48,424 nt of DNA from an uncultured Verrucomicrobiota bacterium (GTDB lineage Bacteria > Verrucomicrobiota > Kiritimatiellia > RFP12 > UBA3636), in NCBI GenBank assembly GCA_949295265.1, contig CASFKR010000002.1, positions 1 to 48,424 on the forward strand, read 5' to 3'. Positions within the stretch are counted from its first letter, which is position 1, and the number at the start of each line of letters is the position of its first letter. Made by a program: the position numbers and the translations under genes. Positions 1 through 48,424 of this stretch are shown piece by piece. The notes beneath the pieces were generated by a model. It had not been told where the DNA came from, ran no database searches, and was given only the letters and a program-made list of their open reading frames with translations.

Positions 1-1
1 T

Positions 2-211
2 GGAGAAAGGCACAAGATTCTCACCTCACATGTCGTGAACCTTTCGCAGCGCATCAACAAGACGCCGGAATTTTACTACTATGCAGTTGCCGACGGCATC
101 CGGAGGCTTTTCACGCGATTCGGGCGAGGCTGGCGGCGGGACCGGGAGAAGCCTCCCGACCCAATAGAGAATCGCCAGATGCTTCTCCCCTTAGGCTTCT
201 TGCAAGAATAA
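2..211 (+). CDS. C-terminal fragment of an unrecognised protein, cut by the window edge
   Basis: An open frame enters from the left edge and gives 69 residues before tandem TAA stops. It contains KTPEFYYYAVADG and RRLFTRFGRGW and ends LPLGFLQE. The composition, basic and aromatic with few low-complexity runs, looks like a real protein end rather than a random frame. The start lies outside the window, so length and family cannot be judged. I do not recognise the family. A GC-rich hairpin follows 26 bases after the stop. Confidence 0.45.
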   Translation, partial: GERHKILTSHVVNLSQRINKTPEFYYYAVADGIRRLFTRFGRGWRRDREKPPDPIENRQMLLPLGFLQE

Positions 212-236
212 TAACTTGAACCTGAAGCAGGAGACA

Positions 237-278
237 CAAGACCCGCGGACGCGCCGAAACGCCTCGCGGGGCGTCTTG
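237..278 (+). terminator. Hairpin after the left-edge reading frame, without a T run
   Basis: CAAGAC plus CCGCG pair with CGCGG and GTCTTG, with a three-base bulge on the right arm. The position just after the stop of the partial gene suggests a transcript end, but no T run follows, so this could also be a Rho-dependent or processing site. Confidence 0.3.
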
Positions 279-729
279 GTGCACCCTCATAAAAAAAATG
301 GGGAATGTCCAAATTTCCGCCCAGATTATCCTGAAACCCCGCTGTTAAAACTGTATTTCAGCAAAAGCAGGGCGGCGTAGATTGCTGTCAGCGCTTCAAC
401 GGCTGCGTTGCAGCCGAAAAGAGGCGCAGAAAAACAATGCGAAAGGACACTTGCTTCAGGATTCGATTCGCTCATCCTTCGCATGAAAGTTCGACCCCTT
501 CAGAGTCGGAATATAGGGCGTTACGTTACCTCAAGTCTTCGGGTACCGCTCCCGCGGCATCCGGGGGCGGCTATTTCAGCCGACAAATTGCCGGTGCCGC
601 CTGAGTTTGCGTCCTTCGACCCCTTCGGGATCATCGCGGAATAATCCGTTCCTTTTTGGAGCGCTCTGCGCCCTGAGCAAAGACAGCGCAGGGAGACAGC
701 ACGTCGCGTGACGATACGCCCCGCAGCCG
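279..729. other. Intergenic region with two copies of a dispersed repeat
   Basis: No convincing gene. The stretch separates the left-edge reading frame from the end of operon A. Positions 466-508 and 601-636 (minus orientation) carry copies of a repeat centred on GAAGGGGTCGAA. Other copies lie near 32071-32116 and 36986-37018. No clear intrinsic terminator for operon A is visible. Confidence 0.5.
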
Positions 730-3291
730 CTACGGAAGGCGGCGGCAGACGCGGAAACCGATGTAGATGTAGCCGGCATAGACTGGCGAATTAAACTCAC
801 GGTCACATGCGCGCGGACTGCCGTAGTAGCCGAAACTTCCGCCCCGTATCGAGCGGAAATTCATGCGGTCCGACGGCGGCGGACGCTTGTCCACGGGGTC
901 AAGCCCGCCCGCAAGCCTTTCGTAGTGATAATTGTCTTCGCACCACTCGGCAACATTCCCGCCCAAATCGTACACGCCGTCGCGCGACACGTCGCGCCCG
1001 TCCGAGCCGCGCAGGTTCACGCATTTGCGCAGGCCCCGCGCGAGCGGCTCGTCACCCCACGGATAGAGGCGGTTCTCGCCGCGCCCGGATGCGACATACT
1101 CCCACTCGGCCTCCGTCGGCAGGCGATAGCCGTCCGCCGCGAGATTGCACGCCCAGCCGTTTTCCTCGTCGTAGGCGGGGGTCAGCCCCTCTTTCCGGGA
1201 AAGCCAGTTGCAGTAGGCGCGCGCGTCCCGCCAGGAAACGTAGATAACCGGATCATCGTCGCGCCACGACGTGGCCGAGCGCATCTCACGATGTTCGGGA
1301 CGGAATTCCTCGTACTCGCGATTCGTCACCTCGTATTTTCCGATGGCAAACGGAGAAACGGTCACCGGACGCGCCGGACCTTCGTCCCGCTCCTTCGCCC
1401 GGGCACCCATCGTGAACGTACCGCCGGGGATTTCGACCAGTTCCGGAACCGGCGGGACGACCGTGCCGTCCCATTTCGCGACCTCGTTGCGGACCAGCGC
1501 GACGGCCTTGAGATCCGCGCCGCCCCAGTCCGACCAATCGTAGACGTACGGCACCTGCACCCGCCTGCCGTCCTTCGTCACCCACTTCCGCTCGGCGCCC
1601 GTCATGCGGTCGCAGACGATGCGGACCTTCGTCGCGCCCTCGGGAATCGACCAGAGGAACGCCATTTCGCGCACCTCTCCACCCGTCGGCGGCAGGTAGA
1701 GCGGCAGGATGTGCGCATGACTCTTCTCCGCCAGCCACGGCAAATCCACATGCAGCGAATAGCGCGCCTCCTCATCGGACGCATTGACGTACTTTACGCG
1801 GAACGAATAGCTGCCGGACGCAAAATCCGGCGGCAGCGTCCATTCCGTGCCCTGCGTCGCGTCCCATGTCAGCACGGGCTCGCCCGCAACGGCGCACTGC
1901 GTCCACATGCGCTGCGTACCGTTGTAGCCGAGCGCCAGCGAGTTCCGTTCGGTCTCCTGCGCGGCAATCTGCCGCCGGCCGGAGGTCTCCACCACCGTCT
2001 TCCCGTCGCGACGGATGGCGAAGCGCGGCGTCGCGCCGGGAACCATCGGCGCGGCGAGCGACTGAAATCCGGCCGGAACGTGCGCGGAAACGGTCTTCTC
2101 GCGGCCGTCCGGACCGGCTTGGGCGATTTCCAGTTCGGCCGGAGCCGTCAGCAGCGCGCTCATGTAGACGTTGTCCTCCACATCGTCATGCACCTGGAGG
2201 AACGTATCCCGGAAATCCTGCCACGGCGTCTCCGTTTCGGGACGGAAAACGCGCGTGAGACGCTTCGGGCGCGGTCGGTATGCGGCGTAAAGCTTGTCCT
2301 GCCGGATTTCCGGGTAGCGGCCCCGGCTCTTGTAGGCGGCGGCGAAGTACGCCGTGAGGTCGAGGAAGGCCTCGTCGCGGCATGCCCAGACGCGGTTCTC
2401 CAGATCGTGCGGCAGCGAACCGCCCGTCCAGCCGCTGAGGTAGATTCCCGAATCCTCGCCGTTGTCGTTCCACGTCACGATTTCGACGAGTTCCGGCTGC
2501 ATCGCGACGATATTCCGCCAGATTTCCGCATACCCGGAAACGCCGCGGTAGTCGCGCAGATTCGAGCTGTTGTATGCGGGGCAGGGTCCGGCCATGTAGA
2601 TTTTGCCGTTCTTCATTGCGGCCAGACGCCCCGCCGCCATCCGGTCGATGAACTCCGGCACCGTGTTGTCGCAGCCGAAGAAGAATATGCCGTCGCAGAC
2701 GAAATCGGGATCGCGGAAGATATCGTTTTCCACGAGGTCGAACGTCTCGTACATCGTGTGGTTCGAAACGCCGTAAGCGGGCACAATCAGGTAGTCCCCG
2801 ACGCCGCGCTTTTCGAGCTCGGCCTTGAAATCGACGTACTTGTTCGTCAGCCGGTTGCTGCCCGACCAGCCCGAGATGAACGGCCGCCCGCCGTAGCGGA
2901 ACAGGTTCGCCCGGTCATGGAACATCACGCCCATGTCGGGATGGTTGTTCCTGTGCAGCGCCTCCTTCGTGCCATCCGGCGAAAAGAACACCTTGAAGTC
3001 CGTCCCCAGCGATTCGGCCGCCGCGAAGATGTTCGAGCTCGCCTGCACATAGCCTTCGAACGACTTCCATTCGCCCGTCTCCGGATCTTTGCGTTTCCAG
3101 TTGCCGCAATTGAGCGCCCAGCCCTCCACACCGTAGAGCCGGGCAATCATCATCTCCTTGCGGTAGGATTCGACATCCTGGTAGAAGCACGTCATGTAGT
3201 GCGCAAACACCGTACGCGCCCCCTCGACTTCGCCCGCCGCCGCAACCGACGTGCAGCCGACCAGCGCCGCCATCACCCCCAAATTCTTCAT
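730..3291 (-). CDS. GH71-like lipoprotein with C-terminal FGE-sulfatase-like domain
   Basis: 853-residue protein, last gene of operon A, 40 bases after its paralogue. The N-terminus reaches LVGC at about residue 13, a plausible lipobox. Residues ~28-400 look like glycoside hydrolase family 71: an opening FAHYM, then GVEGWALNCGNW, and EIVTWNDNGEDS near residue 270. GH71 enzymes are known as alpha-1,3-glucanases. From about residue 618 to the end is a formylglycine-generating-enzyme (SUMF1) fold: EIPGGTFTMGA, YEVTNREYEEF, YRLPTEAEWEY, YDLGGNVAEW, IRGGSFGYYG and GFRVCRR. The first active-site cysteine expected after RGGS is absent (FGYYG), so this is probably a binding or structural domain. I chose the start at 3291 because GGGAG precedes it and an N-terminal export signal follows. 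The catalytic activity is inferred only. Confidence 0.8.
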   Translation of the reverse strand: MKNLGVMAALVGCTSVAAAGEVEGARTVFAHYMTCFYQDVESYRKEMMIARLYGVEGWALNCGNWKRKDPETGEWKSFEGYVQASSNIFAAAESLGTDFKVFFSPDGTKEALHRNNHPDMGVMFHDRANLFRYGGRPFISGWSGSNRLTNKYVDFKAELEKRGVGDYLIVPAYGVSNHTMYETFDLVENDIFRDPDFVCDGIFFFGCDNTVPEFIDRMAAGRLAAMKNGKIYMAGPCPAYNSSNLRDYRGVSGYAEIWRNIVAMQPELVEIVTWNDNGEDSGIYLSGWTGGSLPHDLENRVWACRDEAFLDLTAYFAAAYKSRGRYPEIRQDKLYAAYRPRPKRLTRVFRPETETPWQDFRDTFLQVHDDVEDNVYMSALLTAPAELEIAQAGPDGREKTVSAHVPAGFQSLAAPMVPGATPRFAIRRDGKTVVETSGRRQIAAQETERNSLALGYNGTQRMWTQCAVAGEPVLTWDATQGTEWTLPPDFASGSYSFRVKYVNASDEEARYSLHVDLPWLAEKSHAHILPLYLPPTGGEVREMAFLWSIPEGATKVRIVCDRMTGAERKWVTKDGRRVQVPYVYDWSDWGGADLKAVALVRNEVAKWDGTVVPPVPELVEIPGGTFTMGARAKERDEGPARPVTVSPFAIGKYEVTNREYEEFRPEHREMRSATSWRDDDPVIYVSWRDARAYCNWLSRKEGLTPAYDEENGWACNLAADGYRLPTEAEWEYVASGRGENRLYPWGDEPLARGLRKCVNLRGSDGRDVSRDGVYDLGGNVAEWCEDNYHYERLAGGLDPVDKRPPPSDRMNFRSIRGGSFGYYGSPRACDREFNSPVYAGYIYIGFRVCRRLP

Positions 3292-3331
3292 AACTCCGCT
3301 CCCTTTCTTTCCGGCCGATACCGCACGGCGC

Positions 3332-5578
3332 CTACTCCACCCGGCGGACATCGAACCGCCGGATTTCGGCGCCCTGCATGCCCCAGCTGTCGCGCGCATC
3401 GGCCGCAAGCCACAGCATCTCGCCCTGCGCGAGCGGCACGCCCGTTGCCAGCAGCCTCGCCTCCTCGCCGCCTTTGACGGTCTGCACCGCGCGCTCTTCC
3501 GTTCCGCGCTCGAACGAGAAGCGCATCTGCCCGTGCCCTTCGCCGCCCGCAACGACGGCCTCGAAATCGTACGTACCGGACTCCGGCGCCCGCCAGCCCA
3601 GCAGCATCAGGCATTCCTTCCGCGGCCCGAGCACAACCGTCCCGTTCGTCGAGACGCTGCAACCGCCGCCGTGGCCCCACGGATTCTTCTCGCCGGTACC
3701 GGCCTGACGCCGCTTCGCCGCGCCGCCCGCCCAGTCCATGACGGTGTAGCCGCCGTCGTGCGCGATGATGGGCGGCGGCCCGTATTTGTAGGCGGCATAC
3801 CAGCGCGCATGCCCCGTCGTGTCCTTGAACGGATTCGTCACGAACGGCGCATCCTTGAGATCCGTGAGCCGCCACGTGAAGCCGACGCCGTACCCAGCCT
3901 TGTCCGCGACGAGCGGATCCGTCCGGTCGCGATACTCCTCCAGGTTGGTGCGGCCATCCCCGTCGGGGTCGGCGGACGCATCGGCGCCCGTGGCCGTCGC
4001 GAGGAGCGGGAAGCGGCCGAAATACACCATTTCGAACCAGTTCGGCAGACCGTCCCCGTCGTCATCCGCATTCTCCGTATAAACGAAGGGCTCAACCTCC
4101 GGAAAGTCTCTCTTCCATTCGGCCGCATCGTTCGAGCCGTAAGCGGCGAGCGTCATGTCCTCGCGCCAGGCCTCGCGCGCGACCCGTTCGGGGCACGTCC
4201 AGTCCAGCACGGTTTCGCCGTCGCGGCGCAGAACAACCCGGATGGCGCCCTCCTGCAGCGGGAACTGGCGGAAGGAATAGCCGGCCGGCGCCTCGCAGGT
4301 CCCATAGCCTTCGACCTCCACCTGCGCGGGTGCCGTCAGGAACGTCGAAACCTCGAGCACCGTCGGCCGGTGCGCGCGCCGCGAGAGGAACGGATAGGCA
4401 TCCTCCGTCGAAAGCGCGCGGCGGAAGATGGCGTGCACTTCGTCCTGCGCGACCGTCGGCTCGCGCCCCGTTTTCCACGTTTCGGCGAAGTGGCGGTTGA
4501 CCCGTGCGACGGTGTAACCTGTGCCGTAGGCCGGAGCCATCGACGATTCCTCGCCGTAGTCGTTCCATGTCACGAACTGCAGCAGCCGCGAATCATTCGC
4601 CATCGCCGCCTGCCAGTTCGCCCGCAGCCGGTCCAGCCCGGCGCCCGTGATGATGCCGCCGAGTTTGTTCGAGTACTGGAAGAAAAGCGGCTGACTCCAC
4701 GAGCCGCCCGCCGCCTTCACGCCCGCGATGAGGTTCGTGTTGAAGCCCCAGGCGTTGTCCGTGGCGAGGAAGCCGCCGACCGCGTCGAACGTCTCGCCCG
4801 CCCAGCGGCCGATGGCGTCCATCTGCTCCGGCGTTGCATCGCGGATGTTCGCCATCGCGTCCAGTGAGCCGTGCAGAAAGACCGGGCACGGCAGCGCCGC
4901 CCGCCACGCCGCCCACGCCGCCGCGATGCGCACCCGCCACGCCTCGTGCGTCTCGCCCTCCTGCCGCTTCGGCACAATGTTCTCCGAGTAGTAGCCGAAG
5001 AAGAGAGGCTTGCCCGCGAAGCGCGCGAGATTGGGCGAATCCAGGTGGCGCAGCACAAATTGCGCGGATGCGACGTACTGGTCGAGCATCGTGCCGTCGT
5101 CCGGGCCGTGCGGATGGCAGCTCGCATCGAAGCAGATGGTCAGCCCGAAATCGACCTTCATTTCCTCGGCGGCCTGGAAGAAGACGTCCAGCTGACGCTT
5201 CGCGCCGTTCTGACCCGCCCAGGCGTCGAACGCGAATCCGTCGATGCCCGCGCGCATCGCCCGCGCAATCTCCATTTTGGCGTTGGCGAGCGCATTCGTC
5301 TCGAACCCCTGCGGCAAAAGCGGCCAGTTGACGATCCGGCCGCCCCCGGCGTCGTAGCCGTTTTGCCGGGCACGCTCCCAACGCGCCTCCGGCGTCATCG
5401 CCGCCTCGTTGCGGAATGAGTACGGCAGCGCCCCGTGCGCCGCCGGCCAGCATCCCATGAAGTGTGCGAAAACCTTCCGCTCGGGGGGCGGCGGGAGCGA
5501 AGCTCCCTGCCGGGGCCCCATGCACCCCGCGGCCGCGAGAAGTGCGCAGAAAAGCAACGGGAATCCGACTCGCTTCAT
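3332..5578 (-). CDS. GH71-like lipoprotein with TSP3-like calcium-binding segment
   Basis: 748 residues. The signal ends LLAAAGC, so it is a likely lipoprotein and client of the LspA coded at 37339. It opens FAHFMGCW and has GIDGFAFDAW and FVTWNDYGEES near residue 330, the pattern of GH71 (alpha-1,3-glucanase family in fungi). It is paralogous to the next gene downstream. Around residues 500-550 two acidic stretches, DDDGDGLPNWFE and DPDGDGRTNLEEY, resemble thrombospondin type 3 or dockerin-like calcium loops. A C-terminal beta-sandwich (about 570-748) may bind carbohydrate. AGGA lies about five bases before the ATG. The substrate is uncertain, because many bacterial GH71 relatives are uncharacterised. 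Confidence 0.8.
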   Translation of the reverse strand: MKRVGFPLLFCALLAAAGCMGPRQGASLPPPPERKVFAHFMGCWPAAHGALPYSFRNEAAMTPEARWERARQNGYDAGGGRIVNWPLLPQGFETNALANAKMEIARAMRAGIDGFAFDAWAGQNGAKRQLDVFFQAAEEMKVDFGLTICFDASCHPHGPDDGTMLDQYVASAQFVLRHLDSPNLARFAGKPLFFGYYSENIVPKRQEGETHEAWRVRIAAAWAAWRAALPCPVFLHGSLDAMANIRDATPEQMDAIGRWAGETFDAVGGFLATDNAWGFNTNLIAGVKAAGGSWSQPLFFQYSNKLGGIITGAGLDRLRANWQAAMANDSRLLQFVTWNDYGEESSMAPAYGTGYTVARVNRHFAETWKTGREPTVAQDEVHAIFRRALSTEDAYPFLSRRAHRPTVLEVSTFLTAPAQVEVEGYGTCEAPAGYSFRQFPLQEGAIRVVLRRDGETVLDWTCPERVAREAWREDMTLAAYGSNDAAEWKRDFPEVEPFVYTENADDDGDGLPNWFEMVYFGRFPLLATATGADASADPDGDGRTNLEEYRDRTDPLVADKAGYGVGFTWRLTDLKDAPFVTNPFKDTTGHARWYAAYKYGPPPIIAHDGGYTVMDWAGGAAKRRQAGTGEKNPWGHGGGCSVSTNGTVVLGPRKECLMLLGWRAPESGTYDFEAVVAGGEGHGQMRFSFERGTEERAVQTVKGGEEARLLATGVPLAQGEMLWLAADARDSWGMQGAEIRRFDVRRVE

Positions 5579-5597
5579 CCGGGTCCTGCCCTCCCTC

Positions 5598-7175
5598 TTA
5601 CTGAATGGAGATGATCAGCCCGCGCCGGGCCGGCGCCGTGTAGATGAGCGCGCAGCCGTCGGAGGAGACGGACAGCTCGCCGTGATTGTCCGGGTTGTCC
5701 ACCCAGACGGTCTGCTCCTGCAGCGCCGCAAACACGTCCCCGCCGACGGCGCTGCCCGCCTGCAGCAGCGTCACGGAGCCCTTCGGGTTTGCGAGATCGA
5801 ATGCTTTCGTCGTCAGCTCCAGCGAAATCGGGCGGCACGTCTCCACGGTCTTCGTCGTGAATCCGCCCTGCGCATACACGGGGGCGCGCGCCGCGCCGCC
5901 CGCATCGCGCCAGCCCTCCTCCGGAATCTCGAGCGCAACGGTCGTGCCGTAGTTGAGGGCGGCCTCGCCCGTCACCTCCATGCGGCTCGCCGGACCCGTC
6001 ACGCGGACGCAGTTGTTGGAGAATTGCTCCCTCGAGCCGATCTCCAGCGCGCCGAACGACGCCGTGCCGTTGTTCAGCACCAGCGCGCAGTCGCCGAATT
6101 GCGCCGCTTCCTGCCAGGCATGATGACCGACCTTCGCCGTCTTCAGCGTCGAAAGACTTCCCCCTTCGCAGACCGTAATCGTCGAGGCGCTCCGGATGGA
6201 CAGGACATGCTGCGCCGCCAGGACGGCGCTGTTGGAGACGACGACATCCGTCCACGCCAGACTGCACGACCCGACGTCCCCGGCATACGCCGTACTCCCC
6301 AGCGCATGCGAACCGCCGTCGAAAATAAACGACAGCCCGGGATTCTCGCGCTTGTGCGAGCGCACACACCCGGCCTCAAAGGCCGCCCCCGCCGTGAACA
6401 GCCACCGGCCGGGTCCCTCCCCCTCGGAGGCAACATCGCCCGTCGTCTTGAATACGGAACCCTCGATGAGCATCTCTACCGGCTTGGTTTCGTCATTGAC
6501 GAGATTGAAGGCCGGCAGATTCCAGGTCGTGCCGTCCGTCAGATGGACACGGCTTGTTTTTCCGGAGCCGAACTGGAGCCGCATCGACGGCGTTTTCGGC
6601 GAAGACGCGACCTCCAACGCCACGCGCTCGAAGCGGAGATTGATGCCGACCGCGTTATGATAGGCGCGATTGAGAAAGAAGCCGCCTGCATCCTCGTTCG
6701 GCTGCCCCCACTGCGTCGTTCCCTTCGCCGTGCCGGTGACGCGGATTGTGCCGTCCTGAAATACCAGCAGCGGGACGGGCAGCGGGTTCCCGTCTCCATC
6801 CTTCAGCGTATCCGCGCACTTGATGCTCATGTTGTTCGAGACGGTCAGCGTATGCGTCGCCAGGTCGAACAGCATCGTGCCGACGGCCGTCGCCTCGCAG
6901 ATGAAGTTGGAAACGACGGCGTCCGCATTGAACCGGATGGTCTTGTCCACCGCAGTCCCTCCGAAGAAGACCCGGTCTGCCGCGCCGGGACCCGTCAGAA
7001 TGGATTCGGAAGACTCGGCCGTCCACGTCCAGTTGGCGGGGTCTTCAAACGCCTCGCCCGCAAACGTCCACGTCAGGTCGCGCGATGCGTCCGCCGCCAT
7101 CATCATGCCCGGAAAGGCGACACCGAGTCCCGAAAGGACCGCAACCATCCATTCTGAAACAAACTTATTTCTCAT
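5598..7175 (-). CDS. Secreted beta-helix repeat protein of operon A
   Basis: 525 residues, with a signal peptide (basic start, VAVLSGLGVAF core, cleavage near MMAADA). The rest is rich in short beta-strand phrases ending in T, V, N and D, such as LATHTLTVSNN and GTASFGALEIG, as in autotransporter-associated beta-strand or pectate-lyase-like helices. No catalytic motif is recognisable. The N-terminal pattern of W, a glycine-rich strand, ANW, 'xLFa' and a DL-HTLT strand matches the beta-helix protein at 23195-25402, so the two are diverged paralogues. The start at 7175 has GGAG six bases upstream. It could be a surface adhesin, sugar-capturing protein or lyase. Confidence 0.7.
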   Translation of the reverse strand: MRNKFVSEWMVAVLSGLGVAFPGMMMAADASRDLTWTFAGEAFEDPANWTWTAESSESILTGPGAADRVFFGGTAVDKTIRFNADAVVSNFICEATAVGTMLFDLATHTLTVSNNMSIKCADTLKDGDGNPLPVPLLVFQDGTIRVTGTAKGTTQWGQPNEDAGGFFLNRAYHNAVGINLRFERVALEVASSPKTPSMRLQFGSGKTSRVHLTDGTTWNLPAFNLVNDETKPVEMLIEGSVFKTTGDVASEGEGPGRWLFTAGAAFEAGCVRSHKRENPGLSFIFDGGSHALGSTAYAGDVGSCSLAWTDVVVSNSAVLAAQHVLSIRSASTITVCEGGSLSTLKTAKVGHHAWQEAAQFGDCALVLNNGTASFGALEIGSREQFSNNCVRVTGPASRMEVTGEAALNYGTTVALEIPEEGWRDAGGAARAPVYAQGGFTTKTVETCRPISLELTTKAFDLANPKGSVTLLQAGSAVGGDVFAALQEQTVWVDNPDNHGELSVSSDGCALIYTAPARRGLIISIQ

Positions 7176-7239
7176 GATTTTCTCCGTATTCCAAGCTCCG
7201 CACAGGAGCAAAAGTCCAAGTCATTGCCGCCGCTTTTGC

Positions 7240-8808
7240 TCACCGCCCGGCTGCGCCGTCCGGGCCGGGTGCCGCCGCTTCAATCTCGCACCAGAGCCCC
7301 CGTGCGCCGCCCGCCTCTTCGCTGGCGAGGGAGACGGCGTTCATGCCGTCCTGCAGGGTACCCGCCGCGAACGGGACGCGCCAGCCGCACACCACCCCGG
7401 TCTCCGCCGGATTCCGCGCGAACCGTTTGAGGTTCTCCTCCCGCACCGGGGCGCCGCAGGGCGCCGCGCCGTTGAGCGTGAGCCGGGGCGGCAGCCGGTC
7501 GGCATCCAGCGCCACCACGACCGAGCAGGCGGCGCCCGCCGCCGTGCCCACGCGGATGCGCACCGTACCGCCCGAGGCGAGGGCAATCGGCAGCTGATGA
7601 CCGTCGTCCATGCCCTCCGGCACGCAGTCGTGGAATGCGGGGAGGTACCGCCGTGCGGCGGCGCGGACGGTTTCGGGCGTGCAGCCGCGCGTGTAGAGAG
7701 AGCGCTGCACGTCATCCGGGAGGTACGCCGTATTGAAGAAGTAGACGCCTTCGGCTCCGGCGGTGAAAGCGTTGTCCGCCCAGCCCGCGAGCGCCGGGCC
7801 GTCGATGGCCGAGACTTCGCCGGTGCAACTCACGTTGTCGCAGACGCAGGGCAGCACCGTTACGGCGGGGTTCGCCGCTTCGAGGCGCGCACGCCAGCCG
7901 GCAAAATCGAAATCGTAGTCCGCGCCCGCCCAGAAATTCGCGACGGCAATCATGTCCACAAGCCCCTCCCGCGCCCACGTCTCTGGGTCGTAGCCGAAAG
8001 CCAGCGCAGCTTCGTAACTGGAGGGCACCCGCGTCGACAGGAGAATTGCGTGCCCGCGCGCCTTCGCCTTCTCATTAGCGTAGTCGCGGCAGCGGCGGAT
8101 GAAGGCGGTGAGAATCGGCGCCTGTTCGCGTTCCCTGCCGGGCGTCAGATGCTCCCAGAAACGCATAAAATCCAACTCGAATCCGTCCGCGTCATAGCGG
8201 TCGACCAGTTCGCGGAAAATGCCGAAGGAGAAATCCTGCACCGCGGGCTTCGAATAGTCGAGCGCGTGGCGCGTCCAGTTGCCATCGGTGCCGGGTTCGC
8301 GGCGAAGCTCGGGGTGGTCATACCAGAATCGGTTCGTGCGGATGCTCCACTCGAGATTGACGTCGTGGACGTCGTTCATCCGCTGCGAGATCCACACGCT
8401 CACACCCTTCTTCCGGCCGTATTCGCACCAGACGCTGTAGCAGTCGAAGCCGGCGTCGTGCATCCGCTTCGCGTTCAGCGGCCATTCGTTCGGCTCAATG
8501 CCCCGTGCCTTTGCCTCATCGACGGCCATCCAGATGGGGTCGCAAGCCTTCGAATCGTAGGAGGCGCGTTGCCCGTTGGCGCACGCGAAGTAGTGCGTCA
8601 CCTTTCCGCCTTCTGTGATCGTATCGAGATACCGCCGCGCGCCGTCTGCGGAGGCGACGCGCTCCTCGACGGGCACGAACGTTTTCATGCAGCCCGCCTT
8701 GAAATAATGGTCATTGTCGCCGTTCACCACGAGGATGGGGCGTCCCCCCGCCTGTTCCCGGAACGGTTGCACGACAGGATCCGAACCGGGTTGAATTGTC
8801 TGCTTCAT
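7240..8808 (-). CDS. GHL10-like TIM-barrel hydrolase, first gene of operon A
   Basis: 522 residues. It resembles glycosyl-hydrolase-like family 10 / DUF187 barrel proteins: CMKTFVPVEERV, GFDCYSVWCEYGRKKGVSVWIS, then near residue 207 DADGFELDFMRFWEH, and later AGAEGVYFFNTAY. The acidic pair in GFELDF is the likely functional centre. There is no signal peptide, so it is predicted cytoplasmic, unlike the secreted genes that follow. The start at 8808 has no Shine-Dalgarno site. I chose it because the first eight residues (MKQTIQPG) and about 180 bases upstream are conserved with the GH92 gene at 27693, with synonymous changes in codons 2 and 4. The substrate is unknown. Confidence 0.65.
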   Translation of the reverse strand: MKQTIQPGSDPVVQPFREQAGGRPILVVNGDNDHYFKAGCMKTFVPVEERVASADGARRYLDTITEGGKVTHYFACANGQRASYDSKACDPIWMAVDEAKARGIEPNEWPLNAKRMHDAGFDCYSVWCEYGRKKGVSVWISQRMNDVHDVNLEWSIRTNRFWYDHPELRREPGTDGNWTRHALDYSKPAVQDFSFGIFRELVDRYDADGFELDFMRFWEHLTPGREREQAPILTAFIRRCRDYANEKAKARGHAILLSTRVPSSYEAALAFGYDPETWAREGLVDMIAVANFWAGADYDFDFAGWRARLEAANPAVTVLPCVCDNVSCTGEVSAIDGPALAGWADNAFTAGAEGVYFFNTAYLPDDVQRSLYTRGCTPETVRAAARRYLPAFHDCVPEGMDDGHQLPIALASGGTVRIRVGTAAGAACSVVVALDADRLPPRLTLNGAAPCGAPVREENLKRFARNPAETGVVCGWRVPFAAGTLQDGMNAVSLASEEAGGARGLWCEIEAAAPGPDGAAGR

Positions 8809-8871
8809 GACCGAAGGTCTGCTGATCGTGTGTATTTTTCTGTTTTGCTTTGCGGGGCATGGGCGCGGCCG

Positions 8872-8889
8872 CTTCGGGGGTCTCCGAAG
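8872..8889 (-). promoter_or_regulatory. Leader hairpin A
   Basis: CTTCGG pairs with CCGAAG around a six-base loop, about 12-29 bases after the predicted transcript start. The homologous hairpin before operon B keeps the fold with compensating changes. No T run follows directly, so it looks like a regulatory or stabilising leader element rather than a terminator. Confidence 0.55.
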
Positions 8890-8951
8890 GACGCCCCTTT
8901 CGAACCCAACATACCCCAACCCCTGCATGCTTGAAAAGAAAATTTTTCTCT

Positions 8952-8970
8952 ATTAATGCCCGATTGATGC
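8952..8970 (-). promoter_or_regulatory. Tandem half-site operator candidate A
   Basis: On the minus strand GCATCAAT and GCATTAAT repeat with an 11-base period, just upstream of the -35 region. Operon B has GCACTAAG and GCACTAAT at 27861-27843 with the same period and position. This is the geometry expected for a dimeric or two-domain activator binding one DNA face. Confidence 0.5.
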
Positions 8971-8979
8971 CGACCGCGG

Positions 8980-9004
8980 ATTTTCCGCTACAGATGCGGA
9001 AAAT
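8980..9004. promoter_or_regulatory. Perfect inverted repeat between uxuA and leader A
   Basis: ATTTTCCGC and GCGGAAAAT form a perfect nine-base stem around a seven-base loop. It lies between the end of operon B and the operon A promoter. It could be a weak terminator for the upstream operon or an operator for the downstream one. A similar TTTTCCGCT...AGAGCGGA repeat lies at 35317-35339. Confidence 0.45.
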
Positions 9005-9171
9005 GAAGCCGCACGGAGGCGCGGCAGAACCGCCTGCAGCCGGAAAAAGACGCAGAGGCAAAACCGCGCGAGCGAGCCGCACGGAGCGAAACCAAAACAG
9101 GACGAACACGATGGACAGGACGTCCCGTTCTTGCGCCACGCCACTGCCACCGTGGCGGGAGGAGCGCCTGT

Positions 9172-10221
9172 TTACGCGGAGGGCTCTGTGCCCTTCAAGA
9201 GGGCCCTCAGATAGCCGTTTGCAAAAAGCCGCCCCATCGTGCCATAGCCGGGAACAAAATCCGTTGACAGCAGGCGGTCCCCTTCCATTTCCGGCACATG
9301 GTCGCAACGGACCGGAACGTCGAGCCCAAGCGACCGGCAGGTTCGCATCAGCGCAAACGGGTCTGTCGTTCCCTGATCATGGAAGAGCTCGGTGAAATCC
9401 GTCTTGTCGCCCGCGACGTCGCGGACGTGGATGAAAGCGATGCGCGTGCCGAAGTGCCGCGCCGTTTCAAAGAGGTCCGCCCCCATCAACTTGAAGTTCG
9501 CCTGGCAGAACGTCACCGCATTCGAGGCGCACGGATCAAGTGCATAGGCGCGGTCAAAGTCCGCGACGGTCTCAAAAATCCGGGCATATCCGCCGAGCGC
9601 GGGCAGGCAGGGATCGTCCGGATGCAGCGCCATGCGCACGCCGAGGCGCGATGCCGTCGGCAACACGGCATTGAGGAAGCACGCGTAATTCGCCCAGACC
9701 TGTTCCTTCGTCAGGCGGAGGGATTGCGCAGACGAACCGGTTTTGGTGTATGCGGCGTCGGATTCCGCCTTGCTGAAATACGGGGCAAGGGCGCCGCCGC
9801 GGATGGAGCGCACGCCTGTGCGGGACCAGCCGGGTCCGACCATGAAATTGTAGCAAAGCAGCCGGATGTCGAGCCGGGCCATCGACTCGAGAAGCTCCCG
9901 GTAGTGCGCGAAGGCGGCTTCGCGCATTTCTTCCGCCGGGCGGGCCGTTCCGTCCGCCTCGCCGTACCGGCCGCCGGGGTCATCCGATGCGCCGTACGCC
10001 TTGACGGGCGTCATGTCGAAGGGATCGCCTTCGAGGCCGACGACCCTCAGCCCCGCCGCCTTCAGCCCCGCAACGATTTTCGACAGCGTCGGAAACCGCC
10101 ACGGATCGGGAAGCCCCGTCACGGCCGGATTGACCTTGATGACGACGGAATCGATGCCCATCTGGAGGCAGAGCGTCCAAAGGGGATGCCTGACGGGCGG
10201 TACAAATTCAACCAGTTGCAT
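9172..10221 (-). CDS. uxuA: Mannonate dehydratase
   Basis: 349 residues, the usual size of the short UxuA branch. The family converts D-mannonate to 2-keto-3-deoxygluconate in hexuronate catabolism, in the cytoplasm. MALHPDDPC near residue 198 is the family signature (ALHPDDPP). FIHVRDVAG near 263 and RCDHVPEMEGD supply the other metal-binding positions of this TIM barrel. No signal peptide is present, as expected. AAAGG lies about nine bases before the ATG. It is the last gene of operon B, 68 bases after the SGNH esterase, and links the glycan hydrolases to glucuronate-type sugars. No glucuronate isomerase, mannonate oxidoreductase or KDG kinase is present in the window. Confidence 0.85.
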   Translation of the reverse strand: MQLVEFVPPVRHPLWTLCLQMGIDSVVIKVNPAVTGLPDPWRFPTLSKIVAGLKAAGLRVVGLEGDPFDMTPVKAYGASDDPGGRYGEADGTARPAEEMREAAFAHYRELLESMARLDIRLLCYNFMVGPGWSRTGVRSIRGGALAPYFSKAESDAAYTKTGSSAQSLRLTKEQVWANYACFLNAVLPTASRLGVRMALHPDDPCLPALGGYARIFETVADFDRAYALDPCASNAVTFCQANFKLMGADLFETARHFGTRIAFIHVRDVAGDKTDFTELFHDQGTTDPFALMRTCRSLGLDVPVRCDHVPEMEGDRLLSTDFVPGYGTMGRLFANGYLRALLKGTEPSA

Positions 10222-10289
10222 ATGTGGAGCCTTTTCTTCTCCGCCGCCTCACGCCGCGCGGAAACGCCGCTGCGGAATGCAGCCGGCAT

Positions 10290-11579
10290 TCACTGACCGC
10301 GCGCGTGGTCGAGGGCTTCCAGTGCGGCATCCGAGGCTTGAGAGTCGGCCGGGAACGCCGCATCGGCGGTCGAAACCGGCACCAGCGTCGCCGTGCAGAT
10401 GGAGCCGATGCGGAATTCGCCCTTCGGATCGCCCGACGGCACGGGATCGATGGCGAAGGTATGCGTGCGGCTCACGCCGTCCTGCCAGCCGTCGAGCAGG
10501 ATTCTGCGCCAGATGAAGAGGCGGCCCGGTCCCGCATTGTGACGCCCCTGGAAGGTCGTCACCTGCTTTCCGTCCGCCCGGATTTCGACCATGACCCCGC
10601 GCTCATCCGCCTCGCCGAAGATGCCGAAGAAATTCCCCGGAGCCGTCACCTCGAGCGGCGCGCGCGCCGCGCCCGAAAAGATTGCGACGTCATCCATCCA
10701 GCGCGAGGAAAGTCCGTCGTACCAGAGCGATGTGCGGTAGGTAAGGCCCCGCGCCCAGCCCGCCGGGAGCGGCGTCTCCGCCGGGTTGAACCGCCGCACG
10801 TCCCGCACCGTGCCGAAGACGGGCTGCGGCGGCACGCGGCAGACCGCGCCCTCGCGCACGCCGCGCTCGAATCCCGCAATGCCCGCATCCGCGAACATCC
10901 GGTACCCGGCGTCGACGGGATGCGCGCCGTCAATGGGCCAGAGCGAATCGGCGGGCACCTCGCCCGCATGGACGCGTTTCCACAGCGGCGTTTCATAGAC
11001 ATCGCCGACCGGCGTGCCGTAGGCCTCGGCGAGCCGGCGGTAGAGATCGCTGCGCGGATGCAACTGCGACGGCTCGGCGCCGGGCAGCGACCATTCGCGG
11101 AACGTGAAGATCATCTGCTGGACAGGGATGCCGCGCCCGATCAGTTCGCGCAGAATGTACTCGTAACAGCACGTGTTCGCGACATCCGTATTTTCGCCGC
11201 CGTCGTTGCAGGAGAAATCGAGAAAGACGAAGTCGGGGCGTTTCGCGAGGACATCCCGCTCCAGGCGGAACATACCGAGATTCGAGCCCGTTCCCCCGAT
11301 GGCGGCGTCGACGAAGGTGAAATGCGCATCCGGATACCGCGCGGTCAGATAGTCCGCCATCAGTCCGCGAAAGCCCGTCACGTTCGGTTCGCTCGCGTTC
11401 GCGCTCCATGTGAGCGACCCGCCGAAGAAAACGACCGTGAGGCGCTCCCCTGCCCGCGCCCGCGCATCGAACGATGCGACCGACGCCTCGCGGACCTCCG
11501 GCGGCCCGGCCTCCGCAAACCCGTTGACCGCGGCGCACGCGATGCCCGCCGTTCCCAAGAACAATGCGACTTTCTTCAT
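10290..11579 (-). CDS. Secreted SGNH/GDSL esterase
   Basis: 429 residues with a signal peptide. Block I is GGSLTW near residue 51 (catalytic Ser). Block II glycine is in AIGGTGSN, block III Asn in FSCNDGGEN near 124, and block V Asp-His in DGAHPVD near 220. These define the SGNH hydrolase fold, in which deacetylases of xylan and other polysaccharides are common. About 180 C-terminal residues form a beta-rich domain of unknown role. GAGG lies ten bases before the ATG. It sits in operon B, 19 bases after the preceding gene, next to a second esterase, so O-acetylated glycans are a likely target. Confidence 0.8.
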   Translation of the reverse strand: MKKVALFLGTAGIACAAVNGFAEAGPPEVREASVASFDARARAGERLTVVFFGGSLTWSANASEPNVTGFRGLMADYLTARYPDAHFTFVDAAIGGTGSNLGMFRLERDVLAKRPDFVFLDFSCNDGGENTDVANTCCYEYILRELIGRGIPVQQMIFTFREWSLPGAEPSQLHPRSDLYRRLAEAYGTPVGDVYETPLWKRVHAGEVPADSLWPIDGAHPVDAGYRMFADAGIAGFERGVREGAVCRVPPQPVFGTVRDVRRFNPAETPLPAGWARGLTYRTSLWYDGLSSRWMDDVAIFSGAARAPLEVTAPGNFFGIFGEADERGVMVEIRADGKQVTTFQGRHNAGPGRLFIWRRILLDGWQDGVSRTHTFAIDPVPSGDPKGEFRIGSICTATLVPVSTADAAFPADSQASDAALEALDHARGQ

Positions 11580-11598
11580 GATTTTTTATCCTCTTTCG

Positions 11599-13725
11599 TC
11601 AGATTTCGTCAGGGAATCCGCCGGCGTCCGCGCGGGCGTCCGCCGTGAGCCGGATGAGCAGCGTGCTGCCGCTCGGCCGCAACGCCGTCCAGGGGACGAA
11701 GGCGTCCGGCAGCGCCGCGCCGTCCAGTGTGCAGGATGCGGCGCAGGTGCCGCGCCCCTCCAGTACGACGTCGAGCGTCGTCCCGCGCACGGAAAGCCCG
11801 CGCACGGCGAACGGACGCCCGTCGTTCATCGGCCGGAAGCGCAAGCCCCCGGTCTCCACACGGAGTCCCAGCCAGAGGTCCAGCGCATCCGCCAGCCATC
11901 CTTTGGCCGCAAAAAACTGCTTGTTGCCGAGTTCGTCCGAGCCGTCTTCCGGATCGGCGTTGACGACATCCGCCGTCTGCCCCTCCGGATAGGTCAGGAC
12001 GCGGGCATGGCGCGCGACAATGTGCCGGAAATCGTCCAGCGCGTCCAGGCACCCCGCCGCATTCTGGAGGTTCCAATACGTGCGGTCGGCCACCGGATAA
12101 TACGACCCGAGCTGGTTGCCGTCGGCGCAGAAGGCGGGCGTTCCCCAGCCGAACATGGCCAGACGGTCGCCCAGGAAGAACGCCTTCTTCGCGTAGGCCG
12201 CGCAGGCGGCAGCGTCGTCCGGCAGCAGTCCGCGCGCAAAGGATGAGACGTGGAACAGCCCGTACAGCGGGTAGTGCGCACGCCGCGCCCGCGCCGCGGC
12301 GTCCCACGAATCGGACCACCAGCCTTCAGACGGATCCCAGAACGTCCGAACGAGCGTCCGCCCGACCGCCTCGGCGTCCGCCGCGCCTTCTCCCGACAGA
12401 GCGGTCCACGCGCACAGTCCCTGCCAATAGACGGATGCGTTGATCAGCGCGAAGTCCCCGGGCGTCTGCCCGACGGCATACGGGTTGTCGGGGAAGTAGC
12501 CGATGCCGCGCGGCAGGCCGCCGGACGCTCCGGCCGATGCCTTTGCGCGCTCAACCAGCGTGCGGGCAAACGGCAGGCATTCGGCCTTGAAAGCCTCGTC
12601 CCCGGTTGCGGCGACATACTCGTTCAGAAGAATGACCCAGTAGAGCTGGACGGCGGGGGGCAGCGTCAGCGCTCCGCCGGGTGCAGCCGTGCCGCACCCC
12701 GCGAACCGGAAATCCGTTTGATAGGCGTGCAGAATGCCCTGTTGCGGATCGGCGGCGTCGCGATGGAAGGAGAGCATGCGCCTGACCTCCGCAGCCCGTC
12801 CGCAGAGGACCAGTGCACCGGCGTGAACCAGCGCGTCCCAGCCCCACACCCAGTACGTGGGCGATGCGCGAAAGGCGCCGCAGCCGTCCACTTCGTGCGC
12901 CGCGCTCATCGGCGCCACGAAGCCGAGCCAGCCGTCGGCGAGGTCTTCGCCCGTCTCGAAACGGGCATCGTGCGCATGATGCGCCGCAAACGCGGAAAAG
13001 ACGCGGTCGACCCGCGCGGTGCAGAGCACTTCGTCCGGTGCCCGGTCGAACACCCACCAGAAAAGGAACGTCTCCGCCGGTTCGGCCGTGACAAGGTCGA
13101 AGCGGAAATCCGGCACACCGCCGTTCTTCGGCCAGGCGAGCGGCTGCGGCGGCCGGTCGTTCAACGGCAGAACGAGAGGGCACGCGGCCCCGGCTTCCAT
13201 CGTGACGTGCGAGGACCCTTTCCGCCAGTCCGCGACGAGCGCGTTCTTCGCGGCGTCCACCCGCCAGCGCAAACCGTCCGACAAACCCGCGCTCATGAAG
13301 GTGACGCGCGCCTTCACGGACCGCCCCTGCGGATTCGAGAGCACCGTGATCCGGCGGAATGCGGCGTTCCGGTCCAGCACGAACTCGTGCCGCAGCCGGA
13401 CGCCGTCCAGCACGCATTCGCTCCGGTAGCCGAACGGATAGTGAACCGTGTCCGTAAACGGCAGGCGATACGGCTTTCCGTCGATCAGGACGGACGGCGT
13501 AAACTGACGCATCCACACGCAGTTCTCGGCGGCGCTTGAAAAGAACCGCTGCTGCTGAAACGGCTGCGCCCCCACGTAATTGAGTTCGAACAGCCCGGCG
13601 ATGTCGCCGACCTTCGCCGAGATGCGTCCGGACTGGTAGAAGTTCCGGCGCACACCGAACCCCTCCCGTGCAAACGGAAGCCCTTCCTCCGTAAATCCGT
13701 CAATCGCGGTGCTTGCACTTCCCAT
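11599..13725 (-). CDS. (alpha/alpha)6-barrel glycoside hydrolase, MGH1/GH63-like
   Basis: 708 residues, predicted cytoplasmic. An N-terminal beta-sandwich (about 1-260) precedes a helical barrel. SPTYWVWGWDALVHAG near residue 295 resembles the substrate-binding segment of GH63, GH37 and MGH1-like enzymes, and GNQLGSYYPVADRTYWNLQNAA lies further on. A short C-terminal beta domain closes the protein. The start at 13725 has AGAGG six bases upstream, leaving 13 bases after the esterase stop. An alternative start at 13746 would overlap that stop by eight bases. The exact family and sugar are not clear; GH78-type or GH15-type relatives are possible. Confidence 0.6.
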   Translation of the reverse strand: MGSASTAIDGFTEEGLPFAREGFGVRRNFYQSGRISAKVGDIAGLFELNYVGAQPFQQQRFFSSAAENCVWMRQFTPSVLIDGKPYRLPFTDTVHYPFGYRSECVLDGVRLRHEFVLDRNAAFRRITVLSNPQGRSVKARVTFMSAGLSDGLRWRVDAAKNALVADWRKGSSHVTMEAGAACPLVLPLNDRPPQPLAWPKNGGVPDFRFDLVTAEPAETFLFWWVFDRAPDEVLCTARVDRVFSAFAAHHAHDARFETGEDLADGWLGFVAPMSAAHEVDGCGAFRASPTYWVWGWDALVHAGALVLCGRAAEVRRMLSFHRDAADPQQGILHAYQTDFRFAGCGTAAPGGALTLPPAVQLYWVILLNEYVAATGDEAFKAECLPFARTLVERAKASAGASGGLPRGIGYFPDNPYAVGQTPGDFALINASVYWQGLCAWTALSGEGAADAEAVGRTLVRTFWDPSEGWWSDSWDAAARARRAHYPLYGLFHVSSFARGLLPDDAAACAAYAKKAFFLGDRLAMFGWGTPAFCADGNQLGSYYPVADRTYWNLQNAAGCLDALDDFRHIVARHARVLTYPEGQTADVVNADPEDGSDELGNKQFFAAKGWLADALDLWLGLRVETGGLRFRPMNDGRPFAVRGLSVRGTTLDVVLEGRGTCAASCTLDGAALPDAFVPWTALRPSGSTLLIRLTADARADAGGFPDEI

Positions 13726-13738
13726 GGAACGCCTCTTT

Positions 13739-15676
13739 TCATTCATCTCCGGAACAGGTGCGGAACGGCACGGCCGGAAGACCCGTGCCGTCGAAGAGAA
13801 CGGCTTCCGGATTCGGATAATTCTGCCACAGATAGCGCACGTCCTCAATCTCGAACGGGGCCGTCAGCGTCACGCATCCGTCCCGGACTTCGGCCGCGAC
13901 GGGGGTCCACGCGCCGCCCTTCGCGCGCGCCTCGAAGCCCGTCAGCACGCCGCCCTTCACCAGCAGCTGCGCCGACGACGGCTTGTAGACGACCGTCGCC
14001 GTCCGCCCGGCGCGCACGAGCTCCCGGAACTGCGGTCCGTCCGCGACCACATCACGGCACCCGTACGTTTTGCGCAGCGCCTGCAGCGCCAGGCGGCGGC
14101 CCTGCTCGCGCTTGTTTTGCGGATGAATATTCCGGTCTTCCCCGATGTCGATGGAACACGCCATGCCCGTGTGGGGAACCTGTTCCGCCGTCAGGCGCTG
14201 CGCCTCGCGGACTTCGCAGAATCCGTTTTCCCCGTTGCGCGCCCGCGCATGGTTCGCCAGCTGCATGAAGTAAAACGGCAGATCCGGCCGCTTCCAGCCC
14301 TCGCGCAGAAGGCCGATGAACCGCTTGTGATCGGCCAGGTAGTCGGCAGCCGGACGGCGCGAATCCGCCTCGCCCTGATAGAAGAGCACGCCCCGGACCG
14401 GCATCTTGAAGAACGGGTGGATGCGCGCGCCCCAGCTGCCGCCCTGCGTGGGACCTGGCTTCGGAATGGCGAGTTTCTCGCACGTCCAGGCATCGCCCGC
14501 GAGCGGAATGGCCGCCTCCGGAGAGCCGTCCGGGGAGAGCGACAGCTTCCCGTAGAGGCCGCTCCACCACGACAGGCGGTCGTTGCAGCCAAGAAAAACG
14601 GCGACCGTATTCGTCCCCGGCCGCACATCGGCGGCTCGGACAGTGAAGCGGTTCGCCGCCTGAGGATTGGTACCCGGGATCGGCGCGTCCCACGTCTTCA
14701 CACGTCCGACGCAGACGCCGTTGAAGAAAGCGACCGTCGGAAGGATTGTCGAGCCGAGATGCAGCGCCAGATTCCGGCCCGCCCAGGCGTCGGGAATCTC
14801 CACCGTCCGGCGGAACAGGGCAATCCCCGAAAAATCCTTGAGGACGGTATGTTCCAGCCCCTTTTTATCCGGCAGCGAAACCCGTTCGACGGCACCCGTC
14901 GGCCCGGCGGCTGCCCATGCGCCCAGCCGCGCCTCGTCCCCGAACAGCGTCCGGCACCGGCTCCGCAGCCGATCCTCCTCCGCAAAGCCGCGGACCGCTT
15001 CCGCGAGCGCTTCCCGCGAGGCTTTGAGCCGGGCTTCGTGCGGCGGCTGCGCGGGCGGCAGGAAATGGGAAATCGGCGGGCCGGGCCAGCCCGAGCCAAT
15101 CAGACCGATCGGGACGTCGCCGAGCCGTTCGCGCAGCGTCCGCGCGAAATGATAGGCGCACGCGCTGAAGTTCCGCGCGGTTTCGGGCGTACAGCGGCTC
15201 CAGCCGCGGACGTAAGGCACCTCCTCCAGTTCTTCGAGGGCGCCCGTGAGCGCGACGTCCAGAAGGCGGATGTCCGGGTGGTCGGCGGCGGCGAGTTCCC
15301 GTTCCGGCTCGCCCGACTGGCTCAGCGGCCAGAACATGTTGCTCTGCCCCGTGCAGAACCAGACGTCACCGACCATCACGTCGCGCAGCGTGTGCACGCT
15401 TGCGCCGTCCGTCACCGTAACCTCGTACGGGCCGCCCGCCTCCGCAGCCGGAAACGCCACATCCCACGTACCCGCCGCGGCAACCGCCGCCTGCCGCGTC
15501 TCGCCCCGGAACGTGACCGTTACGGTGCGGCCCGCATCCGCAAAACCCGAGAAACGGATCGGCTCGCCGCGCTGCAGCACCATGTGCGACCCATACATCC
15601 GGTTCAGACGCAGTTCGCCGGACGCCCCGCACACGAGGCCCAGCGCCGCCGCCAGAATCAGCGCAATCTTCTTCAC
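13739..15676 (-). CDS. Sialate-O-acetylesterase-like secreted esterase
   Basis: 645 residues, starting with GTG preceded by GGGGAG at good spacing. The signal peptide is IALILAAALGLVCGASG. MYGSHMVLQRGEP, then GQSNMFWPL near residue 112 (nucleophile Ser) and SIDIGEDRNIHPQNKREQG near 515 (the Asp/His region) are the hallmarks of the SIAE/SASA family, which removes O-acetyl groups from sialic acids or other acetylated sugars. A jelly-roll segment lies between about 270 and 400. Without a sialidase in the locus, a plant or microbial acetylated glycan is as likely as sialic acid. Confidence 0.8.
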   Translation of the reverse strand: MKKIALILAAALGLVCGASGELRLNRMYGSHMVLQRGEPIRFSGFADAGRTVTVTFRGETRQAAVAAAGTWDVAFPAAEAGGPYEVTVTDGASVHTLRDVMVGDVWFCTGQSNMFWPLSQSGEPERELAAADHPDIRLLDVALTGALEELEEVPYVRGWSRCTPETARNFSACAYHFARTLRERLGDVPIGLIGSGWPGPPISHFLPPAQPPHEARLKASREALAEAVRGFAEEDRLRSRCRTLFGDEARLGAWAAAGPTGAVERVSLPDKKGLEHTVLKDFSGIALFRRTVEIPDAWAGRNLALHLGSTILPTVAFFNGVCVGRVKTWDAPIPGTNPQAANRFTVRAADVRPGTNTVAVFLGCNDRLSWWSGLYGKLSLSPDGSPEAAIPLAGDAWTCEKLAIPKPGPTQGGSWGARIHPFFKMPVRGVLFYQGEADSRRPAADYLADHKRFIGLLREGWKRPDLPFYFMQLANHARARNGENGFCEVREAQRLTAEQVPHTGMACSIDIGEDRNIHPQNKREQGRRLALQALRKTYGCRDVVADGPQFRELVRAGRTATVVYKPSSAQLLVKGGVLTGFEARAKGGAWTPVAAEVRDGCVTLTAPFEIEDVRYLWQNYPNPEAVLFDGTGLPAVPFRTCSGDE

Positions 15677-15693
15677 GGGACGCTCCCCTTTCG

Positions 15694-18600
15694 TCAGAAT
15701 TGCAGGAGACGGACAAAATCGACGATGCCGTTCTGACCCGGAGCGGTGTTTCCGACGAGGATCAGTTCGTTCGCTTCGCCGAACCGGAGGAACGGCGTGA
15801 TGTCGAGCCAGGTGCGGTCGCCGAACCGGTGGTGATGACGCCGGATGTAGCGACCGTTCACGATCACGCCGACGAGGCGGTCTTTGCGGCTCGCAAAATC
15901 GATGCGCACACGCCGCCCCTTCCAATCCGCCGGCACGACGACCTGCCGCCGCAGCGCACAGGCGCTTTTATACTCGCCCGGCAGCGTCACGGGCGCCGCC
16001 CGCGAGCCGGTGAAGTCGGCCAGCGCCTCCCATGTGCCGCCCAGGTCGAGCGTCTGCGCCGGATGCGGACGGCAGTAGAGGTAGATCGGACCGAAGAACC
16101 CGCGTACGCGCGGATGCGCATCGCGTGAGAGGGTAAACGTGAGTTCGTGCGTCTCCCCCGCCTGAACCGGCAGGACGAGGCCGCACACGCCCCCGCGCAT
16201 CTCCCGGCGGATTTCCTTTCCGTCCAGGTGTATGGCCAGTGCGGCTTCCGTGAACTGGGAGGTGTAGAGCCCGACGGCCCACAGCTCGACGTCGCCGTCC
16301 GTCCAGTCCGCCGGTACGGTGAACGGGCGCGTCAGCACATCCTGCTCCGGTGCTTCGTCCAGCCCGACGATGCGCGGCGCAATCGACGCCGCACACCCGG
16401 CGCCGTCGCGCCAACCGCCGGTCAGCGGCAGCACGTCGGAAGGCGGCGCGGCGGCGGGAGCGGGCGGCGGCGCGGAGGCGGCCGCCCGGCGTTCGCCCGG
16501 TCCGCCCTGCCACCAGCCGAACTGATTCCGGACCCAGTGCCAGGCCGCGCGCTCGTCTTCGCCGCGCGGCGAAGTCCCCATCACGAAATCGTTCGCGTTG
16601 AAATGCCCGGAAAGCGCCATCGGCCGCCCGGTCAGGACATCCGTGATCTCGCGCGCCTTTCCATCCCGGAAACTCAGCGTGTAGTCGCTCGCGCCCTCGG
16701 TGTCGGCATACCAGACGTCGTAAAGCCCGTCGGTCGTGACGTAGTGCCGCGCGAACCGGCGGCCGCCCGTCATGGCAATGGGCTTTTCCTGCGCGCCCAG
16801 ATCCGTCAGCAATTCCCGGAGGACCGTGAACTGCCAGCCGCTGTGGATGTCGTGCGGACGAATGCCGAATGAAACGAAACGGCCCTTGCCGAGGCGGCGC
16901 ACGGTGACGGCGGGCGAGCCGTCGTCCCAGCGCCAGAGGACTTCGACGGACGGATCGAGCACGCGGTACCGCACGCCGTCCGCCCGCCCGTAGGCGGATT
17001 GGCGCGATGCGTCGCTCCCGTCCGTGCGCGTCACCCGTCCGAACGGGCCCTTGCAGACAATCTGCGGGCGGCCCTTGTCGTCCGGCTCCTGCGCGTAGAC
17101 GGAGAGCTGCGCCGGTTCGACGCCGGCGAGGTCTTTGAGCACCCAGCAATCGGGGACAAGCGGAGCATGGCGCCCCGACTGGAACATCGCGACGTAGGTG
17201 CCGCCCTCGCGCACGTACCGCTCGATGCCCGCGACCTGCGCTTCGTCCATGAGCGTATTGTTCGCATCGAGGAGGAAGCGGTAGTTCGCCGCATTGCCGT
17301 CCGCGAAGTCGCACGGCGTGACGGCATCCAGCTGGAAGCTGTTGCCGAGCGTTGCGGCGAAGCGCCACGTCATATACCCGGAAGGATAGGCGCTCGCGAT
17401 GTCCGTGCGCCAGGGGAAACCCATGACGTGGTTGACGCCCGAGTCGACGACCATGGCGATGTCGGTTGCGGGCGGCGTCATGCGGCCGAGCATCTTGAGC
17501 GCGGGCAGGCGCAGGTCGTATTCGGCGGCGATTTCGTCATCCCAGAACACGTTTCCGATGTGGATGAAGTAGTGGATGGCGTTCACGCCCTCGGACATGT
17601 AGAAATTCGTCATGCGCCGGAATCCCTCGCGCGACGAGGCGGGTCCGCCCGGTTCCAGCGAAAACGGCAGCCCTTTCGAGCGCATCAGCATCGGCAGCAG
17701 CTCCCACCAGAAGGCCGCCATGCCGCCCGTGTCGTGGAAGCGCGTACCGTACGCCGCCGCAATCTCCCGCAGCGGCGTCAGGTAGTGCATCGGGGCCATC
17801 GAGACGATGCCCTTGTCCGGCTCCACAGCGCGCAGGCGGTCGAGCCCCCGGCGCACAGCGCGGGCGCGAGACCATTCCTGCCAGCCGCAGAAATCGACCC
17901 AGCGCGCGTTCATCCCTTCGCCGAAATACGGATACGCCTTCGGCTCCTCGTGCGTGAGGTAGACCTTGTAGCAGCACTTGCCGTCGGGCAGCTCGAGTTC
18001 GATTTCATTCGCGCCGGGCCGCAGCACGTCCGTCACCTCGCGCACCATCCAGTGGACGCTGCCGTGCGGCACGCGACCCTCGAAGGTGGTATCGTTGACG
18101 CGCACACCGACGCGCGCAAACGCCGTCCGCGAGAGGTCCCACACGTACAGCCACGTGCGCTCGCCGGCAGCCGCGCGCGCAGGCAGGTCGAACGTCCGGC
18201 GGAAAACGGCGGGATCCTTCGGCAGAAAGGCGGCAAGCTGATGCCCCGGCATCTCGACGCGGCTCCAGGCCCCCGTTTCGGCGGCGAGCCGGTACTCCCA
18301 CGAACCCTTCAGGTCGGTCGCCCCGGGACCGAACCCCGCGAACGACGCAATCTCGGGCAGGTGCACATCGTCCCACGATTTCACCGTTTCGTCCCGCCAG
18401 CGCGCCGCGACGGCCGCCGCCGTCCCGTACCGTTCCTTCAGGTAGGTGCGGTAGGAGGCGTCGACGACCGGACCATACTCGATGAACGCCGTGAAATCGC
18501 CGTGGCTCAGTTCGCCGCACGGCTCGAGAAAATCGACGACGTTGGACGAGTTGTTCTCCCTGAGGCAGCGGGCGAGCGTGTCGAGAACGACGTCGCGCCC

Positions 18601-19380
18601 GCGTTCGCTCGCCCAGCTGAGAAACGGCTGGCCGACCTGCCACTCGGTTCCGACGCCGTGATAGCCGCCGAGGTAGTCCGGTGCGCCTGTCTCCTGCTCT
18701 TCGCGGAAGTCGTCCAGCACCCAGGTCGGCGTCCCGCCGTTCGTGTTGAGAACGAGCGGCAGACCGCGCGCCTCCGCCAGCCGCTTCGCCCACAACCAAC
18801 TCTCCCGGTCGTCCAGCCCCTTTGCCGTGTCGCACCGGTTCGGGTTTGCCCAGAGGACGAGCCCCGCCTCGCCGTGCGCCTTCGCGAAGTCGAACTCCGG
18901 CAGCGGATCGTACTTCTGCCAGGGGATTCCGTACGGCTCTTTCGGGTCTTCGCTCGGCGGCGTGCTGCGCTCGCGGTAGTAGAAGCGGAAAGCATGGTCG
19001 TCCCAGGCGTTCAGGTAGAACGGAATCGCCGGCAGCGTTCCCTTGAACGACCCGCGCGGTTCTTCCGCCGACCAGGCAACGCGGAAGAGCCGCCCCTTGA
19101 CGGCGATCTTCGTCCATCCGCCGCCGGGCAGCCGGTAGACGCCGGGGCGCACCCGGTGCGCTGCGTAGACGTGGTCGTAGCGCGCGGCCCACAGGAGCGC
19201 CTTTTCAGGCGAGGCCGCCGTCACGGTGACGGTGTTCCCCGCGCGTTCGGCTGACGATGGTCCGTACCCGCGCAGGTCGCGTGCGGGCAGCCGCTCATCC
19301 GCCTCGGCGGCCACGCACGGCCGCAGGAAGCCCGCCGCAAAGGCGAGGAGGAGGGCGGCGGACAAAATTCCCGTTCTCAT
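15694..19380 (-). CDS. Giant secreted GH42-like hydrolase, copy 1
   Basis: 1228 residues with a signal peptide. The barrel resembles GH42 beta-galactosidases: acid/base candidate Glu in FLEPCGELSHG near residue 289, YLKERYGT followed by WDDVHLPE, and nucleophile candidate Glu in FSLEPGGPAS near 575. A GH2-type beta-sandwich (roughly 360-480) is inserted between the two barrel halves. A glutamine-amidotransferase-like trimerisation domain (about 640-850) and two C-terminal jelly rolls follow, with NGRYIRRHHHRFG near the end. It is paralogous to the next gene upstream. AAAGGA precedes the ATG. Substrate and family are uncertain, and it may represent an unclassified clan-A family. Confidence 0.7.
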   Translation of the reverse strand: MRTGILSAALLLAFAAGFLRPCVAAEADERLPARDLRGYGPSSAERAGNTVTVTAASPEKALLWAARYDHVYAAHRVRPGVYRLPGGGWTKIAVKGRLFRVAWSAEEPRGSFKGTLPAIPFYLNAWDDHAFRFYYRERSTPPSEDPKEPYGIPWQKYDPLPEFDFAKAHGEAGLVLWANPNRCDTAKGLDDRESWLWAKRLAEARGLPLVLNTNGGTPTWVLDDFREEQETGAPDYLGGYHGVGTEWQVGQPFLSWASERGRDVVLDTLARCLRENNSSNVVDFLEPCGELSHGDFTAFIEYGPVVDASYRTYLKERYGTAAAVAARWRDETVKSWDDVHLPEIASFAGFGPGATDLKGSWEYRLAAETGAWSRVEMPGHQLAAFLPKDPAVFRRTFDLPARAAAGERTWLYVWDLSRTAFARVGVRVNDTTFEGRVPHGSVHWMVREVTDVLRPGANEIELELPDGKCCYKVYLTHEEPKAYPYFGEGMNARWVDFCGWQEWSRARAVRRGLDRLRAVEPDKGIVSMAPMHYLTPLREIAAAYGTRFHDTGGMAAFWWELLPMLMRSKGLPFSLEPGGPASSREGFRRMTNFYMSEGVNAIHYFIHIGNVFWDDEIAAEYDLRLPALKMLGRMTPPATDIAMVVDSGVNHVMGFPWRTDIASAYPSGYMTWRFAATLGNSFQLDAVTPCDFADGNAANYRFLLDANNTLMDEAQVAGIERYVREGGTYVAMFQSGRHAPLVPDCWVLKDLAGVEPAQLSVYAQEPDDKGRPQIVCKGPFGRVTRTDGSDASRQSAYGRADGVRYRVLDPSVEVLWRWDDGSPAVTVRRLGKGRFVSFGIRPHDIHSGWQFTVLRELLTDLGAQEKPIAMTGGRRFARHYVTTDGLYDVWYADTEGASDYTLSFRDGKAREITDVLTGRPMALSGHFNANDFVMGTSPRGEDERAAWHWVRNQFGWWQGGPGERRAAASAPPPAPAAAPPSDVLPLTGGWRDGAGCAASIAPRIVGLDEAPEQDVLTRPFTVPADWTDGDVELWAVGLYTSQFTEAALAIHLDGKEIRREMRGGVCGLVLPVQAGETHELTFTLSRDAHPRVRGFFGPIYLYCRPHPAQTLDLGGTWEALADFTGSRAAPVTLPGEYKSACALRRQVVVPADWKGRRVRIDFASRKDRLVGVIVNGRYIRRHHHRFGDRTWLDITPFLRFGEANELILVGNTAPGQNGIVDFVRLLQF

Positions 19381-19394
19381 CAACTGTGTTCCTT

Positions 19395-22300
19395 TCAGCG
19401 GACCGAGCCCTCGCGGTACAGGTCGAGCCGCACATCGATTTTCGAGAAGTCCAGATCGCCGCTGAGCGGACGGAGCTCGTTCTCCTCACCGAAGCGGAGC
19501 AGCGATGTGATGTCGATGTCCGTCACATTCCCGAACCGGTGGTGGTGGCGGCGCATGTAGCGGCCGTTCGCCGCCGTCACGCCGAGCGGGACGCGCACCT
19601 TCTCCCCGCTCTTCGCCTCCATGTGGATGAAGATGCGATAGCGGCCCTCCCATTCGCGCGGGACGTACAGCTTCGTCGGCAGCCCGGCGGGTAGCGCGAA
19701 CGACTCGTCCGCGAAGTCGCGGTGGAAGAGATAGATCGCGCCGGTCAGCCCCGTGAAGCGATGGCCGTCCGCCGGAGGCTCGAACGAAAGCTCGAGCCGG
19801 TTGCCCGTCGGCTTGAGCAGATGCGTGACGTCTTCCTGCAGGCGGTCGCGCTGCGTCATTTTCTCCCGCAGGACGACGCCGTTGAGCGTGATCTTCGCGG
19901 GCGAGAGGCAGTTCGGCCCGACCCAGGAGCCGCAGACGAGGCGCGTGCGCCCGCGCTGCAGCCACTTCGGGTCGGCGAGGTCGAACGTCTTCGTGATCGT
20001 CGCGGGTGCGCCGTCCGGCAGCCCCCAAAACTGGAGCACGTCGGCGACGCACGGGCGCCCGTCTGCGAACGTCCAGCCCGTCTTGAGGTCCTGCGTCGGG
20101 TCCTTCCAGACGCCCGCCTCATATTTCGAGAAGTCGCGCGTCGGAGTCTTCAGCGCGCGCCAGGCGAGCTGGTTCTCCCGCCACCAGTACGCAACGGCGT
20201 CGGCCGGTTCATAGACGCGCGCGTTGACGACCATCACCTCCTGCGCGGCAAGTTTCGCCGTGAAGGTGCAAACGCCGTCCGCGTACTCGAACGGCAGCGT
20301 CTCTCGCCCCCGCTCGCTCCAGGCCGTCAGCGCGGCGGGCCGCCGCGGCACGCGCAGCGTGACGCGCGCCGTCTGCACGCCGTTCGTGTTGAAGTTGCAG
20401 AGCACCGTCACCGCATCCAGCCCGTCCTTCGACCGGTAGGGCTGCGCCCACACGAGCGGGTCGTCCGTTTCACACACCGCCGCTTCGGCGCCGACGTCGG
20501 CGAGCAGCTCGCGCCAGAATGCCGTCTCTCCGGCGCCCGGCCACCAGATGCCCATGATGTCCCGGCTGTCGCGCCCGAAGGCGCTGCCGAGCCACACGAC
20601 CTTGCCTTTGCCGAGCTGCCGCACGGTGATGGCCGCCGCGCCGTTCTCGTAGGTCGCGGCGATGGACGTCGCCGCATCCGTCGGCTCGAGTTCGACGGAG
20701 TACCGGTTCTGGTCGTTTCCTTCGGAGTCGATGGAGCGACCCGCGTCGGGATAGGCGCGCCCCTTCCACGTCACCGTGCCGCCGAGCGGGCGCAGCCGCA
20801 CCGCCCGCGCGCCCGCCAGTTCGGCGATGGGCCAGGCGTCGCCCTCCGTCGCCGTCGAGCGTCCCGTGAACGGGAAGGCGATGAACGTGCCGCCCTCCTC
20901 CACCCAGGCGGCAATCTCCGCAAGGCGCGCCGGGTCGTGAATCTCGTTGCCGCAGTCGACCATCACCCGGTGGCCGCGCATCTTGCCGGCCGCAATGCCG
21001 TCGTCGTCGATGTAGAGCATCGACTGGCCGAACGACTGCAGCGCGCCGCGCCCGATATCCCAGTTCCACGGCGTGTTGACGGGATCCCCCTTCGCGCCGA
21101 CGAGCGGCTCCGGCGCGGGGAAGTGGTCCTCCGACAGCAGCGAGCGCCGGTAGAGGAGAATCTGCGGTCCGTCGATTTCATACGTGCCCACGCGCTGCAG
21201 CAGGTCGCGGTGCGCCAGCCACCAGGCGCGCACGTCCGGATTGCGCGAATACGTCTGCGTGAGGAAGACGGGCTGGTGCAGATCAAGCCCCGCGAGGAAG
21301 ACCCGCAGCGCCGCCCGGCGCGCGAGCTCGACCGTCTGGTACGGCCCGGCCAGTTCGCTCGTTCCCTGATAGCCCCACAGCCGCCCGTACCGTTTGTACC
21401 ACGGAAAATACCAGACGCCCTCGCCCGTGAAGTGGGCGTAGCCGCCCCAGTCGGCGAGCAGGCTGTCCGTAATCGGCGTGCCGAACCGCAGCGGCGCCAT
21501 GAACTTGATCGGCGCGTCGGGGTCGGCCTGCCGCATCGCGTCGAAGACGTCTTCGCAGCGGCGCCGCTTGGCGTCGCGCCGCCAGTCGTTCCAGAGCGCG
21601 AACATCCGGTTGCGCGCCGCGCCGAGGTTCGGATAGACGGCCGGTTCCTGCGTCGAGAGGAAGATGCGCCCGTTCCAGATGTTCCCGCGCATCAGAAGCT
21701 CGAGCGTATTCGCGCCCGGCTGGAGCAGCGATGTCACGTCGAGCGCGCACCAGGTGCCGATGTCGGCGACCTTCTCGCCGTTGAGCGTGACTTCGTGCCG
21801 TGTGTTGACGCGCGACATCGGGAAGAAATAGAGGTAGACCTTCCGCCCGTCCGCGACGGCCGGATCCCAGTCGAAGAAGCGTCGCATGTACCGGGGTGTT
21901 GTCCGGCGGTCTTTCTGCCCCTCGTAGTAGCTCAGGTACTCGAGGTTGCCGGGCATCGCGAGCGCCGTCCAGTCCGTGCGGTTCGACGACGAGAACCAGG
22001 TTCCCGCCAAATCGTACACGAGGCCGGGGAGCCCCGCGAACGTGGCGAACTCCGGCGGCTCGACCTGATCCCAGCTGACGAAGGCGTCCGCGCCGCGCGA
22101 GTACATCTCGCTCGCCTCCGCGAGCGTGACGCCCGCCTTCTTCAGCCAGGCGATCCAGTCGGCTTTCGCGGCCGGCGAATAGTCTCCGTGCATGTCGTAC
22201 CAGGGCTGGTGGACCAGCTCGCCGGCCGGATGCATCCAGCCGCGCACGGCGGGCGTCTTGAACGCCTGCATGAGGTCGCGCGTCTGCCGCGCCATGTAGC

Positions 22301-23138
22301 CCCAGATGTCCGCGTCATACCAGCTGATGTGCGGCTGATGGGAGGTTCCGTAGCGCAGCCAGCCGTTGAGCATCCAGGGCGCCGGCTGCTCCATGTGGTC
22401 GGCGAAGCGCCGGTTCACCCAGTTGTAGCCGTTGCACGGCATGTAGAGGCGGTAGGCGTAGGGGATTCCCCGGTCTTCGGCGTATTTGGCTTTCCAGTGG
22501 ACGCCGTTTGCGGCGGCAATGCCGTCCGAGTCGTCCATTCCCTCCAGTTCCAGCCAGTTGTCGAAGAACATTCCGCCCATCTGGGCGAGGAAATCGAAGT
22601 CCTCGCGCGGATCGAGCTGCTCGCCGCGCTCCGCGCCCGCATGCTGCATCCAGTCGTGGAAATTCTCCAGCCCGCCCATGCCGTAGGTGCCCCAGGCGAA
22701 GAGTTTCATCCATTCCGGACACGCCGCCTGCGCGACCCTGCCGTCCGCCATCTCCGGATGCGCGGCGAAGAAGTCCGCCAGCGCCGCCGCATCGGACGCC
22801 GCATAGAGGCGCGTCTCCGTCCCGTGCCGCGAGACGGCGAAGGCGCCGCCGGGCACGGTGAACAGGCCGTTCGCCGCAACCACGTCCGTGCCCTGCCCGA
22901 GGTCGTGGAGGAACTTGCCGGCGACCGTCTCGGCGTTCGCCGCAGACGTCGCGGCAAAGCGGACGACGTCCACCGTCCGCGCCCCGTCCGTCTGCGTCTC
23001 GCGCGTCACGGTGCAGCGGCCGAACCCGCGCAGGTCCGGCGTCTCGCCCGCCTCCTGCCGGCTCGCGACACGCCACTCCGCCGCCGTAGCCGCCAGCGCC
23101 AGCCCCATCACACAAACACTGCCAACCGCCAGTTTCAT
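19395..23138 (-). CDS. Giant secreted GH42-like hydrolase, copy 2
   Basis: 1247 residues with a signal peptide, 14 bases before its paralogue. Glu in MHPAGELVHQP near residue 307 and Glu in GTSELAGPYQ near 594 match the acid/base and nucleophile candidates of copy 1, with nearly the same spacing (about 287 residues). The inserted sandwich shows YLYFFPMSRVN and VTLNGEKVADIG. The end carries NGRYMRRHHHRFG. Strong divergence from copy 1 suggests different linkages or sugars rather than a recent duplication. AAGGA lies eight bases before the ATG. Confidence 0.7.
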   Translation of the reverse strand: MKLAVGSVCVMGLALAATAAEWRVASRQEAGETPDLRGFGRCTVTRETQTDGARTVDVVRFAATSAANAETVAGKFLHDLGQGTDVVAANGLFTVPGGAFAVSRHGTETRLYAASDAAALADFFAAHPEMADGRVAQAACPEWMKLFAWGTYGMGGLENFHDWMQHAGAERGEQLDPREDFDFLAQMGGMFFDNWLELEGMDDSDGIAAANGVHWKAKYAEDRGIPYAYRLYMPCNGYNWVNRRFADHMEQPAPWMLNGWLRYGTSHQPHISWYDADIWGYMARQTRDLMQAFKTPAVRGWMHPAGELVHQPWYDMHGDYSPAAKADWIAWLKKAGVTLAEASEMYSRGADAFVSWDQVEPPEFATFAGLPGLVYDLAGTWFSSSNRTDWTALAMPGNLEYLSYYEGQKDRRTTPRYMRRFFDWDPAVADGRKVYLYFFPMSRVNTRHEVTLNGEKVADIGTWCALDVTSLLQPGANTLELLMRGNIWNGRIFLSTQEPAVYPNLGAARNRMFALWNDWRRDAKRRRCEDVFDAMRQADPDAPIKFMAPLRFGTPITDSLLADWGGYAHFTGEGVWYFPWYKRYGRLWGYQGTSELAGPYQTVELARRAALRVFLAGLDLHQPVFLTQTYSRNPDVRAWWLAHRDLLQRVGTYEIDGPQILLYRRSLLSEDHFPAPEPLVGAKGDPVNTPWNWDIGRGALQSFGQSMLYIDDDGIAAGKMRGHRVMVDCGNEIHDPARLAEIAAWVEEGGTFIAFPFTGRSTATEGDAWPIAELAGARAVRLRPLGGTVTWKGRAYPDAGRSIDSEGNDQNRYSVELEPTDAATSIAATYENGAAAITVRQLGKGKVVWLGSAFGRDSRDIMGIWWPGAGETAFWRELLADVGAEAAVCETDDPLVWAQPYRSKDGLDAVTVLCNFNTNGVQTARVTLRVPRRPAALTAWSERGRETLPFEYADGVCTFTAKLAAQEVMVVNARVYEPADAVAYWWRENQLAWRALKTPTRDFSKYEAGVWKDPTQDLKTGWTFADGRPCVADVLQFWGLPDGAPATITKTFDLADPKWLQRGRTRLVCGSWVGPNCLSPAKITLNGVVLREKMTQRDRLQEDVTHLLKPTGNRLELSFEPPADGHRFTGLTGAIYLFHRDFADESFALPAGLPTKLYVPREWEGRYRIFIHMEAKSGEKVRVPLGVTAANGRYMRRHHHRFGNVTDIDITSLLRFGEENELRPLSGDLDFSKIDVRLDLYREGSVR

Positions 23139-23194
23139 TTTGCGTTTCCTTTTCTGCGTTCAGGCCTTCGATTCAGGACTGTTCCGCCCGCCGT

Positions 23195-25402
23195 TTATTT
23201 CACCATCAGCAGCGTTCCTTCCGTGACGCTGAGCGTCAGCAGACGGCGGTCGTCCGAGAGCTTCACGCTCGCGAACGGATTCGCGTCGGAGGCCGCCGCC
23301 TGAATGTTGGCCAGCAGTTCATCCGACAGGACGATCCGGTTTCCTTCCGCATTCGACCCCGAATACCGGATGAGCGGCACATTGCGGATCTGCCAGGAAC
23401 CGGCTCCCGACAGATTGAAGGAGAAGACGGAATCGTCCGTAAACCGGAGCGCGGCCGCCGTCGATTCAAACGGGGCAACGGTGTAGCCGCCGGCCGGTAC
23501 ATGGAACGCGAACGAGCACGCATTCGTGAAGACGCCCCCGTTTCCTGAGCCGAGTATAAGCCGCGGCGAAGCACCGTAGAACGAGAGGCGCATCTCCCCT
23601 GTCGATCCCGTGTCATTTTGATTGTAGCCAATCCGGAATCCATCCGCATACGAATAGTCCGTGCCGATATTCAAGACGCCGTTCGAGATGACGACTTCCT
23701 GCCCCCATCCGCGCACAATCACACCGCCGCAGCGGAGCGTCGCCCCATCGCCGACCCACAGACGATTGCCCGAATTGCTGAAATTGCCCAATTGAACGCG
23801 GGCAGAACCTTCGTCCGACAACGCCAGATTCGCGCCCTCAATCCGCACATAGTTGTTGGAGGCATATTGCACGACGGCTCCGTCCTCCGCGGCCGCTTGG
23901 CCGATGTTCATCGTCTTCACGCCGGTAAGGACGCCGCCGCTGAGAATCTCCAACCCGTTTCCGGACGCGCCGTCGTATCCCACGTGCACCTGCGCACTGT
24001 TGCTCGGACTCAAGTCGACCACCGTTCCGGCATCGCGGATGACAAACCGGTTGTCGGTCGCCGCCGGCGTACAGCCGACGACAATCTGCCTGCCCACAAC
24101 AGCTTGGCCGCCATCCGCAATCTCGAACACGTTCGAAACATTCACCGCGTCCACTAAACTCCCGTTCTTAAGGTCATCCGAATGACGCGTTGCGACCACA
24201 AGGCTGCCGGACGTCGTAACAAGCGCGCCCTTGTCGACCAGCACGCGGTTCCAGCGCGAAGTGATAGCCGTTGCCGCGCGGCCCGAAAAGAAGCTCTTGT
24301 TCTGGCCGCCCGCCGAAATTGCGCCGGCATAGACGCGGGCGCCGTCCGTAATGTGGACAAGATTGAATTCGCCGCCCTGCCCTGCGATGAGCGGGTAATC
24401 CCCGTTGACCTGCTGCCCCGCATTGGTCAGCACCGTTGCGGGCCCGGCGACATACAGCAGGTTGGACGAACTGTCCCAATCCCCGCCGATGTAGACGCCT
24501 TTGTTGTTCAGGTCCGCAAATGCGCCGTCCACCAGCCGCAGTTCATTCCCGTGCGACGCCCAGGTCTGCAAAACCCCATCCGAGTTTTTCCGAGAATATC
24601 CGCCGCCCAGTGTGCACGCCAGGGAATAATCCGCCGGCGCACGGCAGACCAGCGTTGCATTCGAGACGGTGAGGGACGCCCCGCCGACTGCGCCGTACGT
24701 ATCGTAGCCTCCGACGTTCAGGATGCTGATGTTGGTGACGCTCGCCCCGTCCGCAATCAGGCCGCGCGCGCCCCAGCCGGCGCCGCCGATGTTGAACCGG
24801 CCGCCGTTGATGTCCGCCGTCGTTCCCCCGCCTGTGAACGTAACCTCGCACGCCGCGCCGCGCGCGTCCAGCGAGCCCTTGTACGAGCCGCCGTCCCGCA
24901 CCGTCAGGTCCTTCGCGCCCGTATCGGCAAATGAGAGATTGCCGATGAAGCCGCCCGTCCCCTCGATGAACAGGGAATAGCCGCTCTTCGAATGCCACAC
25001 ATTCACGTTCTGCACGACGCCCGCCGCATTCGTGAAGGCGATTGTTCCGTTTTGCACGATGTTCGTCACGCCCCGGTGCCGATGGTCGCTGTACGCCGAG
25101 AGAAAGGTCAGCGTGTGCCCGCCGAGGTCGTAGGTGACGCGGTAGGGGCCGTCCTCATAGAACCATGTTCCTGCGCTGGCGAGGTCACCATCGAGCCGCA
25201 CGGTATAGTCATCGGAAGGCGTGCCCTTCGCAAAGAGCATGTTGTTCGCCGAGACGCCGGAAAACGGCGCATCGCCGCTCCAGTTCGCCGCGTCGTTCAG
25301 TGCGGCGCCGTCCGCCCCGATCCACTGCGCATTGTCCGCCGCGGCGGCAAACGCACACCCTGCGGCCAGTGCCGCAAAGAAGAATGATTTCAGATGATCC
25401 AT
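23195..25402 (-). CDS. Secreted beta-helix repeat protein of operon B
   Basis: 735 residues with a signal peptide (FFFAALAAGCAFAAAADN). Almost the whole chain is made of short strands and turns such as GSYKGSLDARG, LNVGGYDTYG and GGEFNLVHITDGARVYAG, typical of right-handed beta-helices with autotransporter-like repeats. No transporter beta-barrel and no PEP-CTERM tail is visible. It occupies the same second position in operon B as its paralogue (5598-7175) in operon A. The role may be surface glycan binding or scaffolding. Confidence 0.7.
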   Translation of the reverse strand: MDHLKSFFFAALAAGCAFAAAADNAQWIGADGAALNDAANWSGDAPFSGVSANNMLFAKGTPSDDYTVRLDGDLASAGTWFYEDGPYRVTYDLGGHTLTFLSAYSDHRHRGVTNIVQNGTIAFTNAAGVVQNVNVWHSKSGYSLFIEGTGGFIGNLSFADTGAKDLTVRDGGSYKGSLDARGAACEVTFTGGGTTADINGGRFNIGGAGWGARGLIADGASVTNISILNVGGYDTYGAVGGASLTVSNATLVCRAPADYSLACTLGGGYSRKNSDGVLQTWASHGNELRLVDGAFADLNNKGVYIGGDWDSSSNLLYVAGPATVLTNAGQQVNGDYPLIAGQGGEFNLVHITDGARVYAGAISAGGQNKSFFSGRAATAITSRWNRVLVDKGALVTTSGSLVVATRHSDDLKNGSLVDAVNVSNVFEIADGGQAVVGRQIVVGCTPAATDNRFVIRDAGTVVDLSPSNSAQVHVGYDGASGNGLEILSGGVLTGVKTMNIGQAAAEDGAVVQYASNNYVRIEGANLALSDEGSARVQLGNFSNSGNRLWVGDGATLRCGGVIVRGWGQEVVISNGVLNIGTDYSYADGFRIGYNQNDTGSTGEMRLSFYGASPRLILGSGNGGVFTNACSFAFHVPAGGYTVAPFESTAAALRFTDDSVFSFNLSGAGSWQIRNVPLIRYSGSNAEGNRIVLSDELLANIQAAASDANPFASVKLSDDRRLLTLSVTEGTLLMVK

Positions 25403-25452
25403 GATGACCTGCCTGATTGTTTCCTGTTTCCGTAATGATCCGAATATAAAAA

Positions 25453-27693
25453 TCAGTCCGCCGCGAAATCGACGGGCGCGTCCGTCATCTCAAAGACGAG
25501 CTCGCCGCCGCGCAGAAGCGCCTCGTGCGAAAGCGCACGGGCCATTACGCGCGAGCCGTTGAGCGTGACGCGCCGTACGTACTTCGCCGTTTCCGAAAGG
25601 CCCTCCGCGCGGATGCTCAGCGTCCTGCCGCCCGGCAGCGCGAGGCACATTTCCTCCGCCTGCGGCGCGCCGATCACATACCCGCCGTCGCACGGGTTGA
25701 ACGGATAGAACCCCATCATCGAGAAGAGGTACCACGCGCTCATCTGCCCGCAGTCGTCGTTGCCGCAGAGTCCGTCCGGAGCCGGAAGATAGCAGTCGCG
25801 GCAGATGTCCCGCACGAGTTCCGCCGTGCGGGACGGCCGCCCCAGAACGGCGGGGAAGTAGGCGATGTGGTGGCTCGGCTCGTTGCCGTGCCAGTACTGC
25901 CCGATCCACCCGTCCGTAAAGCGTCCGTCCCGTTCGGCGGAGGTCGGCTTCGCGCCCAGGCGCGGCGTCGCGAAAAATTCATCGAGCTTCGCGAGCGCTT
26001 TCTCGCGCCCGCCCATCGCCTCGGCGAGCCCGAAGGGGTCCTGCAGGACGAACCACGTGTAAATCCAGGCGTTCGCTTCGGTGTAGTCCGGCCAGAATTC
26101 GCCCGGTACGCGCCCCGCGCGCGGGTCGAACGGCTCGCGCCAGCCGCCGCCCGACGTCTTCGGCGCCCGGGCGCGCGCAAAACCGGTCTTTTCGTCGAAG
26201 ACGTTTTTCCAGTACCCTGCGTACTTCCGGGCTTCCGCCGCCGTCTTCGCGTTGCCGGTCTGCTCCGCAAAGTGCGCGATGCACCACCAGTCGTACGCGA
26301 ACTCCAGCGTGCGCGATACGCTTGCGCCCGGCTGGAGATGCCGGTCGAACACGCCGGGGAAGTACGGAAAGTAGCCGTTTTCCCAGTAGGCGTTCCAGCA
26401 GTTGACGGGGTTTTCGCCGTCGTTGCCGATCATCGACTGCACCATCAGGGTCAACGCCGAACTCGCATCGAAATGGCGCCACCCCTTCGCCCAGGCGTCG
26501 ACGAGGACCGGGATGGAGTGGATGCCGATCATGTCGTGCGTGTCGTCCGCCCACATCGCCCACATCGGGAGGTGGCCGTGGTGGCGGCCGAACGAGAGGA
26601 GGGAGTCGACAAATCCGCCGACGCGCTCCGGCGCAATCAGGGTGTAGAGCGGATGCGCCGCACGGAATGTGTCCCACAGCGAGAGCGTCGAGTAGTGCCC
26701 CCGCTGCGCCGTCGCAATGCAGTCGTCCGCCGTGCGGTAGCGGCCGTCCACGTCCGTCTGCACGTTCGGCTGGATGCAGAGGTGGTAGAGTGCCGTGTAC
26801 CAGCTTGTCTTCTGCCCGTCCGTCCCCTTCACGAGCCGCGCACGGGACAGGAGGCTGTTCCATGCGGCGCGGTTCGCCGCACGCACGGACTCGAACGTCG
26901 CGCCGCGCGTCTCGGCCTCGCGGTTCTGCCGTGCGCCGTCCTCGGAGACGGTCGAGAGGGCGACCTGCACGGTTACGGGGCCGTCGCCGTCGAATTCGAC
27001 GACAAACCGGTCACCCGCCCCGTCGAAGGCGTCGGACGCGAGGCGCCGGATGTCCGCCCACGGGCGGTCGAACACGATGTCATAGAACAGCCGGTAGAGC
27101 GTCCAGCCCCGCGCACGCTTGCCGCCCGCAATTCCGGTCCGGTCGGCCGCAAGCGTACAGGACGATTCGGGTACGCGCAGCCCGAGTTTCAGGTCCCACG
27201 GCCGCATCAGCATCGCCGCGGCATCCACGTAGAGCCGCTTCGGCGCGCCCGCCGGCCAGGTGAACCGCCACCAGGCGACGCGCGGCGATGTGGTCGCTTC
27301 GGCGCGGATGCCACCGTTCTCCAGCGTGACGGCGTAGCCGTCGGGTGCGCAGACCTGCGTCTCCTTCCGGAACGGCGAAGCCAGCGCCGTCTCATCGAAC
27401 GCACCGGTGAACGGCATCAGCAGAATGTCGCCCATCGCCGGACACCCCGTGCCGTTCAAGTGCGTCTGCGAAAAGCCCCGGATTGTCGTGTCCGTATGCT
27501 TGTACCCCGAACAGGTGACGCTCTCGCCCGTGTCAGGACTGGCTTGCACGAGACCGAACGGATAGCACGAGCCGGGGAACGTGTTACCCTCGCCGACGGA
27601 ACCGATGAGCGGATCAATCCAGCGGACGAGGTCTTCCGCCGTCTCCATTGTGTGCGCGCCCGCATCCGGACCGGGTTGAATCGTCTGTTTCAT
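25453..27693 (-). CDS. GH92 exo-alpha-mannosidase, first gene of operon B
   Basis: 746 residues, close to family length. Signatures are WIDPLIGSVGEGNTFPG, YPFGLVQASPD, GFSQTHLNGTGC followed by MGDILL, YWHGNEPSHHIAY near residue 604 and GNDDCGQMSAWY near 646. GH92 enzymes are calcium-dependent inverting alpha-mannosidases acting on N-glycans or mannan. Relatives are usually exported, but no signal peptide is present here. The start at 27693 rests on conservation of MKQTIQPG and the leader with the gene at 8808. METAEDL at codon 16 is the alternative. With the GH38 gene nearby, alpha-mannosides are a likely target. Confidence 0.9.
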   Translation of the reverse strand: MKQTIQPGPDAGAHTMETAEDLVRWIDPLIGSVGEGNTFPGSCYPFGLVQASPDTGESVTCSGYKHTDTTIRGFSQTHLNGTGCPAMGDILLMPFTGAFDETALASPFRKETQVCAPDGYAVTLENGGIRAEATTSPRVAWWRFTWPAGAPKRLYVDAAAMLMRPWDLKLGLRVPESSCTLAADRTGIAGGKRARGWTLYRLFYDIVFDRPWADIRRLASDAFDGAGDRFVVEFDGDGPVTVQVALSTVSEDGARQNREAETRGATFESVRAANRAAWNSLLSRARLVKGTDGQKTSWYTALYHLCIQPNVQTDVDGRYRTADDCIATAQRGHYSTLSLWDTFRAAHPLYTLIAPERVGGFVDSLLSFGRHHGHLPMWAMWADDTHDMIGIHSIPVLVDAWAKGWRHFDASSALTLMVQSMIGNDGENPVNCWNAYWENGYFPYFPGVFDRHLQPGASVSRTLEFAYDWWCIAHFAEQTGNAKTAAEARKYAGYWKNVFDEKTGFARARAPKTSGGGWREPFDPRAGRVPGEFWPDYTEANAWIYTWFVLQDPFGLAEAMGGREKALAKLDEFFATPRLGAKPTSAERDGRFTDGWIGQYWHGNEPSHHIAYFPAVLGRPSRTAELVRDICRDCYLPAPDGLCGNDDCGQMSAWYLFSMMGFYPFNPCDGGYVIGAPQAEEMCLALPGGRTLSIRAEGLSETAKYVRRVTLNGSRVMARALSHEALLRGGELVFEMTDAPVDFAAD

Positions 27694-27753
27694 GGTCGTC
27701 ACGCTGCTGATGGTGCTTTTTTTTTCTGTTTTTCGGGGCGCACAAAAGCACCC

Positions 27754-27773
27754 GTTTCAGGGGCCTCCGAAAC
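27754..27773 (-). promoter_or_regulatory. Leader hairpin B
   Basis: On the minus strand GTTTCGG pairs with CTGAAAC around a six-base loop. One G-U pair forms only in the minus-strand RNA. Compared with hairpin A, one C-G pair is replaced by T-A and one G-C pair by G-U, so the fold is kept while the sequence changes. Confidence 0.55.
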
Positions 27774-27842
27774 CGCCGGACACACCCTTCGCAACCAACA
27801 TAACCAAACCCCTGCACAAATAGCAAGTTTTTTTTTTACTAC

Positions 27843-27861
27843 ATTAGTGCTTACTTAGTGC
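27843..27861 (-). promoter_or_regulatory. Tandem half-site operator candidate B
   Basis: GCACTAAG and GCACTAAT on the minus strand, with an 11-base period, 17 bases upstream of the -35 box. They match the pair before operon A in spacing and position. Confidence 0.5.
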
Positions 27862-27934
27862 CGTCCGAAAATTTCCCGTTTCAGAACAGAAAAAAGCCCC
27901 TTCGTGGACCTCCATTTACCGATTCCGTGCGGCT

Positions 27935-28095
27935 GAGCCAGCGCAACACTCCCAGTAGCCCCACTCCCAGTGGACTCAGTAGCCCCAGCAAAAGGCACAA
28001 CCGTGCCCCCCCCAGTGGACTCAGTAGCCCCAGTAGTCCCAGTAGACCCAGTGGCCCCATCCTGCGGTGAGACGTCACGTTGCGCCGCAGGGCGT
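27935..28095. repeat. Minisatellite and palindrome block, copy 1
   Basis: From about 27949 to 28060 the sequence is built of 9-base units of the type CCCAGTAGC and CCCAGTGGA. They are interrupted by GGCACAACCGTGCC at 27994-28007 and followed by a 31-base imperfect palindrome at 28061-28091. The same block recurs at 36779-36950. In one minus frame the units read Gly-Ala-Thr and Gly-Ser-Thr triplets, but no start or context supports a gene. Confidence 0.75.
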
Positions 28096-28724
28096 GCGGG
28101 CGCAGGCGAAGGCGGCACTACGGAGCCAGCGTAGAACCGCAGGAGCGGAGCCACCGACGCAGAGGCGGGATCCGAGGACCTGATGCGGTGCCCTTCCGTC
28201 CTGCTTTTCTTTGGCAGAGACGCTGTTTTCACGGCGGAAAATGCAGAACCCCGGGCTTCCCCTGTGATGCCAGGCTTATCCCTGTATTTTTCGGGATCAT
28301 TGATCCAGATTTCTTGAAAGATGACTCCTGTAGCCTCTTTTCAAGACTAGATACTCGTGAATCGTCCGCCCGTACTTTTTCACCCGAAAGTTCAGTAAAA
28401 TAACTTTGCCGTCGCTCCCATGGTTGCGCTGACTTCGTTCAGGCGGCTCTGCCGCCGAGAAAAAGTCCTTATTTGACACCTTGGTCGGAACGGTAGTGGA
28501 GACTTCAGAAGGGGCTTCGCCCCTCCGTGTGGCTCAATTATCTTAACTCATCGCGAGGCTGAGTTTCACAACCTTCCTCCGTGTGGCTCAAAAATCCGGG
28601 ATAAGCCTGGATGCGGAAGGAGATGACATTCCGGGCGAAGACAGGTAAACTGCGCCTTATCGGATCGGTTGCCGTACGGCAAGCCATCTGGCGATGCCGC
28701 CTCTTCTGAACACGAAACAGAATC
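28096..28724. other. Long intergenic region before the GH38 gene
   Basis: No supported gene. It holds a perfect GGATCA-T-TGATCC palindrome (28294-28306), TCTTGAAA/TTTCAAGA arms (28312-28346), two direct copies of CCTCCGTGTGGCTCAA (28522-28537 and 28576-28591), and terminal inverted repeats of a possible small element (28270-28610). No confident promoter for the GH38 gene was found. Confidence 0.5.
28270..28610. mobile_element. MITE-like element candidate
   Basis: CCAGGCTTATCCC at 28270-28282 is exactly inverted at 28598-28610. The similarity extends inward through an A/T tract to about 21-22 bases with one or two differences. The enclosed 341 bases code for nothing recognisable. ATG flanks both ends, a possible three-base target duplication. 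No second copy lies in this window, so the mobile nature is an inference. Confidence 0.4.
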
Positions 28725-31700
28725 ATGAAGATTGAAGCATTTTCCGCAAAACCGGTTTCCATGGTCACTTCCGGAACGACCGGACGGCAGCGGGTCGAAC
28801 TCGCCATCCGCTCCAATTTCAACGGACACGTCAAACTCCGGGTCTTTCAGGATGACGTCCGGATCGGAGACGATTTTGACCTCGCCCTCCAGAAAGGGGA
28901 AAACAACCGGATTATCCTGGTTCCTCCGCCCGTCTCGAAGGTCATGGGTCGCATGGAACTGTACGGCGACGGAGGGGAAAAACTGGCTGCCTGGCAGAAT
29001 CCTTGGGAACCGCCGCGCCAGTGGGTCATCTATATCATCAGTTCGTCTCATACCGACATCGGGCTCCATAACTCGCCGTATTTTCAGCGTTGGCAAAGCG
29101 AGCAGTACATCGATGAGGCGGCACGGTTGTCGGATGAGGCGGAGAAACGGAATCCGCCGCTGGATTATCACTATCTGATGGAGGGAACCTGGTTCTGGAA
29201 CAATTACGGCATGGACCGCGGCAGGGACGCCGCATGCAGAATCCGCGACCGGTACATCCGGAGCGGAAAAATCGGCGTCTGCTGCGGCATTGCAGGCAAT
29301 CATACGCAGACCTTCGGACTGGAAGAAATGTGCCGCAGCGCGTATACGCGCAGACAGCTGGAAGAGCAGTGGGGGATTGACTCCCATACCATGAGCATGA
29401 TTGACAACAACGGAATCAGTTGGGCGTTGATCGCTCCGTATGCTGAAGCCGGGTACCGGAACATCATTTTCGCCCCCAATCAATGGAATCCGCTTCCGTC
29501 GACGGTCTGGCCATGCGACGTCCAGGTTCCCGGATCTGTCTGGAATCCGGATGCAAACGGAGGGGGCGCCCGCATCGATGTCCGGTATGACTCGGACGTG
29601 CCGATGGTCTTTTACTGGATGGCGCCGGACCGGGAGAAAAAGCTGCTGGTCTGGTGTTCAACCCAGTACGACTGGGGCGCGGTCCGGTTCGGGCTGCGGC
29701 CCGGTCAGGAAGCGGGATCCGCGACGATGCAAAAAATGGAAGCCTCCGTCGCGAAGACGCTTCCGCTGCTGGAATCGAAGGTTCCGTACGATCTCTGGCT
29801 CGCCGCCTGTTACGCGGATGACGAAAAACCGAGTTTACGGCTCGCTGAAACGTTCGCCGCCTGGCATGCAAAATGGAAAATTCCACAGTTCAAGCTGGTG
29901 GGGAATCCGGATGAACCGTTTGACCGGCTGCGGAGCCGCTTTGACGCACAGATTCCAACCTTGCACGGCGACATCACAGGCGGGTGGTACCAGCATCCCC
30001 TGGCCGCTCCGGATTACCTTGCCGACAAATTCAAGGCCGATCAGGCTTTGCCGACGGCGGAGAAACTTTCCGTGCTCGCCGCGCTGACAGACCCGGAATA
30101 CCGGTACCCGGCGGAATCCTTCCGCCGGGCCTGGCACGCATTGCTGCTGAACGATGAACACTCCTACGGCACGAGCGGATATCAGGGTCGGCGCGTGTAC
30201 GAAACCTGGCTGCAGCATCGCGACTGGATTGATTTTGCAGCCCGGACCGCCCGGGATGAAACCCGGAAAGCCATGGAGGCCCTCGTCTCGAACATTTCTC
30301 TCGAAACCGAATCCATCATCCTTTTCAACCCCGTCGCATTTCCCCGCAGAGAGCGCGTCGCCGTCCCGGGCCGCGGGGAATTCCTGACACCGGAAATTCC
30401 GCCGCTCGGCTATAAAGCCATTGCCGTTTCCGCCGCCGGAACGGAACAGATGAACCTTGCTCCGGTTCCAAAACCATGCGTTCTGGAGAACCGGTATTAC
30501 CGGATTGCATTTGCCTCAGACGGCTCTTTTCTCTCTGTTTTCGACAAAGAGCTGGAACATGAACTGTTCGATCCGAAGGCCCCCTTTCGCGGAAATCAGT
30601 TCGTTTACACGGACAACAACCACAAAAGTTTCCATACACCGCTGGAGAATGCCCGCTTCGAAGCCGGAGAAAACGCACTCGTCCAAATGGTCCGCATCCG
30701 GACGGCGGAACCCGTTTCCGGCGCTGCCGTGGAAATGACCGTCTCCCTGCCGGCTTATGAAAAACGCATCAATCTGGAAGTTCGCCTGGATCATGTCCGC
30801 GATCTTGTGAACCGGAACCGGTATTACCGATACGGCTATTTTGCCTTCCCGTTTCTGGTGGAACAGGCATCGCGGAAGGTGCGGCTGAACGGATGCATGG
30901 CGTCTCCCGGTCCGGAAGGCCAGACCGGACAGGGAACGGAGACCTATCTGGCGGCTCGCGAATGGTGCTGTGTTGAAAACGGGGCTTTCGGGGTTGCGCT
31001 GTTCCTGCCGGACAGTCAACTGGTGGAATTTGACCATATTCATCCGGACAAAACCGACTGCTTCCTGCAGGAAACGGGGTCTGCGGTTTACGCCTATCTC
31101 TTCAATGACTGGCTTCAGATGCATACCCCGGGAGGCTCCCATGTGAATCTGGCGTTTCGCTTTTCCATCGTGTCCTACGATGGCGATTACCGAACCTCGG
31201 GCGTTCCCGAAATGGCGGAACGCCTGACCAATCCGCTTGTGGTTCAGCTTTCTCCGCCCCATGAAGGCGTGCTCCCCGGAGAAAAAAGCTTCGCCGCTTT
31301 GCCGGACGGGATGCGCCTGCTCGCGTTGAAACGCGCGGAAGACGGCGACGGCGTCATTCTGCGCATGCAGGAAACCCGGGGCGCTTTGCGGCGGGTGAAC
31401 GGTCCGGCGTTTGCCGGCGTCTCCCCTGTCCGGGTCTCCGTTGATGAAGGGCCGTTCCCGGACACGGCGGACTGTCTGCCGTTCAGCACCGCCACCTTCC
31501 GGTACCGCGGCATCTCCATCCGGGAAGCGCCCGTTGCAGAACCGGAGCCGGGTCCTGCGCCCGCACCCGTCGGAAGCTGGTATACCGGATTGATTACCGA
31601 ACCCCGGGCCTGTTGCGGAGAGAAAGACGGACAGCTCTATTTGATTTGGGGACAGAACCGGGAAGAAAATCTTTCCCACTATGAATTGTACCGTTCCCGG

Positions 31701-31901
31701 GAGAGCGGTTTTCTTCCGGAACGGGACTCTTTTCTTGCGCGGGTTGAGCCGGGGCCTTACCGCGTTGGATTGTATGAAGATACAGGCCTGTCGACGCATA
31801 CCCGGTACTTTTATCGGGTGCGGGCGGTCAACAAGGAAGGCATTCCGGGGTCATTCAGCCGGGAGTTTTCCGGTATAACCCGGGAACCGCTGCCCGAGTA
31901 A
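28725..31901 (+). CDS. GH38-type alpha-mannosidase with C-terminal Fn3-like domain
   Basis: 1058 residues. After an N-terminal beta domain, SSHTDIGLHN near residue 108 carries the His-Asp zinc ligands of GH38. YHYLMEGTWFW, MSMIDNNGISWAL near 225 and LLNDEHSYGTSGY near 474 are further family-like positions. GH38 enzymes are retaining, zinc-dependent alpha-mannosidases. Beta domains follow the barrel, and LYLIWGQNREENLSHYELYRS to the end is a fibronectin type III-like fold. No signal peptide is seen, so a cytoplasmic or periplasm-free role is likely. No Shine-Dalgarno site precedes the ATG. It lies divergent from operon B, and its base composition looks less GC-rich than its neighbours. Confidence 0.8.
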   Translation: MKIEAFSAKPVSMVTSGTTGRQRVELAIRSNFNGHVKLRVFQDDVRIGDDFDLALQKGENNRIILVPPPVSKVMGRMELYGDGGEKLAAWQNPWEPPRQWVIYIISSSHTDIGLHNSPYFQRWQSEQYIDEAARLSDEAEKRNPPLDYHYLMEGTWFWNNYGMDRGRDAACRIRDRYIRSGKIGVCCGIAGNHTQTFGLEEMCRSAYTRRQLEEQWGIDSHTMSMIDNNGISWALIAPYAEAGYRNIIFAPNQWNPLPSTVWPCDVQVPGSVWNPDANGGGARIDVRYDSDVPMVFYWMAPDREKKLLVWCSTQYDWGAVRFGLRPGQEAGSATMQKMEASVAKTLPLLESKVPYDLWLAACYADDEKPSLRLAETFAAWHAKWKIPQFKLVGNPDEPFDRLRSRFDAQIPTLHGDITGGWYQHPLAAPDYLADKFKADQALPTAEKLSVLAALTDPEYRYPAESFRRAWHALLLNDEHSYGTSGYQGRRVYETWLQHRDWIDFAARTARDETRKAMEALVSNISLETESIILFNPVAFPRRERVAVPGRGEFLTPEIPPLGYKAIAVSAAGTEQMNLAPVPKPCVLENRYYRIAFASDGSFLSVFDKELEHELFDPKAPFRGNQFVYTDNNHKSFHTPLENARFEAGENALVQMVRIRTAEPVSGAAVEMTVSLPAYEKRINLEVRLDHVRDLVNRNRYYRYGYFAFPFLVEQASRKVRLNGCMASPGPEGQTGQGTETYLAAREWCCVENGAFGVALFLPDSQLVEFDHIHPDKTDCFLQETGSAVYAYLFNDWLQMHTPGGSHVNLAFRFSIVSYDGDYRTSGVPEMAERLTNPLVVQLSPPHEGVLPGEKSFAALPDGMRLLALKRAEDGDGVILRMQETRGALRRVNGPAFAGVSPVRVSVDEGPFPDTADCLPFSTATFRYRGISIREAPVAEPEPGPAPAPVGSWYTGLITEPRACCGEKDGQLYLIWGQNREENLSHYELYRSRESGFLPERDSFLARVEPGPYRVGLYEDTGLSTHTRYFYRVRAVNKEGIPGSFSREFSGITREPLPE

Positions 31902-32330
31902 GCCGCCGCCGCAGCAGCAGCGCCGCAGTAGAGAAAGAGACAGCGCAGCGAGCCGTAGACACGACGAACACGACGAACACGACGAACACGACAAACAGGA
32001 CGGCTCGTTGCTGCACCCCGCCATTTCTGCCTGCGCAGAGCCGCCGCAGCAGCGCAGCGTCGCCACCATTATGACCCTGAAGGGGTCGAACGGTCTTCCA
32101 AAGGATGAGCGAAAGGAGTCCTGGTGCACGGATATGTGGAAAAGCCCTCCGGGCAGGAGTAAATCACCACACGGACTTTCCATGTACCCCGGAAAAGTCC
32201 AACCCTCGCGCGACTTCGCTCTGTGCTTCTGCGTCTCTGCGGGAAACAAAAACCCCTTTCGCGCGACTTCGCTCTGTGCCTCTGCGTCTCTGCGGGAAAC
32301 AAAATCCCCCCGGATGCCGCATCGGACCGC
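31902..32330. other. Repeat-filled intergenic region after the GH38 gene
   Basis: No gene. Around 31955-32000 a 9-base ACGACGAAC unit is repeated. 32051-32116 matches the dispersed GAAGGGGTCGAA repeat family. 32207-32304 holds two 45-base direct copies of a CGCAGAG-type repeat. Confidence 0.6.
32207..32304. repeat. Two direct copies of a 45-base CGCAGAG-type repeat
   Basis: 32207-32251 and 32260-32304 are nearly identical, starting CGCGCGACTTCGCTCTGTGC and ending in GGGAAACAAAA. The reverse strand reads as runs of CGCAGAGACGCAGAGGCACAG. Repeats of this style occur between genes in many environmental genomes. Their function is unknown. Confidence 0.8.
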
Positions 32331-32365
32331 AAAAACAAAAAGACTGAGCGGCAAGCCGCTCAGTC
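32331..32365 (-). terminator. Intrinsic terminator of tRNA-Leu
   Basis: An 11-base perfect stem (GACTGAGCGGC) with a two-base loop is followed on the minus strand by TTTTTGTTTTT. It begins seven bases after the encoded CCA of the tRNA. Confidence 0.9.
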
Positions 32366-32372
32366 AAAGGGA

Positions 32373-32458
32373 TGGTGCTCGAGGCGGGACTCGAACCCGC
32401 AATCGGAAACCCGACCAGCACCTCAAGCTGGCGTGTCTGCCAATTCCACCACCCGAGC
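32373..32458 (-). tRNA. tRNA-Leu (anticodon GAG)
   Basis: 86 bases including an encoded CCA. The acceptor stem GCTCGGG pairs with CTCGAGC (one G-U), the discriminator is A, the D arm is TGGTGGAATTGGCAG, the anticodon loop is TTGAGGT between CCAGC and GCTGG, the variable arm is long as in class II tRNAs, and the T arm is GCGGGTTCGAGTCCCGC. The layout matches bacterial tRNA-Leu(GAG), which reads CUC and CUU. Confidence 0.97.
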
Positions 32459-32480
32459 ACGGGGTTGGATAACGGGTAGA

Positions 32481-32509
32481 AGGATAGCAAACGGCCATTC
32501 CCGAGGCAA
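32481..32509 (-). promoter_or_regulatory. Promoter of tRNA-Leu
   Basis: TTGCCT and TATCCT on the minus strand are separated by exactly 17 bases, with the -10 box 22 bases upstream of the tRNA. The spacing and position fit a sigma-70-type stable-RNA promoter. Confidence 0.7.
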
Positions 32510-32808
32510 GCGGAAAATTCCGTTTTCCGATTTCTTCGAATATTTTTCGCTCTCAGAGCGGTAAATCACAGAATCTTAATCCCTGTTTTTCACCGCCGGA
32601 TTCCGCTGCCGGTCCCGGAGACGCCCCTGCAGCGAAAGCGCCGGAACCCCTGCCGCTTCCATGCCTTTTATCTATTTTGAGATATGCGAAGAAAGTATTT
32701 GTTATTTCAGAGCCGTTCTTTATGCTGTTGAATGAAGCGCGGGAACAGGGCCGGCAAAGACCGCCCGTCCGAACGTTTCCTTTCCTCACCCTTTTTCCAT
32801 TCTGAACC

Positions 32809-33834
32809 ATGCAAAACAAAACTGCCGCCGTCATGACTGCCGCTGCTATCCTCGGAGCCGCCGCTCCAGCCGCTGACCTCATCACCGAATGGGACAAGAC
32901 TTTTCCCAAGAGCGACAAGGTTCACCACGAAAAAGTCACCTTCCCCACCCGCTTCGGTACAACGCTGGTCGCCGACCTCTACCGTCCCGTCGATGCGGAA
33001 GGCAAACTGCCCGCCATCGCCGTTTCGGGTCCGTTCGGCGCCGTCAAGGAGCAGTGCTCCGGGCTGTACGCGCAGACGCTCGCCGAGCGCGGCTTTCTGA
33101 CCATCGCCTTCGACCCCTCCTACACCGGCGAGTCTTCCGGTACGCCCCGGTATGTGGCGTCCCCCGACATCAATACCGAGGATTTCTGCGCCGCCGTTGA
33201 CTTTCTCTCGCTGCACGAACAGGTCGACCCCGACCGCATCGGCATTCTCGGCATCTGCGGCTGGGGCGGCTTTGCGGTCAATGCCGCCGCTGCCGATCCG
33301 CGCATCAAGGCCGCCGTCGCCTCCACCATGTACGATATGACCCGCGCCGCCGCGCAGGGATACTTTGACGCCACGGACGCCGATGCGCGCTACGCCATGC
33401 GCAAACAGCTCAGCGCCCAGCGCATCACCGATGCCCGCACCGGAACCCCGGCCCGCGCCGGCGGCGTTGTCGATCCGCTTCCGGAAGATGCTCCGGTCTT
33501 CGTCAAGGACTATTACGCCTACTACAAGACGCCCCGCGGCTACCACCCGCGCTCCCTCAACTCCAATGACGGCTGGAATGTGACCTCCGTCATCTCCCTC
33601 ATGAACGGCCACATCAACTACTGGGCATCCGAAATCCGCAATGCGGTTCTCATCGTCCATGGCGAAAAGGCGCACTCCCGGTATTTCGGGGAGGACACCT
33701 TCAAGAAGCTCAAGGGCGACAACAAGCGGCTCCTGATTGTGCCCGGCGCCTCGCACACCGACCTCTACGATCAGGTGAACATCATCCCGTTTGATGAAAT
33801 CACGGCCTTCTACCGCCAGTATCTGGTGAAATAA
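32809..33834 (+). CDS. Secreted alpha/beta hydrolase (dienelactone-hydrolase-like)
   Basis: 341 residues with a signal peptide ending near APAADL. The alpha/beta-hydrolase core is clear: LPAIAVSGPFGAVKEQ, GFLTIAFDPSYTGES, DRIGILGICGWGGFAVNAAAADPRIKA, VLIVHGEKAHS and GASHTDLYD (His). The expected G-x-S-x-G elbow reads GICGWGG, so Cys may be the nucleophile or the enzyme may differ in chemistry. Relatives are common in gut Bacteroidetes and are annotated as YcjY-like hydrolases. No Shine-Dalgarno site precedes the ATG, but a pyrimidine-rich tract does. It is 21 bases upstream of the flavin reductase, probably one transcript. Confidence 0.8.
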   Translation: MQNKTAAVMTAAAILGAAAPAADLITEWDKTFPKSDKVHHEKVTFPTRFGTTLVADLYRPVDAEGKLPAIAVSGPFGAVKEQCSGLYAQTLAERGFLTIAFDPSYTGESSGTPRYVASPDINTEDFCAAVDFLSLHEQVDPDRIGILGICGWGGFAVNAAAADPRIKAAVASTMYDMTRAAAQGYFDATDADARYAMRKQLSAQRITDARTGTPARAGGVVDPLPEDAPVFVKDYYAYYKTPRGYHPRSLNSNDGWNVTSVISLMNGHINYWASEIRNAVLIVHGEKAHSRYFGEDTFKKLKGDNKRLLIVPGASHTDLYDQVNIIPFDEITAFYRQYLVK

Positions 33835-33855
33835 GCCCCTCCGGCGGTTTTCCCC

Positions 33856-34392
33856 ATGAAAAACGTCCTTGTCATCTCCTCCTCTCCGCGCAAAGGCGGC
33901 AATTCCGACCTCCTCTGCGAACGCTTCGCCGAGGGCGCCCGGGATGCCGGGCATGCGGTCACCCTGATCCGCCTCGCCGAAAAGCCGGTTGCCCCGTGCC
34001 TCGGGTGCTACGCCTGCAGCGGCGGCAAACCCTGCGTCCGCAAAGATGGCGCGCCCGCCATTGTGGACGCCATGCTCCGCGCGGATGTCATCGTGCTGGG
34101 CACCCCCGTGTACTTCTACACGATGAGCGCGCAGCTCAAGGCACTCATCGACCGCACGGTGATGGTCTTCCCCCGCATCGTCAACAAGCGCTTCTGGTAC
34201 CTCATGACGATGGCCGATGAAGACGAAACGAAGTTCGCCGGAACGCTCGCCGCGCTGCGCGGCTTCGTCGAATGCTGCGAGGGCTCCGTCGAAAAAGGGT
34301 ATCTGGGGGCTCCGGGCGTCTACGAAAAAGGCGCCGTGCGCGATACGCCCTTCTACGGGCGCGCTTACGAACTCGGCAAAGCCCTCGCGTAA
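33856..34392 (+). CDS. Flavodoxin-fold NAD(P)H-dependent FMN reductase
   Basis: 178 residues, complete for the family. SSSPRKGGNSDLL at residues 8-20 is the FMN phosphate loop, CLGCYACSGGKPC near 50-62 resembles the cysteine motif of iron-sulfur flavoproteins, and LGTPVYFYTMSAQLKALIDR near 82 is the second flavin contact. The role is redox, with the partner unknown. The gene follows the alpha/beta hydrolase closely and ends before a strong terminator. The pyrimidine-rich sequence TTTTCCCC rather than a Shine-Dalgarno site precedes the ATG. Confidence 0.85.
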   Translation: MKNVLVISSSPRKGGNSDLLCERFAEGARDAGHAVTLIRLAEKPVAPCLGCYACSGGKPCVRKDGAPAIVDAMLRADVIVLGTPVYFYTMSAQLKALIDRTVMVFPRIVNKRFWYLMTMADEDETKFAGTLAALRGFVECCEGSVEKGYLGAPGVYEKGAVRDTPFYGRAYELGKALA

Positions 34393-34433
34393 AACCCACC
34401 CGCAGGCACGCAGAAAGCACCTCGCCCCTGCCC

Positions 34434-34475
34434 GGAACCGGCCGTTCGCCGATGCGGACGGCCGGTTCCTTTTTT
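34434..34475 (+). terminator. Intrinsic terminator after the flavin reductase
   Basis: GGAACCGGCCGT pairs perfectly with ACGGCCGGTTCC around a 12-base loop and is followed by six T residues. It separates the plus-strand pair from the convergent HD-domain gene. Confidence 0.9.
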
Positions 34476-34491
34476 CCTGCACACGGATGCG

Positions 34492-34998
34492 TCAGGCGTC
34501 GCGCGCCGCCGCGTAGCAGGCTTCCAGGAGCGCCCGCCCCGTCGCCGTCCGGAAAAGCGTCCGCTTCATCGTCCGGATATTCTCCGGGGAGGCATTCATT
34601 TCATCGGCATTCACGAGGTAATCCGCCCCCAGCAGAATCTGGTAGTCCGGACCGTCCACTCCGGCGGGCGTGTGGTGGTGCCCGACCAAATAGACAATCC
34701 GCTCGCGCATCGCTTCGGAGAGACCGCTGTCGCTCAGGAACGTGCGGGTCAGGCCGATTCCCTCTTCTTCCTGTTTCTTCCCGTTCGAGTTTCCATATTT
34801 GACGCGGCAGAGCGGACAGGCGATATCGTGCACGATGGCGGCGATTTCAACGGTGGTGCGGACATCATCCGGCACGCCCTCGCCGATGGCGATGGTGCGC
34901 GCATAGGCGTAGACCTTGAGGAAGTGGTTGATGTCGTGCAGATTTCCTTCGGAAAAGGCGATCATTTTTCGCATCAGTTCCGCCGTCAATTTATCCAT
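34492..34998 (-). CDS. HD-domain phosphohydrolase
   Basis: 168 residues. HDINHFLKVY (about 21-30), AAIVHDIACPLC near 53-64, LVGHHHTP near 103-110 and ILLGADYLVNADE give the H...HD...H...D metal-binding order of the HD superfamily. Such small stand-alone HD proteins hydrolyse nucleotides or related phosphates, and the substrate is not predictable here. GGAG lies seven bases before the ATG. The gene is transcribed away from the DksA-like gene. Confidence 0.85.
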   Translation of the reverse strand: MDKLTAELMRKMIAFSEGNLHDINHFLKVYAYARTIAIGEGVPDDVRTTVEIAAIVHDIACPLCRVKYGNSNGKKQEEEGIGLTRTFLSDSGLSEAMRERIVYLVGHHHTPAGVDGPDYQILLGADYLVNADEMNASPENIRTMKRTLFRTATGRALLEACYAAARDA

Positions 34999-35466
34999 GG
35001 TGAATCTCCGGTCGATTCTGGTTCTGTGCCGATTCCCCTCATTCTACACAAATTGCGTCCGCTTGCCTCTCCGCCTCACACCCGGGGTCTCTGCACCCGG
35101 CTCTTCCTGCCGTCCACCTGGCCGATTCTGCAGCCGCCCGGCAGCGGATTCCGCGCTCCGGTTCGGGTGAAATGCGACAAAACCGGCACCCCGCCTTCAC
35201 CGAAAATGCGCATTGACAGCCCGTTTTCGCGCGCGCGCCCGCAACTATAAATGCGTTCGGGTTCCGTCCGTTGCGCCGCACGCCGCACGCCGCACGCCCC
35301 GATGCGAATTCCTTTATTTTCCGCTCCCAGAGCGGATTTTAAAGAAATTATACGCCGCTAAATTTTCGCGTTGACGTTTCAAATTTTCTTTTGTTACAAT
35401 CCCAGCCCAACCGCGTACTTTCGCACCCTTTTCGTGCCCTGACAGGAACCCGAGGAGGACCTGACC
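34999..35466. other. Intergenic region with the promoter of the DksA-like gene
   Basis: Divergent spacer between the HD gene and the DksA-like gene. No gene is seen. 35321-35335 holds CCGCTC-cca-GAGCGG, a small inverted repeat flanked by TTTT runs. A well-formed promoter follows at 35371-35400. Confidence 0.6.
35371..35400 (+). promoter_or_regulatory. Promoter of the DksA-like gene
   Basis: TTGACG at 35371-35376 and TACAAT at 35395-35400 with an 18-base spacer, or TTACAA with 17. The spacer is A/T-rich. The transcript start would be near 35407, about 60 bases before the ATG. Confidence 0.7.
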
Positions 35467-36609
35467 ATGTCGACTTCGAAAAAAACATCCGGCAAGGCGA
35501 AATCTGCCGTTGCCCGCACTGCTTCCAAGGCGTCCAAAAAAGACGCCAAGCCGGTTATTACCTTGAAGATTTCTCTAGCCGGATTGCAATATAAGAAAGC
35601 CGACGACATCCGAGCCCGTAAATCCCTTTCTGCCTCTGGATCATCGATGCCCACCAAGACGACTTCTTCCACGACTGAAAAAGCCGTGAAAAAACCGACC
35701 TCTTCCGCCAAACCCGAAACCAAGAACGCAAAACCTGCAGATCCCAAGAAGCCGGAGCCCAAACCTGCGAAGAAGGCGGAACCCAAATCCGCCCCCAAAG
35801 CGGTGAAAAAGCCGGAACCCAAGGCCGCGAAAAAACCCGAGGCAAAGGCTGCTCCCAAGAAGGTCGAGCCCAAGGCTGCGAAGAAGCCCGAGGCAAAACC
35901 CGAGCCCAAGAAAGCAGAGCCCAAGGCCGCGAAGAAGCCCGAGGCAAAACCCGAGCCCAAGAAAGCAGAGCCCAAGGCCGCGAAGAAGCCCGAGGCAAAG
36001 CCCGAACCCAAGAAGGCTGAGCCCAAGGCCGCGAAGAAGCCCGAAGAAAAGCCCGAGCCCAAGAAGGCAGAACCCAAGGCCGCGAAGAAGCCCGAAGCAA
36101 AGCCCGAGCCCAAAAAGGTCGAGCCCAAGGCTGAACCCAAGAAGGTCGAGACCAAGAAGGCTGAGCTTCCGCCGCCTCAGGATTCCTGGGATGAACCGGA
36201 TGTGCTGCCGGATGAAGACCCCCTGACTCCCGAAGAGATTGCCACGTACCGCCGCAAGCTCGAAGGCATGATTGGGCATCACATCGAAAAGGCGCAGTCC
36301 CTGCAGAATCAGTCGCTCACCCGCAACGACAAGGAAAATCCGGATGAGACCGGTACGGATGACAATACCCGTATCACGGAACTGACCAAGGCCGGCATGA
36401 GCGAGGAAACCATCCGCAACATCGAAGAAGCCATCCGCGCCATCGATGCCGGCACATATGGCATCTGCAAGTCCTGTCAGCGGCAGATTCCGCGCGGACG
36501 CCTCGATGCCAAACCGGAAGCCCTGTATTGCGTCTCCTGCCGCACGGAAATCGAAGAAGCCCGCAAGATGCGGGAAGTGGCAAACCGTTCCTCCGGTTAC
36601 GGTCGCTGA
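35467..36609 (+). CDS. Histone-H1-like repeat tail fused to a DksA/TraR zinc finger
   Basis: 380 residues. Residues 1-118 are Lys, Ser, Ala and Pro rich. Residues 119-220 are six near-perfect 17-residue repeats of the type KAAKKPEAKPEPKKAEP (35821-36126, 51 bases each). An acidic linker follows, then a DksA/TraR-type domain: IEEAIRAIDAGTYGICKSC and a C-x2-C-x17-C-x2-C zinc finger ending YCVSC. DksA relatives bind RNA polymerase, and lysine/proline tails resemble bacterial histone-H1-like DNA-binding tails. The DxxDxA tip of true DksA is not evident. GAGGAGG lies at good distance from the ATG, and a strong promoter precedes it. The role is inferred to be nucleoid or transcription related. Confidence 0.8.
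   Translation: MSTSKKTSGKAKSAVARTASKASKKDAKPVITLKISLAGLQYKKADDIRARKSLSASGSSMPTKTTSSTTEKAVKKPTSSAKPETKNAKPADPKKPEPKPAKKAEPKSAPKAVKKPEPKAAKKPEAKAAPKKVEPKAAKKPEAKPEPKKAEPKAAKKPEAKPEPKKAEPKAAKKPEAKPEPKKAEPKAAKKPEEKPEPKKAEPKAAKKPEAKPEPKKVEPKAEPKKVETKKAELPPPQDSWDEPDVLPDEDPLTPEEIATYRRKLEGMIGHHIEKAQSLQNQSLTRNDKENPDETGTDDNTRITELTKAGMSEETIRNIEEAIRAIDAGTYGICKSCQRQIPRGRLDAKPEALYCVSCRTEIEEARKMREVANRSSGYGR
35821..36126 (+). repeat. Six in-frame 51-bp tandem repeats
   Basis: Units start at 35821, 35872, 35923, 35974, 36025 and 36076. They encode 17-residue Lys/Pro/Ala/Glu repeats, with the second to fourth almost identical in DNA. Slippage could change copy number without shifting the frame. Confidence 0.9.
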
Positions 36610-36627
36610 TTTCCCTTCCCTCTCCTT

Positions 36628-36669
36628 TCGCCCGCCCGGAGGCCCCAGCCCCCGGGCGAGTTTCTTTTT
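36628..36669 (+). terminator. Intrinsic terminator after the DksA-like gene
   Basis: TCGCCCG pairs with CGGGCGA, with further G/C pairing possible inside the loop, followed by TTTCTTTTT. It begins 19 bases after the stop codon. Confidence 0.7.
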
Positions 36670-36778
36670 ACCCCGGCGGCAAACTGTCGGCGCCTGCTGG
36701 TGATGCGGGCGGGCGGGCGGCAAACTGCCGCCTGTGGTGCGGGCGGCGTTAACCGCCCGCTACAAAGTCCCGCGAGCG

Positions 36779-36950
36779 AAGCCAGCGCAGATCTCCCAGT
36801 GGCCCCAGTAGCCCCAGTGGCCCCAGTAGCCCCAGTGGCCCCAGTAGCCCCAGTGGCCCCAGCAAAAGGCACAACCGTGCCCCCCCCAGTGGCCCCACTC
36901 CTAAAGACCCCATCCTGCGATGAGGCGTCACGTTACGCCGCAGGGAGTGC
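36779..36950. repeat. Minisatellite and palindrome block, copy 2
   Basis: From 36793 to about 36912 nine-base units alternate as CCCAGTGGC and CCCAGTAGC, a purer array than copy 1. GGCACAACCGTGCC lies at 36868-36881 and the 31-base imperfect palindrome at 36914-36944, in the same order as at 27935-28095. Confidence 0.8.
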
Positions 36951-37248
36951 GGGAACAGCGGAAACAGCGCAGCGTCTCCACCGCTACGATGCTGGAGGAG
37001 TCGAAGGATGCAACCTCACGCGAAATCGGCGTGCTGACTGGTCAGAAAAAGCCTTTCCAGCTATACTCTCGCACTACGGAGGGAGCCGCTTCGCATTCCC
37101 GGACAGGCTCCCACTGCGTGCCAGCCGGAACTGGGGCGTCTGCCCTCGGTGCAGCCGCGTCCCGGCGCGTCCGCTCTCCGGATTATCAGGCTACCGGCAC
37201 GACCGTGCCACGCCCTTTCATGGCACACCCTTTTTAAAGGGACACCCG

Positions 37249-37306
37249 TTTTAAGGGACAACCGTCCCCTCCCATGGCACAACCCTTTTAAGGGACAACC
37301 GTCCCC
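37249..37306. repeat. Short tandem repeat before lspA
   Basis: A 21-base sequence at 37249-37269 is repeated exactly at 37286-37306. Each copy contains the inverted repeat GGGAC-AACC-GTCCC. A degenerate third copy precedes them near 37230-37249. Confidence 0.8.
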
Positions 37307-37338
37307 CTTTTCGACGATTTCCACACCAAGTTCTCACC

Positions 37339-37812
37339 TTGAAAACGCTCCTTCTCGCCACATTCATCTTCCTGCTCGACCAAGGCTCGAAATGGGCGGC
37401 ACTCGCGGTTTTCAAAGAACCGGGCGCGGCCTCCATCACCATCATCCCGGGCTTTTTCGATTTGAGCCTCGTCTGGAACAAAGGCGCCGCCTGGGGGATG
37501 CTGGCCGGCAAAACGCTCTGGCTGGCCGGCGTTTCTGCGATCATGCTCGTCCTGCTGATTCTGAACCGCAAAGAGTTCATGGCCAACCGGCTGGGCCGCT
37601 TCGCCACCGGCATTCTGGGCGGCGGCATTGCGGGCAATCTGCTCGACCGCCTCGTGCGCGGCTATGTGGTCGATTTCCTGGATTTTCACTGGCCGGGTTT
37701 TTCCGGTGAAACGGTGTACTTCCCCGTCTTCAACCTTGCGGACACCGCCATTTTCTGCGGCGTTGTGCTGCTTGTGATTTCTTCCCTGCCATGCTTTCGA
37801 ACCGAACCCTGA
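37339..37812 (+). CDS. lspA: Signal peptidase II (lipoprotein signal peptidase)
   Basis: 157 residues, the normal length. LspA cleaves prolipoproteins in the inner membrane before the lipid-modified Cys. Four hydrophobic segments are visible. LDQGSKWAAL, NKGAAWGML, GGGIAGNLLDR (catalytic Asp near residue 104) and VFNLADTAIF (catalytic Asp near 134) are the family blocks. The start is TTG, chosen because no ATG or GTG lies near enough and the N-terminal segment KTLLLATFIFLLDQ fits the family. There is no Shine-Dalgarno site. The stop overlaps the next gene by 22 bases, suggesting coupled translation. Confidence 0.95.
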   Translation: MKTLLLATFIFLLDQGSKWAALAVFKEPGAASITIIPGFFDLSLVWNKGAAWGMLAGKTLWLAGVSAIMLVLLILNRKEFMANRLGRFATGILGGGIAGNLLDRLVRGYVVDFLDFHWPGFSGETVYFPVFNLADTAIFCGVVLLVISSLPCFRTEP

Positions 37813-39668
37813 TTTTTCTCTGCGCGCTGCTTGCGCTGCTGCTGGTGGCATTGCACATCAGCAACCGGCGGCTCGAAAGCATCTGCCCGGACGACCCGGG
37901 CCGGGGGCTGCTGAGCAGCGATCCGGATCTGGTGGTGCGCATGCGCTTTGAAACGCCGGGCTTCACGACGGAAATCTTCCGGGAAGGCTCGCTGTGGCGC
38001 TTTGCACCGCCCGCCATGGGACGCGCCGACGCCACGCGGGTCGATTTGGTTCTCGACACACTCTCCAGCGTCCATATCCGCGACCGCATCACGGCGCGGC
38101 AGCGCGCCAACCGCCACCTCGAACCTGCGCATTTCGGCCTGAGCGAACCCCGCGCGACGGTCACCATTTCCGCCGCCCCGGGTTCGCGCCGCGAAACGGT
38201 GCTGCGCTTCGGCGATGACACGCCTGCGGCAGACGGCGTCTTTGCCCAGCGCGACGGCACGGGCGACATCCTCGTCGTCGAGCGCGCGGCCCTCGATTTG
38301 CTGCCGGCGGACATGGACAGCCTGCGCGAACACACGCTCTTCCGCGAACCCGGCGCCGAGATTTCCGCCATCGAAATCCGCCGTCCCGGACTCCCCGCCA
38401 TCCGCCTCGCCGTCGGGGAGTCGGGTGCCTGGTCGGTTACGGCACCCTTCAGCTCGCCCGCCTCCGCGCCCACCGTCGCGGCGCTCCTCGAATACCTGGA
38501 AGGCGCCACGGTGCAGCGCTTTCTCTGGGCGCCCGACGGCACAGGTGAAAATTCCCGCGCCGCCAATGGCGCGGAACAGGCGCGCATCACCCACGGACTC
38601 TCCGCGGATGAAGCCGTGCTCTTCCTCTCCGTCTGGCACCACAACCAGTCGCAACCCCGCGAATTTGTCTTCGGAAAAGACGACCCCACCTCGCCCGGCT
38701 CCGTACTTGCGGCCTCCATTACCGACGGGTTCGTCTGCTCGGTCGACCGCACACTGCTGGACGCGCTCTTCCTGCCGCTGGACAGCCTCCGCGAGCGGCG
38801 CATCTTCCCGTTCGTCCGCGAGGAGCTCATCGGCGCCTCCTTCCTGACGCCGCGCGGCCCCTTTGCGCTCCAGCGCGATGATCCCGGCATGGAATGGACG
38901 ATCCTGCGCCCGGCGGCGCAGCCCGCAGACCCCGCCGCAACGGCGGCCTTTCTCGACGCCCTCCTCTCGCTCGAGGACGACAATGCCGAACCCATGCCCC
39001 CCGGCTCCGCCATGCCGCTGGATGCGGTGCGCATCGACCTCACCCCCGGCCCCTTCACGGGAATTGCCGCACGCCACCGCACCGCCGAGCGCACCTTCTG
39101 GGTCGCCCCGGTCGGCACCAATTCCGAAGCCATTGCCGTGTGCAACCCGGCCCGCAATCTGCGGCACATCCTCTTCGGCGGCAAAGCCTCCGCCCTCGAT
39201 TTTTCCGACGAATCCTTCTCGTCGCTGCGCTCCGCCCGCATTCTCGCCCTGCCGCCCGCAGCCGTGGAAACGCTCACGCACACGGAGCCCGGCACCGGGC
39301 GCATGACGCAATCCGTGGAACGACGCTCCGACGGCGCCTGGTTCACGCGCGACCCCGCACCCGCCTACCCCGCCTCCGAAACGGCCGATGCCATCGCCGG
39401 TCTCGTGACCAACTTCATCGCCTCCGGCGTGGCCACGCTCTTCACCGCTGATTCGGCGGCGTACGGACTCCTCCAGCCCCGCCTCGAAATCACCATCGGC
39501 ACGCGCCTGCCCGAGCGCCCCGTCATCATCCTGCAGGTGGGCAACACCCTCCCGGACGGCTCCGCCTTCCTGCGCGTCAAGGGCAGTGCGACCGTGTTCA
39601 CCATTCCGGCGGAAGCCGCGCGCCTGCTCGCCGCACCCCTGACGACGCGCACCGCGCCCGCCCCCTGA
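37791..39668 (+). CDS. DUF4340-type membrane-anchored protein
   Basis: 625 residues. One N-terminal hydrophobic segment (LIFLCALLALLLVALHI) anchors a large soluble part. Repeated blocks of the type MRFETPGFTTEIFREGSLWRF and ISAIEIRRPGLPAIRLAV, separated by variable stretches, fit the DUF4340 fold, which is often coded beside GldF/GldG-like ABC transporters. No such transporter is present here. It overlaps lspA by 22 bases. The function is unknown. Confidence 0.65.
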   Translation: MLSNRTLIFLCALLALLLVALHISNRRLESICPDDPGRGLLSSDPDLVVRMRFETPGFTTEIFREGSLWRFAPPAMGRADATRVDLVLDTLSSVHIRDRITARQRANRHLEPAHFGLSEPRATVTISAAPGSRRETVLRFGDDTPAADGVFAQRDGTGDILVVERAALDLLPADMDSLREHTLFREPGAEISAIEIRRPGLPAIRLAVGESGAWSVTAPFSSPASAPTVAALLEYLEGATVQRFLWAPDGTGENSRAANGAEQARITHGLSADEAVLFLSVWHHNQSQPREFVFGKDDPTSPGSVLAASITDGFVCSVDRTLLDALFLPLDSLRERRIFPFVREELIGASFLTPRGPFALQRDDPGMEWTILRPAAQPADPAATAAFLDALLSLEDDNAEPMPPGSAMPLDAVRIDLTPGPFTGIAARHRTAERTFWVAPVGTNSEAIAVCNPARNLRHILFGGKASALDFSDESFSSLRSARILALPPAAVETLTHTEPGTGRMTQSVERRSDGAWFTRDPAPAYPASETADAIAGLVTNFIASGVATLFTADSAAYGLLQPRLEITIGTRLPERPVIILQVGNTLPDGSAFLRVKGSATVFTIPAEAARLLAAPLTTRTAPAP

Positions 39669-39740
39669 TTCCCGCTCCCCGCCGCGACTCCTTTTCCATC
39701 CTGCTTCTGTCTGTCATTTCTCCCGATTTGTTCCGCTCCC

Positions 39741-40685
39741 ATGAAAAGACGCAAACTGACCATCGGTCTCGGCATTGCCGTTGCCGTTCTCGTTCTCCTG
39801 CTCGTATTCCTGCAATTCTTCCTCGGGCACGCCATCAAGCTCGCCGTCAACAACGCCGGGCCGGCCATTCTCAAAACGGATGTCAGCATTGAAAACGTCC
39901 ATGCCCGCATTCTCTCCGGCAAACTGAAAATCGACGGCATTCTCATCGGCGCACCCGAAGGCTTCGACGCCAACGTCTTCGAAATGAACAACCTGACGGT
40001 CGACATCGATGTCCCGTCTCTGTTCTCCGACACCATCCACATCCGCGAAGTCACCATCCTCGACCCCATCGTCACCTACGAGCTCAAAGGGCTGAACAGC
40101 AACCTCAGCGCCCTGCTCGCGCCGTTTGAAAAGAAGGACGGTGGAGAAGAAAAAGAGGTCAAGGAAGAGAAGCCCGCCGAAAAGGAACCGGCGGAAAAGA
40201 AGCCCGCCAAGAAGCTGATGATCGACAAATTCCTCTTCCAGGGCGGCAAAGTCCGCATGGCCGTCGCCTCCGGCAAGGGCGCCGTGCTGCCGCTGCCCAA
40301 CATCGAGCTCGCCGACATCGGCAAAAAATCCGGTGGTGCCACGGGCGTGGAAGTGGCGTACGAAGTCCTCAAGTCCATCACATCCGGCACGCTCTCCGCG
40401 GTTGCGGGCGTCGTGGGCGATGTAGGCGGTCTGGCCGTCGACGACGTCAAAGCCGTCACCGGTGCGGCGGCCGAAGGCGTCTCCAAGGGAGTGAAGGCGA
40501 TTACCGGGCTCTTCGGCGGCGGCAGCAGCGAAGAAGAACCCGCCGCCGCGGAAGAGGCGAAGGCGGATGCCAAGGCTACCGCCGGTGAAGCCGGGGCCGC
40601 CGCGGAAGAGGCAGCCGGCAGCATCTCCGAAGGCGTGAAGGCCATTACCGGACTCTTCGGCGGCGGCAAAAAGGACGCAGAATAA
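39741..40685 (+). CDS. AsmA-like single-pass membrane protein
   Basis: 314 residues. Residues 8-30 form one hydrophobic segment. AIKLAVNNAGPAILKTDVSI and VHARILSGKLKIDGILIGAP resemble the N-terminus of AsmA/DUF748 proteins, which act in the envelope. A Lys/Glu-rich stretch (about 133-156) follows. The C-terminal third holds GVKAITGLFGGG twice (40488-40523 and 40632-40667) between Ala/Glu-rich spacers. It is short for the family, so perhaps a reduced member. A pyrimidine-rich sequence, not a Shine-Dalgarno site, precedes the ATG. Confidence 0.6.
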   Translation: MKRRKLTIGLGIAVAVLVLLLVFLQFFLGHAIKLAVNNAGPAILKTDVSIENVHARILSGKLKIDGILIGAPEGFDANVFEMNNLTVDIDVPSLFSDTIHIREVTILDPIVTYELKGLNSNLSALLAPFEKKDGGEEKEVKEEKPAEKEPAEKKPAKKLMIDKFLFQGGKVRMAVASGKGAVLPLPNIELADIGKKSGGATGVEVAYEVLKSITSGTLSAVAGVVGDVGGLAVDDVKAVTGAAAEGVSKGVKAITGLFGGGSSEEEPAAAEEAKADAKATAGEAGAAAEEAAGSISEGVKAITGLFGGGKKDAE

Positions 40686-40733
40686 TCCGCCCGAAAAACA
40701 GGACGTTTCTTTCCTCCCTTTTCCATTCTTCCC

Positions 40734-41915
40734 ATGTCTGACACTGTCTCCCGCCTCATCGAACGCGGGGTCGTCATCCTCGACCCCGCCTCCGTCTACA
40801 TCGCACCGGAGGTCGACCCGGAGCGCATCCACCCCGGCGTCGTGCTCTACCCGGGATGCCGCATCCTGGGCGCCCGCACCTCCATCGGCCCCGAATCCGT
40901 CCTCGGCGAAGAAAGCCCCGTCACCGTGCGCGACTGCTGCATCGGCGCGCGCGTCCACATTGCCGGCGGCTTCCTTGACCGCTGCACCCTCCTGGATGGT
41001 GCGCACACTGGCGACGGGCTGCATGCCCGCCCCGGCTGCATCCTCGAGGAACAGGCCGGCGTCGCGCATACCGTGGGCATCAAGCAGACCATCCTGTTCC
41101 CCTTTGTGGAACTCGGCTCGCTCATCAACTTCTGCGACATACTGATGGCCGGCGGCACCAGCGCCAAAAACCACTCCGAAGTCGGCTCCTCCTACATCCA
41201 CTTCAACTTCACGCCGCACCACGACAAAGCCACGGCATCCCTCGTCGGCGATGTGCCCAAGGGCGTCCTGCTCAACCAGAACCCCATCTTCCTGGGCGGT
41301 CAGGGCGGTCTGGTGGGTCCCCGCCGGATTGCCTTCGGCACGACCGTCGCCGCCGGCTCCATGATCCGGCACGACATCACGAAGCCCAATCTCCTCGTGC
41401 GCGAACTGCGCGGAAACCCGCTCGCCGTGGAATACGACAGCTCCCTGCACGGGCGCGTCGACCAGATTGCCGAGAACTGCTTCGCCTACCTCGACAATCT
41501 GCTGGCGCTCCGCACCTGGTACCTGTGCGTCCGCGCGCCGGTGCTCAGCCGCACCCCGTGGGGGAAGGCGTGTCTCGAAGGCTTGCTCGCCTGCCTGGAG
41601 ATTGACTGGGAAGAGCGCATCTCCCGCCTCGACCAGCTGGCGCAAAAACTGCGCGACGACACGCCGAAAGCCTCCCTGCGCCTCTCGGCGTCCATCTGCG
41701 CAACCCAGCGAGAATTCTGCGCGCAGTGGCCCGAACACCGGGCCGCCTTCCTGCGGCGCTACCAGGCGAACGCCACCGTTCCGGAAGCGGCCAAGTGTGC
41801 CGTGGACGCCATCCTGAGCGGCGCGGGAGACGACGGCACGGGCTACCTCCAGGCGGTTCAGAGCCTGAACGATGCACAGCGCGCCGCCGTCACGTTCTGG
41901 CTGAGTCAGGTCTGA
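40734..41915 (+). CDS. Left-handed beta-helix (hexapeptide) protein, UDP-GlcNAc pyrophosphorylase-like
   Basis: 393 residues. Residues 20-215 show hexapeptide-type repeats such as VVLYPGCRILGARTSIGPES and ARVHIAGGFLDRCTLLDGAH, with KNHSEVGSSYIHFNFTPHHDK and FGTTVAAGSMIRHDI near the end of the helix. This resembles the C-terminal half of GlmU-like proteins without a nucleotidyltransferase domain. The final 180 residues are helical. Acyl-transfer or nucleotide-sugar metabolism is possible, with no catalytic residues confirmed. It lies 48 bases after the AsmA-like gene. Confidence 0.65.
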   Translation: MSDTVSRLIERGVVILDPASVYIAPEVDPERIHPGVVLYPGCRILGARTSIGPESVLGEESPVTVRDCCIGARVHIAGGFLDRCTLLDGAHTGDGLHARPGCILEEQAGVAHTVGIKQTILFPFVELGSLINFCDILMAGGTSAKNHSEVGSSYIHFNFTPHHDKATASLVGDVPKGVLLNQNPIFLGGQGGLVGPRRIAFGTTVAAGSMIRHDITKPNLLVRELRGNPLAVEYDSSLHGRVDQIAENCFAYLDNLLALRTWYLCVRAPVLSRTPWGKACLEGLLACLEIDWEERISRLDQLAQKLRDDTPKASLRLSASICATQREFCAQWPEHRAAFLRRYQANATVPEAAKCAVDAILSGAGDDGTGYLQAVQSLNDAQRAAVTFWLSQV

Positions 41916-41946
41916 CCCCAAACCGGACACTCCCCATCCGGGCGAC

Positions 41947-41968
41947 GCGGCAGGACCCCACCTGCCGC
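41947..41968 (+). terminator. GC-rich hairpin between the beta-helix gene and dnaA
   Basis: GCGGCAGG and CCTGCCGC pair perfectly around a six-base loop, 32 bases after the upstream stop. No T run follows, so termination would be weak or Rho-dependent. Confidence 0.4.
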
Positions 41969-41976
41969 GCCGTTCG

Positions 41977-42007
41977 TCTTGCAATCATGTTCCCGTTTTG
42001 CAAGAAT
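41977..42007 (+). promoter_or_regulatory. dnaA promoter region with overlapping inverted repeat
   Basis: TCTTGCAA at 41977-41984 and TTGCAAGA at 41998-42005 are perfect inverted copies, 21 bases centre to centre (two helical turns). The left arm contains a possible -35 (TTGCAA), with AAGAAT 17 bases later as a weak -10, 33 bases upstream of dnaA. No DnaA-box consensus is seen. Confidence 0.35.
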
Positions 42008-42039
42008 GCTAATCGCGTCTGTTTCCTTTGTCCCCTGCC

Positions 42040-43422
42040 ATGTCTACGACTCCTCCCGTCTGGTCCAAGGCCTGCGCCATCATTGAACAGGCTCTGGACG
42101 CCCAATCCTTCAACCGCTGGATTGCCCCTATTTCCGCCTCCTTCAAAGGGGACGGAACGCTTTCGCTTGTTGTCGACAATGATTTCATCAAGCATTGGAT
42201 TGAGGACAATTATTCGCACCTGATCCGGACGGCGCTGCAGCAGGCGGACCCGAATGCGCCCGCCTTCGCGCTGGAGGAGAATCCGGAGACGCGGAGCCAC
42301 GCCCCTGCCACGCCCCTGCCACGGGCGGCGGCTCCACGCCCCAAGGCGGTTCCGCACGGCGAACTGCGCGGCGCCGCGCTCGACCCCAATTTCACGTTCG
42401 AGAACTTCGTCACCGGCCCTTCGAACAACTTCGCGTGCGCGGCGGCGCAGCAGGCGGCGGAAAACCCGGGGCGCGCCTACAACCCGCTCCTCATCTACGG
42501 CGACACCGGGCTGGGCAAGACGCACCTGATGCAGGCCGTCGCCCATGCCGTGCAGGTCAAAAATCCGCGCGCCATCATCTACTACATCACCTGCGAGGCG
42601 ATGCTCAACGACTTCATCGAATGCATCCGCAACAAAACGCAGAACGAGTTCCGCCGCCGCTACCGCACGTCCGACCTGCTGCTGGTCGATGACATCCAGT
42701 TCCTTTCCCGTTCCGCCGAGCTGCAGGAGGAATTCTTCAACACCTTCAATGCGCTCCAGAACGAGCACAAGCAGATTATCCTGACGAGCGACCAGCCGCC
42801 CAACAAAATCGCCGGGCTCGAAGACCGCCTCGTCTCGCGCTTCCAGCAGGGGCTCACCACCGATATTCAGATGCCGGATTACGCCACGCGCATGGCCATC
42901 CTCCGGAACAAGCAGAGCCGCCTCGGGGAGCCCATTCCCGACACGTTCCTCGACTACATTGCGCAGAACATCACCTCCAACGTCCGGCGCCTCGAGGGCG
43001 CGCTCACAAAGCTGGTCTGCTACCGCGAACTGCTCCGCAAGCCGCTGACCATGGAGGTGGTCGTCGACCAGCTCAGCGGCTTCATCGCCGAGGATCAGAA
43101 AACCGCCCTCACGTGTCAGGATATCCAGAAAGCCGTCTGCGAAGAATATGAACTGCGGCTGACGGATATGACCAGCAAGGACCGCACGCAGGCCGTCGCC
43201 GACCCCCGCAAACTGGCCATGTACCTGTGCCGCAAGCTGACGCGCTGCTCGTTCCCGGAAATCGGCAAATGCTTCGACAAAAACCATGCCACCGTCGTTT
43301 ATGCCTGCAAGACGAGTGCCGACCGCATCAATACCGATTCTGTCACCCGCCGCCGCGTCGAGAAAATTCTCTCCCGGCTGGGCCGTTCCTTCGATGATCT
43401 GATTCCCGACACCCTTTCGTAA
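42040..43422 (+). CDS. dnaA: Chromosomal replication initiator DnaA
   Basis: 460 residues, normal length. Domain I is residues 1-75, with a short Pro/Ala linker. The AAA+ domain has Walker A GDTGLGKTHL near residue 154, Walker B LLVDDIQFLS near 217, a sensor 1 region with ILTSDQPP and the arginine-finger region LEDRLVSRF. The duplex-DNA-binding domain IV has CFDKNHATVVYAC near 412. DnaA loads the replicative helicase at oriC. dnaN and recF are not neighbours. The ATG at 42040 follows a pyrimidine-rich tract rather than a Shine-Dalgarno site. Confidence 0.98.
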   Translation: MSTTPPVWSKACAIIEQALDAQSFNRWIAPISASFKGDGTLSLVVDNDFIKHWIEDNYSHLIRTALQQADPNAPAFALEENPETRSHAPATPLPRAAAPRPKAVPHGELRGAALDPNFTFENFVTGPSNNFACAAAQQAAENPGRAYNPLLIYGDTGLGKTHLMQAVAHAVQVKNPRAIIYYITCEAMLNDFIECIRNKTQNEFRRRYRTSDLLLVDDIQFLSRSAELQEEFFNTFNALQNEHKQIILTSDQPPNKIAGLEDRLVSRFQQGLTTDIQMPDYATRMAILRNKQSRLGEPIPDTFLDYIAQNITSNVRRLEGALTKLVCYRELLRKPLTMEVVVDQLSGFIAEDQKTALTCQDIQKAVCEEYELRLTDMTSKDRTQAVADPRKLAMYLCRKLTRCSFPEIGKCFDKNHATVVYACKTSADRINTDSVTRRRVEKILSRLGRSFDDLIPDTLS

Positions 43423-43455
43423 CCCGGAAACGGTGTTGCGAACCCGCCCCTGTCC

Positions 43456-44793
43456 ATGCTCCGCCGTCTTTTTCCTCTCCTCGCCGCCCGGAAACGCGCC
43501 AAAACAACAGCCCAGGAGGCTGCCTCCCTGCTCGCGCAGGCGCGCGACCTGCTCGAAGCCGCCGATCAGGACGCCCTGCGCGCCCATATCCGGGACCTGC
43601 GCGCCCTGCGCCGCTGCCACGCCCCTGCCACCGCGCCGAAAGCCGAACGCATCGCCGCCATCGACGAGGCCATCGCCGCCACGCGCGAGACGCTCGGCAC
43701 CCTGTTCGCCAAGCTGCCCCCGCGCCCCCATCCCGTCCTCTTCGAAATCGTCGAAACGCTCGTCGTCGCTTTCGGCGTGGCGTTCGCCTTCCGCGCATAT
43801 TTCTTCCAGCCGTTCAAGATTCCCACCGGCTCCATGCAGCCGACGCTCTACGGCGTCCATTCCAGGCAGTCGGCGGAACCCACTTTTTTCGATTTGCATG
43901 AGCCGTTCGCGTCCCTGCAGTGGGCGATCAACGGGCGCCGCTATGTTGACGCCACGGCACCGGCCAACGGCACCGTCACCCTCCGGAGCGACTCCGTTTC
44001 GGCACCGGGCTTTCTGCTGCTGAATCTGGCGGGGCAGACGTTCAAGATTCCCACCGACGTCATGGAGCGGCGGGAGATCGATCTTTCGGGCATTGCCGCG
44101 CATTACATGGCGGACAATCCCGAAACGGCGATTGCCGAGGGGCGTCCCATCGGCTACATCCGCAAAGGCGAGCGCATCTGGTCCGGCTACGTCTATGCCG
44201 GCGATCAGGTCTTCGTGAACCGCTTCCTGTGGAATTTCCGCCCGCCCCGGCGCGATGAGGTGGTCGTGTTCGCCACCTCCTCGGTCCGGCTGGATGTGGG
44301 CGCCAGCCCCTTCCAGGGCGAAAAGGTGCTGCATCAGCGCATTCCGTTTTACGGGCTTCCGCTGACGCTTTCCGCGCTGCCCATTCCCGGGCTTCCGCCT
44401 TCACAGCATTACATCAAGCGCCTCATCGGGCTGCCGGGCGAAACGGTTTCGATTGCGCCGCCGGGCGTGCGCATCGACGGGGAAAAGCCCGAGGCTTGCC
44501 CGGGCATTGCGCGCGTGGCGGGGAAAGACGTCTCGGAGACGGGTCCCCGCTATGCGGGCTACCATTGCACCGGCGATGAGGGGCTGCCGCGCGGGCAGGA
44601 CGGCAACCCCATCGGCCTTCTGCGGACAGAAGCGGATTCGCTGAAACTGGAAGATGCGTATCTCCCGATGGGCGACAACACGCGCAATTCCTACGACGGG
44701 CGCTACTGGGGCCCTGTGCCGCGGACCCAGATGCTGGGACCCGCCGCCTGCGTCTACTGGCCCTTTTCGGTCCGCTGGGGCGGCGTCTGGTAA
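43456..44793 (+). CDS. lepB: Signal peptidase I
   Basis: 445 residues, longer than usual. An N-terminal helical, Ala/Arg-rich coiled segment (1-90) precedes one membrane segment (about 95-118). The catalytic Ser lies in IPTGSMQPTLYG near 126 and the catalytic Lys in YIKRLIGLPGE near 320. LPMGDNTRNSYDGRYWG is the C-terminal family box. A large insertion lies between Ser and Lys boxes. It removes signal peptides of exported proteins, including the hydrolases in this window. It starts 33 bases after dnaA. Confidence 0.96.
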   Translation: MLRRLFPLLAARKRAKTTAQEAASLLAQARDLLEAADQDALRAHIRDLRALRRCHAPATAPKAERIAAIDEAIAATRETLGTLFAKLPPRPHPVLFEIVETLVVAFGVAFAFRAYFFQPFKIPTGSMQPTLYGVHSRQSAEPTFFDLHEPFASLQWAINGRRYVDATAPANGTVTLRSDSVSAPGFLLLNLAGQTFKIPTDVMERREIDLSGIAAHYMADNPETAIAEGRPIGYIRKGERIWSGYVYAGDQVFVNRFLWNFRPPRRDEVVVFATSSVRLDVGASPFQGEKVLHQRIPFYGLPLTLSALPIPGLPPSQHYIKRLIGLPGETVSIAPPGVRIDGEKPEACPGIARVAGKDVSETGPRYAGYHCTGDEGLPRGQDGNPIGLLRTEADSLKLEDAYLPMGDNTRNSYDGRYWGPVPRTQMLGPAACVYWPFSVRWGGVW

Positions 44794-44819
44794 GCCGCGC
44801 CGCGCAAGCGTGCGATGCG

Positions 44820-44873
44820 CAAAAAAGCACCCCCGGGCGCGGAAATGCGGCCGGGGGCGTCTTTTTTTTTTTG
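44820..44873. terminator. Bidirectional terminator between lepB and hydF
   Basis: A long GC-rich stem (44827-44840 with 44847-44861, loop GGAAAT) is followed by eleven T residues on the plus strand. On the minus strand it is followed by six T residues (AAAAAA at 44821-44826). It serves both convergent transcripts. Confidence 0.85.
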
Positions 44874-44909
44874 TGTGTGTGCCCGGAGGGCGGGATGCGC
44901 CGATGCGCC

Positions 44910-46103
44910 TCAGAGGGAGACGCCGCGCAGCTTTGCAATCAGGATGCCGTAATTGACGATGGGCACGCCCGCCTTCGTGGCGTCGGAAATGCGCGTCCGC
45001 ATTTCCCGGCGGCTGAGCATGCAGGCGCCGCAGTGGATGATGAGCTGGAACTCCTGGAGCCGCTCCAGCGGCCAGCCGCGCCCGCTGCAGAATTCCAGCT
45101 GGAAATCCTTGCCCGTGTAGGCACGGAGCCACTTCGGAATTTTCACGGTGCCGATGTCGTCGCACTGGCGGCGATGGGTGCACCCCTCGGCAATCAGGAT
45201 GCGGTCGCCTTCGCGCAGCTTGTCGACCGCATCCGCACCGGCCTTGAGCACATCGTAATCGCCCTTGTAGCGGGCGAAAAGGATGGAGAAACTTGTGAGC
45301 GGCACATCCTGCGGAACGATGGCGCGCACCTCCGCAAACGCCTGCGAATCGGTCACCACCATGCGCGGGGGCTTGCGCAGCCCGGCCAGCACGCCCGCAA
45401 GCGCGGGCACCTGCGTCACGGAGCAGGTCGCCCCCGCATCGAGGATGTCGCGGATAGTCTGCTGCTGCGGCAGGATAAGGCGCCCTTTCGGCGCGGCGGA
45501 GTCGACCGGAACGACGAGCACCACGTGATCGCCGGGCTGCAGCCGGTCGCCGATGATGCGCTGGCTCTCCGGCTCGTTGAGCGAGGTTTGCGCGATGGCG
45601 TCGCGCAACGCCGCAACCCCTTCCCCGGTAACCGCACTCACGGCATGAACCGGGGCGCCGCTTGCGGCGGCAATCGCCGCGAGGCGGGCCTCATCCGCAG
45701 GAAGGCGGTCCACCTGGTTGACGGCGACATGGAAGGCGATGCCGGCGTCGCGCAGAAGACGCATCGCCTGGCGCTCGCAGGAACCGATGCCCGTCTGCGC
45801 ATCCGTCACCAGCACGGCGATATCCGAGCCGCGCACTTCTTCCCGTGTGCGGCGCACGCGCAACTCGCCCACGGTTTCCTGCCCGTCATCCAGACCGGCC
45901 GTATCCACCAGGACGCACGGTCCCAGCGGAAGAATCTCCATGGATTTGCGCACGGGGTCGGTCGTCGTCCCGGGTACATCGGAGACGATGGACACGGACT
46001 GGCCCGCCACTGCGTTGATCAGGGAAGATTTGCCGGTATTGCGCCGACCGAGAAACGAAATACGTACACGCTCGCCCGAAGGCGTGCTATTCATGGAGTC
46101 CAT
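44910..46103 (-). CDS. hydF: [FeFe]-hydrogenase maturation GTPase HydF
   Basis: 397 residues, family length. The N-terminal GTPase domain has GRRNTGKSSLINA, DVPGTTTDPV, DTAGLDD and VNQVDRLP. The C-terminal cluster domain carries CTHRRQCDDIG near residue 306 and HCGACM near 357, the C-x-H...H-C-x2-C motif that binds the [4Fe-4S] cluster of HydF. HydF is the scaffold that delivers the H-cluster diiron site made by HydE and HydG. Two in-frame ATGs (46103 and 46094) are possible; neither has a clear Shine-Dalgarno site. It lies 98 bases after the transketolase and is probably cotranscribed. Confidence 0.95.
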   Translation of the reverse strand: MDSMNSTPSGERVRISFLGRRNTGKSSLINAVAGQSVSIVSDVPGTTTDPVRKSMEILPLGPCVLVDTAGLDDGQETVGELRVRRTREEVRGSDIAVLVTDAQTGIGSCERQAMRLLRDAGIAFHVAVNQVDRLPADEARLAAIAAASGAPVHAVSAVTGEGVAALRDAIAQTSLNEPESQRIIGDRLQPGDHVVLVVPVDSAAPKGRLILPQQQTIRDILDAGATCSVTQVPALAGVLAGLRKPPRMVVTDSQAFAEVRAIVPQDVPLTSFSILFARYKGDYDVLKAGADAVDKLREGDRILIAEGCTHRRQCDDIGTVKIPKWLRAYTGKDFQLEFCSGRGWPLERLQEFQLIIHCGACMLSRREMRTRISDATKAGVPIVNYGILIAKLRGVSL

Positions 46104-46201
46104 CGTTCGTTGTCCATTGGAGGCGGCGGTCTGTGCCCCGCCGCATCCGGGAAGAGAAGCTTGTGAACCCGCAAAAGGTTTGTTGAAGAGCGGCGAGGAG
46201 C

Positions 46202-48205
46202 TCAGCCGAGCCGCGCGTCGATGCGCGCAAGAATCCACTCGACCGTGAAGCCGAATTCCTTGGCGAGGACGCCCGCCGGGGCCGAAGCGCCGTACGAATC
46301 GAGCGCAATGCTTTCGTCGCCGTCGCCGACGTAGCGGCTCCAGCCGAAGGAGCACCCCGCTTCCACGGAAATGCGGTTCGTGCACGCAGGAGGCAGCACC
46401 GATTCGCGGTATTCGCGGCTCTGCTGCTCGAAGAGTTCCCACGAGGGGAACGAGACGACGCGGATGTTGTACTGCGGGCGGGCCCGCGCGGCATCGAGCG
46501 CGAGCGCGGTTTCGCTCCCGCTTGCCATCAGGATGAGGTCCGGCGTCCCCGTGCCGTTCTGTACGAGCGTGTAGGCGCCGCGCGCCGTGCCGGCGGCGGG
46601 CGCCGTCGAAACGCGGTCGATGACGGGGAGGTTCTGGCGCGAAAGCAGAAGCGCCGTGGGCCCCTCCGTGCGGCGGAGGGCGGCGAGCCACGCTTCCGCC
46701 GTCTCGGCGGCATCCGCCGGGCGGATGACCGTCACGTTCGGCGTTGCGCGCATGCAGGCGAGCTGCTCGACCGGCTGGTGCGTGGCACCATCCTCGCCGA
46801 CCGCATACGAATCGTGCGAAAAGACGTAAATCGCCTGTTGCCGGGCAATGGCGGCAATGCGCATCGCCGGCACCATGTAATCGGAAAAGACGCAGAAGGT
46901 CGCCGTGTACGGCAGGAAGAAACCGTCGGCAACCATCCCGTTCTGGATGGCGGCCATCGCGAACTCGCGCACGCCGTAATGGATGTTGCGGCCCGTGAAA
47001 TCGGTCGGCGTGATGGCCGGATACGCATCGAGCCACGTCTTGTTGGAGGGGCCGAGGTCGGCCGAGCCGCCCACGAGCCAGGGCAACTCCGCGGCGAGCA
47101 CCTGCAGCACCTTGCCGGATGCGGCGCGCGTGGCGATCGGCTTGTCCGCCGGGAACTTCGGGAGTTTTTCGGCGAGGTCTTCGGGAAGCGTTTTTTCCGT
47201 GAGGGCTTTGTAGAGGGCCGCGCGCGCGGAATCGGCGGCGAAGAACTGCTTCGCCTCGCGCTGCCAGCGGCGCGCCACGCGGTTCATCGAGGCGGCGCGC
47301 TTGCGGAAGAGGTCCGTAATCTCCGGCGGGTCCCGGAAGAGCTCATCGGGCGGAAGCCCGAGCGCCTGCTTCGTGAGGCGCACTTCCTCCTCGCCCAGCG
47401 GCTCGCCATGACTCTTGGCGGTGCCCGCGCGGTTCGGCGAGCCGTAGCCGATGGTCGTGCGGCAAATCACGAGGACCGGCCCGCATGCGGAGTCGCGCTT
47501 GGCCCGGCGGAGCTTGCGATCGATCGCCGCAATGTCGTGCCCGTCGACCGTCAGCACCTCCCATCCATAGGCGCGGAAGCGCTTTTCGGTGTCATCCGTG
47601 AAGGTGGTGTCCGTCGACCCCTCAATGGAAATGTCGTTGGAATCGTAGAGAACAATGAGGTGGCGCAGCCCGAGGTGTCCGGCGAAGGAAGCCGCCTCGT
47701 GGGAAATGCCTTCCTCCAGATCGCCGTCTCCGCAGAAAACCCACACCTTGTGGTCGAAGAGCGCGGTTTCTTCGGTGTGGAAGCGCGCCGCCATCATCGA
47801 CTGCGAAAGCGCCATGCCCACGCCATTGGCGAAGCCCTGCCCGAGCGGACCCGTCGTGACTTCGATGCCCAGCTTGTGATTCAGCTCCGGGTGACCCGGC
47901 GTGTTGCTGCCCAGCTGACGGAACTGCTTGAGATCATCGAGGCTGATGCCATAGCCCGCCTCGTGCAAAAGGGAATACAGGAGCGCGGAACCATGTCCGC
48001 CGGAGAGGACGAAACGGTCGCGGTTGACCCACTCCGGAAGGGCCGGTGCCACTTGCAGATGATTCAGCCACAAGGTAGCCGCCACATCCGCCATACCCAG
48101 CGGAAGACCGGGGTGACCCGAACGGGCCGTTTGAATCATGTCGATGGACAACCCGCGCAACACATTTGCGGCTTGCCGGATTTCGTCAGTAGAAAATGCT
48201 CTCAT
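46202..48205 (-). CDS. tkt: Transketolase
   Basis: 667 residues, normal length. RSGHPGLPLGMAD, SGGHGSALLYSLLH, the thiamine-diphosphate motif GDGDLEEGISHEAA near residue 158 followed by YDSNDISI, and EDGATHQPVEQLACMRA identify transketolase. It moves two-carbon units in the non-oxidative pentose phosphate pathway in the cytoplasm, and would process pentoses from the glycans. I chose the ATG at 48205, where the sequence starts matching the family. A TTG eleven codons upstream is unlikely. A pyrimidine-rich sequence replaces the Shine-Dalgarno site. Confidence 0.97.
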   Translation of the reverse strand: MRAFSTDEIRQAANVLRGLSIDMIQTARSGHPGLPLGMADVAATLWLNHLQVAPALPEWVNRDRFVLSGGHGSALLYSLLHEAGYGISLDDLKQFRQLGSNTPGHPELNHKLGIEVTTGPLGQGFANGVGMALSQSMMAARFHTEETALFDHKVWVFCGDGDLEEGISHEAASFAGHLGLRHLIVLYDSNDISIEGSTDTTFTDDTEKRFRAYGWEVLTVDGHDIAAIDRKLRRAKRDSACGPVLVICRTTIGYGSPNRAGTAKSHGEPLGEEEVRLTKQALGLPPDELFRDPPEITDLFRKRAASMNRVARRWQREAKQFFAADSARAALYKALTEKTLPEDLAEKLPKFPADKPIATRAASGKVLQVLAAELPWLVGGSADLGPSNKTWLDAYPAITPTDFTGRNIHYGVREFAMAAIQNGMVADGFFLPYTATFCVFSDYMVPAMRIAAIARQQAIYVFSHDSYAVGEDGATHQPVEQLACMRATPNVTVIRPADAAETAEAWLAALRRTEGPTALLLSRQNLPVIDRVSTAPAAGTARGAYTLVQNGTGTPDLILMASGSETALALDAARARPQYNIRVVSFPSWELFEQQSREYRESVLPPACTNRISVEAGCSFGWSRYVGDGDESIALDSYGASAPAGVLAKEFGFTVEWILARIDARLG

Positions 48206-48262
48206 GAAAATGGATTGACGCGAATGCTTATCGGTCAATAAAGGTGGATTTCGTGAGAAGAA

Positions 48263-48291
48263 ACGATACCAAAAATGCCCCTGTCTAACAA
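48263..48291 (-). promoter_or_regulatory. Promoter of tkt-hydF
   Basis: TTGTTA and TATCGT on the minus strand with a 17-base spacer, about 58 bases upstream of the transketolase ATG. Confidence 0.55.
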
Positions 48292-48339
48292 TAAGAAACC
48301 GGGTACGACTGATCTCCGCCTTTTGAACCTTGATTGCCG

Positions 48340-48371
48340 AAGTAAACGCACCTGATTCGATGCGTTTACTT
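48340..48371. terminator. Perfect inverted repeat near the right edge
   Basis: AAGTAAACGCA and TGCGTTTACTT form an 11-base stem with a ten-base loop, followed by TT on the plus strand. No gene ends nearby within the window, so this may be an operator or the terminator of a gene beyond the edge. Confidence 0.35.
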
Positions 48372-48424
48372 TTGCAATCCTGGACGGGTCGGGGTTCGGG
48401 TGCTGCAATCGAGGCGGGGAAGGC

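Follow-up and report, generated by a model that had tools for sequence, protein, structure and literature searches.

Glycan loci that lack SusCD have already been published for Verrucomicrobiota from marine metagenome-assembled genomes, and the same source names polysaccharide uptake without SusCD as an open question for the phylum (PMC8857213). Among C-terminal modules of exported proteins, the closest described case is PEP-CTERM, for which phylogenetic profiling served to find the machinery (PMC1569441). Among exosialidases, the GH156 enzyme EnvSia156 uses Asp14 as base, His134 as acid and a triad of Arg129, Arg202 and Asn346, with Arg246, Trp164, Phe203, Phe278 and Trp279 also named in its active site (PMC6811678). 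Here we describe a window of 48,424 nucleotides, the whole stretch of DNA that was analysed (contig C2 of a draft genome of 2.82 Mb from an uncultured gut-type bacterium), in which a sequence-only reading had noticed two parallel cassettes and proposed a modular blueprint for glycan loci. Our analysis confirms part of that observation and lends partial support to the blueprint idea; the part worth following is a family of exported passenger proteins together with the short tail on which they end.

Two operons with a duplicated leader

Both cassettes exist. All 12 of their genes, called from open reading frames and codon scores with our own script, lie on the minus strand, and the short gaps between them fit two operons (A and B). 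The twelve genes listed earlier stand, and a divergent GH38-like gene missing from that list is added here:

730–3285, minus strand: A5, exported, GH71 plus FGE-sulfatase domain (PF03659, 7e-42; PF03781, 3e-43)
3332–5578, minus strand: A4, GH71, lipoprotein-like N-terminus LLAAAGC by eye (PF03659, 1e-20)
5598–7175, minus strand: A3, exported passenger with an N-terminal W..F.DPANW domain and the C-terminal tag RRGLIISIQ-stop
7240–8808, minus strand: A2, GH156 exosialidase candidate, starts MKQTIQPG, by eye without signal peptide (PDB 6rzd)
8768–8927, minus strand: leader A, with the inverted repeat TTCGGAGACCCCCGAA at 8873–8888 and the first codons of A2
9172–10221, minus strand: B8, mannonate dehydratase (UxuA) family (PF03786, 4.5e-45)
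10290–11579, minus strand: B7, exported GDSL-type esterase (PF13472, 3.6e-16)
11599–13725, minus strand: B6, 708 aa, inside operon B
13739–15676, minus strand: B5, exported SASA-type carbohydrate esterase (PF03629, 1e-15)
15694–19380, minus strand: B4, large exported GH42-like protein, paralogue of B3, with a 48% relative in L050/L109
19395–23138, minus strand: B3, large exported GH42-like protein (PF08532, 2e-8), with a 53% relative in genome G113
23195–25402, minus strand: B2, exported beta-helix passenger with the C-terminal tag EGTLLMVK-stop
25453–27693, minus strand: B1, GH92, starts MKQTIQPG, by eye without signal peptide (PF07971, 3e-147)
27653–27816, minus strand: leader B, with the inverted repeat TTCGGAGGCCCCTGAA at 27756–27771, terminator-like by pattern scan
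28725–31901, plus strand: GH38-like gene, divergent from B1 and operon B, alpha-mannosidase candidate

A shared leader is also present, with 8768–8927 and 27653–27816 being 72% identical over about 165 bp ahead of each. Because this repeat includes the first eight codons of the first genes, A2 and B1 both begin MKQTIQPG, and these unrelated proteins have nothing in common beyond 11 leader-encoded residues. The inverted repeat, TTCGG-AGRCCC-CYGAA, occurs twice in the window against 0.23 occurrences expected at up to two mismatches. A structured RNA was rejected, as the leaders fold no better than shuffled sequences (z −0.23 and −0.35), and there was no Rfam match. A pattern scan found no sigma-70 promoter on the leader strand; by eye, TTGCTA/TTTTCA-18-TATGTT gives a promoter-like reading. 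An HMM built from the two copies returned no third copy in the window or in 39 other stretches of this genome, and the start motif had no further match at up to one mismatch in 19 genomes of the family, this one included, where the sole other match carries two mismatches. With no third copy found, the leader was dropped as the mark of a regulon and most plausibly represents a control region that was duplicated locally. Since both operons carry it, they are probably expressed together.

A separate 150-bp repeat, 75% identical, links window positions 27951–28100, which form the intergenic region between the GH92 and GH38-like genes, with 36822–36953, near tandem repeats at 35728–36164.

Enzymes of the two operons

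The first gene of operon A had been read as GHL10-like; its PF02638 score of 18.9 bits falls short of the cut-off of 27.9, and that assignment was rejected. A2 instead aligns with PDB 6rzd (E 3.7e-58, residues 26–420), indicating homology to EnvSia156, and in the alignment it keeps 10 of the 10 active-site residues named for that enzyme (PMC6811678), with D31 as the equivalent of the base, H148 of the acid, R143/R216/N359 of the triad, and R260, W178, F217, F292 and W293 as the remainder. By this residue-level agreement A2 is a candidate GH156 exosialidase. The GH71 assignments in operon A were sound: A4 and A5 score 74.1 and 143.9 bits against the PF03659 cut-off of 34, which places both in GH71, and A5 has the additional FGE domain. 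Against the GH71 structure 9fnf, A5 (6e-16) keeps a WND-GE motif and A4 (2.6e-5) keeps WNDYGE, a motif that we take to be catalytic.

In operon B the GH92 call for B1 was upheld. The proposal that each operon carries two paralogous hydrolases holds for B3 and B4, which share 27% identity over 1116 aa (E 2e-65), and is limited for A4 and A5 to an alignment of 206 aa (E 1e-12). Neither B3 nor B4 reaches the GH42 cut-off of 21 bits for PF02449 (B4 scores 11.8 and B3 is unlisted), and the one domain above its Pfam cut-off is GH42M, in B3. B6 matched nothing in Pfam, in NCBIfam or among PDB sequences. The GH38-like gene is assigned weakly, with both PF01074 (1.7e-3) and PF09261 (1.5e-3) below cut-off. 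Taken jointly, GH156, GH92 and GH38 would point to sialylated, mannose-containing host glycans, and the presence of a candidate GH156 sialidase in a lineage that has members in the gut suggests host glycans as food. No SusC or SusD family matched any scanned window protein, as the sequence-only reading had held, and the adjacent SusC/SusD pair that defines a Bacteroidota-type PUL is absent among them.

A family of exported passengers

The second genes of the operons had been described as paralogous beta-helix proteins. Their relation is weak (73 aa, 30%, E 6e-4), with the N-terminal domain and the last residues alone in common, and A3 belongs to no Pfam or NCBIfam family. An AlphaFold2 model of B2 forms a right-handed beta-helix with medium confidence (pLDDT 61, pTM 0.67), followed by about 50 residues after the solenoid with a low-confidence strand at 730–733. 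This model resembles autotransporter passengers and the adhesin PfbA; clear Z values came only from VIA comparison (18.7 to Vag8, 17.6 to UpaB), and Foldseek gave nothing below E 0.001. The model of A3 is too poor to give a fold (pLDDT 36), so that the beta-helix claim stands for B2 by its model and extends to A3 as a presumed fold. Neither A3 nor B2 matched a barrel family of the type V translocator kind.

The N-terminal domain has 23 matches (E up to 1) in 22 genes of this genome, and the passenger family thus comprises at least 22 genes here; across the phylum, 151 of 387 genomes encode the same domain. A crude signal-peptide test was passed by 14 of 20 passengers picked by their N-terminus. 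In another genome the passenger beside a B3 relative (RGIG5528; L049, 5505–10421, minus strand) was called as two ORFs of 1072 and 544 aa, the second of which ends SGMILIVR.

A conserved C-terminal tail

Nearly all N-terminally picked passengers end on a common tail, [GA]-T-h-h-h-h-[RHQK]-stop. Among 20 such proteins, T stands at −6 in 14, one of V/I/L/M/F at both −4 and −2 in 19, and R/H/Q/K at −1 in 19. For counting, the tag was defined as a chain end in R, H, Q or K, preceded by four residues that are all small or hydrophobic and include three or more of VILMF; this pattern was drawn after tails had been seen, and the fixed pattern applied to other genomes is the test free of that. In the own genome it occurs in 17/20 N-terminally picked passengers against 13/413 other ORFs (p 9e-20), and in 10 of 13 genes unseen before the search (p 6e-12); shifted inward by 20, 30 or 50 residues, the five-residue pattern is found in 0/433 each time. 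Two of the three misses come close to it (VITLY, TRLILR). By our own reading, several of the 13 tagged other ORFs are evidently the same kind of protein, and four or more look like chance matches or membrane proteins. The tag also stands on other domain types, namely a PA14/GLEYA protein (L076_10) and an FG-GAP protein (L135_3), both picked by the tag itself, and on LamG-bearing proteins.

The tail is conserved as protein, because 177 of 309 same-residue pairs use different synonymous codons and the flanking DNA is unlike (29–31%), for which reasons a DNA repeat or a common terminator was rejected. Nor does it answer to the description of PEP-CTERM, which comprises Pro-Glu-Pro, a transmembrane helix and a basic cluster: the PEP motif and a TM-like stretch each occur in 0/20 N-terminally picked passengers, and the two PEP-CTERM-like proteins of this genome score 1.6 on the same TM scale. 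No Pfam or NCBIfam model that matched the scanned proteins describes the tail, and a search of titles and abstract openings, in a collection with few subscription papers, gave no report of it.

A different but related tail, SP-x-x-SGPF-h-h-x-I-x, ends three proteins (L070, 8901–10361, minus strand; L071, 543–2042, plus strand; L168, 3623–4792, minus strand) and is perhaps a second tail class. Two of these are LRR_5 proteins by Pfam, and L070_7 is one by resemblance.

Distribution of the tail in other genomes

Sixty C-termini from other genomes were hand-picked among the listed places (frames mostly below 2000 aa), giving 58 complete ends. With the pattern fixed, the tag was found in 5 of 6 genes from the same family and 9 of 14 from the same order (14/20 together), in 6 of 19 from other orders of the class and in 0 of 19 from other classes. 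At least 17 homologues from other orders or other classes end in PEP-CTERM instead of the tag, and there PEP-CTERM starts right after the last passenger strand, the position at which the tag starts here. Loss of exosortase was rejected as an explanation, since 49 of 50 genomes of the two kinds encode the enzyme, this one among them (contig C62). This genome also encodes two proteins, of a kind other than the passengers, whose PEP-CTERM-like ends are nearly identical (L122_13 and L130_10). With exosortase and at least two PEP-CTERM-like proteins in one genome, the two systems may coexist side by side.

The tail behaves like a sorting signal because it is fixed at the C-terminus, stands on diverse domain types and alternates with PEP-CTERM between lineages, and we regard it on these grounds as a candidate sorting signal. 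Several observations weigh against this reading. First, no partner enzyme or transporter was found, and the exosortase distribution speaks against a simple swap of machinery. Second, 6 of the 20 family and order genes lack the strict pattern, three of the six coming from one family of the order (f3). Finally, the tail could be conserved because the beta-helix needs it to fold, as a final strand or a cap. The hydrophobic residues at −4 and −2 in 19/20 proteins suit a beta strand, as does the low-confidence terminal strand in the B2 model; against a cap, the pattern is bound to the very chain end and closes on a polar or basic residue, other classes have PEP-CTERM at the end of homologues with this N-terminal type, and PA14 and FG-GAP proteins bear the tail too. 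We consider a folding cap rather unlikely.

The tail might otherwise be a mark akin to the beta-signal, recognised either by the machinery that assembles the outer membrane or by an exporter of the T9SS type. The hydrophobic residues at −4 and −2 and the small ones at −7 would resemble the beta-signal. Against this, just 1 of 20 N-terminally picked passengers has an aromatic last residue, and no barrel family or NCBIfam T9SS C-terminal sorting family was found among the 12 helix or tagged proteins scanned (A3, B2 and ten others); L135_3 matched a T9SS-dependent protease model at E 0.048 only, in mid-protein. A beta-signal-like role is quite improbable.

Gene order and neighbours of the passengers

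The blueprint idea predicted a common gene order in related genomes, and on comparison this was not supported: the leader was seen only here, a helix gene can follow its hydrolase (L049), and hydrolase pairs occur without any helix gene. The full five-part order was seen in this window alone. What survives is the association of helix protein and hydrolase. In this genome, 10 of 20 scanned genes next to tagged passengers or in their vicinity belong to sugar-acting families over Pfam cut-offs (SASA, DUF2334, GH10, two BNR, two GH5-like, GH92 and two GH42), compared with 2 of 20 randomly drawn controls (p 0.007), neighbours having been scanned at E up to 0.01 and controls at 1e-4, with counts taken over the cut-offs. 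The 20 neighbours include genes one position off or beside tag-picked genes, and are not all direct neighbours of N-terminally picked passengers; leaving aside four whose regions had first been retrieved in a GH42 search gives 8/16. Three weaker sugar matches and three GntR/LacI regulators also lie near tagged passengers.

Elsewhere in this genome GH92 is followed by a passenger, as in operon B (L172); exceptions are L164, where two passengers have a resolvase next to them, and L165 and L169, where the neighbours look like housekeeping genes. In other genomes, a passenger precedes a GH71-FGE gene 54% identical to A5 (L066), a helix gene precedes a B3-like gene and GH92 (L057), and a B3-like gene precedes a helix gene with a divergent GH92 beside it (L049), the latter two loci having been found through their B3 relative. 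Tandem B4-type and B3-type pairs without a helix gene, in reverse order, occur at L109, L110 and L117, so that paired paralogues are a trait of the GH42-like enzyme family. The CO.O62 genome has three B4-type GH42-like genes in tandem (L114, 476–12131), and in two further places a gene that by eye looks prepilin-like directly before a B3-type gene, standing as if in the passenger's place (L108, 44–880; L111, 1–741).

The two operons could also be ordinary, independently assembled CAZyme clusters, with helix proteins that are secreted lyases or adhesins and a leader that is a meaningless local duplication. The leader's two copies, the varying gene order among relatives and the roughly half of passengers that lack a directly adjacent sugar enzyme agree with this; sugar enzymes are nevertheless enriched near passengers, and helix-hydrolase adjacency recurs in three other genomes. 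We hold independent assembly to be rather unlikely. Passengers and hydrolases do go together, though loosely: the recurring element is a glycan hydrolase with an exported passenger next to it.

Proposed function

Each operon encodes exported hydrolases, as judged by family and N-terminus, and one exported passenger of the tagged family. We hypothesize that the tail directs the passenger to the outer membrane or the cell surface to hold glycan near the secreted hydrolases, and that the first enzymes without signal peptide, the sialidase-like GH156 protein and the GH92 mannosidase, trim imported sugar chains inside the cell. PEP-CTERM passengers of other Verrucomicrobiota are presumably sorted likewise. 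This account, of glycan operons under a duplicated leader with tail-sorted, glycan-holding passengers, is the one we favour, with moderate confidence. A bolder proposal, that Kiritimatiellia have a new C-terminal sorting system whose tail is carried by at least two dozen surface proteins in each genome, replaced PEP-CTERM on glycan-binding passengers, is read by some partner and gives glycan operons a surface capture protein in SusD's stead, is tentative and somewhat doubtful.

If the tag picks out surface proteins of glycan operons, it would supply a genome-wide list of candidates and offer a handle for finding its machinery by phylogenetic profiling.

Comparison with known systems

Like PEP-CTERM with its exosortase (EpsH), the tag is a short module at the C-terminus of many exported proteins of diverse kinds within a single genome, and PEP-CTERM is found on the same kind of passenger and in the same place. 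The tag differs in having about 10 residues without PEP, transmembrane helix or basic cluster, and in not tracking exosortase. Autotransporter passengers (Vag8, UpaB, TibA, Ag43) share the right-handed beta-helix, here by the B2 model, and export; they differ by their translocator barrel, whereas the passenger chain here ends with the tag. A2 is like EnvSia156 in all ten named active-site residues, and differs in its operon with GH71 genes and, by eye, in its missing signal peptide. Finally, the PUL-like clusters without SusCD described for Verrucomicrobiota also have co-located hydrolases and esterases, and relative to those clusters as described the two operons are set apart by a tagged passenger in each and a shared leader (PMC8857213).

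Follow-up and report, generated by a model that had tools for sequence, protein, structure and literature searches.

A small promoter–leader family before glycosidase and secreted-protein genes in an uncultured Verrucomicrobiota bacterium

In the 48,424-nt stretch of DNA analysed here (the window), from an uncultured Verrucomicrobiota bacterium, a segment comprising a putative promoter, a leader and first codons stands before two glycosidase genes, and a third full copy and a partial one are found elsewhere in the genome. Judged from the sequences, this promoter–leader family is real, selected, small and lineage-specific, with three full members (A, B and C) and one partial member (D). The reading that we favour, with a probability of roughly two in three, is that A, B and C are paralogous promoter–leader–start segments of one small regulon, duplicated in the lineage and kept by selection.

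Alignment of the two segments of the window placed copy A at 27671–27867, before the GH92 alpha-mannosidase gene (25453–27693), and copy B at 8786–8976, before the gene at 7240–8808; the alignment spans from upstream half-sites to about codon 10. Both copies contain, in this order, the half-sites GGCACTAAgtaaGCACTAA / GGCATCAAtcggGCATTAA, an A/T-rich tract, TATGTT, a hairpin, an A-rich tract and the first codons ATG AAR CAG ACR ATT CAA CCC GGT (MKQTIQPG), and the first 10 residues of the two proteins are identical at 9 positions. Since the local alignment score of A and B (54.5–65.5) was far above that of the rest of the window (at most 17) and genome-wide BLAST of B against A gave E = 2.8e-17, a chance likeness is excluded. 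A preliminary description of this DNA had reported the two copies, with the same order and spacing, at these places; this was borne out, both copies lying on the minus strand, and the likeness proved somewhat stronger than described.

All features of the two copies are on the minus strand. In copy A the half-site pair GGCACTAA-GTA-AGCACTAA (27844–27862), a direct repeat with an 11-bp period, is a putative activator site. It is followed by a putative -35 element, TTGCTA (27821–27826), read directly from the sequence 18 nt before the -10, by the invariant core TGCAGGGGTTTGGTTATGTTGG (27795–27816), which includes the putative -10 TATGTT (27797–27802), by the leader hairpin GTTTCGGAGGCCCCTGAAAC (27754–27773), and by the start codon and first ten codons (MKQTIQPGPD, 27664–27693) common to copy B. 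The corresponding elements of copy B are the half-site pair GGCATCAA-TCG-GGCATTAA (8953–8971), a weak -35, TTTTCA (8932–8937), the invariant core TGCAGGGGTTGGGGTATGTTGG (8906–8927) with a putative -10 TATGTT (8908–8913), the leader hairpin CTTCGGAGACCCCCGAAG (8872–8889), and the start codon and first ten codons (MKQTIQPGSD, 8779–8808). Terminator-like hairpins, identified by consensus match only, lie between the upstream operon and copy B (9008–9084, minus strand) and are consistent with copy B starting its own transcription unit.

The whole genome (2.82 Mb, 91.5% complete) was searched for further members. BLAST revealed a third full copy, C, on another contig (C30:34236-34430), with E values of 1.8e-9 against A and 2.8e-4 against B. 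It precedes the gene of a 1297-residue secreted protein that begins MKQTTRNGW, contains NHL and FlgD-Ig domains and is unrelated to the products of the A and B genes. A sequence model built from these three copies recovered them at E values of 1e-42 to 1e-48 and found nothing else in the genome below E 0.4. The 2.82 Mb contain the 22-bp core TGCAGGGGTTNGGNTATGTTGG at exactly three places, against a chance expectation of 4e-6; relatives of the core with one to three mismatches were absent from the genome, and reversed-pattern controls gave no match. In the three full copies the distance from the half-sites to the -10 is 41, 39 and 40 nt and that from the core to the ATG, taken from the coordinates, is 101, 97 and 101 nt.

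When the half-site pair was searched alone, A, B and C were recovered without mismatches, together with a single one-mismatch site (C29:10127-10145). This fourth promoter, D, precedes in the same orientation an ORF for a secreted Gly_rich_2 protein and reads TTGCTT-N18-TATGCT at the same 40-nt distance from the half-sites; it shares the half-site pair, -35, -10 and spacing only, and is devoid of core and leader. By chance about 0.5 matches to the half-site pair are expected, and the probability of TATGYT at such a spacing is 5e-4. The same putative operator sequence lies 39–41 nt from a putative -10 at four sites, before several genes. Read by eye, the promoters of A to D are TTGCTA, TTTTCA, TTGCCA and TTGCTT, respectively, followed by N18 and TATGYT, so that TTGC is found in A, C and D and TTTTCA in B; the -35 of B is poor. 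Sigma70 promoters have hexamers close to TTGACA and TATAAT at 16–18 nt, and a consensus scanner called none at A or B, where its threshold was not reached.

A link between the genes behind C and D was provided by a relative, genome G008, in which an ortholog of the copy-C gene (53–57% identity by segment) directly follows a Gly_rich_2 gene, the match of the latter to the promoter-D gene resting on domain family and a short alignment. Genes of one operon there would therefore share the half-site promoter here, and this adjacency is, at the level of gene order, an independent functional link for the promoter set. The G008 ortholog sits inside its operon and no leader was found at it. In the same locus (L113, G008:C36, 86-3510), a regulator with GntR and HTH_23 domains is encoded divergently to the Gly_rich_2 and NHL/FlgD-Ig operon and is a candidate local regulator of that gene set; only weak, partial homologs of it were found in the genome studied here.

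Several repeats were observed as well. Two kinds of intergenic tandem array with a 9-bp unit (CCCCAGTAG-type and ACACGACGA-type) are located in the window at 28010–28059, 31959–32002 and 36795–36862, and also in L018 (4508-4542) and L062; copies A and C have such arrays upstream of them, the fourth promoter has them nearby, and others lie elsewhere. A CAAAAGGCACAACCGTGCCCCCCCAGTGG-like stretch is found both upstream of copy A and on contig C17, and together with the arrays looks like a dispersed repeat family. The window also contains a near-perfect (96% match) 53-bp tandem repeat in two copies (32206–32309) and, on the plus strand, a gene (35467–36609) for a DksA/TraR zinc-finger protein that has a long repeat region rich in Lys, Pro and Ala, inside which a 51-bp tandem repeat is present in 6.2 copies (35818–36131).

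Conservation was assessed in the three-copy alignment, where 101 of 199 columns (51%) are invariant. Among windows of 22 columns the core ranks first, with 20 invariant (P = 0.003 by shuffling of columns). One 6-bp stem, formed by columns 96–101 with 108–113, pairs in all three copies and is the sole 6-bp stem doing so; its changes comprise a two-sided compensatory one (T-A/C-G) and three one-sided, G-U-compatible ones, and any such 6-bp stem arose in 1.25% of column shuffles. This hairpin includes G-U pairs, which in DNA would interrupt a palindrome and so favour a role as RNA. Pair counts did not beat shuffles of the 3' letters (176/500), three sequences being too few for support. The core P value and the single stem with consistent changes (P about 0.01) agree with the earlier proposal that the unit is more conserved than drift would leave it. 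Shine-Dalgarno pairing is absent at the three starts (-0.5 to -0.9 kcal/mol, versus -3.2 to -11.9 for genes inside operons); as a special trait this was dropped, six plus-strand candidate first-gene starts being also devoid of a Shine-Dalgarno sequence.

Neither full copies nor promoters were found in 18 other genomes of the family or 161 other genomes of the order, a set without a second species of the genus. Model matches in these relatives at E 0.01–10 fell in coding or unrelated sequence where inspected and look like chance, and 3-mismatch core matches in two of them (G010 and G012) were rejected, their surroundings being unrelated. In GTDB r220 the core had a single exact match, an isolated one in Chryseobacterium, and plasmid records held no copy. 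As far as can be tested, then, the signature is confined to this genome. The preliminary description had envisaged a regulon of leader-tagged hydrolase cassettes across the whole genome; model and pattern searches, which yielded three full copies and one partial, led us to reject it. Such a regulon is unsupported because there are four promoters in total, two of the four genes encode non-hydrolases (NHL/FlgD-Ig and Gly_rich_2) and relatives have none. The expectation of more than two copies in the genome was correct, given C and D. The four sites point to a small lineage-specific control circuit, not to a genome-wide one. Nothing relevant was found in the literature on promoters of the PVC group or on leaders common to several genes.

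The product of the gene behind copy B was identified as a GH156 exosialidase (phmmer E 3.7e-58 to 6RZD), in place of the GHL10-like barrel first suggested, a label for which the Pfam score was 18.9 bits, below the cut-off of 27.9. It matches EnvSia156 (PMC6254351, PMC6811678) over residues 26–420, and catalytic and carboxylate-binding residues are kept, with conservation at 5 of 5 positions matching the key residues of that enzyme, the catalytic Asp14 and His134 plus Arg129, Arg202 and Asn346 (PMC6811678). Unlike EnvSia156, the copy-B enzyme has a leader-encoded N-terminal extension of about 20 residues and no signal peptide. The GH92 protein, which matches TIGR01180 and solved alpha-mannosidases, also carries a ~20-residue N-terminal extension that replaces a signal peptide. 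GH156 relatives in G008 and G014 have a signal-peptide-like N-terminus.

Beyond the tag, no likeness was found among the genes downstream of A, B and C. The same cluster encodes a sialate-O-acetylesterase-type protein, GH71 and an FGE-sulfatase domain, and because GH92, GH156 and the sialate-O-acetylesterase share this cluster the two enzyme operons appear to be functionally related. The earlier statement that the enzymes are unrelated thus stands for their sequences but not for their function. Both operons probably serve the use of host N-glycans or sialoglycans. In the window, two adjoining GH71-domain proteins, one fused to an FGE-sulfatase domain, are encoded at 730–5578 on the minus strand.

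In the regulon that we favour, a putative regulator would bind two 7-bp direct half-sites (GCAYTAA, 11-bp period, as defined from four sequences), centred roughly 60 bp upstream of the presumed transcription start, and would help RNA polymerase, presumably as an activator, at a sigma70-like TTGCNN-N18-TATGYT promoter via the A/T-rich tract. In the three full copies a second layer may be provided by the conserved spacer/core TGCAGGGGTTNGGN and a ~100-nt leader with a short 5' hairpin; this layer would probably protect the mRNA or control its translation, the start codon behind it lacking a Shine-Dalgarno sequence. Leader and first codons would have been copied along with the promoter before unrelated genes (GH92, GH156 and the NHL/FlgD-Ig secreted protein), and the substrate of the regulon is probably sialylated, mannose-containing host-type glycans. 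Activator sites of the OmpR/PhoB type are direct repeats with a period of ~11 bp. The two 7-bp half-sites described here, which have a 4-bp gap and precede a putative weak sigma70 promoter, agree with them in the direct repeat and its 11-bp period; their sequence is another one and they lie about 40 nt before the -10, not overlapping the -35. An mRNA stabiliser such as the 5' UTR of E. coli ompA is likewise a leader of about 100 nt that carries a hairpin close to its 5' end and, ahead of the start codon, an A-rich stretch free of structure; the leader described here differs in being common to unrelated genes and in being conserved into the first codons.

It is unlikely that the likeness is a relic of gene-start duplication or gene conversion, with little present function beyond that of an ordinary promoter and with leader and codons retained by descent and not by selection. 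Copies found in this genome only, a likeness that extends into codons 1–10, as in a copied segment, and MKQT codons without evident role would all suit such an origin, which however leaves unexplained that conservation is concentrated in the core while about half of the rest is variable, that the leaderless promoter D keeps half-sites and spacing, and that the stem was kept through sequence changes. Quite unlikely, too, is that the leader acts on the operons after initiation as a cis-regulatory RNA of its own (attenuator, riboswitch-like or protein-bound), to which the core would partly belong. The covarying hairpin and the fixed distance of 97–101 nt to the start argue for it, as does a possible second helix between complementary conserved blocks, in which core UGUUGG pairs with UCAGCA/CCAGCA near the start codon, as seen for A and C in both the MFE and the centroid fold. 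This long-range helix, however, hardly varies, and on its 5' side it overlaps with the putative -10, which would be untranscribed. Moreover, the folding energies of the single sequences were like those of shuffles (z -0.1 to -0.8), an Rfam search with copy A returned no family, only a 10.7-bit chance match to HOTTIP_3 on the other strand, and the hairpin in A precedes just a short T-run, none being flagged in B.

Highly improbable is a reading in which the core ATG (TATGTTGG) starts a leader peptide M-L-x-x-K..., with AGGGG as ribosome-binding site and a promoter further upstream. In each of the four promoters the frame opened by this ATG does begin M-L-x-x-K, with codons that differ synonymously (TTG/CTG, AAG/AAA), and in B and D it runs in frame into the main ORF; but it stops after 14 codons in A and 27 in C, no common peptide continues past five residues, D is without any AGGGG, and TTGC is placed as a -35 would be, 18 nt upstream.

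Promoter, leader and first codons travel together before unrelated genes. It is conceivable, though unlikely, that operator, promoter, structured leader and N-terminal MKQT tag form a portable module for expression, pasted before unrelated genes in one bacterial lineage, where it would replace their own starts and give signal-peptide-free, cytoplasmic GH92 and GH156 enzymes and a leader-RNA control step; if true, that step would be one not described for polysaccharide loci. In the favoured reading, that of one small regulon kept by selection, a single testable promoter signature connects two genes for secreted proteins elsewhere in the genome with a mannosidase operon and with that of a rare inverting sialidase, and provides a handle on how host-glycan use is coordinated in an uncultured glycan-degrading bacterium.
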